64,000 nucleotides of DNA from Micromussa lordhowensis (Eukaryota; Cnidaria; Anthozoa; Scleractinia; Lobophylliidae). Under the pieces are notes generated by a model. That model saw nothing but the letters and a program-made list of their open reading frames with translations, had not been told where the DNA came from and ran no database searches. This document shows, piece by piece, positions 1 to 64,000 of this stretch. The DNA lies in NCBI GenBank assembly GCA_964020085.1, contig OZ026601.1, forward strand, positions 16,395,030-16,459,029, written 5' to 3'. How positions within the stretch are numbered: the stretch's first letter is position 1; each line of letters starts with the position of its first letter. The position numbers were made by a program, and so were the translations under genes.

Positions 1-1544
1 ATGCACTCACTATAGCCTCAGTTAATATGTCATCCGCAGACCCATTTTCACTTCTTCCTGGATCTCCTTCATAGGACCACATAGGTCCCAAGAACAAGCT
101 GGCCCATGAATTGCCAAAGTAACTGTACATTGACTCCATCCATTTCTTGTAATCTTCAGATGCCCTTAGATTGCTGGCATCGTCACTTGCAAAAAATTTG
201 CAATTGAATGCAAGCAAGCCAAAAGGCATCACATCGACATTTATCCTTGCTCCAGAACCATCTGCCCTCATCTCACCAAGACATTTACATAGATCATAAA
301 TAACATTATCCTTCTCTTTCTCATGAAGGTGCTTCATCCCAGACAACAGCAACGGAAGTAAATCACGTGGGACAAAATATCTCAGTTCTTTGCTACAGTC
401 CATTTCAATCAGCATATGTAATAAACAAGTCAATAGCTGCATTCTTTGCTCTTTGGACAACCTGACGAAGTTCACAGTTACATACTGTAGAATTTCCCCA
501 GGTAATACAGTGTTGTGGCTAACCATTTGAGAAGAGACATCATCAAAATAAGTGATGCCGTAAGAGGTCTCAGCATCCTCTATAGTTTTAAATTCCTGCC
601 GCAACTTCTTCAACACCTTGGTTCGACAGGCTTGAGCTGCATTGAAAAAAAAAGGATAACATATTAAGTAAACAAGCATACAATTTGCTATTAAATTATA
701 AAATTAATTTACATTTAAAATGATACAAAATGCATTGTGTTAATGGCGATAAGTCAGGGGAATATGTACACTTTGTAGTGACTTTACATCCATTAACATT
801 ACTTGCTGGTTGAGACATTCTGTTACCTTTGAGATGTTTTGGATTTGCATGTTTTACTGCATTAAATATAATGTAAGACACAAGTGTTATCCGACAAATT
901 CTAGCTCATAGCAAAACTGCTGTTCTGCTCATGCCCTACTCTGTAAACTGACTTGTAAAGCCCTTCACACCCAACATAATAATTGTGTTGCATGATGCTT
1001 TGCCATTTTTCTTCTATAATGAAACAGATCCTTAAATCAGGACTGATGGAATAGTTCTCAAAGCATACAGAAACAAAGAGGAATAAAACTGGTCGAATAC
1101 AAAACTCAAATTCAACATTTACCAGATCTTAAAGCTCTTCCACTGTTCTCAGCAACAGCAGAGGCACAAGCCTCCCAGAATTCAGATTTTTTATGAGCTG
1201 GCCACTTGTTGTCCTCAGTATAAAGAGCCACATACTGAACAAGAGCAATAAGCTCTTCTCTTGACCAGTCGGCTACTGTATTAGTATTAGTTTCCTAAAG
1301 GAAAGAAAAATACTTATCACACGGTCGCCTATATTCAACACAGCTTCAACACTTCTAAGCTTACAACGCAAAAATTTCAATGTGCTTATTTGTGAATAAC
1401 ATAACTTACTGGAGGTGTGATATTGAACAACGACTTTCGTGAAAATCTTGAGCTAGATTTTCCTTTTGAGGTCTTTGCATCCGGCTTTCCTGGTGTATCA
1501 CCAGTAGGTTCATCGTGGCTTCTTTTTTCTCTTCGAGAAGACAT
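1..1544 (-). CDS. Myb/SANT-like DNA-binding protein, first three coding exons (3' part outside window)
   Basis: Three exons with clean splice signals are read on the minus strand: 1544-1410 (starts at ATG, donor GTAAGT), 1294-1123 (acceptor after TTTCCTTTAG, donor GTAAAT) and 636 to beyond base 1 (acceptor TTCAATGCAG). Their phases join without a stop. Exon 1 encodes a basic, serine-rich N-terminus (starts MSSRREKRSHDEP). Exon 2 encodes a Myb/SANT-like helical domain (ADWSREELIALVQYV, then WPAHKKSEFWEACA). It runs into RSAQACRTKVLKKL, the usual end of such a domain. Exon 3 is a helical region of about 210 residues that I do not recognise. A DNA-binding nuclear role is inferred from the SANT-like domain. 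The codons are undamaged, unlike most genes in the window, so this is probably a real host gene. The start is the first ATG in an exon whose upstream sequence is not coding in this frame. Confidence 0.8.
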
Positions 1545-2870
1545 AACTACGAAAAAATAGCACTAGTTAAAGGGGTACAAATACCAGGAAAACAACCTAG
1601 CTTCCCTTTGTGTCCCTTGTGTTTGGCGACGGTGTTGTCTTGTTTACCGCCAAAAAACCCTCAAACTTTAGACAAATATAGCAGGAAAATGGTCAGGGGT
1701 GCGATGGGGTGCGATGTCTCAAAAAGAAAGTTTGATTATTCTAGAATACGATGACAAATTTTTAATGGTTGTTGTTAAGATTGTCTATTTTATTTCTTTT
1801 CGTTCACGTTTTTTGTTTACTTTCTTTCTTTCACAATGCTCGCTAAGGCTTGTGGTATTGCGCAACTTAGGTCACGCCGTCTTGGCCAAAGTTCAGTCGG
1901 CTTCTTGTGTAGAATAAGTAAGAAGTGTAAAGCCACGCGTTCAAGTCAAGTCGCCTTTTTTGCGCTCTTCTCCTCGAGTATTTCTACTGTGTGGGTCAGA
2001 TATGTAAGTGATTTTGTCTCTTTGTTATGTTAATGTAATTCTTGTCGATTTTATTGTTGCACGATTCGATTTTGGTTCAAATCCATTGTTATTGTTTTCC
2101 CTCGTGCATATGCAAATAAGTAGTCTGTTCGAAGCATTATAAATGGAACCTGTACTTTCGTGTTTATTTCTTAATTACCATTTGTATTGTTTCAAGCATG
2201 TTTTGGTTCCTTAAGTTTATCAATATTTCATTTTCAGTTAGTTGATTACCTTTCATGTGCGGAACATTATTATTTCAATGTAGAATTAACAGAGTAGTTT
2301 GCTTCGCGACCTTTGTATTTAGTTTATTTTAGCCCTATATTTAGTTGTATTTTGTAAGCATTGTTTTCAGTTTACGAGCATCATCGAACCCTCCTCGTTG
2401 ACCCGAAATAAATCCAATTTCACCGTCTTCAAGTTGGAGTCTTTGTCTCAGTAAACTACGCCCCCCATTGACTCGCGACACGTCTTGATCTTGCGTTGCA
2501 ATCCTCGATAGTCGCTGTCGTAACAGTTGTAAAACACACTGTTTCGGAGCAATAAGACAATAAACATGAACACCGCAAATCGTGACTGCAAGCCGCCATT
2601 TTCGACTCGCTCTCAATTGAATCTTGATATCGGCAGTAGCATTCAACTAAATGGAGGAAAAAAGCAATATATATAATCTTTAGATCCTTACCTATCTTTT
2701 CCGTTAGCTAGTTAGATTCCAAAACAATTCCATCTCGAGAAAAACCATAGTGAAAATCTCTCCTTCCTTTGGACAACGATTGCTTTCAAATCGACTTGTG
2801 AGAAAATACACGCTTCTGATTGGTGGATTACCTCTACCATAATGCAGTTCGGCACGTGTCCAACCTCCTC
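1545..2870. other. intergenic, upstream of the Myb/SANT-like gene
   Basis: No convincing gene. Several short open frames exist on both strands (for example minus 2646-2341), but none has a recognisable domain or splice partner. The stretch must contain the promoter of the gene starting at 1544; no clear TATA box or initiator was identified. Confidence 0.5.
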
Positions 2871-3059
2871 TGGCACTTGACTTACGCATTTTTAAGATTT
2901 TCTTTAGTCTTTGACTTGTTTTTTTGCTGATTTTAAGTTTCGTTGGCTGTTCCTATATTCCAAAAGAAACGTTCCTCTAGTATGGACTGTTCCTCATTTT
3001 TGTAATCCTGTTGACTATAAGAGGACCAGATTTTTACAAGATAGGAACAAAACGTTCAC

Positions 3060-3460
3060 TCTAGTGTAAAAGGGGAACATTTCGTTCCGAGTTCCCAATT
3101 GTAAATGGAACACATTCTTCCTAAATTGATAAATTAGGACTGTTTTGTTTCGAGTTCCTCTCTGTAAATGGAACACATTGTTCCTAAATTGTTCACTTAG
3201 GACTGTTTTGTTCCGAGCTCCTATCTGTAAATGGAACACATTGTTTCCAAATTGATCATTTAGGACTGTTTTGTTCGGAGTTCCTATCTGTGAATGGAAC
3301 ACATTGTTCCCAAATTGCTAATGTAGGACACTTTTTGTTCCAAGGTCCTCTATGTGAAGAGAACATATTGTTCCCAAATTGGTCATCTGGAAACATATTT
3401 CGGACCATTTTTCTATGCGTTCCCATGTTGTTCCCAAATTAAAGTACCCTTTGTAAATGA
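3060..3460. repeat. 63-bp tandem array, copy 1 (about 6 degenerate units)
   Basis: Units of about 63 bp contain TGTTTTGTTCCGAGTTCC followed by a 15-bp inverted repeat of the form GGAACAnnnTGTTCC (for example at about 3172 and 3296). Because 63 is a multiple of 3, repetitive open frames appear on both strands; these are not genes. The array ends about 200 bp before the recombinase start at 3673. It matches the larger array at 9.4-10.3 kb in sequence, orientation and position. The shared sequence begins earlier, at about 2880. Confidence 0.9.
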
Positions 3461-3672
3461 GGCAAACAATAGGGCACGCTCAGACCTGCTTGGGCGAGTT
3501 TGCTTGCATGTCACTGTCATGAATTTTGCACAATAGTAACGAGGGCAGGCAAGTAAGGGCATGCCTTGGCAAATATAAACATATATGCAGTTCTTTTGCT
3601 TGTCATCCGCTCCTTGATTATGGTTCAGCTTTCAAGGAGATCGTGTTGGCCAAATGCTCTTAAAAAACCAAA

Positions 3673-5388
3673 ATGAGCAAGAAGTGCAAAGTCAATTGGT
3701 CGGATATCAATGGAGCATCACCCAAACCGAAACGGCTTCACTTGGAAAAGGATGAAACCGACAGCTTGTTTCACTGCTTAATACAAGAGTGTGAGCATGA
3801 TGGATTTCACAGTCAAAGAGGGTGCAGAAAACATGTTAATAACAAGCACAGTTGGTTCTTTTATTTTGATGAAAAGCCCAATTTGACAGAAATCACAGAT
3901 TCACTAAAGCTAGCAAGAAATGTTTCAATGATGAACACTATTCAAGATCAAACAAGTCAGACCACAAAGCATGCCGTGAAGTTACTTCCCTCGTTTTAAT
4001 TATGGTATGACATTGGCGAAGTATTCACGAAATGGTTGACTGGAAGTGGTGGTGGTTACAAGAAAGATCGTGCAGCCCAACAGATAGTTACAAGATGCTT
4101 CAAGTTTCTTAGATTTTGTTGTAAAGACGAGGAAGAGTTGACTTTTGATGTGGTGGACTTTGGTTTGTGTTCTCCAAATTTGTTGTTCAAGTTTATCGAC
4201 TACTTACAAGACGACTGCAAGCTCGGCCATGGTGGATGTTTGGGCTACATAGATGCTATTTCTGAAATGATCGACTTCAGAAAACTTCATGGCGCATCAG
4301 AGGCCATTTTTCAAAAATTCTCTGCAACAGAGTTGTACCTCAAAAAAACGAGAAAGACAGTTGCAAAGATGATGAGATTGCAGTGGACACAAGATTTAGA
4401 CATTTAGACACTGGAAGCAAGAGGCCACTGGGCAACAATGGAGGAATTGTTGGAAGTCGTGAAGTTCCATCTGCCGCGCTACGAGAATACCGTGAAGATT
4501 TGCAAATCGAGTCCAGCTCAAGTTAACCCCTCAGCCTTGACATTCGCCACGAGGTGTGTAGCCATGTATCTGTTCATCAAAGTGAAGGGATCACGTCCCA
4601 TGACCTATCCATATTTGACGGTGAAAATGATTACTGCAGCTAAGGAAAAGGGTGGATTCATTGATCAGAAAACGTTCAAGACTGCTGGAAAGTACGGATT
4701 TGATTCTTTGATTCTGTCCGATGCAAACATGCAAGTGCTCAATGGCTACATCTCTTACGTCAGACCATTGCTTAAACCCCAGTGTGACTTTGTTTTCGTC
4801 AACAGAAATGGAGGTCAACATGGTAAATTGGGCGAGATCATGAGCAAACTGGTGTTTGATGCAATTGGAAAGTACATTCATCCTACGCGTTATCGCCAAA
4901 TTGTCGAAACGGAAAGCCTCAATCAGCTCACCAGCGAAGAGCAAAGGATTTTGTCGGAAGACCAAAAACACAGTTCTGCTGTTGCCAAAGTTCACTATCA
5001 AAAGCGGAGATCGCGCGAAGTTGCCGTGAAGGCTCACGAGTGTCTACAAAAGCTTCAAGGAAGCAAGGGTTCAGAAGTAGACGAAGACGTACAGGCGAGG
5101 TTTGGTGATTCAACTTTAAGCCCGACACTCTCGGTTGACACTACGGAAAAGGCAAGCTTGTCTCCCCCCAGGAAGGTTGAGAACCTGCGTATTCAAAAGA
5201 AACTTTACCGGGTGATGAAATTCACGGCAGATGAGGACCATTTTCTCAAGAAAGGAATTATTAGACACGGATATGGACAGTGGACAGCTATTCTGAGAGA
5301 TTCGGATTTGAAATTTCAAGAGGGAAGAACAGCGGACTCTCTAAAGAAAAGGGCGGGACTCAAATTTTCATCGGGGCCATACACCTGA
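3673..5388 (+). pseudogene. C2H2-tyrosine recombinase-Myb protein, copy 1 (two stop codons)
   Basis: One reading frame runs from ATG at 3673 to the stop at 5388, broken by TAA after LLPSF (3997-3999) and TAG after LDI (4405-4407); copy 2 has sense codons at both sites. Order of parts: a C2H2-like finger (C-x4-C, then HVNNKH) in the first 60 residues; a helical core-binding-like region; the recombinase catalytic region in 4438-5040; a C-terminal Myb/SANT domain (FTADEDHFLKKGI ... GQWTAIL ... GRTADSLKKR). Numbered from the ATG at 4438, the likely catalytic residues are R53 (KGSRPMTYPYL), T150/R153 of TRYR (family norm HxxR), H178 and Y187. The leader (3480-3672), with a TATATG stretch, is conserved in copy 2 and probably holds the promoter. 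DNA cutting and joining is known for the superfamily; the substrate here is unknown. Confidence 0.85.
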
Positions 5389-5624
5389 ACTGAACTGAAC
5401 ACATATCTGCTACTCAGAAAGCTTATCGTGCTTTTGGGTTAAACTAAAAATTGCAATACCGTGACCAATTCATTTCAAAAGTTAATGATTCTTGCAATTT
5501 TATTCACAATACCTCGTTTAAGAGGTGTAATAAACATAACTCTTCGAATGATCTGTCCTCTATTGTTGGCTAGAAAAGTACTTAGTAATTCTATTGTTAC
5601 ATTGTCTTTTGGCAGTTTAGGATT

Positions 5625-8385
5625 TCACGCTTTTTGATCGCAGCCTCTTTCCTCTTGCTTGCGAGCTGGCCTTGCATGTTGTCTCAAACGCGCTGTGACA
5701 CGTATGCCAGCTGGGCAAAGGGGTATGAAGATGTCTTCGTTGTCGTCGTCAACTGCCGCTCCGGGGCTATAATTCTGGCCACCCGTGTGGTCACCCGGGT
5801 CTTCTTGCGCACATCCTTCTTCTTGCGGTGTAGCAGAGAGCGACGACTGATCAAGTTCTTCCACTGTCGGCAAGGCCTGGAAGAGGGTGGTGACCAGGTC
5901 TCCGTGTTCTTTGCTCAAGAGTCCGAGAGCAACACAAGCTCTCTTTCTCTCCTCCAAGGCGAGGGGGCAATCAAGATTAAGGCCCAGATTCTGGTGATGC
6001 TGCTTCAGCTTCTCTTGCAGCAAGAGTTTGTACGCTTCGAGAGATGCCCTTGACTGGCTGTCGACTCCTGCCTTGAGCAGATTTACAGTAGTTTTGTGAA
6101 GCTCTCTCTCCGTTGACTGCAGCCAGGACCCCTGGAATGCTTGTCTGGCTTTCGTTCGCCTTGTAACTAGCTCTTCTCGCAAGGACTGCCGTCTGTAATC
6201 TGCCAGATCTTCGGTGATCGGTGTAGGCAGTGGATCTGAGGCATCTTCTGGGAGCAATTCCGCATGTTCTCTGCTTACTCCGCGCGTCATGAGTTGCTGT
6301 TGTCTTTGCCGGTATGCGTCTCTGTGCCAGTCTTGCATTCTTACGTTGTCATGGAGATGCTTTTCTAGAACTCGAGCAGCTTGGCGGTGTCTCAGGGAAA
6401 TCAAAGAACACTCCTCAACGATTTGTCTCAAAGTGGCAATGCTTGGAACCTCGTTCGAGCCATCGTGTTCTTCACCACTGCCGTCTTCACGTCCCAGAAC
6501 GTCCTCGTCACCAGTTTCCTTTGAGGGATCGGCCAAAACATCTACGAGCACCATCTTTCTGAGGGCTTCTTTTTCACCCTCTGGCAGAGTGCCATTGTTT
6601 TCCATCTCTTGGTCCACCTCTCCTTTATCCGAATTCTCTGATGTGTCTTCTTCCTCTTCTGCTCAACGGGCATTTTTTGCCGCCCACGCTATGCATTCCA
6701 TGGGGTGTTTTCTAAGCCAGTCAGCGGCTCTCTTTTTCGGCGCTGCGAGGCTCTTGAAAGTGTAGTTCTTCAGTCGTCGATCCATAGCAGGCTGGTCTTC
6801 TGCCTTAAACTCAAGTTTCTGCTGGGCCCTAATCAGCATCGGACAGCGATTAATGAAGGATCTTGCGGTTTGATACTTTACGTCGCAGGCGGTGTACCCT
6901 CCCTGCGTCAATATTTTCCAGTCGTCTATGTCCATGGTCGACGTAGACGCCTCGTCAATGAAGATGACTTCTGTCGATTTAGTGATCATCGACTTGTTAA
7001 ACGCCCTTTGCTTCGTAACGGTTGCTATTTTGCTATGATGAACCAACGCGAGGATTGGCAGGAACAGACTCGTTTTGCCGCTATTGGCATCGCCAATGAG
7101 GCATGGCACTCTGTCCTTGTGGCTCATACTTTACAAACGCTCTTGGCGTGACAAGGCCGATTTTCTCTTCTGGAATGGGGCTGTTCAGAAAGCTTCTCTC
7201 CTTAATTGACCAGCATTGTCCCGAGTTCACCTCTATGAGGTTGTAGTCGACGCATATCGAACGAATAACCTCGCAATCAGGATCTGCAAGGACATCAATG
7301 ACCTTCCTTATGCTCTGAAGGAGTCTTGATTTGAATGACTCATTTGCTGCCAGGCAATTGATGAAAGCTTTGACTTCACACTTGTAGGCGTACGTGAATT
7401 TGGCCATCGGACACTTTTTGTAAATTTTTCCACGAAACAGGGCGTATTCCATGCTTTTCATTTCTATTCCAATGTCGTTGATTAACACCGTTAATTTGTC
7501 GGAAAGCCTTGTTTCGTCATTCTCTGGTGCACTGTTTAGGTTTTCTAGGCTAAAACCAAACTGGTCGATCACCAGCTTGGCATCTTGCATCTTTTTCACT
7601 GCAAGCTGTAACGGAGCATTAAATGAAGGATTTACCAGGCACACTCCGGCGGCGCTCTCTGTACCGCAGTTTTCGCTGTCAAACAAATCACCGTCCCCGA
7701 CCAAGATCTCCATTTCTTCTTTACAACAGTGTTCATACGACGAATTGATCAAGTCCTGTATCATCGGATTCTTGTGATCTTTCAGAACATTGTACAAGGC
7801 TTTCATTGCAATGGATTCTCTGCCTTCACAACAGGGTACCTGCAACACAAAATTGTTCGTGAGCAATTAATGTAATTATGCTGAAGTCTTTGCAAGTTTT
7901 TCACCACTCAGACTTGATAGTATCTCCTCCACATCGATACATGGAACTATGCTCATCAAACATTCTAGGTTTTAAATATTATCTCTGGGGTTTCCGTATA
8001 TGCAACGATCAAGTAAAACAAGACCGTACATGATCAATCAATCTGTTTGATTTTTTAACAAGCCGGGGTCTTCTCACATTCTTAACAAGAACTACTTTAA
8101 AAATGGTATACCTGATTTGCCATAGTTTCCACGTCACAATCTAGAAGCGCACGGTGTATGAAGATGGGGTTTGCAGGGGCCCCGTTGGGCGTAGTCAATG
8201 CTATCCCATTATTGATTGTGGGACGTAGTTTCTCGTCTACTACAGTCGAATGATTCGAAAGACATACTGGACTTGCGTTGCTGGCAACTTGACTTGGTGT
8301 TACGACTTCATCATTACTGTCATCACTTTGGGGGTCTGGCGCGCTTGCTTGCTTTTTCCCCTTACCCTTTGGGTGTCCTTGTGCA
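5625..8385 (-). pseudogene. SF3-type helicase/ATPase gene, converging on recombinase copy 1
   Basis: Two exons are clear: 8385-8112 (acceptor AATAAG, donor GTATAC) and 7839 downward (acceptor TGTTGCAG), joining in phase. The second exon carries the helicase: Walker A LIGDANSGKTS, Walker B EVIFIDEAS, then LTQGG and a late DRRLKNYTF that could supply the arginine finger. This order fits superfamily 3 helicases of small DNA replicons, which unwind DNA as rings. Two lesions are seen. A one-base frameshift lies near 7115-7125, just before Walker A. An in-frame TGA follows KNAR (6663-6665), after which the frame stays open to 5625 and encodes an acidic then Q/R-rich coiled-coil-like tail. It is unclear whether that TGA is a true stop or a lesion. 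The gene ends about 240 bp from the recombinase end, tail to tail. Confidence 0.8.
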
Positions 8386-8499
8386 CTTATTGCAGAAAAG
8401 AAACGCCACGTTTCAAACTCCTGTTAAAAGTACAAGAACATTGACTTTAGACATCTCCAAGATATTTTATGAATCAAACGAGCAGCAGTCCTAAGTTTT

Positions 8500-9070
8500 C
8501 TTTAAGAGCTCTTCAACTTACAGTTTGACATGACTGTTAGCAAATTGATAATACTTCCTAACAGTGGCGGATTTCACGGATTTTGCGGATGAGAGTGCTA
8601 CAGCAACTTACAGTTTAAAATGACAGCTGCCCAATTGATAAGAGTTCTCTATATGCAACGGATTTCACGGATTTTGCGGATACGATAAGTATTATTATTA
8701 ATACCTCTCTTTTTTACTGTAAGTATCTAAGATTTAAATAATAATAATAATAATAATCAATTACTTTTCTTTTGAACTGTAAGTATACATATATATATAC
8801 TGTAAGTATATATATATATTTAAATAAAAACATTTCCGCAAAATCCGTGAAATCCACTGCATTTGGATATTTTTTGTGACAGTCTAAACTTCCAGTTCTA
8901 CATGCCAGTCTGGCAAGCAATTCCGCAAAATCCGTGAATTCCGTCCTATTTGGATCTTTTAGAGAGGGTGTGAACTTCCAGTTTCAAATGGCAGTCGGCC
9001 ACTTGGTAAGATATTCTAATTGCCACGGATTTTAAGGATTTTACGGAGATATGAATATGTTAACTATGTA
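8500..9070. repeat. cluster of inverted copies of a 20-bp motif (MITE-like)
   Basis: The motif GATTTCACGGATTTTGCGGA appears on the plus strand near 8570 and 8650, inverted near 8832 and 8922, and diverged near 9025. The words ACTGTAAGTAT and AACTTCCAGTTT recur between copies. An (AAT)n run lies at 8738-8757 and AT-rich steps at 8788-8820. The same motif and words occur in the foldback repeat at 13.8-14.3 kb, so both probably derive from one miniature transposon family. Confidence 0.65.
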
Positions 9071-9429
9071 GTCTTCTCTTTATTACTGTAAGTATGCCTT
9101 ATAAATATTAAGTATATTCTTAAAGTCACTTAGGGAACAGGGACATTTGGGAAACGATTCTCCACATTTCCCAAAATTTTATCATGGCGCGTTTTGCTGT
9201 CTTTGAGCGAATAAAACTTCACCAGATTTTTAAGGCTGCTTCCATTTCACCTTCGCGCTTGACTCACGCTTTTGTGAGTTTTTCTTTTAATTCTTTAGCT
9301 CATTTTTGCTAATTTTAAATTTTGTTGGCTGTTCCGATATTACAAAAGGAACGTTCCTCGTTCCTCATTTTTGTGTTCCTATTGACTTTAAGAGGACCAA
9401 CTTTTTTACAAGGTAGGAACAAAACGTTC

Positions 9430-10275
9430 GCTCTGGTGTAAAAGAGGAAAATTTCGTTCCGAGTTCCTATCTGTGAATGGAACACACTGTTCCCAAATTG
9501 GTCATTTAGGACTGTTTTGTTCCGAGTTCCTATCTGTGAATGGAACACACTGTTCACAAATTGTTCACTTAGGACTGTTTTGTTCCGAGTTCCTATCCGT
9601 AAATGGAACACACTGTTCCCAAATTAGTCAATTAGGACTGTTTTGTTCCGAGTTCCTATCTGTAAATGGAACACACTGTTCCGAAATTGGACAATTAGGA
9701 CTGTTTTGTTCCGAGTTCCTATCTGTAAATGGAATACGCTGTTCCGAAATTGGACAATTAGGACTGTTTTGTTCCGAGTTCCTATCTGTAAATGGAACAC
9801 ACTGTTCCGAAATTGGACAATTAGGACTGTTTTGTTCCGAGTTCCTATCTGTGAATGGAAGACTCTGTTCCCAAACTGGTCATTTAGGACCAAATTTTGG
9901 ACTGTTTTGTTCCGAGTTCCTATCTGTGAATGGAACACACTGTGCCGAAATTGGACAATTAGGACTGTTTTGTTCCGAGTTCCTATCTGTAAATGGAACA
10001 CGCTGTTCCGAAATTGGACAATTAGGACTGTTTTGTTCCGAGTTCCTATCTGGGAATGGAAGACTCTGTTCCCAGACTGGTCATTTAGGACTGTTTTGTT
10101 CCGAGTTCCTATCTGTGAATGGAACACACTGTTCACAAATTGGTCATTTAAGACTGTTTTGTTCCGAGTTCCTATCTGTGAATGGAAGACACTGTTCACA
10201 AATTGGTCATTTAGGACTGATTTGTTCCGAATTCCTCTCTGTGAATGGGAGACTTTGTTCCCAAATTAAGAAGTC
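9430..10275. repeat. 63-bp tandem array, copy 2 (13 units)
   Basis: Thirteen consecutive units of 63 bp can be counted; one near 9890 carries a 12-bp insertion. Most contain GGAACACACTGTTCC, a near-perfect 15-bp inverted repeat with a 3-bp spacer, and TGTTTTGTTCCGAGTTCC. The 63-bp period leaves long repetitive frames open on both strands, which I do not call genes. The array ends about 200 bp before the recombinase start at 10474. Its unique left flank (9255-9430) matches 2880-3060, so the array was copied as part of a larger module. Confidence 0.95.
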
Positions 10276-10473
10276 CTTTTTAATGAAGCAGACAACCGGG
10301 CACGCACGGACCTGCTTGGGCAAATTTGCTTGCATCTTACCGTCATGAATTTTGCACAATAGTAATGAGGACGGGCAAGTAAGGGCATGCCTTGGCAAAT
10401 GCAGATTTATATGCAGTTCCTCTATTGGTCATTGGTTGTTACTGTGGGTCAAATGTTCCGTTAGAGAGACAAA

Positions 10474-12166
10474 ATGAGCAAGAAGTGCAAAGTCAATTGG
10501 TCGGATATCGATGGAGCGTCACCCAAACCAAAACGCCTTCACTTGGAAAAAGATGAAGGCGACAGTTTGTATCACTGCCCAATACAAGAGTGTGATCATG
10601 ATGGATTTCAAAGTCAAAGAGGGTGCAGAAAGCACGTAATACCAAGCACAGTTGGTTCTTCTATTTTGACGAAAAACCCGATTCGAAAAAAATGGATTTT
10701 CCGATGAAGAACACAATTCAAGATCAAACAAGTGAAACCACAAAGCATGCTGTTAAGTTACTTCCATCGTTTTCATCATCATGTGATATCGGCGAAGTAT
10801 TCACGAAATGGTTGACTGGAAGTGGCGGTGGTTGCAAGAAAGATCGCACAGCTCAACAAATAGTGACAAGATGCTTGAAGTTTCTGAGATTTTGCTGCGA
10901 AGACCAGGAAGAGTTGACTTTTGACGTGGTGGACTTTAGTTTGTGTTCTCCAAATCTGTTGTTCAAGTTCATCGACTACTTACAAGACGAATGTAAGCTT
11001 GGACACGGTGGACATTTAGGCTACAAAGATGCAATTTCTGAAATGATCGACTTCAGAAAACTTCATGGCGCATCGGAGGCAGTTCTTCGAAAGTTCTCTG
11101 CAACAGAGTTGTACCTCAAAAGAGCATGCAAGACAGTTGCAAAAATGATGAGATTGCAGTGGACTCAAGATTTTGACATTGAGACACTGGAAGCAAGAGG
11201 CCACTGGGCAACAATGGAAGAATTGTTGGAGGTTGTGAAATTTCATCTGCCACGCTACGAAAATACCGTGAAGATTTGCAAATCAAGTCCAGCTCAAGTT
11301 AACCCTTCAGATTTGACATTTGCCACGAAATTCGTAGCCGTGTATCTGTTCATCAAAGTGAAGGGGTCACGTCCCATGACTCATCCATATTTGACGGTGG
11401 ACATGGTTGCTACGGCTAAGGAAAAGGGCGGATTCATTGATCAGAAAACGTTCAAGACTGCTGGAAAGTACGGATTTGATTCTTTGATTCTGACAGATGC
11501 AAACATGCAAGTGCTCGATGGTTACATCTCGTACGTCAGACCGCTTCTCAAACCCCAGTGTGATTTCGTTCTGGTCAACAGAAATGGCGGCCAACATGGT
11601 AAATTGGGCGAGATTATGAGCAAACTGGTTTTTGATGCAATTGGAAAATAATTCATCCTACGCGCTATCGCCAAATTGTCGAAACGGAAAGCCTCAATCA
11701 GCTCACCAGCGAGGAGCAAAGGATTTTGTCGGAAGACCAGAAACACAGTTCTGCTGTTGCCAAAGTTCACTACCAAAAGCGGAGATCGCGCGAAGTTGCT
11801 GTGAAGGCTCATGAGTGTCTACAAAAGCTTCAAGGAAGCAAGGAGTCAGAGGTGGACGAAGATGTACAGGCGAGGTTTGGTGGTTCAACTTCTAGCTCGA
11901 CAATGTCGGTTGAAACTATGGAAAAAGCAAGCTTGTCCCTTCCCAGAAAGGCGGTCATTCCCACTGAGAACCTGCGAACTCAGAGAAGACTTCATCGGGT
12001 TATTAAATTTACGGCAGACGAGGACGATTTTCTCAAACGAGGAATTGACAGGCATGGACATGGACAATGGACCGCCATTCTTAGAGATAGCGAGTTCAAA
12101 TTTCAAACGGGAAGAACAGCAGATTCTCTAAAGAAAAGGGCTGGACTCAAAATGCCTCAAGGTTAA
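10474..12166 (+). pseudogene. C2H2-tyrosine recombinase-Myb protein, copy 2 (two frameshifts)
   Basis: This is a close paralogue of 3673-5388 in the same orientation, from MSKKCKVNWSDI to the Myb domain (FTADEDDFLKRGIDRHG). The codons that are stops in copy 1 are sense here. Instead, a one-base deletion in the zinc-finger region near 10636-10650 and another at 11648-11651 (after DAIGK, just before the TRYR motif) split the frame into 10474-10707, 10623-11651 and 11726-12166. Catalytic positions can still be read: Arg in KGSRPMTHPYL, then T-R-Y-R, then H and Y nine residues apart in the 11726-12166 frame. Copies 1 and 2 share no disabling lesion, so each probably decayed after duplication. The protein is inferred to bind and recombine DNA; a plausible binding target is the array just upstream. 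Confidence 0.85.
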
Positions 12167-12341
12167 CAACACTACGAACGTGTACAAAGAAGGCAGTCTT
12201 AGCGTTAAACTCTGTTTATCTTTCAAATGCATGTATATACAATCCTTAAACAATTAGTTGAGTGAATCCTGAGTTCACATTAAATTCTTACGGCGCCTAA
12301 ACTTGGTATAGGGACATTCGTTTTGCTATTTTCTGTCATTT

Positions 12342-12610
12342 CTATTTCTGACTGAAATAATTAAACAATGTCCTGCGCGGCCTCTTCTCATTCGCTTGAC
12401 TATGAGGTCGACGCATTGGCCTCTTTCGCGTACTCCTAGTGCTGTTCCGCATTAACGCTTCTGAAATCGCCAGGTCGTCGACGTTTGAGCTTCTGCTTGA
12501 CGACGAGGTCACTGGAGTAGCCCTGGGTATCGGCGTAATGAACAAACTTCTTTCGTCTTCACTTTCCTGAATTTTTCCTTTCTTCTTTTCTTGAGTGCAT
12601 ATTGCACTGA
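12342..12610 (-). pseudogene. exon homologous to the first helicase exon of module 1 (rest lost)
   Basis: The minus-strand frame (CTQEKKKGKIQESEDE ... ending LFNYFSQK) lies in the same converging position relative to recombinase copy 2 as the helicase gene does to copy 1. The sequence leading into it (AAACGTGG, a TTTCTTTTC-like tract, TGCA) matches the acceptor region of the exon at 8385-8112. No P-loop or other helicase motif follows; the frame stops about 175 bp past the recombinase end. It is either a truncated remnant or a short alternative 3' exon. Confidence 0.5.
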
Positions 12611-12726
12611 AAAAGAACACCACGTTTGATATACCTGAAAGAAAGTAGGATAATGCGCGTCAAGAATTGAACTTGTGGTATATAATCTCAGTCTGTCATT
12701 TCAGCCTTTGAACATTTACAAACCTG

Positions 12727-13153
12727 AAATCGCTCTATCACAACTATCACGTTTCCGGCAAATCGCGTTCCAAGCCTTTGGCAAAGCCGTTTCCTTCACG
12801 TTACAGACACATTTTGCACTTATAACACTGCATCTCCCACTGATTACGGGAGTCAAATAACAGATTGCAGCGCTCTTGATCGCTTCGCTGTTAAGCTGTC
12901 GACATGGTTTCTTTGCTCGTATCATTTCCTCTGTCGATCGCTGGTTGTGGAACAACCTACAACTGGTCTCCAGCTTAAATATCATGGATGAAAACTTGTG
13001 AAATTTATAGCGAATAAATCTGACAGAGTTGGCGCATACCTTACCATATATGTAATATGTGGATAGTTGAGGTGTCTCACTGACGACCCTGTGACCGCTA
13101 CTGTCCGCGACAAAAATGACACCGTTCTCATTTGCCATTGAACCCGAGATCAA
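12727..13153 (-). other. possible upstream exon of module 2 (weak)
   Basis: A 145-residue minus-strand frame ends in a Cys/Lys-rich stretch (CVCNVKETALPKAWNAICRK) and reaches a CAG/GTTTGT donor-like site near 12726. It would fit as a 5' exon of the remnant helicase gene at 12342-12610. No domain is recognised, and no equivalent was found upstream of the helicase in module 1. Confidence 0.25.
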
Positions 13154-13780
13154 CGCAAACAGTTCAAGTGTTACTTAAACCAAGCGGCTTCTTTACCCTG
13201 ACGATACTTTTTCCTTTTCAACAACCGTTATTCATGTGGTTTGTAATTTATCAAATCAAATGTGTTAACGAGAAACCACGAACAGTAGACTGTAATTATC
13301 CGAAAACCCTGGACTTGTTTCTTGGGCCCTTTCTACACCTCCGAGATGAAACGAACTTGTTACTTCAAGTAGAGGAAGGTGTTTCACGTCAATCGTCAAT
13401 CCTAATTTGCCATTGATGATGAACCCCGCGAGAAATGCAGAACACTAACAGCACCACAATGTAATCAAGGGAGCCTTTTGTACGTCAACAATAGGTTTCT
13501 CTAGATCTTTCCAGATCTCTTGATTGCGTTCTCTGGAGAGTATTCAAGTCATTCAGGCTAATTCAGGTGGAACATATAATAGCAGTGTCATATATTCACT
13601 ATACGCAAACAACTGTCTTTCAAAGAAGTTCAGAACTGTTGTTTGAGTCTTTCAACAGTGAACTGATTTAAGAAACTGAGCACTCAAAACAAGAAGTTTC
13701 ATGCCTTCAAGTTGTTGTAGCAAACATCCCTGTGTTATTTGAAGATATTTAAGTCAGTCACATAGATTTATGAGTCCGGA
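13154..13780. other. no gene recognised
   Basis: Non-coding AT-rich sequence between module 2 and the foldback repeat. Short open frames occur (for example plus 13132-13416), but none has splice partners or recognisable domains. Confidence 0.4.
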
Positions 13781-13794
13781 AAATCCGTCTTTTC

Positions 13795-14330
13795 TGACCT
13801 TCTCTTAAACTTCGAGGGCTGAAAAACTGGTCACGGATGATAAGAGCGAAAAGACTACAGCTTACAGGGGTTATACTTGCAAACCAAACGGAACAAACTT
13901 AACCAGAACATCTACTGTATAACATCTAAAGACACTTACAGGAATAAAGGGAAGTAATATAATAATGGTTGTTAAATATTCACATTTCCGTGAAATCCGG
14001 GAAATCCACCTTTTCCACCCCTCAAGTACAGAAGTGTGAAGCCTAAGAACTTCCAGTATGATTTAATAGCAAGGGGAATACATTATAGCCATGAAAAGTT
14101 TATTTGAGATGGCGGAAAAGACGGATTTTCCGGATTTCACGGAAATGTGAATATTTAACAACCATTATTAGATTACTTGTCTTTATTCCTGTAAGTATCT
14201 TTAGAAGTTATACAGTAGATGTTCTGGCAAAGTTTGTTCCGTTTGGTTTGCAAGTATAAACCCTCTAAGTAGCAGTCTTTTCGCCATTATCATCAGTGAC
14301 CACTTTTACCGGACTCAAAGTTTAAAAGAG
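13795..14330. repeat. foldback (long inverted) repeat
   Basis: Two arms of about 200-220 bp are inverted copies: 13795-14000 (contains CTTGCAAACCAAACGGAAC and AATGGTTGTTAAATATTCAC) and about 14105-14330 (their reverse complements). The loop of about 100 bp contains GAACTTCCAGTATG, also found near 8950. The arm ends next to the loop carry the TTTCACGGAAATGTG type motif of the 8.5-9.1 kb cluster. It is probably a palindromic MITE; no target-site duplication was identified. Confidence 0.8.
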
Positions 14331-14429
14331 AGCACTCCAACAGGTCGCAAATCTGATCAACAAAAGGTCTCGAACAGTGATTTGAGCCGAAAAGGGAAAT
14401 GGAACTGAAATTTTGGGAAACGATTCTAT

Positions 14430-14655
14430 TGTTTTCCCTCCTTCTCTTCCTCCTCCTGCTCCTCCTCCTCAATTCTATTGTTTTCCCTCCTCCTCCTCCT
14501 CCTCAATTCTTTTGTTTTCCCTCCTTCTCCTCCTCCTTCTCCACCTCCTCCTCCTCCTCCGCCTCCTCCGCCTCCTCTGCCTCCTCTTCCTCCACCTCCT
14601 CCTTCTCCTCTGCCTCCTCCTTCTTCTCGTTCTCCTCCTCCACCTCCTCTTTTTA
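14430..14655. repeat. polypyrimidine tract of CTC/CCT triplets
   Basis: More than 200 bases are almost pure C and T on the plus strand, mostly CTC, TCC and CCT triplets, with two short ATTCTATTG/ATTCTTTTG interruptions near 14475 and 14510. All three frames are open as poly-Ser, poly-Leu or poly-Pro, which reflects composition and not a gene. Confidence 0.9.
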
Positions 14656-15040
14656 AACTTAAAACAATATTTTGAAGTCGTTGTAGGGTATTTTTGTTGT
14701 ATTTTGTAAGAAATTCAACGGCTGCAGTGTTTTTTAGCTGTGAAGTGCTTGTTCATATTTTTACCCGAAACGCAATGTTTTACAAGTTTGTTTAGAGATT
14801 TATAGTTTGTTTAAATAGTTTTTTCTATCGATTGGATATAGTTTTTCACTCGTGTTAATTGTACGTATTTTGATGACTTAAAAGTTCTGAAGAATGTAAT
14901 TATAGTTGTAAATAAATCATTAGTTGAGTTTAACCATGGCTTGTTTTCTGTTTAGTCACGCGCGTCGCGAGGTTTCAAGCGCGCCCAGGGAAAACGCAGT
15001 GCTAAAATGTGGTGTTTTTTGGCGCTTTTGGCGATTTTAA
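14656..15040. other. no gene recognised
   Basis: AT-rich, non-coding sequence between the pyrimidine tract and the tandem duplication. Confidence 0.4.
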
Positions 15041-15044
15041 CATG

Positions 15045-15432
15045 ATAGACATTTCGTAGTTGTTGTAATTTTGGCGTATTCATTTCAAATCTCTGTGTAT
15101 TATTTTTGCATTCGCGAATAAAAGTAATATTCAAGAAACGTGTTGTTAAAAAATATTTATTGTCGTGTGCTTAAACTGAGCGCTGCGAACTTCTATTGCT
15201 GTAATTTCAATGGTAGAGCTGTCCCATGGGTTTGTTAAAGATTTTGTAGTTGTAATTTTGGTGAATTCATTTCAAATCTCTGTGCATTATTTTTTCTGCA
15301 TTCGCTAATAACAAGCAGTAAAGTTTCTTAAGAAAACGCGTTGTTCAATTTATTGTCGCGGGTTGACAATTAATTAGCGCTCCAAACTTCTATTGTTGTC
15401 ATTTCAATGGTAGAGCTGTCCCATGGGGTTTT
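15045..15432. repeat. tandem duplication of about 190 bp
   Basis: The copy at about 15050-15235 is followed directly by a diverged copy at about 15240-15432. Shared landmarks in the same order are GTAGTTGTAATTTTGG, TTCATTTCAAATCTCTGTG, TTATTGTCG and GGTAGAGCTGTCCCATGGG. No coding sense is seen. Confidence 0.8.
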
Positions 15433-15623
15433 TCCGCTGAAGTTTGTGTGCAAATCTAGGGTTGAAAGTGGATTCAGTGCTTGACTAACAGAGCGGAAAA
15501 CTTGAGCAGTTAGCTAAGCCGAATAATATATTCACTCTGTCTCTCTCTCGTCAGCATAGCTGAGAGTTCAGATAAAACTTAACAGATATTTTCATGAACC
15601 AATCGGGGTTAAAAGAGCCCAAA

Positions 15624-15905
15624 TTACATGACGTAAGTTTGAAACCATAACCAAAACGTGTGACACTCAGTCATGGGACAATGGTGAATATTATCATTTA
15701 AGTGAAAACCACAACTCGCTAATGGTTCTACAATCGTTTGTTTTAACTGTTCGTATTTGGGGCAACCCCAGGTTTCTAAATCGAGACAAGGAATGTTCAG
15801 TTTGTTTAACAAGTCTTTTTCAACATGACCTCCTTTGAAAGCCACCACAGTTCTTTCCTCCGTCTTGTATTGGTTGTACAATCGCAGTAAGACAAGATCT
15901 ACTTC
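15624..15905 (-). pseudogene. fragment of a mobile-element protein (nuclease-like tail)
   Basis: About 90 residues are open to the stop at 15624, with FKGGHVEKDLLNKLNIPC and a later C-x5-H ... HHC ... H arrangement. Proteins with a KGGH-E-L core and this Cys/His tail occur in invertebrate mobile-element genes, where I take them for exonuclease-like domains. The family assignment is from memory and weak. No upstream exon was joined. Confidence 0.4.
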
Positions 15906-16482
15906 ATCATGCTACTTTATTTTCATCTACTTTATTAAGGTGAGGTAAATACTACACTCATTTCTTTGTTCTCAATACTGTACAGGTCTAATACGTTAAA
16001 CAGCAGAAAGTAATTGAATAGAACAATGGTCATACATCATTTCACATCATGAACTATATTAAAAACACTTAATGAAAAAATCATATGGCCTCTGGTACTA
16101 AAAATAATTCTATGACATCATTCTACTTATTTTAAGATTATGATGTAATACCTCCAATGACACCCCATCCCTATGATGTCACTATTCCATTTTTAGATTA
16201 TGATGTCATCATTTTTGATGACATCAACCCCTTAGGGTATTGTGACATCACTGTGTCCCTGTGTCCCTGGCGTAGAACTCTCCTTTTCCTACTACTAATC
16301 CGATTGGCCAGTTATCCCGATATTTCCAGCGCATGACAAAAGGGACCCCTGGGGACGAGGTTGATGTTATCGCAGTTCGTAGAATTTATGACAAGTTTAA
16401 CAATACATTTATCGAAAGTTACTCCCTGAAATACAGAACTGACATGATCAGCATCTTTCCCTTTGTTTACATCATGTGAAAT

Positions 16483-17710
16483 TTAAACATCAGACGTAGT
16501 AGTACACTTCTTACTTTCTGTTCCTAAAGTTGAGGAAACCTTGACCATTTGTTCTCTGTTAGCTTTCTCATACTGAAAAGGAGGGTTTGAACGATGACCC
16601 GTGCGTTCACGAATTAGTTTTTCGTCAACCCCAGCATTAAAGAGCGATGTGGCACATGTTACTCTAAGACAATGGGCGGTTTTCTTTCTAATTCCTGCAA
16701 CTGCACACATGTTTGGCAAAATTTGATTCAAAGTATTAATTCCAACTGGAACATTATCAAACCCTAAACGATTCTTCTTGGGCCTAAAGTAAAATGCTTT
16801 GTCCATTTTACAAGGAAAATCACAAAAACCCAAATACAGTCGATAAACTTCAACCAAACAACGAGCATGAGTTTGACCCCTTTCATGACAAATATGCGTC
16901 ACAGCACGAGGAACGTACTTGAGATCACAAATACCGCCATGGAAACTCTTTGAGCTGTTTTCTTCAAATCTAAGACAATCATCGCTTACCCCTATATTTC
17001 TTACAGTAATATTCCTATGTTCCCCTCCGCGTAAACCAAACAGCTTCCCATTATAGAAATATACTGTATTTAAGAACAAATTAGAAGAACCAGTTCCCAG
17101 TAAGCCTTTGCTTTGCTCCTTGCTTTGGTCTGTGATGGCTTCTTTCTCGTCCTTCTTTGTTGAAACAGTAAGGCCGCATCAAGTTGCATCTTTCATCTCA
17201 GCGTCCAAAACTCGGCAAAAAGTCCCAAACCTGTGGGCAGGAACAGCACGACTTACAAAAAAGTAAATTGTGAATAACAACTTAATCCTTTCAACAGTAC
17301 CTTTTGTCGCTGACAGCCAATGGATTTAATGCGCCCTCGCCATTTTTCTCCACCAAGAAACGTTTTAAGCCGCAGACAATATTGTAAAGCGTTCGAGAGG
17401 GATATCGTCCACCCGACTTATTTGCAACCTCCTGAATGAACTTGTATAGCCAGTAGTTAAGACTTTTGGCATTCATGTTTTCAATGCTTTCAGTCAACTC
17501 TTGCACATCCAAACCAATGTCTTCATCTTTGAACACTTCGCCTGGCTCAAATGTGCAAATCTTGTTTGCTCTTTGGCCTTGCCATTCTCGAAAAATCTGT
17601 ATCGCCCATTTGTTCTTGTAAACCGTAGATTTCGGAAAAGAATTGATAATAGACGTCTTTTCCTCGTCAGAAATTTTGGGAATCCGAAACCTTGAACTTG
17701 ACTCATCCAT
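16483..17710 (-). pseudogene. Crypton-like tyrosine recombinase (DUF3504 type), one stop codon
   Basis: Two exons: 17710-17301 (starts MDESSSRFRIPKIS, donor AAAAG/GTACTG) and 17230-16483 (acceptor CTGCCCACAG). The junction restores R-F-G-T in phase. Exon 1 is the N-terminal helical DNA-binding region. Exon 2 carries the catalytic set: Arg in FGLRGGEHRNI, HCLR (HxxR), then GHRS and Tyr in FQYEKANREQ. This is the layout of Crypton recombinases and of host genes derived from them. An in-frame TGA at 17179-17181, early in exon 2, disables the copy; the rest is open. Unlike the three C2H2-Myb recombinases here, it keeps the classical His. It lies just outside the left end of the candidate TTAA element at 17842. 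Confidence 0.85.
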
Positions 17711-18069
17711 CTCGCACAGTAAACTGAAGTGATAAACTGTAATAAGTTGGTTAACTCCCAAATGGCACATTCCAACGAAACCATTTTTATCACATTCTAT
17801 AGCTATTGTTTACAAACAATAATAATTGTCAACTCGTTTAAGAGTGTGTCCAAGAGAAAACCAGGCAGAGCCAGGCAGGAGGTGATACAGCTCAAATCAC
17901 CGATTTTGCTCAAACTTGGCACAAATGTTAGACTTGTTGAGTAAATACTTGTGACAAAACAGAAGGTCAAAATATTTTATTCTCTTGAAATTATGGGACA
18001 CTCTTCAAAAATGGCCATTGTACCCCAATTTTTGCATATTTAATTAGCTGACTTGGTTAAGCATTTACT

Positions 18070-19500
18070 CGGGTAAAATAATACATATCAACATTAAATC
18101 ACCTAGGTGATATTCCTTATTGACCAGACTCTAAGTACCATAATTTAATTCAATCAATGGATTTCACTTCTTTCATGCCGGCGGCTTGAAACAATGGTAA
18201 CCTTTCACAGTTTTGACACAACCCTCAAATTATTGTATTTTAATGTCTAAAATCTCCATTAGGCAACAACCTAATAACATTACACTTACATAGGCTATTA
18301 AAGCCATCACTAGAGTTCACGAAAAAGGAATAAAATCTTTGGGGACTTAAATTTTTTGTATGCACTGGCCTGCTATTCACATATGACTGAACGATTAGTG
18401 GCCATTACATGAAAATTCACTGAAACACAAACAGGGTTTATTTGTCTTGGCGTAATGCAAAATTGGCAGGAAACAGCTAACTAAGCATCCATCTACTGAT
18501 AGTAAGTACCGAATCGACGGAAAAAAGGCACTCGAGGTCATTTTTGGTTACATTTTCAATGGGAATTTTGTTTACATCTTCCTGTCAGTTTTTGCGATCA
18601 GCAAGAGGAAGATTTACCTTACAAGTTCACAAATCCAGCCTTTAGATTTGAAAAGAATACAAACAAATAAAAAACAAGCTACATACGCGATTTCATGTTT
18701 TCTTTGATTAGTTTTAACCACGTCAAACCATGTAATCAGTTCCGTGCCACCTTACACGTATCCAAAGTTCGAGGAGCGAGCATCCATGTTTTTCGCCAGT
18801 TCTTTCTTCAAAGATGTAAATAGGTTGTTGCTCTTTTATATATCGTTGACAAAGGTCCACAAAAAGCTCTCAAATCCACGAAGAAACTTTATAGTAGCCG
18901 TAAACAGGCAACAGCGAGTCGATGGTCATCATTTAACGCCATGATATTGAGCCTGTCTCGGTCAGCGGTTGAGCCGGCAACTTACCCGTGGCTATCCCCC
19001 GGGCCCCGGGTGTCCACATGGGCCAACACTTGGGTCCGATTTGACTATCTCTGGCTAGGTAAGTCCAGTAAATATTCACTTGAACGCCAAGAAGTTGAAA
19101 ATAGGTGACAATAAAAGGAAACAAAATTTACTTTGTTTACAAACGCTTATCTCATTGAACAGAGGTAACTTATAATAAAACGTCACTTAAAATGGCATGG
19201 AAAACAAACAATCATTGTTATATGAGAAAAATGAGAATTCTGGATGTATATTGGCGCTCCTTGTTAACACGGAAATTGGTAGCCCTGGTACCCGAGTCTA
19301 CAAGGGATCCTTTCCGCTGACAAAAAGGATTGACCTGGGTTGTTGACGTTACTAAATATTGACTGAAAACCCTCATTTTCTCTCTCTGAAAAGAGTTAAC
19401 CGTGTTAACCCGCGTTATAGCCATACTAGAACCGTGTTAAGATGCCCATAGTAAATATTTAGAAATTATCTAATATTTTTGTATTTTTCTCTGTTTTTCA
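18070..19500. other. no gene recognised inside the TTAA candidate
   Basis: Non-coding. Short frames such as plus 18744-18944 have no domain or splice context. Confidence 0.4.
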
Positions 19501-19507
19501 ATCTTAA

Positions 19508-20341
19508 AGCCTGGTTCACACTTGTGCGATAAGCATAACACAAGTGAAATAACAGACCTGCCAACTCTCGCGGTTTTGCTTGAGTCTCACGATTTTTTGT
19601 CATTTCTGACGGTCTCCCGACAAGGCTCCCAATCTCACGGTTTTTGAGAAAAATCTTTCTGAAAGGAAGTAAATTAAGTTTTTGAATACCAATGGAATAT
19701 TTACAGGGAATGCTAGTGCCATAAAGTGATAAACTAATAACGAAAAACACTGTACTTTACTACCTTTTTATACCGAGCTGTGATTTTTGCTTGTGTGCAA
19801 TGCTTCAATAACTTATTGTTTTTCCTCCGCCTCTGTCCGCCATTTTGAATGGGGAGTATACGTAGGTCCTGGGAATGAGGTTGGTGTCTAGTTCTATTTG
19901 ATAAACAGTAAGCAGATCGTAATGTCAAGGAGTAGAGTAAGAAAGAGAATTAAGATATATACATGTACTGGCTAGACGGAAGTCTTCGAAAGTCTTTGGA
20001 ACATAGATCTTCGGAAGTCTTTGGACATCTTCGGTTATCATCGGAGCCCTACGAAAAATCCTGGCACTCTCAGGAGAAACTATGTCACGCCTATAAATTA
20101 AAAAGAGTTAGCAGGTATATAGTTCTCGCAATGGAAAAGAGATTTGATCGGGGAAAAAATAGAATCTCACTATTTTTTGTAGAATCTCCAGATTTTTATT
20201 CATTGGTCTCCAGATTTTTCTTTACCAGGGGATGGCAGGTCTGAAATAAGCATAGGCATAAGCACAAGAAATGTTTCTTTTTTTCTTGTGCTTATGCTTA
20301 TTTCACTTGTGTTATGCTTATCGCACAAGTGTGAACTAGGC
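19508..20341. mobile_element. TTAA-flanked MITE interrupted by another MITE
   Basis: The inverted ends carry GGTTCACACTTGTGCGATAA followed by GCATAACACAAGTGAAATAA on the left, and the reverse complement with one difference at 20297-20341. TTAA lies at 19504-19507 and 20342-20345. The central part is a second element at 19554-20242 (separate entry); without it the host MITE closes into a continuous palindrome. Confidence 0.75.
19554..20242. mobile_element. nested MITE, ends AGACCTGCC/GGCAGGTCT
   Basis: A 689-bp element with short inverted ends AGACCTGCCA ... TGGCAGGTCT, flanked by GAAATAAC (19546-19553) and GAAATAAG (20243-20250), a probable 8-bp duplication with one change. The 8-bp length fits hAT-type elements. 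It has no convincing gene; internal ends also repeat CTCACGATTTTT-like words in both orientations. Confidence 0.7.
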
Positions 20342-20902
20342 TTAAGCCATTTTTTTGTATCAGGTCCATGAAGCCCGAGTGCTTTGGTAATACCACTTGT
20401 GCACTGCTTGTTTTTTCCAAAGCGCTTCTTAGTTAGCCAGAAAAATAATAATTTGTTTATCGATTGGATTTATTACTGCAGTAACTATTTGCCAAGCAAC
20501 GAAACAAATGTAATCGATAAGAGAAAATTGGCGAAGAGACCGAATGAGAACATACTCCATACTGCATACTCCCCAATATGGATACAATGGACACAAACAA
20601 ACTCGATCTTTTTTTTAACTCTGTACTCTGACAGAGCAGGCAATGTTACACATGTCAAACTAGTTGTTGACTAGGGAGTCCTTCTTTCTCTTTTTGTGTC
20701 ACAAGGTAGTCAACAAAAAGAAAGGTATTGCCGGATTAAAACTAGCATATCTCGTCTTCAGATCTCGCGCGTTCCCCCTCCTAACTTCCTATAACCCCCT
20801 ACCCCATTTCTTTTCACCGTTATTACATTAAAAGAGAACCAAGTCAACCAAGATACTCTCTGACCATTACTATGGGTAAATGCCAATGAACAAAAGTCGG
20901 CC

Positions 20903-21505
20903 AGGCGTGTTTAAAATACGAAATGGTACAAATATAAGAGCCAAAGTTCTAAGATTACTGTTCCACTGAAATTAAAATTACTGTTCCACTGAAATCTCCA
21001 TCTGTTTCCAAATATATTCCGACAACTCTGGGTAAAATTTGGATTCCAGTCTCGCTCTGTTAACAAGACGGAGTTTGGGACGCCTAGGATATTCTTGAAC
21101 AAAATGGCGACGTTTAGTTTTGACATCGGAAACGATTTGCTTATCTCGTATTTACCATCGAGCAGTGGCTATGACGTTATGCTTTGAGCTCCAGCAATCA
21201 CATGAAATGGGTTATCAATACCGAACCCACTTCCCAATGAAGTTTATACACAATATTTGGCAAACATGTACTTTGCACAGAAACGGGTGATGTTGGATGT
21301 CTCAGATGTTTATATCAAATATAAGGTAAGCTTTGTAGTGCATTACAGATATACAACTTGGCAAGTACAAATGAAGAAGAATCCTGGTTTGACCTTTTAT
21401 TAATACGTTCAATTATTTTATTGGAGTGGTTACATATTATAACTTTGGCTCTTATCTTTAGTACCATTTCGCCATTTCGCCATTTTCGCGTTTTAAACAC
21501 GCCCA
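20903..21505. repeat. inverted-repeat pair, MITE-like
   Basis: AGGCGTGTTTAAAATACGAAATGGTAC ... ATAAGAGCCAAAGTT on the left (20903-20950; parts quoted separately) is matched by its reverse complement at about 21440-21500, where the left part reads GGGCGTGTTTAAAA. The interior, about 480 bp, holds a short GTTCCACTGAAAT duplication and no gene. Confidence 0.6.
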
Positions 21506-22745
21506 ACAAAGTCACATTAACTTGCAAATCTGTGACAAACAACTTCTTGAATCAAGAAGATTACAGGGGTCGAAATGTTGCCTGTCTACCTGTCGATTTC
21601 AGGTAATTTAAGGAGGTGACAGGTAAAAACTTTTGATGCCTGTCGCTGGTGACAGGCAAGACAATCCTTAGTAATTCAGAATTTATCAATTTCAACATAT
21701 TTTCATCCGTTTTCCACCTGTAGTCCTGCTCACTCGTGCAGTTCTAAGGACCATTTTCTAACTCGGTGCGTAAACAGTTTGCTAAGGAAGCGGAAGTTGA
21801 AGAAGTACACATACAAGAGAATTTTGAAACACCGACAAAACGCAGCAATGTACAAGTGTTCAAGTTCAATGAGAAATGGAAAGATGGGCGCCCGCCTTAA
21901 AATAAGGGACTGTGCAATAATTACCTAGATGGGGGGTGGAGGGAGGGAGGGAAGGAGGGGGGGTTGGAAAATTAGAGAGGGTGCATAGGAGAAAATGATA
22001 ACAAGAGAGAGGGGGGGTTGGATGTAAAATTTAATACATACGGGGGGGGGGGTCATTACTTTTTCATTCCTCTTTGCAAACCGGAAAAGTAGTGGGAAAG
22101 TTATTAGAGTTCAAATATAAGTACTATCGTTGGAATAGAACTGACACATTTATCAACTCTAAGGTGTTCTGATCTATGAACTGTTGTTTTCTTATCTGTC
22201 ATGATGCGTCTGTTATATACGTTAAAACAGTGTTAGTCTTTTTTTGCACTAGGATTTAATAAAACAGGAAACTTTAATTAAAAGTTGCACAAGTAGCAGT
22301 GTAATGTTTTTCAATGAAACTGAAAGAAAGATGCCAGTGTTAGCACACATGGCATTGTAATTTAGCAGAATGAAAAACCCACATGTTGAAATTTTAATAG
22401 CAATACAAATTTAAGTATGGTAAATAAAACACAGTATGATCAAATTGAGCTTCAAAAGGAAAAGTCTCAGTCAGACAGGAATTCCTTAATAACATTTTCA
22501 GTTTCTCCCACAAAGCGTTTGGAATTCAAAAGATCTCATATTAAAGCATGGTAAATACAAACAGTATGAATAAACTGAGCTTCACTGAAACAGTCTAGAA
22601 TAAGCTCAATCAGACAAAAAGACCTTAATAACATTTTCAGCTTCTCCAACAAAACTTCTGATTTTCAAAAGATATCATTTTAAAGTGTGGAAAATTAAAA
22701 CAGTATGATTAAATTGAGCTTCAAAACAATCCAGAATAAGCTCAA

Positions 22746-22779
<34 letters not shown>

Positions 22780-22902
22780 GAGAGTTTTCATTGGCTTAGC
22801 CATCATGGTATATGAGCCATTATACCATGATCTACAAAAATGGCGAGTGTATGCATGATTTTTTGGGCCTTTTTATTTTAATTGTAGTCTAGTTTTCTAT
22901 TT

Positions 22903-22917
<15 letters not shown>

Positions 22918-22960
<43 letters not shown>

Positions 22961-22977
22961 TATAACCAACTCGGCTT

Positions 22978-23009
<32 letters not shown>

Positions 23010-23032
23010 GCTCGTGGAATAATTGTTAATTA
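22918..23032. repeat. palindromic repeat
   Basis: Arms of about 40 bp, AACAATTATTCCACTCGCGC ... GGATATGAGATGAT and the inverted copy at 22990-23030, surround a short loop with CTTGTTGG repeats. A small MITE-type foldback inside the hAT-like element. Confidence 0.75.
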
Positions 23033-23038
23033 GACAGG

Positions 23039-23473
23039 ATGTCCTCAATAATATCTTCAGCTTCTCCCGACAAAAGCTTCTGGAATTCAAAAGCTCTCGT
23101 AAACATGCCACTTCGCCTGGGAAGTATTTACCATTCACTACCGCAACGTCCACTGGAGACCGTAGTAGACAAGTTTCCTCCAAGTGTCCAAATGAAGAGA
23201 TTATTCAACGAGGGGAAATTGCTCTCTTCTGAAGAAAGGTCTGTGCAAGAGGTATGTTCCCAGAACAACATGGAGAAGACTACATGTTCTGTACAGCACC
23301 TTGATCCCCTCAATGTAAAATCCAGAAAAAGAGTAAGGGAAAGGAACACTCTTCCGCTTATTTCTTGTGCAATCGAAAAAGATGTAAAAGCGCTTACCAA
23401 CGAGCAGCTGAAAATGTATCTAAAGCGAAAACGTCTTAAGATAAGTGGCAGCAAGGCTGAGTTGATTCATTGA
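23039..23473 (+). CDS. SAP-domain protein fragment
   Basis: The 144-residue frame ends with KALTNEQLKMYLKRKRLK then a G-x-K-A-E-L-I tail, a good match to the SAP motif (helix-turn-helix that binds AT-rich DNA or chromatin). The N-terminal part is unremarkable, with basic patches. A second frame follows directly (23470-23700), very acidic and Ser/Asp-rich (SSDDSESSDSDNSSSDSS); with one frameshift it could continue the same protein. Such SAP proteins occur beside nuclease- or transposase-like genes in invertebrate genomes; here the neighbours are only repeat ends. The start is uncertain, and an upstream exon is possible. Confidence 0.45.
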   Translation: MSSIISSASPDKSFWNSKALVNMPLRLGSIYHSLPQRPLETVVDKFPPSVQMKRLFNEGKLLSSEERSVQEVCSQNNMEKTTCSVQHLDPLNVKSRKRVRERNTLPLISCAIEKDVKALTNEQLKMYLKRKRLKISGSKAELIH

Positions 23474-24273
23474 GTTCTCATCCATGCATGCGGACCCTTA
23501 GTGCCAGAGATGCTGTAGAAGACGAGGAATCTCCCAATTCCTGCGAAGACGACACAAGCTCCAGTGATTTTGATGACTCTTCCGATGATTCAGAGTCCAG
23601 TGATTCTGATAACTCTTCAAGTGACTCTTCAAGATATGTCGAAGAGTCATTGGAAGTGACTTTTTTTTTACCAGAGGAAGGGCTACAACAAGTAAACTAG
23701 GCATGAAGGAATCAATGGAACTTTTTTCAAGGGAGGGGGGTGGGAGTTGTTAGCGTTAATATTATCATTATGTGAGGGGGGGTTGAAAGTAATTTTTTCT
23801 TAATGAGAGGGGGGTATGACTTAGTTTTGGCGCACATTTCACCCATTTCCCAACCCCCCTCCCCTCCAGGTAATTTTTGCACAGTCCCTAATATTGTGCA
23901 AGTTGGATGTTGGTGGAGACAGGTGAAAAAATATTCTGCCTGTCACTATGCACAAGTAAACAGTCAGAGAACATTTCGACCCCTGAGCAGATTTCACACC
24001 TGTATACGTTTCTCACACGGCTATGACTATTCTAACTGCGAAGACTTAAAGACGGCCTGCTGTGTGACATCTGAGCCTGATTTGACTTCTTTGTGATTGC
24101 TAGTTTGTTTTTATTTCCCTCTGCACTCGCACTTCGTTTGTTGATGGCGGATTTCGTGTAGGTCATGATGAAAATGTAATATTCATAGGTCTAAATTACT
24201 TGCTACGTCGTGGCTCATTTGTTGTCGGTCTAGAGCTTCTTCAAACATAGTGACATCTTCTGCATCATCATCT

Positions 24274-27200
24274 TCATTTTCCACCATTCTTCCACTTTTT
24301 TGTAGAACACAGGCGGGAAAAGTAGCTTGTTACCTGTTGCACAGTCAACCATTCAGACCGTTTGAAACGTTTTTCTCCATTAGGGGTCCTGATTTTGCGG
24401 AGCTGAGAGGACACTTCCGAGGGGTTGGCCTTCTGTCCGGTTTCCTCGCCCTTCAGGAATATTCGATTCAGAAATTCTTTCACGTCTTGAGAGAAGCGAA
24501 CTCCTGCTTTTGCCCTTTTCATAGCCCAGCCTTTCTCAGGGAGTAGACGAGACACTTGCCCAGGACTTTTGCAAACTTCATCCGTACTCTTACTTGTGGA
24601 ACCTTTCACCGTGCCAACTGTAGTACATCTCAATGCCCAGTTGTGCTTAATGACATCAAAGGTACTCTCCTTATGTATTCGGTAGAAGTGTTTGCCCGCA
24701 TCCAAGTGTTTTTCTAGCATTGTGCTTGAAACAAAAACTTTGACACATCCCACCTCAGGGCAAGGAAATCCTTGCTGTGGGTGCAGGCTATCAACATCAG
24801 CGATGTTCTTGTTCTTGTCTTCATTACCCGCCGTAGACGGCTCCGCTTTGGCCTTCTTCAAATCACCCTTATCAGCCTGTGGGTTACTGAAATCTTCATG
24901 TACAACCAAACCAGTCTTTCCTTGAGGGTTGGCCATCTTTTTCAGTTCTTGGGTACGTATTAGCTTTCCCTTGCCAATATTGAAGGCTCGCCATACTCTT
25001 ACCCCCAGCTGTTGAAACTTGAAGTTGTTGAAGGATTGGATTCCCGTCCACTTGTGTTGTGTTATATCTTGTCTGCTTGTCAACACTAACAACGGCTACT
25101 CGACATCCTTTCACACCACCGTAGGAGTCTAGAGCCCTCTTCATGTCAGATGCTGAATTTATATTGTTGCCTTCATTCAGGTAGCGGCGCATGTGAGATT
25201 TCATTGTTGCAATTCGGCGATCGCAGATATCTTTCCCAGATTGGGGATCACTAAAGTCGTACCTTCTTATTGTGACACCAACTCTCCTTGAAATCCCTGG
25301 AATGGCAAGCATCAACGGTCCACAATGATAGCATCCAGCATTGTCAGACCTCAGAAATGCTTCTTTTATTCTTGGGTGTGACTCCTTCAACTGTGTAAGG
25401 ACATGCTCAATCATGGATGCAACAGAAAAACAGTTTTGCGCACATTGATCAAAGACGTGGACGAACGTCCTCACCTAGGAAAAATATTTTGCTCCTTAGC
25501 TCAGTTTATTTAAAGAAGATTCTAGGTGTCTAATTTCTTTATTTGTCGCCTCTTGTCTTAACAAATTCATATACAATACCTCAAATTCTCCTTGTTCACT
25601 TTTTGTAATTACGGCAGACACGTGCCAAGGTCTTCCCTTTTTGCCAAACCATTCTGATTGGGTTTCGCGAAAACACACAGGCAAAAATTTCATCGCCCAA
25701 TCCATGACAATTAAAACTTGAGTCAACGTCATTTCATCTAGTACAGTAGTCTTTGCCACTTGTTGATGTGCAGTTCTCATAATATGGGCTTTCCAATCTT
25801 GTACCTTTTTAACTGCTGTCTCCACATCATGAGCTATTTCTTCTAGTTGATCTTTTCTGGTATGTGGAAGAACACAGAAGAAACAGTTACTACAATGCTT
25901 TTATATATTTTTTTTTTCTAACAAGAAACAACAAAAGCAACGAGAACGCTGACAATAAATATATGAACTTTGGTATGGATAATGAAATGATGATGAGAGA
26001 AATTAGGCAATGGTTTCACACGCGTTTTGTGAAAATTCTTGTAATTTCTTTTAGGATTTTGACAAAACACGAGTAGAATTATTTCTTATATTCACGAGTA
26101 CAGCATCTGATTACCTTTTAATAGCATGGTTGACAAATGACGCTTACATCATGGCTTTTTGACTCGTTTATTGTATCCAGAAATTTTGCGGTAAAAGTTG
26201 CCATCGCGTTCTGTAATTTCACATCTGAAATTTTAAATTAAAGGCGTAATTTGACACCCACGATATTAACGATGAAATGCACTAATTATACCACAGCTAT
26301 GTGTCTCTGTTACTGAAGAAAACCCTCTGAAAATTTAAGCTGTGTCCACACGTATACGTCTGTAAAGTTATAAAAAAGTTTCCGTTGTCGAGCCTTAGTA
26401 GTTGACTGACAAATGGTTTCTCTGTCCAAGATGAAGCGAAGCCGCGAACTCTTACAGGTTTTCAAAGATATACGGCATTTTTGGTTCCCCGTTTGTACCA
26501 GAAGAAAAACTGTACCTCAGATGTCCTTTTTCTGAAGAAACAGCGACTTCAATTGCGGTAAGAGTGCTTTCCAGTGCCTCACAACGATCACATGTTACAT
26601 CATGTTCGTGAAGACACTTCTCTTGAACTTCTGTTTCACTACCGGACAGCGCGTGCATTCGACAATGATCTCCACAACGACTCTCACTGCTAATGTGAAG
26701 TTTGTAGTCCGGTTTTAGGTAAGTTTTGCCACTTTTCAGCCTTTCCTGGAGTTCTTTTGCGCTCGAATTAGGTAAACCTATTGACAAATGCAAACGACAA
26801 AAACTTTTCAAGAAGCCAAAACCTCACATTTGTAGTAAGGATAAACCTGAAATATTTACACCTTTTGAAAGTAAACTACAGTCCGTATATTGAAATATTT
26901 TAATGAAACGTATGGGCGCTAAAGTGATTTTTGTTCAATCTTAATATTGCTTCTTTTTATTAGTGTTTTGTTTGTCTTGCCAGCAGTTTAACTGTTGAGT
27001 TCATTCACATGCTTGATGTCTTCTCTTGTCTCCTCAAATGTGGAAAATGCAACATTCGATGATGAACCAATGAAATTTAAACAGGTGAAATAAAATTACA
27101 ATTCTAGTTGAACGTTTGCTTTTTTGAACGTTTGCTGCTTGTTTCAAGTTGTGTGTTGAGTGTGCATTGTAACTTCTTCCAGAACAAAGCTATATATCTT

Positions 27201-30200
27201 ACCTGCTTCGGCTACGATGTTCCGTCAGTAGCAATGTTATCAAGTCCAGCAAGAGATTTCTTCTGGGAAGCCGTGCAAACCTTCAAGCAATAAATGCATT
27301 CAGTCAATAGAAGGGAGGTCATCAGCTCGTAGTCTGCCCGTTTCTAAGGGCGCGTTCGTTTGGGATCAATCCGGAATAAGAATAATTGGAATAATGCGAG
27401 TAAGCGTTTGTTTGGGAGCTATTCTCATTCCAGAATACCTGGATTTCTATTCCGACTATTCTGCTCCCAGGAGCAGAATAGCCGGAATATATTCCGGAAT
27501 ATATTCTTATTCCGGAATATCCCAAACGAACGCACCCTAAGTCAGTGTAACCTTGGTATACGAAAAGCAGTCATATATTTACTAGTTATCCTCAGTGTTT
27601 TTGGCCTTTGTCTTTACCACAAGCGATATGGTAGGTTTTGTCAAAACATGCATTTTTTTTTTTTTATTTTCACTGATCTAATGATCATTTTTTGTCACCG
27701 TTGAATGCACGCATTTCCTTTATGAAATTGAACAACAGTTTTTAAGGCTTTGCCTGGCGCACGTACCTGTAGTATGGAAAACAGTGTTGACCGTCCCAAT
27801 GCCACAAATTTCTCTTCTTTACAAAGTGAGAGGTAGAGATCCACCAGCCTAGAAACCGTAACTGTCCTTACAACGTTAGGAATTTCCACTGTTTCCCCAT
27901 TTGATAACTTCAAACGTTTTGTACCAAACGCAACATCTTGCAAGTAGTTTGGGCTAGCTATAAAATCAACGAAATGATCCACCTTTACAGGGTCCAAACG
28001 TGTGCGACGAATGCAGTCTGGCATTTCTTTCGGTCGTCCTGGTCCAAGAAGCACAGCGTGCTTTCGGGCTTCGTCAATGCGCCACTTTGTCAATCCTGGT
28101 ATCATGTCCTTAAGCTGAGACTTGGAAAAATCTTGAACAAACATTGAGAGAATTTCCTGCTTGGTTAACCAAGAAGTTGTTTCTTCATACAGACTAACAA
28201 GTCTTGTTACAATCTCACCCCCAACTGGTTTTGGTGTAATGACATTTTGGAACTCATCGCAACTCATGAGTTGAAAAAGAGCTTGAGACTGACCCGGTGC
28301 AATAAACTCCAAAACAGCGTCACAGACCTGCCGTGATTTTCTCTTGTAATAGCGAGATGTAGTGGGTGAAATTTCACTTACAGGGAGTTGTAACTGACTT
28401 CTCACAGGGCTTATATCGCGGCCACAGACGCGTCTTATAAGTTGGTTTAATGACAACAGGTTTGTCTTGATCTGTGGTGTAGGCATCCATTCTTGCTCGC
28501 TTGCAGGGTTGCCAGGACTGCACATTACGGAGTCTTGGTCTGATTCAACATTTTCAAAGGTTTGACTAAGAATCATCCTGTAAGGACCATATCCACCAGC
28601 TGTTGGTGTGGCGGTATCCATAATCTGAAAACAATCAAATGCTACTCTTTGATAAAAGTTTTAACTTGAGTTTCCCTATCTCCATAATGCAACAAAGCAC
28701 TTCATTACACATGCTAACTTTACACGAGATGGAAATTTCAAAGTTAAACATAAAAAGTACTACCGTTTCTTCATGCTCTGGACTTTCGTTGTACGCCAGT
28801 TTTCTTTCACATTCCTCTTCAGGGCTAACCACTTCCTGTGATTTTAGAATTTGGAAACAGGATCAAATGAGATTAGTTTGCCTTGATTTTTGTAATCACG
28901 CATCAAAAGCAAATGAATGTTAACTACGAGTTCCTTAGCTAAAGAAATGAAGTTAAAATGCAAACTTCTAATGGGGTGTTGCTGGGGGTGGGGGTGGAGG
29001 AGGGGGAGGGGTATGAATGTCATTTCCAGACCAAAATTGTGCCATCATTTCTCCTCCCACTCTTTTTATTTTCCAAATCCCTGTCCCAGGCCCAATTTGT
29101 GTTGGCGATTACCAGTCCCAGTAACCCAAATCCCGATTTTCCTGTGAAAAAGAAAAGAGGCAAATCCTTCTCTTGTGATGGTAATATGAGTGCGCTAGTG
29201 CCCTCACTTGACATGCTTGCGATCTTGATGAAAACTAGGTCTATCCTTGCTTTAAAATCATTCGTAATATTGCAGGGTGCGAAAATATTTTGTGGCTTTA
29301 AACTTACAAGCTTTGATGCAGCGCGTGTAGAGAAAGTAGTATCTTCTTTCCACTCTTTCATTATTTCTCTGTGCTCTTGCCGGCAATCTCTGCATATCCC
29401 TAACGAAAATAACAGTGACATGTGAAAAAAGAAATTTTGTTTTGTAACTACAACAAACCGAGCTAAAAACGCTGGCTTGGCTAATTGTATTGAGTGTTTC
29501 ACTAAAGAGAGCTCCTTTTTTCTTCCGTTTCCTCTAGGTGACATGCACCAATGACCTTCGACGGTTGCGTTACTAGTCACGTACTTCCGCATTTGAAACA
29601 TAAATGTAGTTTGTGTCGATCCTTATACATTTTCAGCTTAAAATGCCCGAAAAGTTTTTTCTGTGATTCCCGAGACCCAATAAATTATAATTTCTCTCTT
29701 CTGGACTCTAAATGCCAAAACAATCGTAAAGTACCTTCAACCAGTGATAATATTGAATTTTCAGATCGTTTGGATTCCTAAACAAAATAATTCAATTAAC
29801 TTTATTTCCTTTGCTTGTGTATGCAAGATAATTCTCAAGAGCAGGAAAACAAATAATTACACTGTACACCATTTTTTGTGTCGATAGTCCTTTACGTTAA
29901 ACAGATGGAAGTAAAAAAGAACTCAGTTTTAATTGAACTTCTTCCTCATGAGTTAAATTGAGTTGCGCTGGAATAAAAGTAGGAGGCGTAACAAATTACT
30001 CACAAGTTCTGAATAAATAAAAACCGCCGATGTCTGGCTAAAAATATTTTCAGTATTTTCAAATGTTAACTGTTTTTTTATGCTCAGAAGTTGGTTTTAA
30101 CTAAAATGCAACTGAGGTCATTCAGGAATTGGCAGATGGTAAAGCAAGTTTTCTGGTGTTTATTCCATAACAGTGTGCAAGCTTCATCTTATCGCATCGA

Positions 30201-30851
30201 TCAGTTTCTTCAACAATACGGTATGTTTCACGACACTAGTGTACTTAAAGATAACAGATAATCTACAGTATCCGATGAACGAATATTAAAAAATGCAAGT
30301 CTTCGCGTGCGGTACGGCGGTCTGCTGACGATGTCGATATTAGTTTATATACGTTTGGTCAAACAACGTAACGTTGCTACATGTATGGCATGTACAAAAC
30401 AGAGCTCAATGCTGCAAGTAATTTATTATAGCTTACCTGAACCAATGGAAACAAAAGTTTTCCACCTCTCGTAAATTTCCAGCGACATTTGTTTAGAGAC
30501 GCCCCGGTCACATTTTTTAGCTTTTCTCTGTTCGTGAAGGGGATGGTGACATACGCGCGAAGGTCGCCAGGAAAGTCCAAGAAGATCCCGATGCTTCGGG
30601 CAAACTGTCTTAGCCTGGGCATCAACGTTGAAAAACCCTGCTCTCAAAAGAATGAGCTCGCTTTCGGACGATACTGAGGAGCTTGCCAACTTAACACGTT
30701 TTAAGTGTAGAGTGATGTCCCTGTTACAGGAGGAGATTGGGATGAATTCTTTTAGTAGTGGATATCTAGCCGACCGTCCACAATCAGTGTTAAGTTTACT
30801 GCCAACAGAGCATTTTAAAACTCTCGGTGACCTCGGAGTTCCCGGAAGCAT
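24274..30851 (-). pseudogene. multi-exon transposase-like gene with RNase H-like D-D-D core
   Basis: Eight exons join in phase at standard splice sites: 30851-30437, 29399-29308, 28835-28764, 28624-27767, about 27283-27203, 26777-26516, 25856-25580 and 25474-24274. Parts in order: a Cys/His zinc-binding N-terminus (VCPKHRDLLG, ICRDCRQEH); a helical DNA-binding-like region (exon 4, LGRSTLFSIL); another Cys/His cluster (CGDHC, CDRCEAL); an RNase H-like core with Asp in VMDWAMKFLP, RSDNAGCYH and SGKDICDRR; a C2H2-like finger (PCPEVGC ... H); a basic tail. Lesions: in-frame TAG in exon 5 (after GTS) and a one-base frameshift near 25080-25110 in exon 8. Metal-dependent strand transfer is inferred from the fold and the three acidic motifs. 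The superfamily name is not known to me. It lies inside the TTAA-flanked inverted ends. Confidence 0.75.
27348..27537. mobile_element. PIF/Harbinger-like MITE in an intron of the transposase-like gene
   Basis: A 190-bp element with ends GGGCGCGTTCGTTTGGGAT and ATCCCAAACGAACGCACCC and exact 3-bp TAA duplications (27345-27347 and 27538-27540), the signature of Harbinger MITEs. The interior is full of ATTCCGGAATA palindromes. It lies between exons 4 and 5 of the minus-strand gene, so it need not disrupt coding. Confidence 0.85.
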
Positions 30852-30869
30852 AATCCTCCAAAAGACCAA

Positions 30870-32400
30870 AATCTGACGAACTCTTCAAAGGTCGTCAACA
30901 CTGAAACTTCAAGAAACTTGACAATATCCGGTATAGTACCGAATACAAACTAACAATGATTCCGTGACCAATTAATTCACTCTGATTGACATTTGAACAA
31001 TAAGCCTGGAATGCTTACTAAACATTTATCCAGTTGAAATACGGCATAGGTTAGTACAATTTTAAATGTTGCAATGTATCTGTGGCATTTAGTGCGACGT
31101 TTCAGAATAAACTTTTGTGAAAACTGGAGCAGTTTATCATCTATCCTCAAGGTCTTTTACCGACGCTAAATTTATACTTATATTTCTTTTAAATGATTTA
31201 GTTGGCCTTTTTGCGATCCGGATTCTTTTTAATAATTTTATTTTGAAGGTGGCAGTCTTCCCTTGTTTCGTTGTTACCATTGTACGAAGCCAACCATGCA
31301 GTGCGTGACAAAAAATTAGCACATTTGCATGATTGATTGTAACTCAATTTGACTTTAGAGGGCTGTGGATGATTTTAAAAATATATATCCTGCAAGCATA
31401 AATATATAGGCGTACTTGTGCCACTACCGAAAAACAAGAAGCACTTTTAGTGAGCCGAAAAAAGGATGTTACACGGAGAAAAAAAATATCATGAATACAC
31501 ATGTCCCAAGAAAAAAATGTACACCAAATAAAGGGTAGATCATCGCTAAATTTGAAAAACGTCAATAGTTTAATCGCACATCCAAAGCTTTTGGACGAAC
31601 GCCGAATGCACTGTTTGCTTTCGGTTAGTTTCACTTATATTTGCCTGCAGCTTTTATAACACAAATCGCCTTTATCGGTGAAATCGGTCACAAGGGAAAA
31701 AGGCAGAAGATAGCCGCTGACCAACACAGAAGCTCAAAGATGGCGGACTGTTTTGTTTTGTTGTGGGATTCCGTGAGAAATCTGCCTATTATAGGAGCAC
31801 TTGATGGTTCTCCGTGGATTTAAAGCATTTTAATATCCTTTTCGACAACTCTTTATAGAAGTTTGATGATGAAAGCAAATGGCAATCGATATTCTTTTTT
31901 AAAAACACATGTCGAAGCCGCGGAAACGATGGCATAAAACATAGATTTAAACATGTCCTAAAGAAACATCACACATGCTTCTTTTCTCCAAATTTTTACT
32001 CGTAATCGATGGGAAAATGATAAGGTAGGTACTTCTTGCTGATTTCGAGTTACGTTAAGACAGAAAAAATGGCTTTTGTGTTTCAGGGGATGTTTATAAA
32101 ATGGCCAGATATCGTAAAGTTCTATGTAAACAGTACGCCAGCACTGAACAAATATTAATTGCCCCAAAAATTTTATGATTTTTTTAAAACCTTTAGTGAT
32201 AGCTTTCACCAGCGATGTTAGAATAATGTGTATTTGCTGTTGCCCATTGCAGATAATTGCCATTAATTGAAGGCTATGCACAACACTACAAAATATGCAC
32301 TTTATTTAAGACAAAGCCATGGAGATAAAACAAATTGCCTCGTTGAAATAAACTATTGTGCTTTGAGTCTGATAATTGCAGAATAAGATGCATTGGATTT
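30870..32400. other. no gene recognised
   Basis: Upstream of the transposase-like gene and inside the TTAA candidate. AT-rich with scattered short frames (for example minus 32281-31958), none convincing. The promoter of the gene starting near 30851 should be here. Confidence 0.4.
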
Positions 32401-32794
32401 CATTTTCATATGTCTTTTCTTGTTGTAGTTATGCAACGCGAAAGACAGCTAATTAAATATGCATAAATAGGTGTAAAATGGCCATTTTTGCTGGGGGTCC
32501 CGCTATCTCGGAGGGAATAAAATATTTTCAACTAGTATTTTGCCTCAATCAATAACTTATCAAACCCAACATTTCTGCCAAGTTTGAGCGAAATCTGTGA
32601 TTTGAGCTGTATCACCCCCTGCCTGGTTCTCTCATGGACACACTCTTAAGAAGCTATACCAAAAACTTCTGCTTCGTGTTTCAGCAGGGGTTCCAAACAC
32701 CTCAAAACAATAAAAGCACTCGCCTGCGGCCCTGTGCTTTCATCTGTTTCTCGGTGTTTTGAACCCCTGATGAAACACTCGCACTCGTTTTTGA

Positions 32795-33150
32795 TATATT
32801 ACATGAAAGGCTATGAAAAATATATGAAAGGCTCTGACAAATATATGAAAGGTTCTTACAAATATATGAAAGGCTATGACAAATATATGAAAAGGCTATG
32901 ACAAATATATGAAAGGCTATGACAAATATATGAAAGGCTTTGACAAATATATCAAAGGCTATGACAAATATATCAAAGACTATGACAAATACATTAATGG
33001 CTGTGACCAATATATTAATGCCTATGACAAAGATATTACCGGCTATATCAAATACATATTAATGCCTATATCAAATACATATTAACGACTATGACAAAAG
33101 TATTAACGCCTATGTGACAAATATATTAACGGCTACCTCGAAAAAATATT
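32795..33150. repeat. 21-bp tandem array with unit GGCTATGACAAATATATGAAA
   Basis: About 16 units of roughly 21 bp, drifting from ATATATGAAAGGCTATGACA on the left to CAAATATATTAACGGCTA on the right. The long minus-strand frame over it (FVIAFDIFVIAFHIF-like) is a by-product of the 21-bp period and is not a gene. It lies between the right end of the TTAA candidate and the integrase-like gene. Confidence 0.9.
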
Positions 33151-33233
33151 TACGGCCAACGCCTATCGAGAAAAAATAAAATTACTGCTATTGTGCCCAC
33201 TGTATCAATGGCCAGTGGAGTTAACAAAACAAA

Positions 33234-34484
33234 ATGGCGGAGGAGGTAGACTACCTCGAGACCTTTTTTCTTCATTTGATTCCTTCGCTTTTTCGTCAAG
33301 CTCAGCGAAATCTACACAGTGATAATCTCAATGTTTTAGAGTACTTTGAGCGCAGGTTAGATGATCACACCTACGTCATTAGATCCGTAATTAACCGCGC
33401 GGCCATGGGCCGAGCGCGGTTCTTGCTCTGCACGGGGTTTTTTTTTTTTCGTTTTTGTGTCACCAGACGCAGACCTCCGCGGATGATGTCTTCATCAACC
33501 AATCACAGGCCAAACTCCCACTCGGCCAAATGTCGTCACCGAATGATGTAATCATCAGCCAATTACAGGCCATTTCTCAGCTCTTTTCGTCATACCTCCC
33601 CTCCGGAAAGTTTTGTCTAGTTAGCGAATTGAATATTCATAGTCGGGGAGAAATAATTGGGCGAAAATCCCTCGGAGTTGGACGTCAAGACATTTGCAAG
33701 GATAAAGAATGTAATTTAGGACCTGTTGCTGGCAACTACGGCTGAAATTATCTAGAGTTGTATTTTTGTTTTGCTTGCATGTTCACTTTCGAAGGGAATA
33801 TTCAATGCGCTAAAGAAGGTAGTCAGCCATGGAATGCGCTGATGCTGATAAATATGACCGTATTTACTGTAATGCCCTTACGGTGATAAATAAGATCGTG
33901 TTTACTTCGCCAGAAGCAATGGTGGAGTTTTCTGGGAAAAAAAATATAACCTCGGCACTCGTCAAAACCTTTGCAAATATATATTCCTTTGAAAGGTCAA
34001 TTCTCCTTCGAGCTACAGGTAAACAAAAATCCCCGATTACCAATCACGCAACCACGCTATGCAAAGAATGTGAAATAAAATCTCTTTCAATCCAGGCACT
34101 GAGCTTACTTTGAATCATGCAATCTCTATTGTTTCCAATGGGTAATGTTTACTCGCAAAACGCTGTTGCTAAATACTTAGAAAACAGTTCAATTTTAAAA
34201 GCGCGGTTATAAGTTGTTTTCAACTTCTTGTTATACAATGCAAACAACAGAGCACAAGCGAAGACTTAATTCAGCTCTTGGATTTGTTCTATGAAGAAGT
34301 GAATGGTTTGAATATTTGTGTAATACACAAAGAAACTTTGCTTCGGAAATGGGATTCTCATATCCAGTGGAACAGTCAAAAGGGCCAGGTAGGCCAAGAT
34401 TTTACATTCCCGAAGAGGTAATCAGAGGATTACATTATGTTCATGGCGTTTGGAAAGAAGTGGCGAAAGAAGTATGCATATCTT
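33234..34484 (+). pseudogene. integrase-core-like gene, N-terminal part, split by the 29.4-kb insertion
   Basis: Coding is clear at about 34236-34484, after acceptor AAACAACAG: STSEDLIQLLDLFYEEVN, then QWNSQKG, a one-base shift, then GRPRFYIPEEVIRGL and WKEVAKEVCIS. The frame is cut at CATATCTT and resumes at 63906. Helix-turn-helix regions of this form (GRPR, I-P-E, then W-x-x-V/I-A) precede an rve-type integrase core in a gene family I know from fish and corals. Possible 5' exons are 33234-33355 (starts MAEEVDYLETFF) and 33829-34018 (starts MECADADKYDR, donor ACAG/GTAAAC), but the phase into 34236 is unresolved. It was probably an older mobile-element or domesticated gene. Confidence 0.7.
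34477..34484. repeat. target-site duplication CATATCTT, left copy
   Basis: Lies directly outside the left end of the 29.4-kb element and is identical to 63898-63905. It encodes C-I-S of the interrupted gene. Confidence 0.95.
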
Positions 34485-34561
34485 GGTAAAGCGTTCATGT
34501 TAGGCCCATAAGACGTCCCATACATATTATTAAGCTTTATATATACGATACGAAGTGTCCC

Positions 34562-36190
34562 TTTTAACCCACGTTTACCCCCATCTACCCTAAGTTACCC
34601 AAGTTTACCCTCATATACTCTAAGTTAACCACGATCACCATCATATACCCTAAGTTACCCACGTTTACCCTCATCTACCCTATGTTATCCATGTTTACCC
34701 CCATCTACCCTAAGTTACCCACGTTTACCCTCATCTACCCTAAGTCATCCACGTTTACCCCCATCTACCCTAAGTTACCCACGTTTACCCTCATCTACCC
34801 TAAGTCATCCACGTTTACCCTATCCACCCAAAGTTACCCACGTTTACCTTCATCTACCCGAAGTTAACCTCGTCCTCATCTACCCTAAGTCATCCACGTT
34901 TACCCTCATCTACTCTAAGTTACCCACGCTTACCCTCATCTACCTTAAGTTACGCACCTTTACCCTCATCTAACCTAAGTCATCCACGTTTACCCTCATC
35001 TACTCTAAGTTACCCTCGTTTACCCTTATCTACCATAAGTTAACCACGTTTACCCTCATCTAACCTAAGTCATCCACGTTTACCGTCATCTAACCTAAGT
35101 CAACCACGTTTACCCTCAACTACATTAAGTTACCCACGTTTACCCTCATCTACCCTAAGTCATCCACGTTTACCGTCATCTACCCCAAGTTATCCCCGTT
35201 TACCCTCATCTACCCTAAATTAACCACGTTTACCCTCATCTACCCCAAGGTACCCACGTTTACCCTCATTTACCCTAAGTTAACCACGTTTACCCTCATC
35301 TACCCTAAGTTACCCCCGTTTACCCTCGTCTACCCTAAGTTAACCACGTTTTTCCTCATCTACCCCAAGGTACCCACGTTTACCCTCATCTACCCTAAGT
35401 AACCCACGTTTACCATCATCTACTATAAGTTATCCACGTTTACCCTCATCTACCCTAAGTCATCCACGTTTACCCTCATCTACCCTAAGTCATCCACGTT
35501 TACCCTCATCTACCCCAAGTTACCCACGTTTTCCACTTCATAATATCTACCAGAAGTTGACCACGGTTACCCTTCTCTAGTTTAAGTTAACCACGTTATC
35601 CCTCATCTGCCCTATGTTAGCCTCGTTACATCATGTTAATCCCCATCTACCGTAAATTAACCTCTTTCTACAACCTTTAGCCTCATCTATCATAAGTTGG
35701 CCAGCTTATACCATGTTGACCCTCATTTACCTTAAGTGAACGTCGTTCTACCACGTTTACCCTTACTAGCCTAAGATGTCTTTTTTATTACCCTTTTCCC
35801 TCATCTGCTTTGAGTTAACCTTGATATACCACGTTAACCCTCATCTACCTCACGTGAACCTCGTTCTACTATGTTTACCCTCATCTACCTAAAGTTGAGC
35901 CCTTTATACCATGTTTACCCTCCTCTACCCTAAGTCGACCACTTTAAACCTCGTTAATCCTCATCTACCCTAAGTTACCCACGTTAATCCTCGTCTACCC
36001 TAAGATGACCACTTTATACCTCATTAACCCTCATCTACTGCAAGTTAGCCACGTTTTCCTTAATCTCTCCGAAGTTGATCACTTTATACCTTGTTAACCA
36101 CATTTTCCTCATCTACCCTAAGCTGACTACTTTAAGCCTCGTTAACCCTTATCTATCCTATCTAAACCACATTTACCCTCATCAGCCCAT
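34562..36190. repeat. 30-bp minisatellite, left array
   Basis: About 50 units of the type TTTACCCTCATCTACCCTAA GTTACCCACG (30 bp). They are regular to about 35530 and then become degenerate, with larger units containing CCACTTTATACC. The TACCCTAAGTTACCC core resembles telomeric CCCTAA but is not a perfect telomere repeat. Open frames through it (FTLIYPKLPT repeats) are by-products of a 30-bp period. Confidence 0.95.
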
Positions 36191-37330
36191 AATTGTCCTG
36201 AATTTTTCAAGACCTCTTAATGCGAGTTTCCGAATCGGTAATTTAATTTGTTCCTCAGTTTCCAGACCCAAAGCGCCATGAAGCCATTAAGGTATACGGT
36301 AACCGTAATTAGACGATTTTACAGATTCGGAAGGCCACTATTAGATATTTATTTCGGATGCTGTAAGAGGGCCCTCATTTGGAAAGCTAAGAAAGACTGG
36401 ACAGAAAAATTAAAGTGTATTGATTTAGCCGATGGCCCATAATCTCTAAGACGTTCCAAATAGAATGGTATGTACCATTTGATTTTCCATCCAGAATTTC
36501 CGGGTTTTCCGTGTAAATTGAAAGCGCCCTAAATCTTGTTTCCCAGCCTTTTCCAGACTAAATCCCAGTCCCAGTAATGAGTTTGGTATGTTCCACTGAG
36601 TGCAGTTATCTGGTTTGTTGTAGAATTTTTCTCTATCAAACTCCTTCCATCCTGTTATTTAGCTATTGAACTCAATTTCCAACCATCACTGTCTTTATAA
36701 TGGTAGTCATGTTTCCCACTCCCGCTTTTGTGACTTTTACTCCGTCCCGGTGACCCAAATCCCAGTTCTCATTTTACCTATTCAGGACCCTCCTATAACT
36801 ACTTTGGCAAGTTCCTTGATGGCAGCGTGGAATGTCTAAAAACATGTAATTAATTGTAGTAATAGTTTTAAGCCAAAACAAAGCGAAATGGTAGTATTTA
36901 TTTTAGACTGAATCTGGATCCCCCTAAAAAGCCACCTTTCCTTGAGCTAAGGACTTTAAAAATCTAACCGGGATTGGGATTAGTTGATAAAAACCGTCTG
37001 GATTGAGGGGAAAACTTAGTGGGGATGACGGGATTACAAGATCCTATTGGGAGCCCTCAAATTGCTGATAAAAAGTTTCAAATTGTCTTCATTTCGTGCG
37101 TGCATGTCATAATACATAGAAAGCGGTATGTGGGCTATCGTTTTTCAATGGAGTTTGCTCGTTTAGCCCTGACTACATGTTGTGTGAAGCAAAAACATTT
37201 TTGGATGAAAATGTTTGATCGTTTAGCCCGAGCTTAATTTTTGTTTTGGTCAATAAAGACACTTTGCTATGCCGCAACAGAGGTGCAGTCCGTAGCGCAA
37301 AGAAAAAGAAAAAGTCTTGTCTTTCCTTAT
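36191..37330. other. no gene recognised
   Basis: Non-coding interior next to the left array. A 64-residue plus-strand frame at 36248-36442 is unsupported. Confidence 0.4.
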
Positions 37331-37341
37331 TTTTAGTATGT

Positions 37342-37605
37342 TTATTCGACACAGAAGTTTGCGGGATTGTAGAGTTGCTGTACGTGCAGCACGATTTGTT
37401 TTATCTGTTTTAACCAGTCATAATACTGTTTTGTGGCCTTTTCTTCGACATAACCATCGTACATCTTAAGGTCCTTAATTGACGTTGATGGAGGACGTTT
37501 GAGATGATATGCTTGAAGAACTCGTAAAAATTTGTGTCTCTTACGCAATGCTGTTATTTTCAACGTGCACCAGGTTATCAGTTGATAGTAGTATGTAAGG
37601 TTCAT
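37342..37605 (-). other. possible C-terminal exon of an unknown protein
   Basis: An 87-residue frame with plausible protein composition (LRKRHKFLRVLQAYHLKRPP ... YDWLKQIKQIVLHVQ) ends at 37342. Coding-like frames lie upstream on the same strand at 37682-37958 but change frame twice. No domain is recognised, and it could be a decayed cargo gene. Confidence 0.3.
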
Positions 37606-38192
37606 TCATGGAATTTCTAAGGTTAATTCTATCATCTTCACCGTCCAACTGTCTGTTATGTGTCCCTTTACATAGGAAGACCTATTTCAAAAATTCCCAG
37701 AGGTAATCATCTCTCATATTTCGAGTTACATGCGCAATATAAGGAACTATAAATTTAATGACGCAGTTTCCAGTTATGATTCTTTTTTTTTCCTGGGAAA
37801 ACGATACCACATTCAGGAGTATTCGCTGAAGTCTGAGAAACCTCGAGAAGGATGGTGGTGTTCTTAAATCCCACTTCGAACATCTGTGTGGATAGTTTGC
37901 TTGGGAGAGAAACACCACTGGTAACACGAAAAGAAAGTTTCAGTGTCAAATATTGCAAGCTTTAATAACAATAATTATCAGTTCAAAGTAAATGCACTAG
38001 AAATAGTTTTGCAACCATTAACTTTCACGAAATGTCACCAAAAAATTATGAGATCCTACCAAACTGTGTAACTAAGGTATTAAGCTTTAACTGTCCATGC
38101 AACCACTCGTTTCGACTTGAAACCTTTCATGTCCAAGAATCCATTTCACTGCCGACACTCCTATCTTTGGTTAACAACGTTTTGTTAAGCAC

Positions 38193-38412
38193 GGACCATT
38201 AGAAATAACCGGAGGTGGGGTGACACATCCCCCAAAATATTCTGCAAGGAAAACTTGTATAAACAAAATCCTGCAAGTGGAGATACTTAAAAAAATTCTT
38301 GCACAGGAAGGTAAAAAAAAATCCTGCGGACAATTGGGCTTCTAAAAATTTTGATGCATCGGAAATTTTTCACTTGCCTCCCCCCACCTCCGTTTCTTTC
38401 TAATGGTCCGTC
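38193..38412. mobile_element. small MITE, ends GGACCATTAGAAA
   Basis: ACGGACCATTAGAAATAACC on the left is matched by the inverted form ending TTTCTAATGGTCCGT, with GGAGGTGGGG and CCCCACCTCC next inward. The interior has three ATCCTGCA-type words. No clear target duplication. Confidence 0.7.
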
Positions 38413-39890
38413 CCTTGGTCCCTGTTTGAAAGAAACCTCACAATCACTCCTTACTCTTTTTAAATTATAGGTTAAAACAGTGTGGGTCCATCCTTGATTT
38501 GATGCAACAATCTATGCGCATGGTTCCACTGAATAGCGCAGCATTTTAAATTTTTCTTTCACGGTTTCTTAATCCTCCATTATTCTTCTTCCACATCTTC
38601 AGTCACTAGAAATAAATAGTGCAGCGATAAGTAAGGACAATGGAGAATGATTCTTTAACCTGGGTGTCCCGTTGGGGAACTATCGAGAATGCCCCTGAAA
38701 TCTTGTGATGGGCAGTATTATGTTTTCATGCCAAATGCAAGCATTTATTGACTTCAGAACGTTCTATCCTAAATGTTTATTGCCAACATGTACATCTACA
38801 TCTACATCTAGATGACTTCAGCATTCTGCAAAGTCCCATTTGACTTATGGCTGTTATGCGTGTAGCCTCATACAGAATAAGCCTTTTTGGGATATCACGC
38901 CAAACCTGCTGAATAGAACAACATGTCAGGGGTGTTTACAGCCAGGGATTGTTACTTCCCTTGTGGTTCTTTAACATCCCATAGAATCAAATTGTGAATA
39001 GTTGTGTGACAGGACCTCCAGTTTATCGTCCTTATACGAGAAGACTAGAAAGTCTAACCATTTGCAGATGTCCTTGCAAAGGAAGCACTTTCTTCTCAGT
39101 TATTTAAAGACCCTGAGTCTGAGACATCCTCATTATTTTACATCTGTATCAGCGTGTCAGTACACACCAAATTAGTGGTCTTATTTTTGCGGATTCTTTT
39201 CGCGGGGAGCTCATCGCTTGGAGTTAGCGCATCTTTTAACTTGTCCTGTGCCTTTCCTGATACAGACATGTTTAGGACAAAAATTATAACAAGAAACGGG
39301 AAATATAGCATTTCGTAATTTACGTCTGAACTGTTTATACTGGAGTTGTTTAACCCATGTTAAACCTGATTAAAGGTATTACAAACAAACTAGCAAGCAT
39401 CCATGGCAACTGAACGTCTTTCTGCAACCACATACACGAACAACAAAACTCCAAGTATTCGAGTTACACGTAGCAAACTATTGCAGCACAAACATTGTAA
39501 GAATCTCAGATAAGAGGTTCAACGATAATTCCATTTGTGTTATAGATTATCAGTGGTTTCCATCAAGCCAAAATAAAAATCAACTTCACTTTCAACGATA
39601 CAGACGTCCTCTCGTCATTCAAACAACTGTGACGTTTGGAAGTACATACCTCTCTGTTTACTCTGTGATAAATATTTGACCGTTTTGTAAAATTACAAAT
39701 GCACCCTGGCGTTTGAGATATTAAACTTAAAAATGGGCCGTGACTATTCAAACAACTATTGAAAAAGTCTGAGAATGCTAGTAGGGCTCTTTCATACCTT
39801 TGCCTTTGCGTGATTTCGTCTTTAAGCTTCTGTCAGTCCTTGTTGCTGCAAGAAAAGGGAGAAAAAAAATATATATATATATATATGTGG
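38413..39890. other. no gene recognised
   Basis: AT-rich, non-coding; contains an (ATCTAC)n run near 38790 and an (AT)n run at 39869-39886 just before the Penelope remnant. Confidence 0.4.
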
Positions 39891-40049
39891 CTATGAACGA
39901 GACAAAGTACTAAATGAAATGCAGAGAGTTCTAACACTGACTCAAGAGGAGTGTCTACAGACCAAAGAAAGGCAACCCATGGACTGGATCCCTCTTAATT
40001 GTTACTACATACAATCCCCACGCAACTTTCATTGCAGAAGTTGCAAAAC

Positions 40050-40648
40050 GTAGCTGGAACTTTCTTCAATCAAAGAAACGATTAGCACTAATATTCAACA
40101 AACCACCCCTGGTTGCATATAGAAGGCCAAAGAGTCTCAGGGACAGACTCGTGAGCACAAAATTTAGGAATGGGACAACTGATAACGCTCTCATACCGAG
40201 GGGTTGTAAACCTTGCGAGAGACCAAAGTGCAGCTGGTGCAATAAGATAAACGAAACACAAATATTCAAAAGCACCAGTAATAATAAGACTTTCACCATA
40301 TTTCATTCTGTGGACTGCCAATCACCTTGGGTAATTTACATCATCCAATGTAACATATGCAGGCTACAGTACATCGGTAAAAGTGAAACAGGATTTAATC
40401 TGCGTTTAAACAACCATAGAAACCACATCAAAAAGGAAGTCAATTCCTGCGAACTTACGGAACACGTTTTACATAATGTAAGATCACATAACTTTGAGAA
40501 TGACGTAACCATAACAGTTATTGAACAAATTAGAAAAGATCATTTGACAATTGACCGGAAGAAGGAACTATTATGCAACAGAGAAATGTTTTGGCAAAGA
40601 ATGCTGAACTCAATACAACCGAATGGACTGAACAAAAGAACCGGCTAG
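40050..40648 (+). pseudogene. Penelope-like element, 3' part with GIY-YIG endonuclease domain
   Basis: The frame from about 40050 reads FLQSKKRLALIFNKPPLVAY, then RRPKSLRDRLV, CKPCERPKCSWCNK and the GIY-YIG core IYIIQCNICRLQYIGKSE with TGFNLRLNNHR, ending in a stop at 40648. The order of PPLVAYRRPKSLRD, CxxC-type knuckle and GIY-YIG is the C-terminal end of Penelope-like elements, which use this nuclease to nick the target. The reverse transcriptase part is missing, so the copy is 5'-truncated. The tail to about 40900 holds a hammerhead-like motif. It is probably a later insertion into the giant element. Confidence 0.85.
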
Positions 40649-40839
40649 AGTTTCACAAAGTCTTTTACAAAGTTTTGCGTACAGAAAATGTTTATAACAT
40701 AAGTTGTAACAGACGTGAAAACTCTTTGATACTAATTGGCTCATTATAAACAACACGCTTTTAAGTAAGAAATCACACTTTTATTACATCACACAATTAA
40801 CCAATTACGATACAATTGTAACAAATACGATGAGTTTAG

Positions 40840-40877
40840 ACCCCTGATGAAGGCGTAGGCCGAAACGCGTCGGGTCT
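40840..40877 (+). ncRNA. hammerhead-ribozyme-like motif at the Penelope 3' end
   Basis: In order: GACCC (40840-40844), core CTGATGA (40845-40851), a short stem GGC/GCC closing loop GTAG (40853-40862), GAAA (40863-40866), CGCGTC, then GGGTC (40873-40877), which pairs with the first GACCC. This is the hammerhead layout, with a tiny stem III (AC/GT around GC) and GTC at the cleavage position, as described for minimal hammerheads in Penelope-like elements. One departure is an extra A (40852) between CTGATGA and stem II. Confidence 0.55.
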
Positions 40878-41004
40878 CAAATAAAGCGTTAAAAAGAAAG
40901 CCGATTCTTCATTGTGCAAAGTATATATACGTTTTGCAATAGAGCTATTTATTATCATGTCAACTGGAAGTTAGAAAACTAGTACAAACCAAGCTGACTA
41001 CTAA

Positions 41005-41945
41005 AACTTGCCTTGAACATAACTAGGTGGGTATGTCTCAACTTTGTCTGAACCTGTTAGAGAATCAAGTACAAAAATGAGATTCAATGCCCTGTTTTTT
41101 CTTCGTTTAGCTAGTATACTTTAAAATCTAATGGTTTCTTCTCCGTAACTTGCCTTGAACATCGATGGGTGCGTATGTCTCGCCTTTTTCAATACCTGTT
41201 AAAGAATCAAGTGGAAAAATGGGCTTCATAAATGAGGTTTTTTTTGTGTTCCTTTAACTTGTATACTTTAAAATCCAAATTTCAATGTCTGTAACTTGCC
41301 TTGAACATCGATGGGTCGGTATGTCTCACCTTTCTCGGCACCTGCTTAGAGAATCAAGTGGAAAAACTGAGCGTCATGAATGTTGTTTTTTTTGTCTTCT
41401 TTTAACTAGTATACTTTAAAATCCAATAGTTTCTTCTTTTCTGCAACTTGCCTTGAACATCGATGGGTGGACATGATGTTTCGCCTTTGTCTGTATCTGT
41501 TAGAGAATCAAGTGGAAAAATAAGCTTCATGAATGAGGTTTTTTGTGTTCCTTTAACTAGTATACTTTATAATCCAAATTTCCATGTCTGTAACTTGCCT
41601 TGACCATCGATGGGTGAGTTTGTCTCGCCTTTGTCTGTACCTGTTTAGAGAATCAAGTGGAAAAATGAGCTTCATGAATGATATTTTTTTTCTTTTATTA
41701 GCTAGTATACTTTAAAATCCAGTAGTTTCTTCTCTGTAACTTGCCTTGAACATCGATGGGTGAGCACGTCTCCCCTTTGTCAGTACCTGTTAAAGAATCA
41801 AGTGGAAATATGAGCCTCAATGAGTTTTCTTTCTCCTTTTAGCTAGTATACTTTAAAATCCAATAGTTTCTTCTCTGTAACTTGCCTTGAACATCCCGGG
41901 GTGAGATTGCTGCCTTGCCTTTACCTGCACCTGTTGAAGAATCAG
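41005..41945. repeat. ~140-bp tandem array (7 units)
   Basis: Seven units, each with CTTGCCTTGAACATCGATGG, then a TGTCTCGCCTTTGTC-like stretch, ACCTGTTAGAGAATCAAGTG, a T-rich stretch and CTAGTATACTTTAAAATCCA. No open frame crosses the units. Confidence 0.9.
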
Positions 41946-42873
41946 GTAATAACAAGCTTCAATGAGTATATAATCGTTTTTCTTTTCGCGTATCAGTTTT
42001 AAATTCCTGTGTTAAATTTAATTAGACTAGTTTATTGCAAAGCTTCCGTTTTGATAGCTCTTTTGAACGGCATGTGATATGTGTGTATGTTTCACTGATT
42101 ACGTGTACATTACATGTTTGCATGGTTTGCATGCAATTAAAGCAATAGTTGTACGGATTACTGTCATTTACAAGTACATACTAGATGAGGTACTGGCAGC
42201 CAGTGATGAAAAGGCTAAAAACAAGAAAATAAAACAATAATGAGTTGTGAAACAGAATTATCACATGCAGAAGCCTTCAGCATTTGTACTTGTTGTGGTA
42301 CATAGCCAGTTATTGTTCAAAGCAGTTTTATTCAAGGGTCACTTTCAAATCAATAAAAAGCAGTTAAATCACATCTCATCTTTAATTTCTCCCAAAACAC
42401 TGTCATTTCAACGTGATAGTTCAAGACCCAGTGGTACTTATAGATTTTACTCTGCATGTCTAACGCTAGACGATTTTACGTGTCAATGGGAGCTCCATTG
42501 GGTTATAAATTCCAATTAATATCAAAAGACAAAGTCATAAATGATATGTTTTACAAATGATATTATATATATTTGCAATTTCGTTATTCTTGTATTCATA
42601 AATGTTTCAAATGACAGAAATGTTAAGGTTAGCCTAGCTATTAACCCTAACCCTAAAAGAATGCGAGACTTTATGTACGCGAGGTTCCTGTATGGGCAAA
42701 GTGAAGTTAATATTACTGTAAAAGGAGTTAAGGAAGCGTATCCTTTTCTTCTGTCCCCCAAAGCATGGTTGGCCAGCAGCTTTAAATACCATGGAAACCT
42801 ATAGGTTTTGATACACTGTAACTCTTGATTAGGGTTAACCCTAACCTAACCAAAGGTTAGCGCTAATTAGGCT
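41946..42873. other. no gene recognised
   Basis: Non-coding 3' side of the ATPase gene. Short AACCCTAACCCTAA-like words occur at about 42645 and 42830. Open frames on both strands at 42522-42804 overlap and have no domain. Confidence 0.4.
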
Positions 42874-45445
42874 TCAAGCAATCATCCCCATTCTAAATTG
42901 CATGTGATCTTTACCTTGATCAATTCCACTCAACATTTCTGCATCAAGGAAGCGCCTACTTATGTGGGCAGAGGTTGAACTTGTGGTTCGGCCCCAAAAT
43001 TTCGTTGACTTCCCCACGCAGCCAATTTTATTTGATGTGACAAAATGTCGGATAGTGGCATCAGTTATCACCCTGTCAATCCCAGCATTCTGGATGTGCT
43101 GAGCTAATCTAGGCACATTAAATGCCACAGCTTCCACACAGCCACACCGAGAAGGTTTTATTTTGTTATTTACAAAGGTGGCCACCTAATAAGAAAGCCC
43201 GAGAATCAATTAATCACTTTGTTGAAGTGTCAATCCAGCTAAAACAGTGGCTAATTTGGGACACTAAAAAACAAAGTATCTTCAAAAGAAGACTTTAACT
43301 TAAAAATGTAACGGTGTATATCCTAAATCTAAAAGTATATAATGCTTCAGTACAGATGAAAAATGTATGAATTACAGAAAATACAGGAATTGCAATTTTC
43401 ATAAATTAAATCAGCCACATCAGCGTGCCGTACGTAGACTAGGTTAGTGTAATAGTAGTGTAAGTGTTGAAATTGTAAATAAAGGTAAAAAAAAAAAAAG
43501 ACTAGCTATAGATTTAAAAGATTACAGGGTGGCTTTTCACTTATCTTTGTTGATCGGTTTTGACCAAAAATAACTTGCTTTTATGTATATCATTCCTCTC
43601 TTATGGTAATTTTCATCAATGTGACTCAAATCATACTTACAGTCATACGCCAACTTATATCATGACGCTGACCAACTAGAAAGCTCATTGGCTACTTTGG
43701 TCACTGTTTTCTTTTTACTACCTAATTTCCACCTGGCGTTTTTTTCTAGTAAGGATTGTATAGTGTCTCATGTTTAAATTTTCTGTAAACAAAGTGCAGT
43801 AAATAAACTTGAACTTGAAATAAGGTCAAGTACCTTAGAGGGCTTTCCAAAGAGTATCCAATGGAATCTCAGTATAAGAAAATTCATGTTTCTCGACTAA
43901 CAATAACTGGGTGATTTAACACCAAAGTTGACGCTAACACTGCTCGGTACCATGTCATGCTTAAAACTTTATTTCATACATAAGGATAGCAATACCTTGT
44001 TATCTCCTGTTATACGAGAATAACGACCTAATTCTAAGATGTTTTTGGAAAAATAACTGCGTACCGCATTATACAATGTATTATGTTTGTATATAATTAT
44101 AGTTAATAGAAACTAGTGATCAAGAACTTACATTTTGTACAATGGAAACATTAATTGAAGCAAAGAAATTCTTTAGTGCTTTGTCGGTGTTACTGAATAA
44201 TTCTTTTTTTGATGGACCACCTTTGTTTGCAGAATTCAAAGCACTGACATGTGATGTCTGATCCACGTAGCTTGGCAGCACAACTTTTTCCATTTTCTCT
44301 TCTATTTGGATGAAGAGCTCTGCCAAGCCTACCTTCTCGAGAATCTGTATGAAATTGAATATAGACAAGGTCATACTAGACAAAGCTGGGAACAGAACGG
44401 AACAGAATGACGTACCACAATAAGCTGGGATATATGCCGGAATGAAGCACAATCGACCATAACAAGAATGGAAAGAAACAAACAAACAAAGAAAATAAAA
44501 CATTGACAAATAATATCACGAATCACAACAGTCAGATTTCTCTGTGTGGTAACCTAAAGGAAAATTAAAACACAGAATTTGTAAATTAATATTCTGTACA
44601 GAACACCACGCCCTTCAATCCGCTCTATTCTGGTGTTATTCTGGTTTGTCTTGTTCTATAATTCTTGCTCAACTCTGCTTCATTCATGTGTCATTCTGGT
44701 ATATTACAGTACCAATATTCTTGTTAGCCCAATTCCATTTCATTCCGCTCTCTTCCGGTAACATTCCACATTCATGGCTTTGGTTGCCCAGATCTTGGCA
44801 CAGAGCACTGTACTGCACTAAACATTAGAACTCATGTATCAGCAAATTAAGCACCGGCATACCGCCTCAATCCCTGTAATTTTCCAGAAGACCGACAACC
44901 ATTGATCAACTTTCCTTTGTTGCGCAGGTAACTTACCATCTTGCAAACAAAAACCAGGAGGGAGTATGACACAAGGCCCTCTGATCAATAGCAAGCTCTT
45001 GGTCATCTGCCATTTGCACTAAACGGTCTGTAATTTCGTCAATTTCTCCATCAGTTGCTGCAGACAACGTCTGCCTTATAAATGCAGTCCCAACTGCCAC
45101 ACTTGCACTGGCATCAACCATGGCATGCTCTAGACACTGATACTTGTCTCTGTATGTTTTAGACCTGTATATTGGGTCTAGTGTTTCAAAGGGAATTCTC
45201 ATCCATCTAGATAATACCCTAAGAGAAACCGCAGTAAGTAATGAAAATTGCGATCATTTCCCAGTCTGAAGTTTACATAGTAAGTAATAGGCGAGTGTTG
45301 TATTACTTTAACAATGCAATTATTTTTTACTTGAGTGTTTTTCCATCAACATTTGTTGTCATGATGGGAAATGTTCTTGGAATGTTTCTCCCGTGGCCAC
45401 CCTAAACAAAAAGCAAATTAAATAATAAATGAAATGGTAATGGTA

Positions 45446-45490
<45 letters not shown>

Positions 45491-48400
45491 TGTATTTCAT
45501 AGTAATAATAAAAACATTACCACTAGTTGAGGTAAAATGATCAAACCCTTTTAATTTTAGTGAATGGGTCTATATCTGCATCAACAGTAACAACAGCACA
45601 AAGTGGTAGGACGTGAAAAAGTAAACAGCAGACACACAAAGAAGTAAAACGGTCAAGCAAACAATCTTGGCTGTTGGTTTCAGAATCATTCATTCATTTT
45701 ATTTGCACTGTTTACAGGATAGGAAATAACAGTACAAAATCAAACATTATATGAAAAAAATAAGTAAGGGTCAAGACAACTATTTCATTTGGTAAGAAAT
45801 GTGCGAGGAGACCAAATTAGCTAAAACTTTCGCCTTAGCCAGTCTACCTAACTAAAATTATTAGATAGTCTGAAAATTCAGTACTGAAATAAAGTTGGAA
45901 AAGAAATAAAGGGAATTAGTCAGGAAAATCCTAGGCTTTAAAAAAGAAATGAGAATATCGTAAGAAATTATCATTAAGTTCTAGACTTATTAGGTTCACT
46001 GAACATAATTATTTAAGGCTTGTTCGAATAGATATTATAAAAGTTGGTACATATTTACTCTTTATTTACTATATTTGGTGGGATGTTGAAGTGATTTGGT
46101 CAGATGATACATGTAGATCTCAAATTGAAATGAAATTCGGAACAAGTCTTACTTGATTGAAAAGGGCTACTGCGACTTGCTTCATTGTCCCACTCTTATC
46201 GCAATCATCCCACCCAAATGGAATTGAGGTCTTGCAGACAGCATCCATGATTGCCTTGAAAGTCATTTCTCAACAAGAAATATAAATCCATAGAGCTCAA
46301 CGGGTTAATGAAAAGTACGAATGAATAAAGGAGTTAGTTTCTAAAGAAACTGTGGTTCTGCGTCGGTGGGGAAGTAGTACACAAAATTCGTCTGACGAAG
46401 AGCTAATGCTAGAAACTTCAGCTTTCAGAATCCCTGTACGGTGATCAATTTACGCTATTAACTCTGTTGATAATACCAGATGTTTGCGTAATGAAAAGTA
46501 CACCTGTCCACTAACATACATAACAACTGAGGGTGATTGACTATCCAAATTTAATGTCACTCAGGTGCTGCATCATGCAAGCATTGATACATGTAAGACC
46601 ACGGAACTTAAATAAAGATTGTTGTGATTTTGGTTAGCAGTTTGTTAGGCTAACCCTAACACAATGATGTCTGTGCTATAAAACCACATACTTGTACTCC
46701 TGAGAATACTCATCCATGCTGGCTTAAATTAAAGATCTGCAACCTATCCTTTGTATCCCTTTCATTAGTATTGATAAAACTCGCCTTAGGGGACCCATTT
46801 TGCGTAAAAAAAAAGCATAGACCACCACATACCTTACACAATATCTGTATTGCCAACAACAGAAAGAGCAGCTTTTAGTGCCGTTGTTTTGGCAGACTGT
46901 GGGGCACCGAATAATACGGGCAAAGCACACCCACCAAACTTCTTAACCACAAGGTCATAATTGACCCCAATGGCAACACATGCAATGTTCATAAGACCTT
47001 GCGGGAAGTTATTTGCCAGCAGACTTTTTTCAGCCAAAATAAGTTTCTGTAGAGCTTCCCCATCATCGATGGCTGTAACATCATAACAATAACAATAATT
47101 ATTATTATGATCACAATCACTGTCAATTACTTTATATAAGTAATCTTTTCACGATACACGTGATATTAATAAACATTAATTAATGGAATATTTTCTGGTG
47201 GCAGACTTCGATGGGCACAATATTGTACAGAAAGAAAAATGCATACTTTGTTTATACATGAAAATGACTGTAACATATGAGTAATGAACACACTTGTTAT
47301 GCCACTCAAAACAGGAAGAGATGTATCGTCCAAAAGGATGTAACCCTGCGCTTCCCTTGGAATGAGACTCCCGGTATCATCAATCTGGATGGTCTTGTTG
47401 AAGACCCATACATCTGTGGTTTGCTTTCCAATCACCTTATACAAATAAATAATAATTAAAAAAACGTGAAAAAATATAAGTGGCATTTGTCTTTGACACT
47501 CAACTTACATTGTATCCAACTTTAGAATTAAGACTGCATGTATATTGAAATCAAACTGGGTTGAAGCTGTAAAATGTTGGAACTATGCATTTGCCATTAC
47601 TTTCTACCTTAACTGGGTACACTCAAATTAACTATTTTGTTTGAAAATAACTTACCGATACTGGTATCATTTTCTGTCGCTCCTCACGTGGTTTTTTCAT
47701 GTACGCCTTGCACAATCCATATAAATATTGCGGCAGGAAAGGGTCCTTTGTTTGCTGAATCCATACCGCGTCGCTTTTAAAGGCATTGATCACTGCTTGA
47801 TGTGAACTCATGTCTTTGTTGCTTAAAAAATACTCCTTGGTTCTACAATGGTAGGAGAGAGGAAGACATGAAGAAATATAATAGTTAGAAGACCCATTTG
47901 TTCTGAAGTTTTAATTTCTTTTTTCTGCAAACGGCACTCTCAAAGTCTGCACCTGGGAGATTTTATTTACCTTGAATTGAATTGTCAAAAAAAAAAAACT
48001 TGAATTGTTAGAGAAAGTTGTGAATGTAAACTGGAACGAAACGATAACTACTGCTACACTTACATTTTTATGTACACTGTAAATGCTCTGAGGACTTTAA
48101 ACTGGTACTTCAGACATTTTCTCACATCAATTACTCAAAACGCTCGTGATCAGATTACCAAACAAGACTGCCTAGACACTCGGACAGGATCACTCATTCT
48201 ATTCATTCTTAGTGGATTATTCCATTTTATAGTCCTCTCCACATACATGCCGTACGTGTGTTACACTTTCAGTTCCAGACGTTACAGAAACTAGCCAATG
48301 ATAATAAACGAGCGAAAACTAGTCAGAAAGGCAATGCACATAAAAAAAGGAAACGAAAAGTCATAAAACAATACTGAGTGCCTCCTGGGTGTTTTGAGCT

Positions 48401-49020
48401 GACCGACAGGGGAACACAGAAAACTATCTTAGTGAACAAGCAAACATAAACTATTTTAGGAAACATCTGAAGCTGGGAACAAGTTTGGAAGTAATTTTGG
48501 GAACAAGGGAGCACAAGCAAATTTTTAAAGGGAATAAGGACCTCCCTCTCCCAGGGAGGGGCTCATTACTCTTCTTGACTGAAAGCACGCACATGGATTC
48601 CCAGGTTTTCGTAATACAGTTCCCTTTACACAATAATATAATAATAATATAGACACGCTCTTCGTTTCTTATAATATAAAACAAGTTTTCGAGTGTTTGC
48701 GAATATTCCTGTACAGCTTTAAGTATCAAATCATTCCACTATTCAACCTACCTGGACTCCTCAGACGCATCGTCGTCTATTAGCTCAAGCTCCACTTGTG
48801 CCAGATATCCGATGACTACACCAGTAACATCTGCGACGTATCCACTTATCTCCACTTTGAAATTTGTCGTTTCTAAGAACCCATCGGCTCTCTCATAGCC
48901 GATACTTCTATCTTTTGTCAGCAGCTTTTTCGGATCTACCTCCGGTAGAATTGGAGCGCTTTCTTTGGGCGTTCCATCATCAATGTTGACTAAAGGTGGG
49001 CTCTGTGGTCTCTGTGCCAT
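42874..49020 (-). CDS. multi-exon P-loop ATPase (primase-helicase/DUF927-like), largely intact
   Basis: Ten exons can be read: 49020-48752 (ATG), 47842-47656, 47435-47294, 47072-46838, 46718-46692 (27-bp microexon), 46268-46153, 45401-45331, 45218-44937, 44344-44132 and 43185 to 42915 or the stop at 42874. Splice sites are GT/AG and phases agree except between exons 8 and 9, where the join gives a stop, so an exon or base may be missing there. Core motifs: Walker A LFGAPQSAKTTALKAAL, acidic Walker B-like FGWDDCDKSG and a sensor-like FPIMTTN. This resembles AAA+/SF3-type ATPases of replication proteins, most like DUF927 proteins in the P-loop region. The C-terminal exon could be winged-helix-like (GIDRVITDATIRHFVTSNK). 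A role in replicating the element is inferred. The gene is far better preserved than the gene at 52-56 kb. Confidence 0.75.
44380..44820. repeat. diverged inverted repeat in an intron of the ATPase gene
   Basis: GGAACAGAATGACGTACCAC and GCCGGAATGAAGC near 44395-44450 are roughly matched by inverted forms (TCATTCTGGT, CATTCCGCTCTCTTCCGGTA) near 44690-44760. Probably a MITE in the intron between exons 8 and 9. Confidence 0.4.
45450..45489. repeat. (ATT)n microsatellite
   Basis: About 13 uninterrupted ATT triplets inside an intron of the ATPase gene. Confidence 0.95.
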
Positions 49021-52000
49021 CGTCGAAGTGACTTGAGCGCAAAACTAAGTCTTAAAAGTGGTTCCTAGCTTTTTTATACCGAAGGAAATGATGGCATTGA
49101 TTGACACGTGAGCACCATTTTATGATTGGTCATCTCTCCAGTTTTGAAGAAATGCTGCAAATATCATAATAATGCTAACTAGGGCCGTCAAGTACCATGA
49201 CATTTTCCAGGCGAACGAAGACACAAATGCATGGTTCCGGTGTGAATAATATCAAACGACTTTAAAGTACCGGCAAGGGCGAAATGAATCATGTTTTAAC
49301 GATGTGACAGGCGGTATAATTACTGGCTTTCACACCAGTCTTTTATTACAACTTGTTTAAACTTTTTTTATGAAGTTGGAGCAAACTCCTAGAATATACA
49401 AATAAAATAACAAACCTTCAAGTGTCTTGAAAGAAACATAGAGCCTCCAAACATCGGACAACGTAACATTCACTTGTTTGTTTGCAGCTCGGTAGCGTGC
49501 ATTGTTTTGAAAAAAGTACAGTTTGAATTTAGATTTTTTTCACAATGTGTGACATAAAGATGACTGCTCACAAGCATGTCACGTACATGAAAACATTGAT
49601 TCAGCGTATTTTTATTACATAATTTTATGATTTTTTATATTTGATAACATTGTTTTGCTGTAAATGCAATCACTGAGTCCCGAAACCAACTGATCCCCAA
49701 AGAATCCAAAGAATCAACTTAGGTGGTGTGTTGAGTGTTGAGGTGGGAACCGGTAATGAAGGCAAGAGGTGAACTGAGACCCCAAAACACGAAAACGAAT
49801 ACCCCCCAAAAGACGAAAACCAAGACCCCCTAAACACGAAAACGAAGGTCCATAACTCAAATTTTAGAGCCGAAGAGAGACTGTTCGTAGTCTAAACTTG
49901 TTCTGTTTCAGTTAACCAATCCGTGAGGAACATGTCCATTTCCAACGATCGTTGTTTATCACAATGTTATCTCTAAGTGACTAAGTGGTTATCGAAGTTA
50001 ATTTGTGTCTGATAGATAAAAATTGACATGTTGCGTTTTCACACAGCTGGAGATCTTCGCTTTCGTGTTATGGGTCTTTGTTTTCGTGTTTGGGGGTCTT
50101 AGATCTTCGGTCTCAACCAGCAATATTCTAATTCTGGCGTCCATCGCTGTTCTTTCGCACTTGGTAGACAAAACCCCTGAAAACCCATTTTAAAGGAGGC
50201 TTAGGTTGCTAGTTCTTAGAGCAGACGAAGAATTTCTGCAACGCATTGATTCGAAAAATTCCTTCACACAGCCAACAACTACAAGGGATTATTTTAGGTA
50301 TTCCTTAAAGAGAATGAAACCAACCTCCAAGGGAAACAGTATTGTCTACCTGTTTGTTGGCTGTTTTTCAAAATGCAAATTCAAACATTTATTAACACTT
50401 GCTTAAAAGCGCCATTTCAAACACTTTTGTTTCTTTGAGTGGTCTGCAAGCAAAATTCGCGGTGGGCGAGAATTTAAACTTTTTATAATTACTTGGGCTT
50501 TCCAAAGGAAACGGCCGAGTTGAAATTTCGGCTTCGTTTTTTTTTTTTTTTTTTTCGTTCAGCCACAGTTTGCAATTCTGTAATTAATACGCATGCGCGA
50601 AGATTTTATTGATGAGCACATGGCATGGTGTAATGGCGGACGGAGAAGAGTTTATGCGGAGGAAGATCAGCAGAAATACTGTGTACGGATACAAAACGGA
50701 TACAAAATGTGCACACACCGTTCGCGGTAGACCCACACTAAAAGATGAGAAGCGCTTTCGGAACGGGTTGGTCCACAAACCTTACGAGAGTTCTCTTTAT
50801 GAGCGAACATTTATGAGTGAACCTTTCATCGAGAAACATGCTATATCAACTGAGTTACGTAATGTTAACGAAAGAAAATAGAAAAACTTAACGATACATA
50901 AATATACCTCCGATTCCCTCAAAATTTGATAATCGAAAGGATTGATGTATAAAATCTTGCAGTCTTTATCAAAAATTGTTCGTATAAATTCTCTTTGAAA
51001 AGGTAGAACTCATTTGTTTTGTCGATGTTTGTTCCGAAATGAATATTTAATCACAGGAGTGAAACTTGAAACTTCGAAAAATGCCTCCCACGTAGACGAA
51101 TGATTATGTAAGCAGTAACTCCGCGCTTAGGTTTGCTTCTGATAAACACTCCACTTTGCTTTAAGTTAACTTCACTTACTTTACCTTCCGGTTACCTTTA
51201 AGTTGTATGTTAGATTAATTCTATATTAATCACAGGCGGCCAAATGCAACACCTCCATATGCTGCAAGCAAGAGTCACGTTTTCGCGTAGATGTAACAAT
51301 ATATGCAATATGTCACGCTATGCTGAACTTTCGCATAAAAATGAAAAAAGAGATAACTCCTAACATTTTGACCAAGCCCAGGAACATGTCTTCAGCCTAT
51401 ATAACAACTATGTTTTCAAACTTCTGCTTGTATACATAAGTAATAACCCTGCATTTTCAACATACCGATACAGAAACAATTACAAGATAAATCCTTGCGA
51501 AACTACGTCCAAAAAAAACAGAGTTTCTCCCAAACATAAAGCCCGAGTGAACGCAAATATGCGTCTAGTTTATTCTTGGTTTTCATGCCACGCACTCCCT
51601 AGGCGAGTAAAAAATAAAAATGATTATTATTAAATAAATAAAGTCAAGAAATTTATGCATTGCAGAAAAGTAATAAATAAATAATCTATCAAAGTTCTAG
51701 GACTATGCGATATCACGTACGTCAGTGTTATTCCGCAAAATGTATCACTCAAAATTACAGAGAACAGTATGGAGCCGCCATGCTGGTGTCCATCCGGATG
51801 TCCCCCAACATGGCGGCCGGATACCACTGGAAACATCTGGAGTTCACTTTGGCTATGTTTGAACCTTTCGTTTCTCTGTTGAACTTGCAAACATTAGCAT
51901 ATACACTTCTCTTAACACATTGGTTGTTCAGACCTAAAAGACACGTGGTGAATCGACGTTTGCATGTACGTGATGCGTTTCTCAGAAGGCATCTTTATGT

Positions 52001-52300
52001 CACGCACTCCAGAAAATGAGAAATTCAAACGGCTCTATTTTCAAAACAAAGCGTGCTACCGGGTTGAAGACATGCAAGCCGCTATAATTTTAAAAATGCA
52101 TTTCACCTGATAAAGATAAAAATTCTAACACTGTCTCAAATCTTGGGTTGTACCGAAGACCAGATTTCTTACTTGTTAACGCTTGTCGTCGCGCCAAACT
52201 TCCGGCCTCAGTTTTCCCATCAACTAGGGCAAAGCATAATTGGCGCTGCGATTTCCCGGCAAAACAGAACTTTAGACTTCTTTTTAAGCTGTTTTTTGCA
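49021..52300. other. divergent intergenic region of the giant element
   Basis: Lies between the starts of the ATPase gene (minus) and the RNase H-like gene (plus), so it should hold both promoters. It contains the palindrome at 49768-50118, a T-run at 50537-50556 and an unexplained plus-strand frame at 50633-50881 (starts MADGEEFMRRKIS) that could be a small exon, with no domain. Confidence 0.4.
49768..50118. repeat. palindromic repeat with AAACACGAAAACGA units
   Basis: CTGAGACCCCAAAACACGAA and two further units (GACCCCCTAAACACGAAAAC) near 49780-49850 are matched in inverted form near 50050-50115 (TTTCGTGTTTGGGGGTCTTA). A foldback MITE-like structure of about 350 bp. Confidence 0.75.
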
Positions 52301-53464
52301 TAGACAAAATCTACAATGGCTAAACTATCTTGTGATAAGACTCGCATATATTTTTTACTATTACTAAACATGGGTGTTTTCATGGTAAACTCTGTGGTCC
52401 TTGATGACATAGTACAAAGTTACGTAGAGAGAGTTTTGTGTTTGTTTCAACAAGATATGCAAGGCGACTGGTTCGATAATGTCATCCAACCACCAACTAG
52501 GGCAAAAGCGGTTGCCGGTGGAGAAACCTCTCCCATTCAACAGACACTTTTTACTGCCGAAGCTTTTTATTTGGACACCAGTGGAACATTTCCAGTTGCA
52601 ACTAAGATGTCCCAAACATGGTTCTGTGATGACTGGCCAACAATGGACGAATGTAATTAACAAGAAAAGCTATCTAAACCCGAGAATGGTTTACGACTTG
52701 GGTAGTAACATCATCCTTGTGCAACGTTATTATAGGTGCACATACCAAGGCTTTGACAGACAGTGTCGTTACCTCTCTGGGTCTGCAGCAATTATGGAGC
52801 ATCTACCAGTTTCTATTTCAAACCTCTTTCCCTTCAAGAACTATTACAAATCCTCTTGCACTATGGATATTATCCATTTAGTTGAGACTTTGGTTTTGGA
52901 AGGTAATAACTTTCTACAGATAAGTGAAATAATTGCAAACTTAAACTTCAGGGAGCTTTCTGAAAGAAATAAACGCTTTCTTTCTTGTTTATCATCAAAG
53001 CAAACCTCAGGCACTGGGAACATTACAGACAAAGAACGTATCACTTTTTATGAAGACCTGATTTTCTCTTTTCCGTCCGATTCCCAGTTAATTAAAGTAT
53101 ACCTAGATCGCTTCAACGAAACAAGGCTGTTATACCGAGAGGAAATGGAGAAGATCGAAGCAATGTCTTTATCATTTGATCACACATTTAAAGTTGGAAA
53201 AAATATTGGTTGTTATCGCGACACGGATGGGTGCTATGTTAAACAATTTGGCTTTCTATTACTTTTGTTAAATGAAAACAATGAGATCGTAGACTGGAGG
53301 CTGGCGAAGTCCACGGGTTATTCAGAAGTAAAAGATCGGTTGCAAGATGTGAAAAAACAAAACGGCGTTAACTTAAAGGCAGTACATGTAGACAATTGCT
53401 GTCAATCAAGAAAGCAGATCCAAGAAATAATGGGCGATGTCCCAGTTAAAGTACTGTTTAAAAC

Positions 53465-53545
53465 ACGAGCAGCAGTGTTTTATCGGGTTTAAAAACATGA
53501 GGCGTAGCCGAGTGTTTTTAAACCCGATAAAACACGTGCTGCGAG
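53465..53545. repeat. hairpin repeat inserted in the transposase-like frame
   Basis: GTGTTTTATCGGGTTTAAAA and the inverted TTTTAAACCCGATAAAACAC surround a short loop; related ACCCGAGAAAACACGTGC words follow to about 53680. The reading frame of the RNase H-like gene runs into the first arm and stops there. Confidence 0.85.
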
Positions 53546-53699
53546 TGTTTTGAACAGCTTCAAAAATAGCTTCAAAAATCCGCGATAACACCTACCTGCG
53601 AATTTTTCTATTGTTTCAAAAACCCGAGAAAACACGTGCATGCGAATTCTTCTGCGGCTTCGAAAACCCAAAGAAAACGCGTGCATTGAGAACAATTGA

Positions 53700-53772
53700 T
53701 TGAGATCTTTATATAAAGATCACACGGAGATCTTTATATAAAGATTACGTGTGATCTTTATATAAAGATCAT
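53700..53772. repeat. three copies of the 18-bp palindrome GATCTTTATATAAAGATC
   Basis: The palindrome occurs at about 53703 and 53753 in exact form and between them as GATCTTTATATAAAGATT, spaced about 25 bp apart. It is self-complementary over all 18 bases. It lies inside the insertion that splits the gene at 52.4-56.2 kb. Confidence 0.9.
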
Positions 53773-56196
53773 GGTAGTCGTTCTCATTTTTACCAGGTAT
53801 AAAGGTTCATGCACGTGATCAATTTGACGTCTCTGATAGGCTCATGTGCTTATGAATTATTAATGAGTTTTTGAACTTGATTTATTCCACGCAGTTCAGT
53901 GAATAACCAATGTAGTTCCAAAAAGAACTGAGTTCTCAAAGACATTCTGCAAAGAATTCTCCCTGGTTTTTCGACAAGATGGGGATTTAGGAGATGATCA
54001 GAAGTTAAAAACTCCAGAGCCTCCGATTATATAAAAAAATCTGGACACCTTTTGTGAACGCTGGAAAACAGTCCTCGCTAGCGACGTATTTGAATCTCTC
54101 TCAAGTGAAATAGAGAATTTGGGTCGGTACATCACTAATGGCTGTCTCTCTGGAATAGAGCCAGATGCAGGGACGGCGGGAAATGAGAGAGTTCATCGAA
54201 GTTTAAACAGATCTCTCCTATGTGGGACATCAGTTATAGGTCCTGAACTTGCAATTGCAATATTAACGGTACTTTTTCATAGCTTGAACACTAAACGAAA
54301 AAAAGAAAAACACTTTAAAAATTATCGCGTGGTTCCAGATGTCCCACTGAACAATGTACAGTCATTTCATGAGAGAAAAGCCAACAGAAATGATGAAAAT
54401 GCCTTTAATAATTCAATTAACGATGACGTGACTAGCGACGCTGCAGACCAGCCTGGCAACGACGAGATGATACTAATGGCGGATGACATAAAACATCTTC
54501 TTTCTAATGTTATAGCAAAGAGCATAGTTCACACAAGCAATCAACTTTATAGGGTGCTTATAAAAATTGGTAACACTGTCAAGGACAAATCAGCGAATTT
54601 TTTTGATTTACCTTTCATGCAGATCATTACACAAAATACATTGACCAGTGATAAAAACAAGAAATTGAGAATTCTAATAATCATCGCTGCAACCTTTCAA
54701 GAAACCTTGCCTCGTTTGAATTGACAATCGATCCCGTTTCAGGCGATGGTGACTGTGTTTTTACTAGTATTGTTAGGCAGTTGCGGAGACACCCAAAATT
54801 TATTGAGAATGAGCCTTCTCTTACGGTGCACCTTGCAGCTTTGGGTTTAAGCGGCTCTGAGAAGGACGATGCATACAGTTTAAGACAACTCTTTGTGGAT
54901 CAAGTGCAAAGTAATGAAATGTACTAAATGATGACAGGGGTGGACCCCGGTAGACTGAACGAAGAAACCGAACTATTTAGGGAGCGTGGTACGTTTTGCG
55001 GTAATCTCAGCGACCTTGTTGTGCGAGTCTGTGCTTCAAATCCCAGTGGTTGTGATAACATCATTGGCATCTTTTCCTTACACTAGTTTTGTCCCAGCAG
55101 ATTTAATTGCAACTACACCATTATACCTTGCATTTGATGCAACAGCTTGCGGACATTACGATGCTACAAAGAAGCAAGGTGAGTACACCACCTGTAGTGC
55201 GGGTGATAAAGGCTGCCTTATGGCGAGGGTGAGATGAATTCCAAATAGAGGTGTGGCTGTGGAGGAACGTTTAAACTGGATGATGTGTTTAAGGTCGTTT
55301 AAGATTTTGAGGTCACCAGGGAGAGCCTGCTCATGCACACCACTGGATATCACTTGGGGAATACAACCATTAAGATATTCCCGGCACATTGGGCCACGTT
55401 ATGTGTTTTGCCCATGCAATCGAGGGCGAACGAAAGGATTTGATAAATTCAGTTTAAATTAACTGTAACCTCCTTTTTGCTCCACATTTTTCATTTTCAC
55501 CCGACAAGTGTTACCGTTGATGTAGCATCATCTATCAAGCGCATTTTGAAAGTAAAAGAATATACAGTCAACCAGTGAGACTGCAGTTTTAACACTCATT
55601 TATAATATATATCGTGATTTCTGTGTTTTGCAGATTCTGAAATATCAGTTAACGTTGGTTTGAAAGGCTGTTCCTGTGGCAAAAACACGGCAAGAAGCAA
55701 CAAGTCATCATGCCTTCCATCCGCACGCAAGGTTTGCCCCTGTGCGAGAAAAGGGTTGTCGTGCACAAGGAGGTGCATTTGCAAAAACTGTTGCAATATG
55801 AACCCAGATACCAGTGCCAATGGTGACAATCCAGCAGGTAGAACGCCATATAGACACCTAAGCTGTAGATGTGGAGAAGGCATGGCTAAGAAGAGACGAG
55901 ATGCCAAAAAATACGCAGCTTGCAAGGATACAGTAATTAGGTCCAAGTGCCCTTGCCTGGGACATGGACAGGGATGCTCCTCTAACTGCTTCTGTGTAGG
56001 TTGTGAAAATGTACACGGTGCACGTTCCCGCCCTTCCTCAAGGCCATCAGGGGTGAAGAGGAAAAGGTCACCTGGTATCTACAAAAGGGTGAAGGGATCA
56101 CAGTTCCTATCGTCGGCAGGAATTTCTCAAATACATGGTCCATGGACTAATTATGAGTCAGTTTTGTTAACAAGCATAATTAGATTATTAACTTGA

Positions 56197-57283
56197 CAGA
56201 TGTAGAACCATCTCCGGGAAATATTGCCACATACAATTTTGTAGTGGGGTCTAAACATCCACGCAGATAGCTGCCAAGTTGACCTACATGGAAAAAAAGA
56301 GAGACGTTGTGTGTGCTCGTCTTCCCACAGACCAACCTAATTAGTGCACAGTTTTGCTTATTTTCCCTTTCATTTTTATTTGCAGATATAGTTTTGTTGT
56401 GGCTTCCAAACCCTAGATACTGTAACAAAGGACCTGCTAACAATATCTTTATGATCAGAACTAGCAGAGGATAATGGATTAGAAAGCCGGAAGAGATATA
56501 AAATGAAAACATTGGTGCTGTAGTTTATGTTGGGAGCTCCCTAACAAGTAATACCTAGTTTTATATTGAGTCCCAATAAGTTAATAGCTCGTTTTTACGA
56601 GTCAGTGAGTGCGTTTAAGGTATTTTTACTTCTACAAGATCAGGTCTAAGAAAGCAAATGACAACACAGAAAGAAAGAAATATGGCGAGTTGCATAACCA
56701 GTATCCTCTACGGATTCCATTGTAATACATAGTTTCAATTAATCTTCAATAAATTACTTTTCCCGTTAATCACCCGAATATTTTCTGCACGGATCGACTT
56801 TTTTAAATATTGTATTTATTATTGATTATTTAAATCGCTTCCGTTCACCTCTGTTAAAACATAAATCAGTAATTTCCCATTTGCACCAACTAAAAATTTA
56901 ATAAAAGCAATGTTTGTTTATCATTCCACTGTATTTGTAATGGGTAGCAGACGTATAGAAAACATGGATCCCAGTCAATGGACCATCCTTATCCACGTAG
57001 GGGTACATGGAACGGGTCCACAAGGATGAGCCATGGACTGGTGGCCCATGTCTCACAAACGTCCTTGGATACCTTAGCGTTCCCTCACGCACACAAGCCA
57101 AGTTTGGCGCCCTATTCGTTAAAGTTGATCCAGGGCAATAAGCATCTCCTTCATCCCATCTACAGGCAGACTTTAACCGGAGTTTTATTCTCCTTCATCC
57201 TGCAGATAGGCAGACTTTAACGGGAGACACTTCATTGCTGAACGCAACGGAAGTCAGGACATTCAGTTCCAGAGAAGCCCATT
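56197..57283. other. converging intergenic region
   Basis: Between the ends of the OTU/CXC gene (plus) and the recombinase gene (minus). Short frames at 56512-56180 and 57101-56898 (minus) are unsupported. A duplicated CTCCTTCATCC...CAGACTTTAA stretch lies near 57145-57220. Confidence 0.4.
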
Positions 57284-59465
57284 TTACTGTGACATCTTGC
57301 GGAACTCATTTTTGACCTTATTTTTGATTCGATCAAATGCGTTGTTCCTGAAGATGTCCCTGAGAACCTGGCTTTTTGAAAACATCTGTCTGATCTCCTC
57401 CTGAGTAGGCGCTTTTCTCCAGAAAGTTAAGGCCTCCTTGATGGCTTCAGTTTCTTCATTGGACCACTCCACCCTTCCAGATGCGATGCTTGATGGTGGT
57501 CGCTCTGGAATACTGGCAACAAATGTGGCCGTCCTCTCGCGAGGACTTTCTTGGGGTAATTCGTATGGGTCCACTGTTGTCCTGGTTTCAAATAGGTACC
57601 GGACGCAGTCAAGCACACGCTTTACGTGTGGTTGAGAATTCACAAGTCTTCGCAAGACAATATTACCCTTCATTAGTGCCACCACGCGCTTTTTTCTAGG
57701 TTCGATTCCAGTCTGTACGTCTTCTGCAAAGACCTTGTCCACTTGACTGCGTTGGGATACAGTCAGAGAGATCTTCGAGGAAGTACTAGATTTAACTGAG
57801 GCAGAGTCAGCTTCCCCTGAAACGATGTCGGTGTCTTGTGGCATGGACTTTTCCTCATGTGCTTTTTGCTTCACTGAGGCATGAGGCAGACTGAATTTTG
57901 AATCTTCTCTGTGTGGCTTAGTGTGTTCTTCAATGAGCAAGGAGGCGTCAGCAGCCTCTTGTGTGAGGCTTTCCCTTAAATACCACTCATTTGCGGTTTT
58001 GTCGGAATGGCACGTGAGCCTTCGAAGGAGTTGTTCGTCAATGGGAATACCCATGCGCTTCTTCCTCTTCAGCTCTGTAACAATCCACTTTCGGAAATCA
58101 GTTGCTGAGATGGGCTTGTCCGGCCGGATTCCCGATTTCACAACAAAGACCCGGACTCGTCTGCCTATGGTGCCCTTCTGAAAAGGAGCGCCATCGTTTT
58201 TGAGGAAGATTTTGGACTTAGGAGCATCGTCATCAGACACCAAAGGGCGAAGCTTGTTGATGAAGACGATTATGAGGTATTCTGTGTCAGGGCTCATTGG
58301 AATAGGTGCGGGCCCATCTTCCTCACGTTTTTGCGAAGACACGAGCATGACCTTTTTGCACTTTTCGTCATCCCATTTGGCTTTTTCAAACATCTCAAGG
58401 GTAGCATTTTCTAGGGCGGCTGGTCTGGTCCCAACGGCTCTGGTTAGGGTGACAATCAAGAAGTCACGTGCATCGCAGCATTGCATAATGGACAGGCCTT
58501 TGGTATCCTCCGCTTGGTCTGCAGCTGCCAGTGCCGCTCTGCCATCGACTGCTGACTTTGATGATAAGATCTCTTCGACCTCTTTACTTGTCAAGAGGTG
58601 CTCTGATTCATCTAGGTACCTCTCCCACTTAGCACCTGTAGTTTCTTTGGTAATACATCTCCTCCATTTCTTGAGGCTGTTACACAAATCAAAAAGTTGG
58701 TTCTTTACTTCCATATCTAGGACAGGAAGGTGAGGTCTCTTGCCCTTCTTTGATGCATACTCTAAGAACATCTCAAAACTCGTAAGGTAGGACTTCAGTG
58801 TTCCGGCCTTCCTCTTTTGGAGATGTGGGATCACCCAGTCGACCCAGACTCTATTTCCTTCGTCTTCCACCAGGAAAAGAATATCATCCCCATGGGGATC
58901 GGTTTCCTCGATTAATCTTTTAACCTGGCAGGCATGCTGCAGTCTGTTCTTATCCTTATGGAATCCGGCAGCAGGGGTAAATAAATAGCGATAAAACTGG
59001 CACAGCCACTTGTGGCGATTGGTCTTCGGCTCCTGCTCTTCAAAGTAATCCGCTTGCATTGGATACTCGGACTCATCTTCATCTGAACTCTCTTCAACAC
59101 TAGGTTCTTTGGTGGATGGCTCTGACTGCACAGATGTTGACGTGCATGGAACAGCATCAGAGTTCTTAGCTGGTGCAGTTGAGGTCTTAGATGGTGCAGT
59201 CGAGGTCTTAGGTGGTGCAGTTGAGGTCGTAGATGGTGCAGTCGAGGTCTTAGCTGGTGCAGTTGAGGTCGTAGATGGTGCAGTTAAGGTCTTAGATGCT
59301 GCAGGTGAGGTCTTAGATGCAGTAGTAAAGATCTTTGCTCGAGCAGGAACTGAGGCTGCTGGAGACTTGGTATCTGTCTTCCCTCCTTTTGTTTTCTTTC
59401 CAGCCTTCGTTTTAACTGCAGGTCCTCTCTTCTTGTGCCCTTCAGGCCCATTGCAAAGTACCTGT
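57284..59465 (-). CDS. tyrosine recombinase with C-terminal Myb domain, giant-element copy
   Basis: The frame is open from just after a TAA at 59465 to the stop at 57284, without lesions. Numbered from codon 59131 (a GTG inside the frame): a SAPSTTSTAP-type low-complexity linker comes before it; acidic region 1-35; helical core-binding region about 40-200; catalytic R236 (AVGTRPAALEN), T344/R347 (ATDFR, where most recombinases have HxxR), H375 and Y384 (CHSDKTANEWY); a charged linker; Myb/SANT-like domain about 555-612 (VEWSNEETEAIKEAL). Order, the Thr substitution and the nine-residue H-to-Y spacing match the genes at 3.7 and 10.5 kb. It probably forms the C-terminal part of one protein with the upstream frame at 59284-60348. 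Cutting and joining the element ends is the obvious role but is unproven. Confidence 0.85.
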
Positions 59466-60348
59466 TAATTTGGCTTTCATGAATGTGCTGTTTCTTGGCA
59501 TGAACATTTGTTAAATGTCTCTTTAAGTTTGGGCCCTCATACATACAACCATGCCCTACCACACACTTTCGGTTAACATGGTGGCTGAAAGATGGTGTCT
59601 GTTTTGGTTCTTTGCCAGCAGCAGGTATTTCTTCTTCCCTAGTCTCTGCTTTGCTTTCTTCAGGATCCGTTTCCCCTTCCTGACTCCCTGACTCACTTTC
59701 TTCAGTGTCGCTTTGTTCTTCTATGTCAATGACAGCCTTGCGCTTCATGGGTTTTACGTGTTTATCTTCGTCATCTTTTTCGCATTCTGGGCTTTTAGGC
59801 TGCGTTTCCTTTTCTATCTCCTCATCTCCACTTTCTTCAGTGTCGCTTTGTTCTTCTATGTCAATAACAGCCTTGCGCTTCATGGGTTTTACGTGTTTCT
59901 CTTCCTCATCTTCTTCGCATTCTGGGCTTTTAGGCTGCGTTTCCTTTTCTATCTCCTCGTCTTCCTCCTCCACTTCGCTTGGACTACGTCGCGCTTCATC
60001 ACCTTCATGCCAATATTTCCGTTTCTCCTGATCGATAAGGGACAGCATGATTTCTGCCACATCCTCTGGATCCACGGAATGTTTGAGTTTCGTCTTTTTC
60101 GCTTGTGCGATGGCTTGGATGTATTCCATTGTCGTTTGGCACTGCTTTTCCAAAAACTCCAACTGCAACTCTCTAGCTGCAACCGCAGTGTTCAATAGTG
60201 CATTGAAGTTGAGCTGCAAACTTGAGTTTGAGGTATTTCGAGGTTTGGGTACTGGATACTTCACATTGTTTAAACCAAGTTGTTGAAAGGCTTTTTCGTC
60301 ACCTTTGAGAACCCTTCTGCAGGCGTCCTCGATATCTTTAACGTACAT
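59284..60348 (-). CDS. C2H2 zinc-finger N-terminal half, overlapping the recombinase frame
   Basis: Starts at ATG 60348 (MYVKDIEDACRRVLKGD). A helical N-terminus is followed by acidic repeats: two near-identical copies of EIEKETQPKSPEC ... HVKPMKRKAVIDIEEQSDTE (given in parts). Then comes a C2H2 finger (CVVGHGCMYEGPNLKRH ... H). Its frame overlaps the recombinase frame by about 180 bp, the latter being in -1 relation. An AACAG/GTACTT donor-like site lies at 59462, but the acceptors I tested downstream give the wrong phase. A frameshift, an unrecognised splice or two separate proteins remain possible. Together the halves would recreate the C2H2-recombinase-Myb order of the other family members. 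Confidence 0.75.
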   Translation of the reverse strand: MYVKDIEDACRRVLKGDEKAFQQLGLNNVKYPVPKPRNTSNSSLQLNFNALLNTAVAARELQLEFLEKQCQTTMEYIQAIAQAKKTKLKHSVDPEDVAEIMLSLIDQEKRKYWHEGDEARRSPSEVEEEDEEIEKETQPKSPECEEDEEEKHVKPMKRKAVIDIEEQSDTEESGDEEIEKETQPKSPECEKDDEDKHVKPMKRKAVIDIEEQSDTEESESGSQEGETDPEESKAETREEEIPAAGKEPKQTPSFSHHVNRKCVVGHGCMYEGPNLKRHLTNVHAKKQHIHESQINRYFAMGLKGTRREDLQLKRRLERKQKEGRQIPSLQQPQFLLEQRSLLLHLRPHLQHLRP

Positions 60349-63055
60349 GATGACGAAGTTTCCTATACATCAAATGATTAGACAGCAGAACATAAACAAT
60401 GAGGTCCTGAAACAAATACATCATCATTGAAGGTCCCACAGTCAAGACAATAGCCTAAAACGAGTGCGCAACTTTAGACACTAATAACTCTGCCAAGATT
60501 TACTCTTTTTACACAACATTTCGCATGCAGTTAGCGTTGGCAAGGTTTATCCAATTGTAGAATTTGCCGGCCAAATAATATAATCTACGAGAAGTTATAA
60601 AGGTGTAAAGTCTTGAAAGAAGTGAACGCTAGTTCTTACAGAGATTATAGTGCAACGTGAAACCAACAACCTCAACAGATAATTTATAAGGCAGTTAACG
60701 CATGTTCCAAATTTGAAGTCAAACGGTTAAATCTTCTATGAGTTATTAGCGTTCAAAGTTCTGCCTCGCTGTGGCGCAAAAACCCGTGCCGCAAAGGACT
60801 ATAGGGTAATTTTGTGGGAAATTTTACACGTTAATAACTCTGCGAGGATTTTCTCAATTGCAACAATATTTGGCATGCTCATAGTCCATGTTGGGGGCAA
60901 GCTCGATAAGTAATAAACAAGCCAATCGGTTTGCACCTTGCAAAGTTATTAGCGTGGGAAATTTCCACACAAATGACGTCATAACTAATTAACGAAGGAA
61001 CAGATTTCACCAAAACCAACACCAAATGGTTCCTTACAACATGAGCAAGCATAATATAACATCAAAACATCAATAAAGAGGTCCTCAAGTCCTTTTGACG
61101 AGTTCCTCAAACAACAAAGTGGTCAGAGAGCACCCTTAACTCTGACCAGAGCCTGCGCAGAACCAACAGTGTTCTAAGGGAAGAAAATATACAAGGCAGT
61201 TGCTTGAGCACCTTATACAACTCTTCCGATAGTTGGATTGCCCCTGCGCAGTGCTGTAAGGGTGCCAAATAGCAAAAAAGACGGAGCTGAAAAAGCCTGT
61301 ACTCACCACTCCAAAGCTCTTGTAAATACCAACGTCATGTAGTATGCACTGAAGTTTAAGTAATGTCAACCCTAAGTAATGTCAGGTCAATGCAAGAAAC
61401 GACCCTGAGGACGTACAATTTAGCCAAACTACTTGGAAATCACACAGAATATAGCCAATAACCTGCTCTATCTTGTGATAGGTTTGACAAAATTGTGCAG
61501 TTAATTGGCAGCTGTCAATCAAGCGGTATTTGCATTGTTAATAAACTTCAACAACAAGACGCACATGAACAACTTTAAAAACATGTAGAAAGACTAAATG
61601 ATGGCCAAACAACTTCAAAATCACATATAGCATACTCAAGTAAATGCTTTTGATTGTGATAGCCTGTATAGAACTCTTGAGTTGATAGGCAGCTGTCAAT
61701 CAAGTGCGATTTGCATTTTTAACAAACTGAAACTTAAAATTTGTTACCTAAATTTGTAGTACTATATCTTTTAGACCCTTGAGGGTTTTGTAATGAAACT
61801 CTGGCAACAGTTATATATGGTATAGCACTATTCCTGTAAAAAATTTCACTTTGATATATTAAAAGAATTCAAAGTTATGACGCTTTAAAAATGGGAACTT
61901 TACCTCCAAACATCTCATTACCAACAAGAGGTCAACTTTGGAAGGCTGTAACTTAGCAACCTTAAAGGGTTAAGCTTATAAATCAACATCACATTAAAGA
62001 CCTTAAAACGTTCTTTTATTTGATATATAACAAAGGTTTGTATTTGTTGGTTTACGTTTTCAGCGAAAAGTCAAACATTTGCAAAAATCAAAAAAGTCGA
62101 TTTTTTCGAAATTTTAGGGGGTTTTCAAGCCTAACCTGTACCTCAGGAATAAAACAAAAAATCCGAAAAAAATATAGTTAAATGGCAAAGAATAAGCTTT
62201 TAAACAACATTTACAGAAAGTTCTAACTTTATTTCAATCAAAAGTTATGATTTTTTTTCTAAGGGGACCCTCTTTTTGCAGTAATGTTGATTTTCCCTCC
62301 CAAGCACAACCTTTGGAAGGTAATATCTCCTTCAATGAAATATATTTTGGCTTCTAATTAATACCAAAATGTTCCTCATTTCAAGATCTCTCTAATGGCA
62401 TATTACTTATTTAATTTGGTTGAAATCCTGATTTTTAATTGAAGAAAAAGTGATGGAGGAAATTTCCCCTCCCATTTCAAAATGGCCGCCACCTGGACTA
62501 AAACTTATCTGAAACAAAAACTACTTGACAGAATGACGTAAAATTCACGTGAACATGCTTTTAGCAATAGAGGAACAATGTGTTAAAATTTCAAACCTTA
62601 ACCCTCTATATTAAAGATTCTAGGAATTTTCAGATTCGTGAAATTTTTCAGTGAGGCAAAAAAGTCACTCTAAGCTCACATATAGAGTAACAAGTGTATA
62701 CCTTCACGGCATTTTTTTGGAATGAAATTTTCGAGTCTGCCAATTTAGAGGGTTAGTCCTGGGTATCCAGAGGATCGAGGGTTAACTCAGCTAACGCCGC
62801 TGACACAGATTTTGAGCCTGTTTGGAGCATTTTAAGATACATTCCCCTGGTTTGGTGCAGTTCCCCTCCTAAGCGATTTTCAAAGCGCTATAACTTCAGC
62901 GGAAATTAATGGATTGGCGCAAAATTCACACACAACATAGAACACACCCCTATTCCTTTGCCTATAAAAAATCAGAGCGAAATATCAAATTTCAAAAAAT
63001 TTTAGAGTTGGTAAGAAGTGCTCAGGGTTAGGAGAGGGGAACTCAACGGTGGATG
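60349..63055. other. non-coding right interior of the giant element
   Basis: No gene recognised. TAATAACTCTGCxAxGATTT and a following CAACATTTxGCATGC occur twice (about 60482 and 60820), a local duplication about 340 bp apart. AT-rich, with many short A and T runs. The promoter of the gene starting at 60348 should lie at its left edge. Confidence 0.5.
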
Positions 63056-63815
63056 ATTCTAATTAGGGGTAGATGAGGAGAAACGAGGTTAACTTAGGGT
63101 AGATAAGGGGAAACGTGGTTAACTTAGGGTAGATAAGGGGAAACATGGTTAACTTAGGGTAGATGTGGGAAGACTAATTAACTTGGGGTAGATGAGGGTA
63201 AACATGGGTACCCTGGGGTAGATGAGGGTAAACGTGGTTTAACTTAGGGTAGATGAGGGTAAACGTGGGTAACTTAGGGTAGATGAGGGTATACGTTGGT
63301 AACTTGGGGTAGATGAGGGTAAACATCGGTAACTTAGGGTAGATGAGGGTAAACGTGGATGACATAGGGTAGATGAGGGTAAACGTGGATAACTTAGGGT
63401 AGATGAGAGTAAACGTGGTTAACTTAGGGTAGATGAGGTTAAACGTGGTTAACTTAGGGTAGATGATGGTAAGCGTGGGTAACTTAGGGTTGATGAGGGT
63501 AAACGTGGATAACTTAGGGTAGATGAGGGTAAATGTTGGTAACTTAGCGTAGAAGAGGGTAAACATGGTTAACTTAGGGCAGATGAGGGTAAACGTGGGT
63601 AACTTAGGGTAGATGGGGGTAAACGTGGATGACATAGGGTAGATGAGGGTAAACATGGATAACTTAGGGTAGATGAGGGTAAACGTTGGTAACTTAGCGT
63701 AGAAGAGGGGAAACGTGGTTAACTTAGGGTAGATGAGGGTGAACGGGGGTAACTTAGGGTATATGAAGGTAAACGCGGTTTAGTTGGGGTAGAGGCGGGT
63801 TAAACGTGGGTTTAA
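63056..63815. repeat. 30-bp minisatellite, right array (inverted relative to the left array)
   Basis: About 25 units of the type AACTTAGGGTAGATGAGGGT AAACGTGGTT, the reverse complement of the left array at 34562-36190. It is shorter than the left array. The minus-strand frame of about 160 residues (FTLIYPKLPT repeats) is a by-product of the period. Confidence 0.95.
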
Positions 63816-63897
63816 AGGGACACTTCGTATTGTATATATAAAGGTAAATGAGTAATATGTATGGGACATCTTATGGGCCTAACATGAACGCTTTACC

Positions 63898-63905
63898 CAT
63901 ATCTT
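63898..63905. repeat. target-site duplication CATATCTT, right copy
   Basis: Directly outside the right terminus (CGCTTTACC) and identical to 34477-34484. Confidence 0.95.
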
Positions 63906-64000
63906 ACAACACAATTCTACGAAGGCGACATCAGTATTCTATGGCAGTTAATAACACAACTGGCCCAAGAATCACTTACTTTGATATTTCAGATGCAAGG
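63906..64000 (+). pseudogene. integrase-core-like gene, continuation after the insertion
   Basis: Joined to base 34484, the frame reads through without a break: KEVCIS, then YNTILRRRHQYS and ITYFDISDA, to the window edge. The R-R-R after a short turn is the end of the helix-turn-helix seen before the integrase core in this family. The core itself lies beyond the window. Confidence 0.75.

What the first reader, a model, noticed from the sequence alone, without database searches (positions are those of the whole stretch)
34477..63905. A 29.4-kb transposon whose excision restores a reading frame
Inverted ends and exact 8-bp CATATCTT duplications bound a 29,413-bp unit. Deleting the unit and one duplication joins EVCIS directly to YNTILRRR in frame. 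This shows a single insertion event in an integrase-like gene. Its combination of parts (P-loop ATPase, C2H2-recombinase-Myb, RNase H-like/OTU/CXC gene, minisatellite ends) matches no element family I can name.
Basis: seen in the sequence. Interest (0 to 1): 0.96.

Follow-up and report, generated by a model that had tools for sequence, protein, structure and literature searches.

The report
Giant coral-type two-gene DNA transposon
A 29.4-kb jumping DNA element in what looks like a coral genome carries a transposase gene next to an ATPase gene, a pairing better known from bacterial transposons; the recombinase that first seemed part of it is most likely a second mobile element that landed inside it.

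Summary
The family is mobile: the same 580.8-Mb genome holds at least three more copies, one of 3,472 bp with its own 8-bp duplication AAAATTCT, one partial. The C2H2-recombinase gene lies in a separate ~5.9-kb element nested at 57127-~63066: at 5 of 9 related loci homology starts within 16 bp of the junction, and one locus is homologous along its whole length. Both copies that can be compared lack it. The core has two genes: a DUF6729-DDE-OTU-CXC transposase and a multi-exon P-loop ATPase. Relatives of these recur together: outside the two long copies, 11 of 35 ATPase loci lie within 30 kb of a transposase locus (shift control mean 0.59, maximum 5); recombinase loci 0 of 12. Best reading: a giant cut-and-paste transposon, nearest the Mutator-like elements, with a companion ATPase. 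Its transposase and the nested recombinase gene are broken in this copy. The ATPase's role is inferred.

The parts
34477..34484 (.). left target-site duplication CATATCTT
   Evidence: only two exact copies in the window
34485..34574 (+). left terminal inverted repeat, begins GGTAAAGCGTTCATG
   Evidence: 90.4% over 94 columns to the right end; also at C3 and C6
34567..36147 (.). left minisatellite, 30-bp unit made of three ~10-bp GGGTA-type steps (on the other strand)
   Evidence: TRF rows; motif spacing: 45 of 84 steps are 10 bp and 19 are 20 bp
39941..40645 (+). ORF with GIY-YIG match, perhaps a Penelope-like remnant (recalled); not shown to be core
   Evidence: Pfam GIY-YIG E 7.8e-5; lies in a stretch absent from the C6 and C9 copies
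42913..48942 (-). multi-exon P-loop ATPase gene; Walker-A-like GAPQSAKT (A in place of the usual second G); nine matched stretches
   Evidence: query model 53% to Oculina patagonica LOC144646922; stretch map. Last two stretches (44386-44126, 43185-42913) are missing in C6. Whether it is intact is unclear: stops were counted inside five of its matches, but that search has no intron model
52352..56193 (+). DUF6729-DDE-OTU-CXC transposase gene, broken in this copy (insertion and at least three frame changes)
   Evidence: the C6 copy has one 584-aa frame over the DUF6729-DDE part
53451..53873 (.). insertion of about 420 bp in the transposase gene, MITE-like with perfect 23-bp hairpin arms
   Evidence: absent in C6; repeats
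57127..63066 (-). nested tyrosine-recombinase element of about 5.9 kb (not core); right edge uncertain by some 20 bases
   Evidence: two C8 loci begin at 57126/57127, a C1 locus is homologous in pieces from 57142 to 63056-63074; C3 and C6 copies leave the core at 57130
57287..60369 (-). C2H2-tyrosine recombinase-Myb gene of the nested element, two frames
Evidence: 34 relatives; frames and a missing stretch against P0043.
63067..63809 (.). right minisatellite, 30-bp unit
   Evidence: TRF, 24.7 copies; 27 of 48 motif steps are 10 bp, 15 are 20 bp
63804..63897 (-). right terminal inverted repeat
63898..63905 (.). right target-site duplication CATATCTT

Best explanation
The unit is a giant cut-and-paste DNA transposon that entered a short open frame and duplicated 8 bp of target. 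Its core has two genes placed head to head: a DDE transposase with an N-terminal DUF6729 domain, an OTU protease-like domain and a C-terminal CXC cysteine cluster, and a multi-exon P-loop ATPase. Shown: the ends, the duplications, other copies, the conserved D-D-E and D(2)H residues by sequence, and the recurrent pairing of the two genes. Inferred: the transposase recognises the inverted ends and the 10-bp-phased GGGTA arrays as multiple binding sites, pairs the ends, cuts and joins them with an 8-bp stagger, and the ATPase helps assemble or regulate the complex or choose the target, in the manner of IstB, TnsC or MuB (recalled). A tyrosine-recombinase element and a MITE-like insert later landed inside this copy; its broken transposase means it could now move only with help from another copy.
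For: Ends and TSD; C3 copy with its own 8-bp TSD; C6 and C9 copies about 2% diverged in aligned core bases, gaps left out: K2P 0.020 over 11,773 bp and 0.019 over 3,516 bp. DDE: D 27 of 27, D 29 of 29, E 24 of 24 rows with a residue, D(2)H 29 of 29 and 28 of 29, in the 29 rows of A2. A2 profile matches OTU domain structures, best E 6.7e-7. Pairing: outside the C6 and C7 copies 11 of 35 ATPase loci within 30 kb of a DDE locus, control mean 0.59, maximum 5 in 2000 shifts; within 10 kb 6 of 35, mean 0.21, maximum 3; one further broken pair at C4:3.85 Mb, found outside that list. Nested recombinase; 0 of 12 recombinase loci within 30 kb of a listed DDE or ATPase locus. Minisatellite phase.
Against: 24 of 35 ATPase loci and 46 of 57 DDE loci have no listed partner within 30 kb. 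Orientation of the 14 pairs within 50 kb varies: 5 head to head (counting the C6 and C7 copies), 4 tail to tail, 5 same strand. The C3/C5 pairs look like copies of one family, so the 11 are not all independent. Ends and duplications of the other pairs were not examined. The searches scored only part of their candidates (63 of 116 for the ATPase, 75 of 126 for DDE). The shift control does not keep fine clustering of mobile elements, and shifts run off short contigs, which lowers it. A fragment matching the OTU part (45% over 67 aa of P0009) lies about 1.8 kb from the recombinase fragment at C8:30.78 Mb; the DDE list does not count OTU-only pieces. The ATPase matches DUF927 only weakly (E 0.023 and 0.12, below cut-off). 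No structure could be predicted.
Confidence: 0.75

Rival explanations
1. A Starship-like cargo element: the tyrosine recombinase moves the whole 29.4 kb and the other genes are cargo.
For: A tyrosine-recombinase-like gene lies inside the unit. A piece matching the OTU part of the transposase lies near one recombinase fragment, C8:30.78 Mb; this raised my odds from 0.05 to 0.07.
Against: The two copies with the same ends that can be compared lack it; its segment has its own boundary and relatives at 12 other loci; the unit has inverted ends and 8-bp duplications, which fit a DDE enzyme.
Confidence: 0.07
2. A one-gene Mutator-like transposon that only happens to sit with ATPase genes, the pairing being passenger capture or regional clustering of mobile elements.
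For: Most ATPase loci lack a listed DDE partner, and orientation varies. Several Mutator-like elements acquire additional ORFs (PMC6446971, passage).
Against: 11 of 35 against a shift-control mean of 0.59; recombinase loci show 0 of 12; a deeply diverged pair at C4.
Confidence: 0.2
3. An integrated virus or virus-like element of large size.
For: Large size, P-loop ATPase, inverted ends with repeats.
Against: No capsid, polymerase or packaging family among seven ORFs of the unit and six pieces of the C6 copy; other ORFs of the unit were not scanned. No relative of A2 or A3 in viral contigs by two scans.
Confidence: 0.04
4. Assembly artefact joining unrelated ends.
For: None found; raw reads were not available.
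Against: Four places share the ends or subterminal sequence; two copies have exact, different 8-bp duplications; the flanks join in an open frame.
Confidence: 0.02

Closest known systems
Mutator-like elements (MULE), in particular group 14 MuDR-6_HM from Cnidaria (PMC6446971 Table 1 and passages)
   Same: TIR element with DDE transposase, duplication within the 8-11 bp range given there, long ends, 'Ovarian Tumour Gene' listed for the cnidarian group
   Different: MULE profile only weakly matched (4 of 29 rows, best E 0.025, below cut-off); the table lists one ORF, no TIR and no ATPase for that group; giant size; sequence of MuDR-6_HM was not at hand
Rehavkus (PMC6446971 passages)
   Same: minisatellite next to the 3' inverted end
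   Different: 9-bp duplication and PHD finger; here arrays at both ends and 8 bp
Foldback elements such as Tetris (PMC4079207 passages) and Galileo (as cited there)
   Same: tandem repeats inside long inverted ends, 8-10-bp duplications for Tetris; repeats suggested as extra transposase sites
   Different: Tetris repeats are ~220 bp and its complete copies lack conserved ORFs; Galileo is a P-superfamily element
Ginger1 (PMC2836005 passages)
   Same: DDE transposase with C-terminal OTU in part of the families, diverse in Hydra
   Different: 4-bp CCGG/CCGT-type duplication and about 2.6-7 kb length
Zisupton / KDZ (PMC12730594 passages)
   Same: 8-bp duplication; large transposase with cysteine clusters (recalled)
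   Different: no KDZ profile hit for the proteins looked at one by one
IS21 (IstA/IstB), Tn7 (TnsB/TnsC), phage Mu (MuA/MuB), all recalled
   Same: DDE transposase paired with an ATPase gene in one element
   Different: bacterial; homology of the ATPase to IstB, TnsC or MuB was not found (no solved-structure hit for P0065 at E <= 1) and could not be tested by fold
Cryptons and other tyrosine-recombinase DNA elements (PMC3212892, listing and start of abstract only)
   Same: the nested element carries a tyrosine-recombinase-like gene
   Different: applies to the nested element only

Membership tests
TIR (cut-and-paste) DNA transposon | inverted ends and a fixed-length target duplication in more than one copy | tested here: met
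   C7 CATATCTT and C3 AAAATTCT, both 8 bp; the other end of C6 and both ends of C9 lie in or beyond masked sequence
TIR (cut-and-paste) DNA transposon | DDE transposase with conserved triad | tested here: met
   A2 columns, D 27/27, D 29/29, E 24/24 rows with residue; by sequence only, no structure
Mutator-like (MULE) | target duplication of 8-11 bp | tested here: met
   8 bp in two copies
Mutator-like (MULE) | MULE transposase domain | tested here: inconclusive
   PF10551 in 4 of 29 rows, best E 0.025, below cut-off; rve in 5 of 29, ISL3 in 2 of 29
Mutator-like (MULE) | placement inside MULEs on a tree with MuDR-6_HM and other references | not tested
   reference sequences not at hand
Zisupton/KDZ | KDZ transposase profile (accession recalled) | tested here: not met
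   absent for the C6 piece at E <= 1 and for P0002, P0013, P0017 at E <= 5; for all 29 rows not among the 25 of 29 families shown
Ginger1 | 4-bp CCGG/CCGT duplication | tested here: not met
   8-bp AT-rich duplications
Starship-like recombinase element | recombinase present in every full copy and responsible for the ends (definition recalled) | tested here: not met
   recombinase absent from C3 and C6 copies, own boundary; C3 and C6 are not complete copies themselves
Crypton (nested segment only) | tyrosine recombinase gene, no inverted ends | tested here: inconclusive
   motifs TRPAALENAT, TDFRK, CHSDKTANEWY in the window and similar ones in the A3 consensus, labels recalled; no Pfam recombinase match; no terminal repeats found by self-comparison
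Tn7/IS21/Mu-type transposase-ATPase pair | ATPase acting with the DDE transposase in transposition | not testable with these tools
   only gene pairing shown

The most novel reading that the evidence does not exclude
Anthozoan genomes contain a class of giant DDE transposons built on two obligate genes, a DUF6729-DDE-OTU-CXC transposase and a P-loop ATPase, an animal counterpart in design of the Tn7/IS21/Mu transposase-ATPase systems, with helically phased binding arrays at both ends; many diverged families coexist in one genome.
Probability: 0.35. Interest if true: 0.85.

Novelty: new variant of a known kind. Interest (0 to 1): 0.64.

Why it matters
Eukaryotic cut-and-paste transposons are usually small and mostly depend on one enzyme (recalled). 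A recurrent transposase-ATPase pair in a giant animal element would raise a testable question: whether target choice or assembly by an ATPase, as in Tn7 and Mu, also exists in animals. It also shows how nested elements can make one unit look like a new combination of parts.

Tried and rejected
Recombinase as part of the core: rejected after the copies and the other loci were compared. Of the 9 related loci compared, 5 begin at 57126-57142 (two C8 loci, C1, C6, C7) and 4 begin further in (57275 to 58367). Simple clean insertion of the recombinase element: not shown; about 50 bp seen at the junction in C3 and C6 are not found in the window, so bases were lost or exchanged there, and no duplication around it was identified. 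Viral contigs with A2 and A3 and prokaryote genomes with A2: no relatives (few peptide patterns each). Rfam: none at gathering threshold. Solved structures: only chance-level matches for the first ORF (E 0.6 and 0.99), none for P0065 at E <= 1, OTU domains for the A2 profile. Empty-site paralogue of the target: not completed (window:34240-34484). Rest of the recombinase element by DNA search: not completed (window:60400-63050), addressed instead by fetched loci. Papers: DUF6729 gives 0 papers; no paper describing this two-gene pairing was seen in the listings, of which only the top 4 to 15 papers each were listed; passages were read in PMC12730594, PMC6446971, PMC4079207, PMC2836005, PMC6431247. 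That is not proof of absence from print.
Full report
OBSERVATION. CATATCTT occurs exactly twice in the window, at 34477 and 63898, and 29,413 bp lie between. The ends are inverted copies, 90.4% over 94 columns, and inside each lies a minisatellite of a 30-bp unit. In both arrays the motif GGGTA/GGTTA recurs mostly at 10 and 20 bp (right array 27 and 15 of 48 steps, left array 45 and 19 of 84), so the 30-bp unit is three ~10-bp steps. Joining the flanks gives a 97-codon open frame. This supports a precise insertion, but excision of any such insertion restores the old site. The target is not shown to be an integrase gene.

COPIES. The genome that holds the window has 580.8 Mb in 1383 contigs. 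The ends occur at C7 (this unit), at C3 as a 3,472-bp element with duplication AAAATTCT, and at C6 as an element of at least 22.9 kb whose far end runs into masked sequence; C9 holds a partial copy between masked stretches. The search had 206 matches, most of them minisatellite units, of which only part were listed, and it scores only its best candidates, so copy numbers are lower bounds. C6 and C9 are about 2% diverged from the window core in aligned bases. C3 keeps both ends with their arrays and 241 bp of the core.

NESTING. C3 and C6 leave the window sequence at the same point, window 57130, and go into the minisatellite after about 50 bp that the window lacks. From 57127 to the right minisatellite the window carries about 5.9 kb with the C2H2-recombinase gene. 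Two loci on C8 match the window at 98% and 93% beginning at 57126/57127; they are partial and end after 676 and 540 bp. A locus on C1 matches in ten pieces, 72-87% identical, from 57142 to 63056, coding and non-coding, and a direct alignment carries this to about 63074. In all, 5 of the 9 loci compared begin within 16 bp of the junction and 4 begin further in. So this segment is an element of its own. Its gene is in two frames and lacks a stretch that P0043 has. A further ~420-bp insert with perfect hairpin arms sits in the transposase gene and is absent in C6; C6 in turn has an ~8.1-kb insert with inverted ends of its own.

CORE GENE 1. The DDE gene runs 52352-56193 on the plus strand. In the C6 copy one 584-aa frame covers DUF6729 (E 1.9e-10) and the DDE region; OTU and CXC stretches follow, with matches below cut-off for this element and better ones in relatives (OTU E 5e-6, CXC E 1.2e-4). 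Thirty relatives were found. In the alignment of 29, D276, D347 and E470 (numbering of P0002) and a D(2)H motif 21 residues after the second D are conserved in nearly every row that has a residue there. That D(2)H motif is, from memory, typical of MULE and hAT-like enzymes; this comes from no call. Pfam gives only weak rve, MULE and ISL3 matches. In the window copy the gene is broken by the insert and at least three frame changes.

CORE GENE 2. The ATPase gene runs on the minus strand from 48942 to 42913, head to head with gene 1. A spliced model of 426 aa found three proteins (7,999 candidates scored), the best an Oculina patagonica protein with 53% identity over 94%. One of the three, annotated as PiggyBac-derived, carries both the ATPase and a piggyBac domain. 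The family is common in this genome, 63 exon matches grouped into 37 loci. The Walker-A-like stretch GAPQSAKT is recognisable; the only domain hint is a weak DUF927 match. Whether the gene is intact in the window is unclear.

PAIRING. The DDE piece has 78 matches grouped into 59 loci. Leaving out the C6 and C7 copies, 11 of 35 ATPase loci lie within 30 kb of a DDE locus, against a mean of 0.59 and a maximum of 5 in 2000 local shifts; within 10 kb, 6 of 35 against 0.21 and 3. Recombinase loci gave 0 of 12 within 30 kb, and 1 of 12 (DDE) and 2 of 12 (ATPase) within 50 kb. Another, broken pair lies at C4:3.85 Mb; it was not in the list of 78.

MECHANISM AND PLACE. The simplest account is cut-and-paste transposition by the DDE enzyme acting on the inverted ends, with the phased arrays as extra binding sites as proposed for foldback elements (PMC4079207 passages), and a staggered 8-bp joining. 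The ATPase as an assembly or target factor is an inference from the pairing and from bacterial parallels recalled from memory. By duplication length, long ends and OTU domain the nearest known group is the Mutator-like elements, with a cnidarian OTU group already listed (PMC6446971). Membership is not established, since the domain match is below cut-off and no tree was made. I rate it a new variant of a known kind, with a real chance of being more.

Noticed in passing
G000:C3:27158518-27175402 and C5:7493739-7510593: Two ATPase-DDE pairs with near-equal gaps (15,347 and 15,317 bp) and identical DDE scores, apparently two copies of another giant family.
   Followed up: partly
G000:C8:30.78 Mb (L034, L044): A piece matching the OTU part of the transposase family (45% over 67 aa of P0009) about 1.8 kb from a recombinase fragment; OTU domains also occur in other transposons, so the link is open.
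   Followed up: no
window 2873-5364 and 9255-12151: Direct duplication, 84.5% over the longest block, each copy with a 63-bp minisatellite and a similar long ORF; the first copy's ORF matches Myb (E 6.1e-6), the second was not scanned for it. A helicase-like ORF (6663-7130, minus; DUF5906 E 8.1e-5, below cut-off) lies between.
   Followed up: partly
window 16483-17178 (-): Another tyrosine-recombinase-like ORF, DUF3504 E 4.6e-12 and Phage_integrase E 1.7e-7.
   Followed up: no
G000:C6 copy, L022/L023: About 8.1-kb insertion in the transposase gene with inverted ends AGACCCTTTGTCACTTACC and a TTAA-like flank.
   Followed up: no
P0066: Stylophora protein annotated as PiggyBac-derived that joins an ATPase of this family to a piggyBac domain; gene-prediction fusion or real.
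   Followed up: no
window 13801-14329: 529-bp imperfect palindrome (self inverted match, 82.5%), snapback-like.
   Followed up: no
window 41005-41895: Tandem array of ~146/299-bp units inside the part of the unit that the C6 and C9 copies lack.
   Followed up: no
G000:C677:12662-13063 (L049): A DDE-OTU relative, 76% to P0011 over 399 aa, so more than one lineage of this transposase is fairly well kept in this genome.
   Followed up: no
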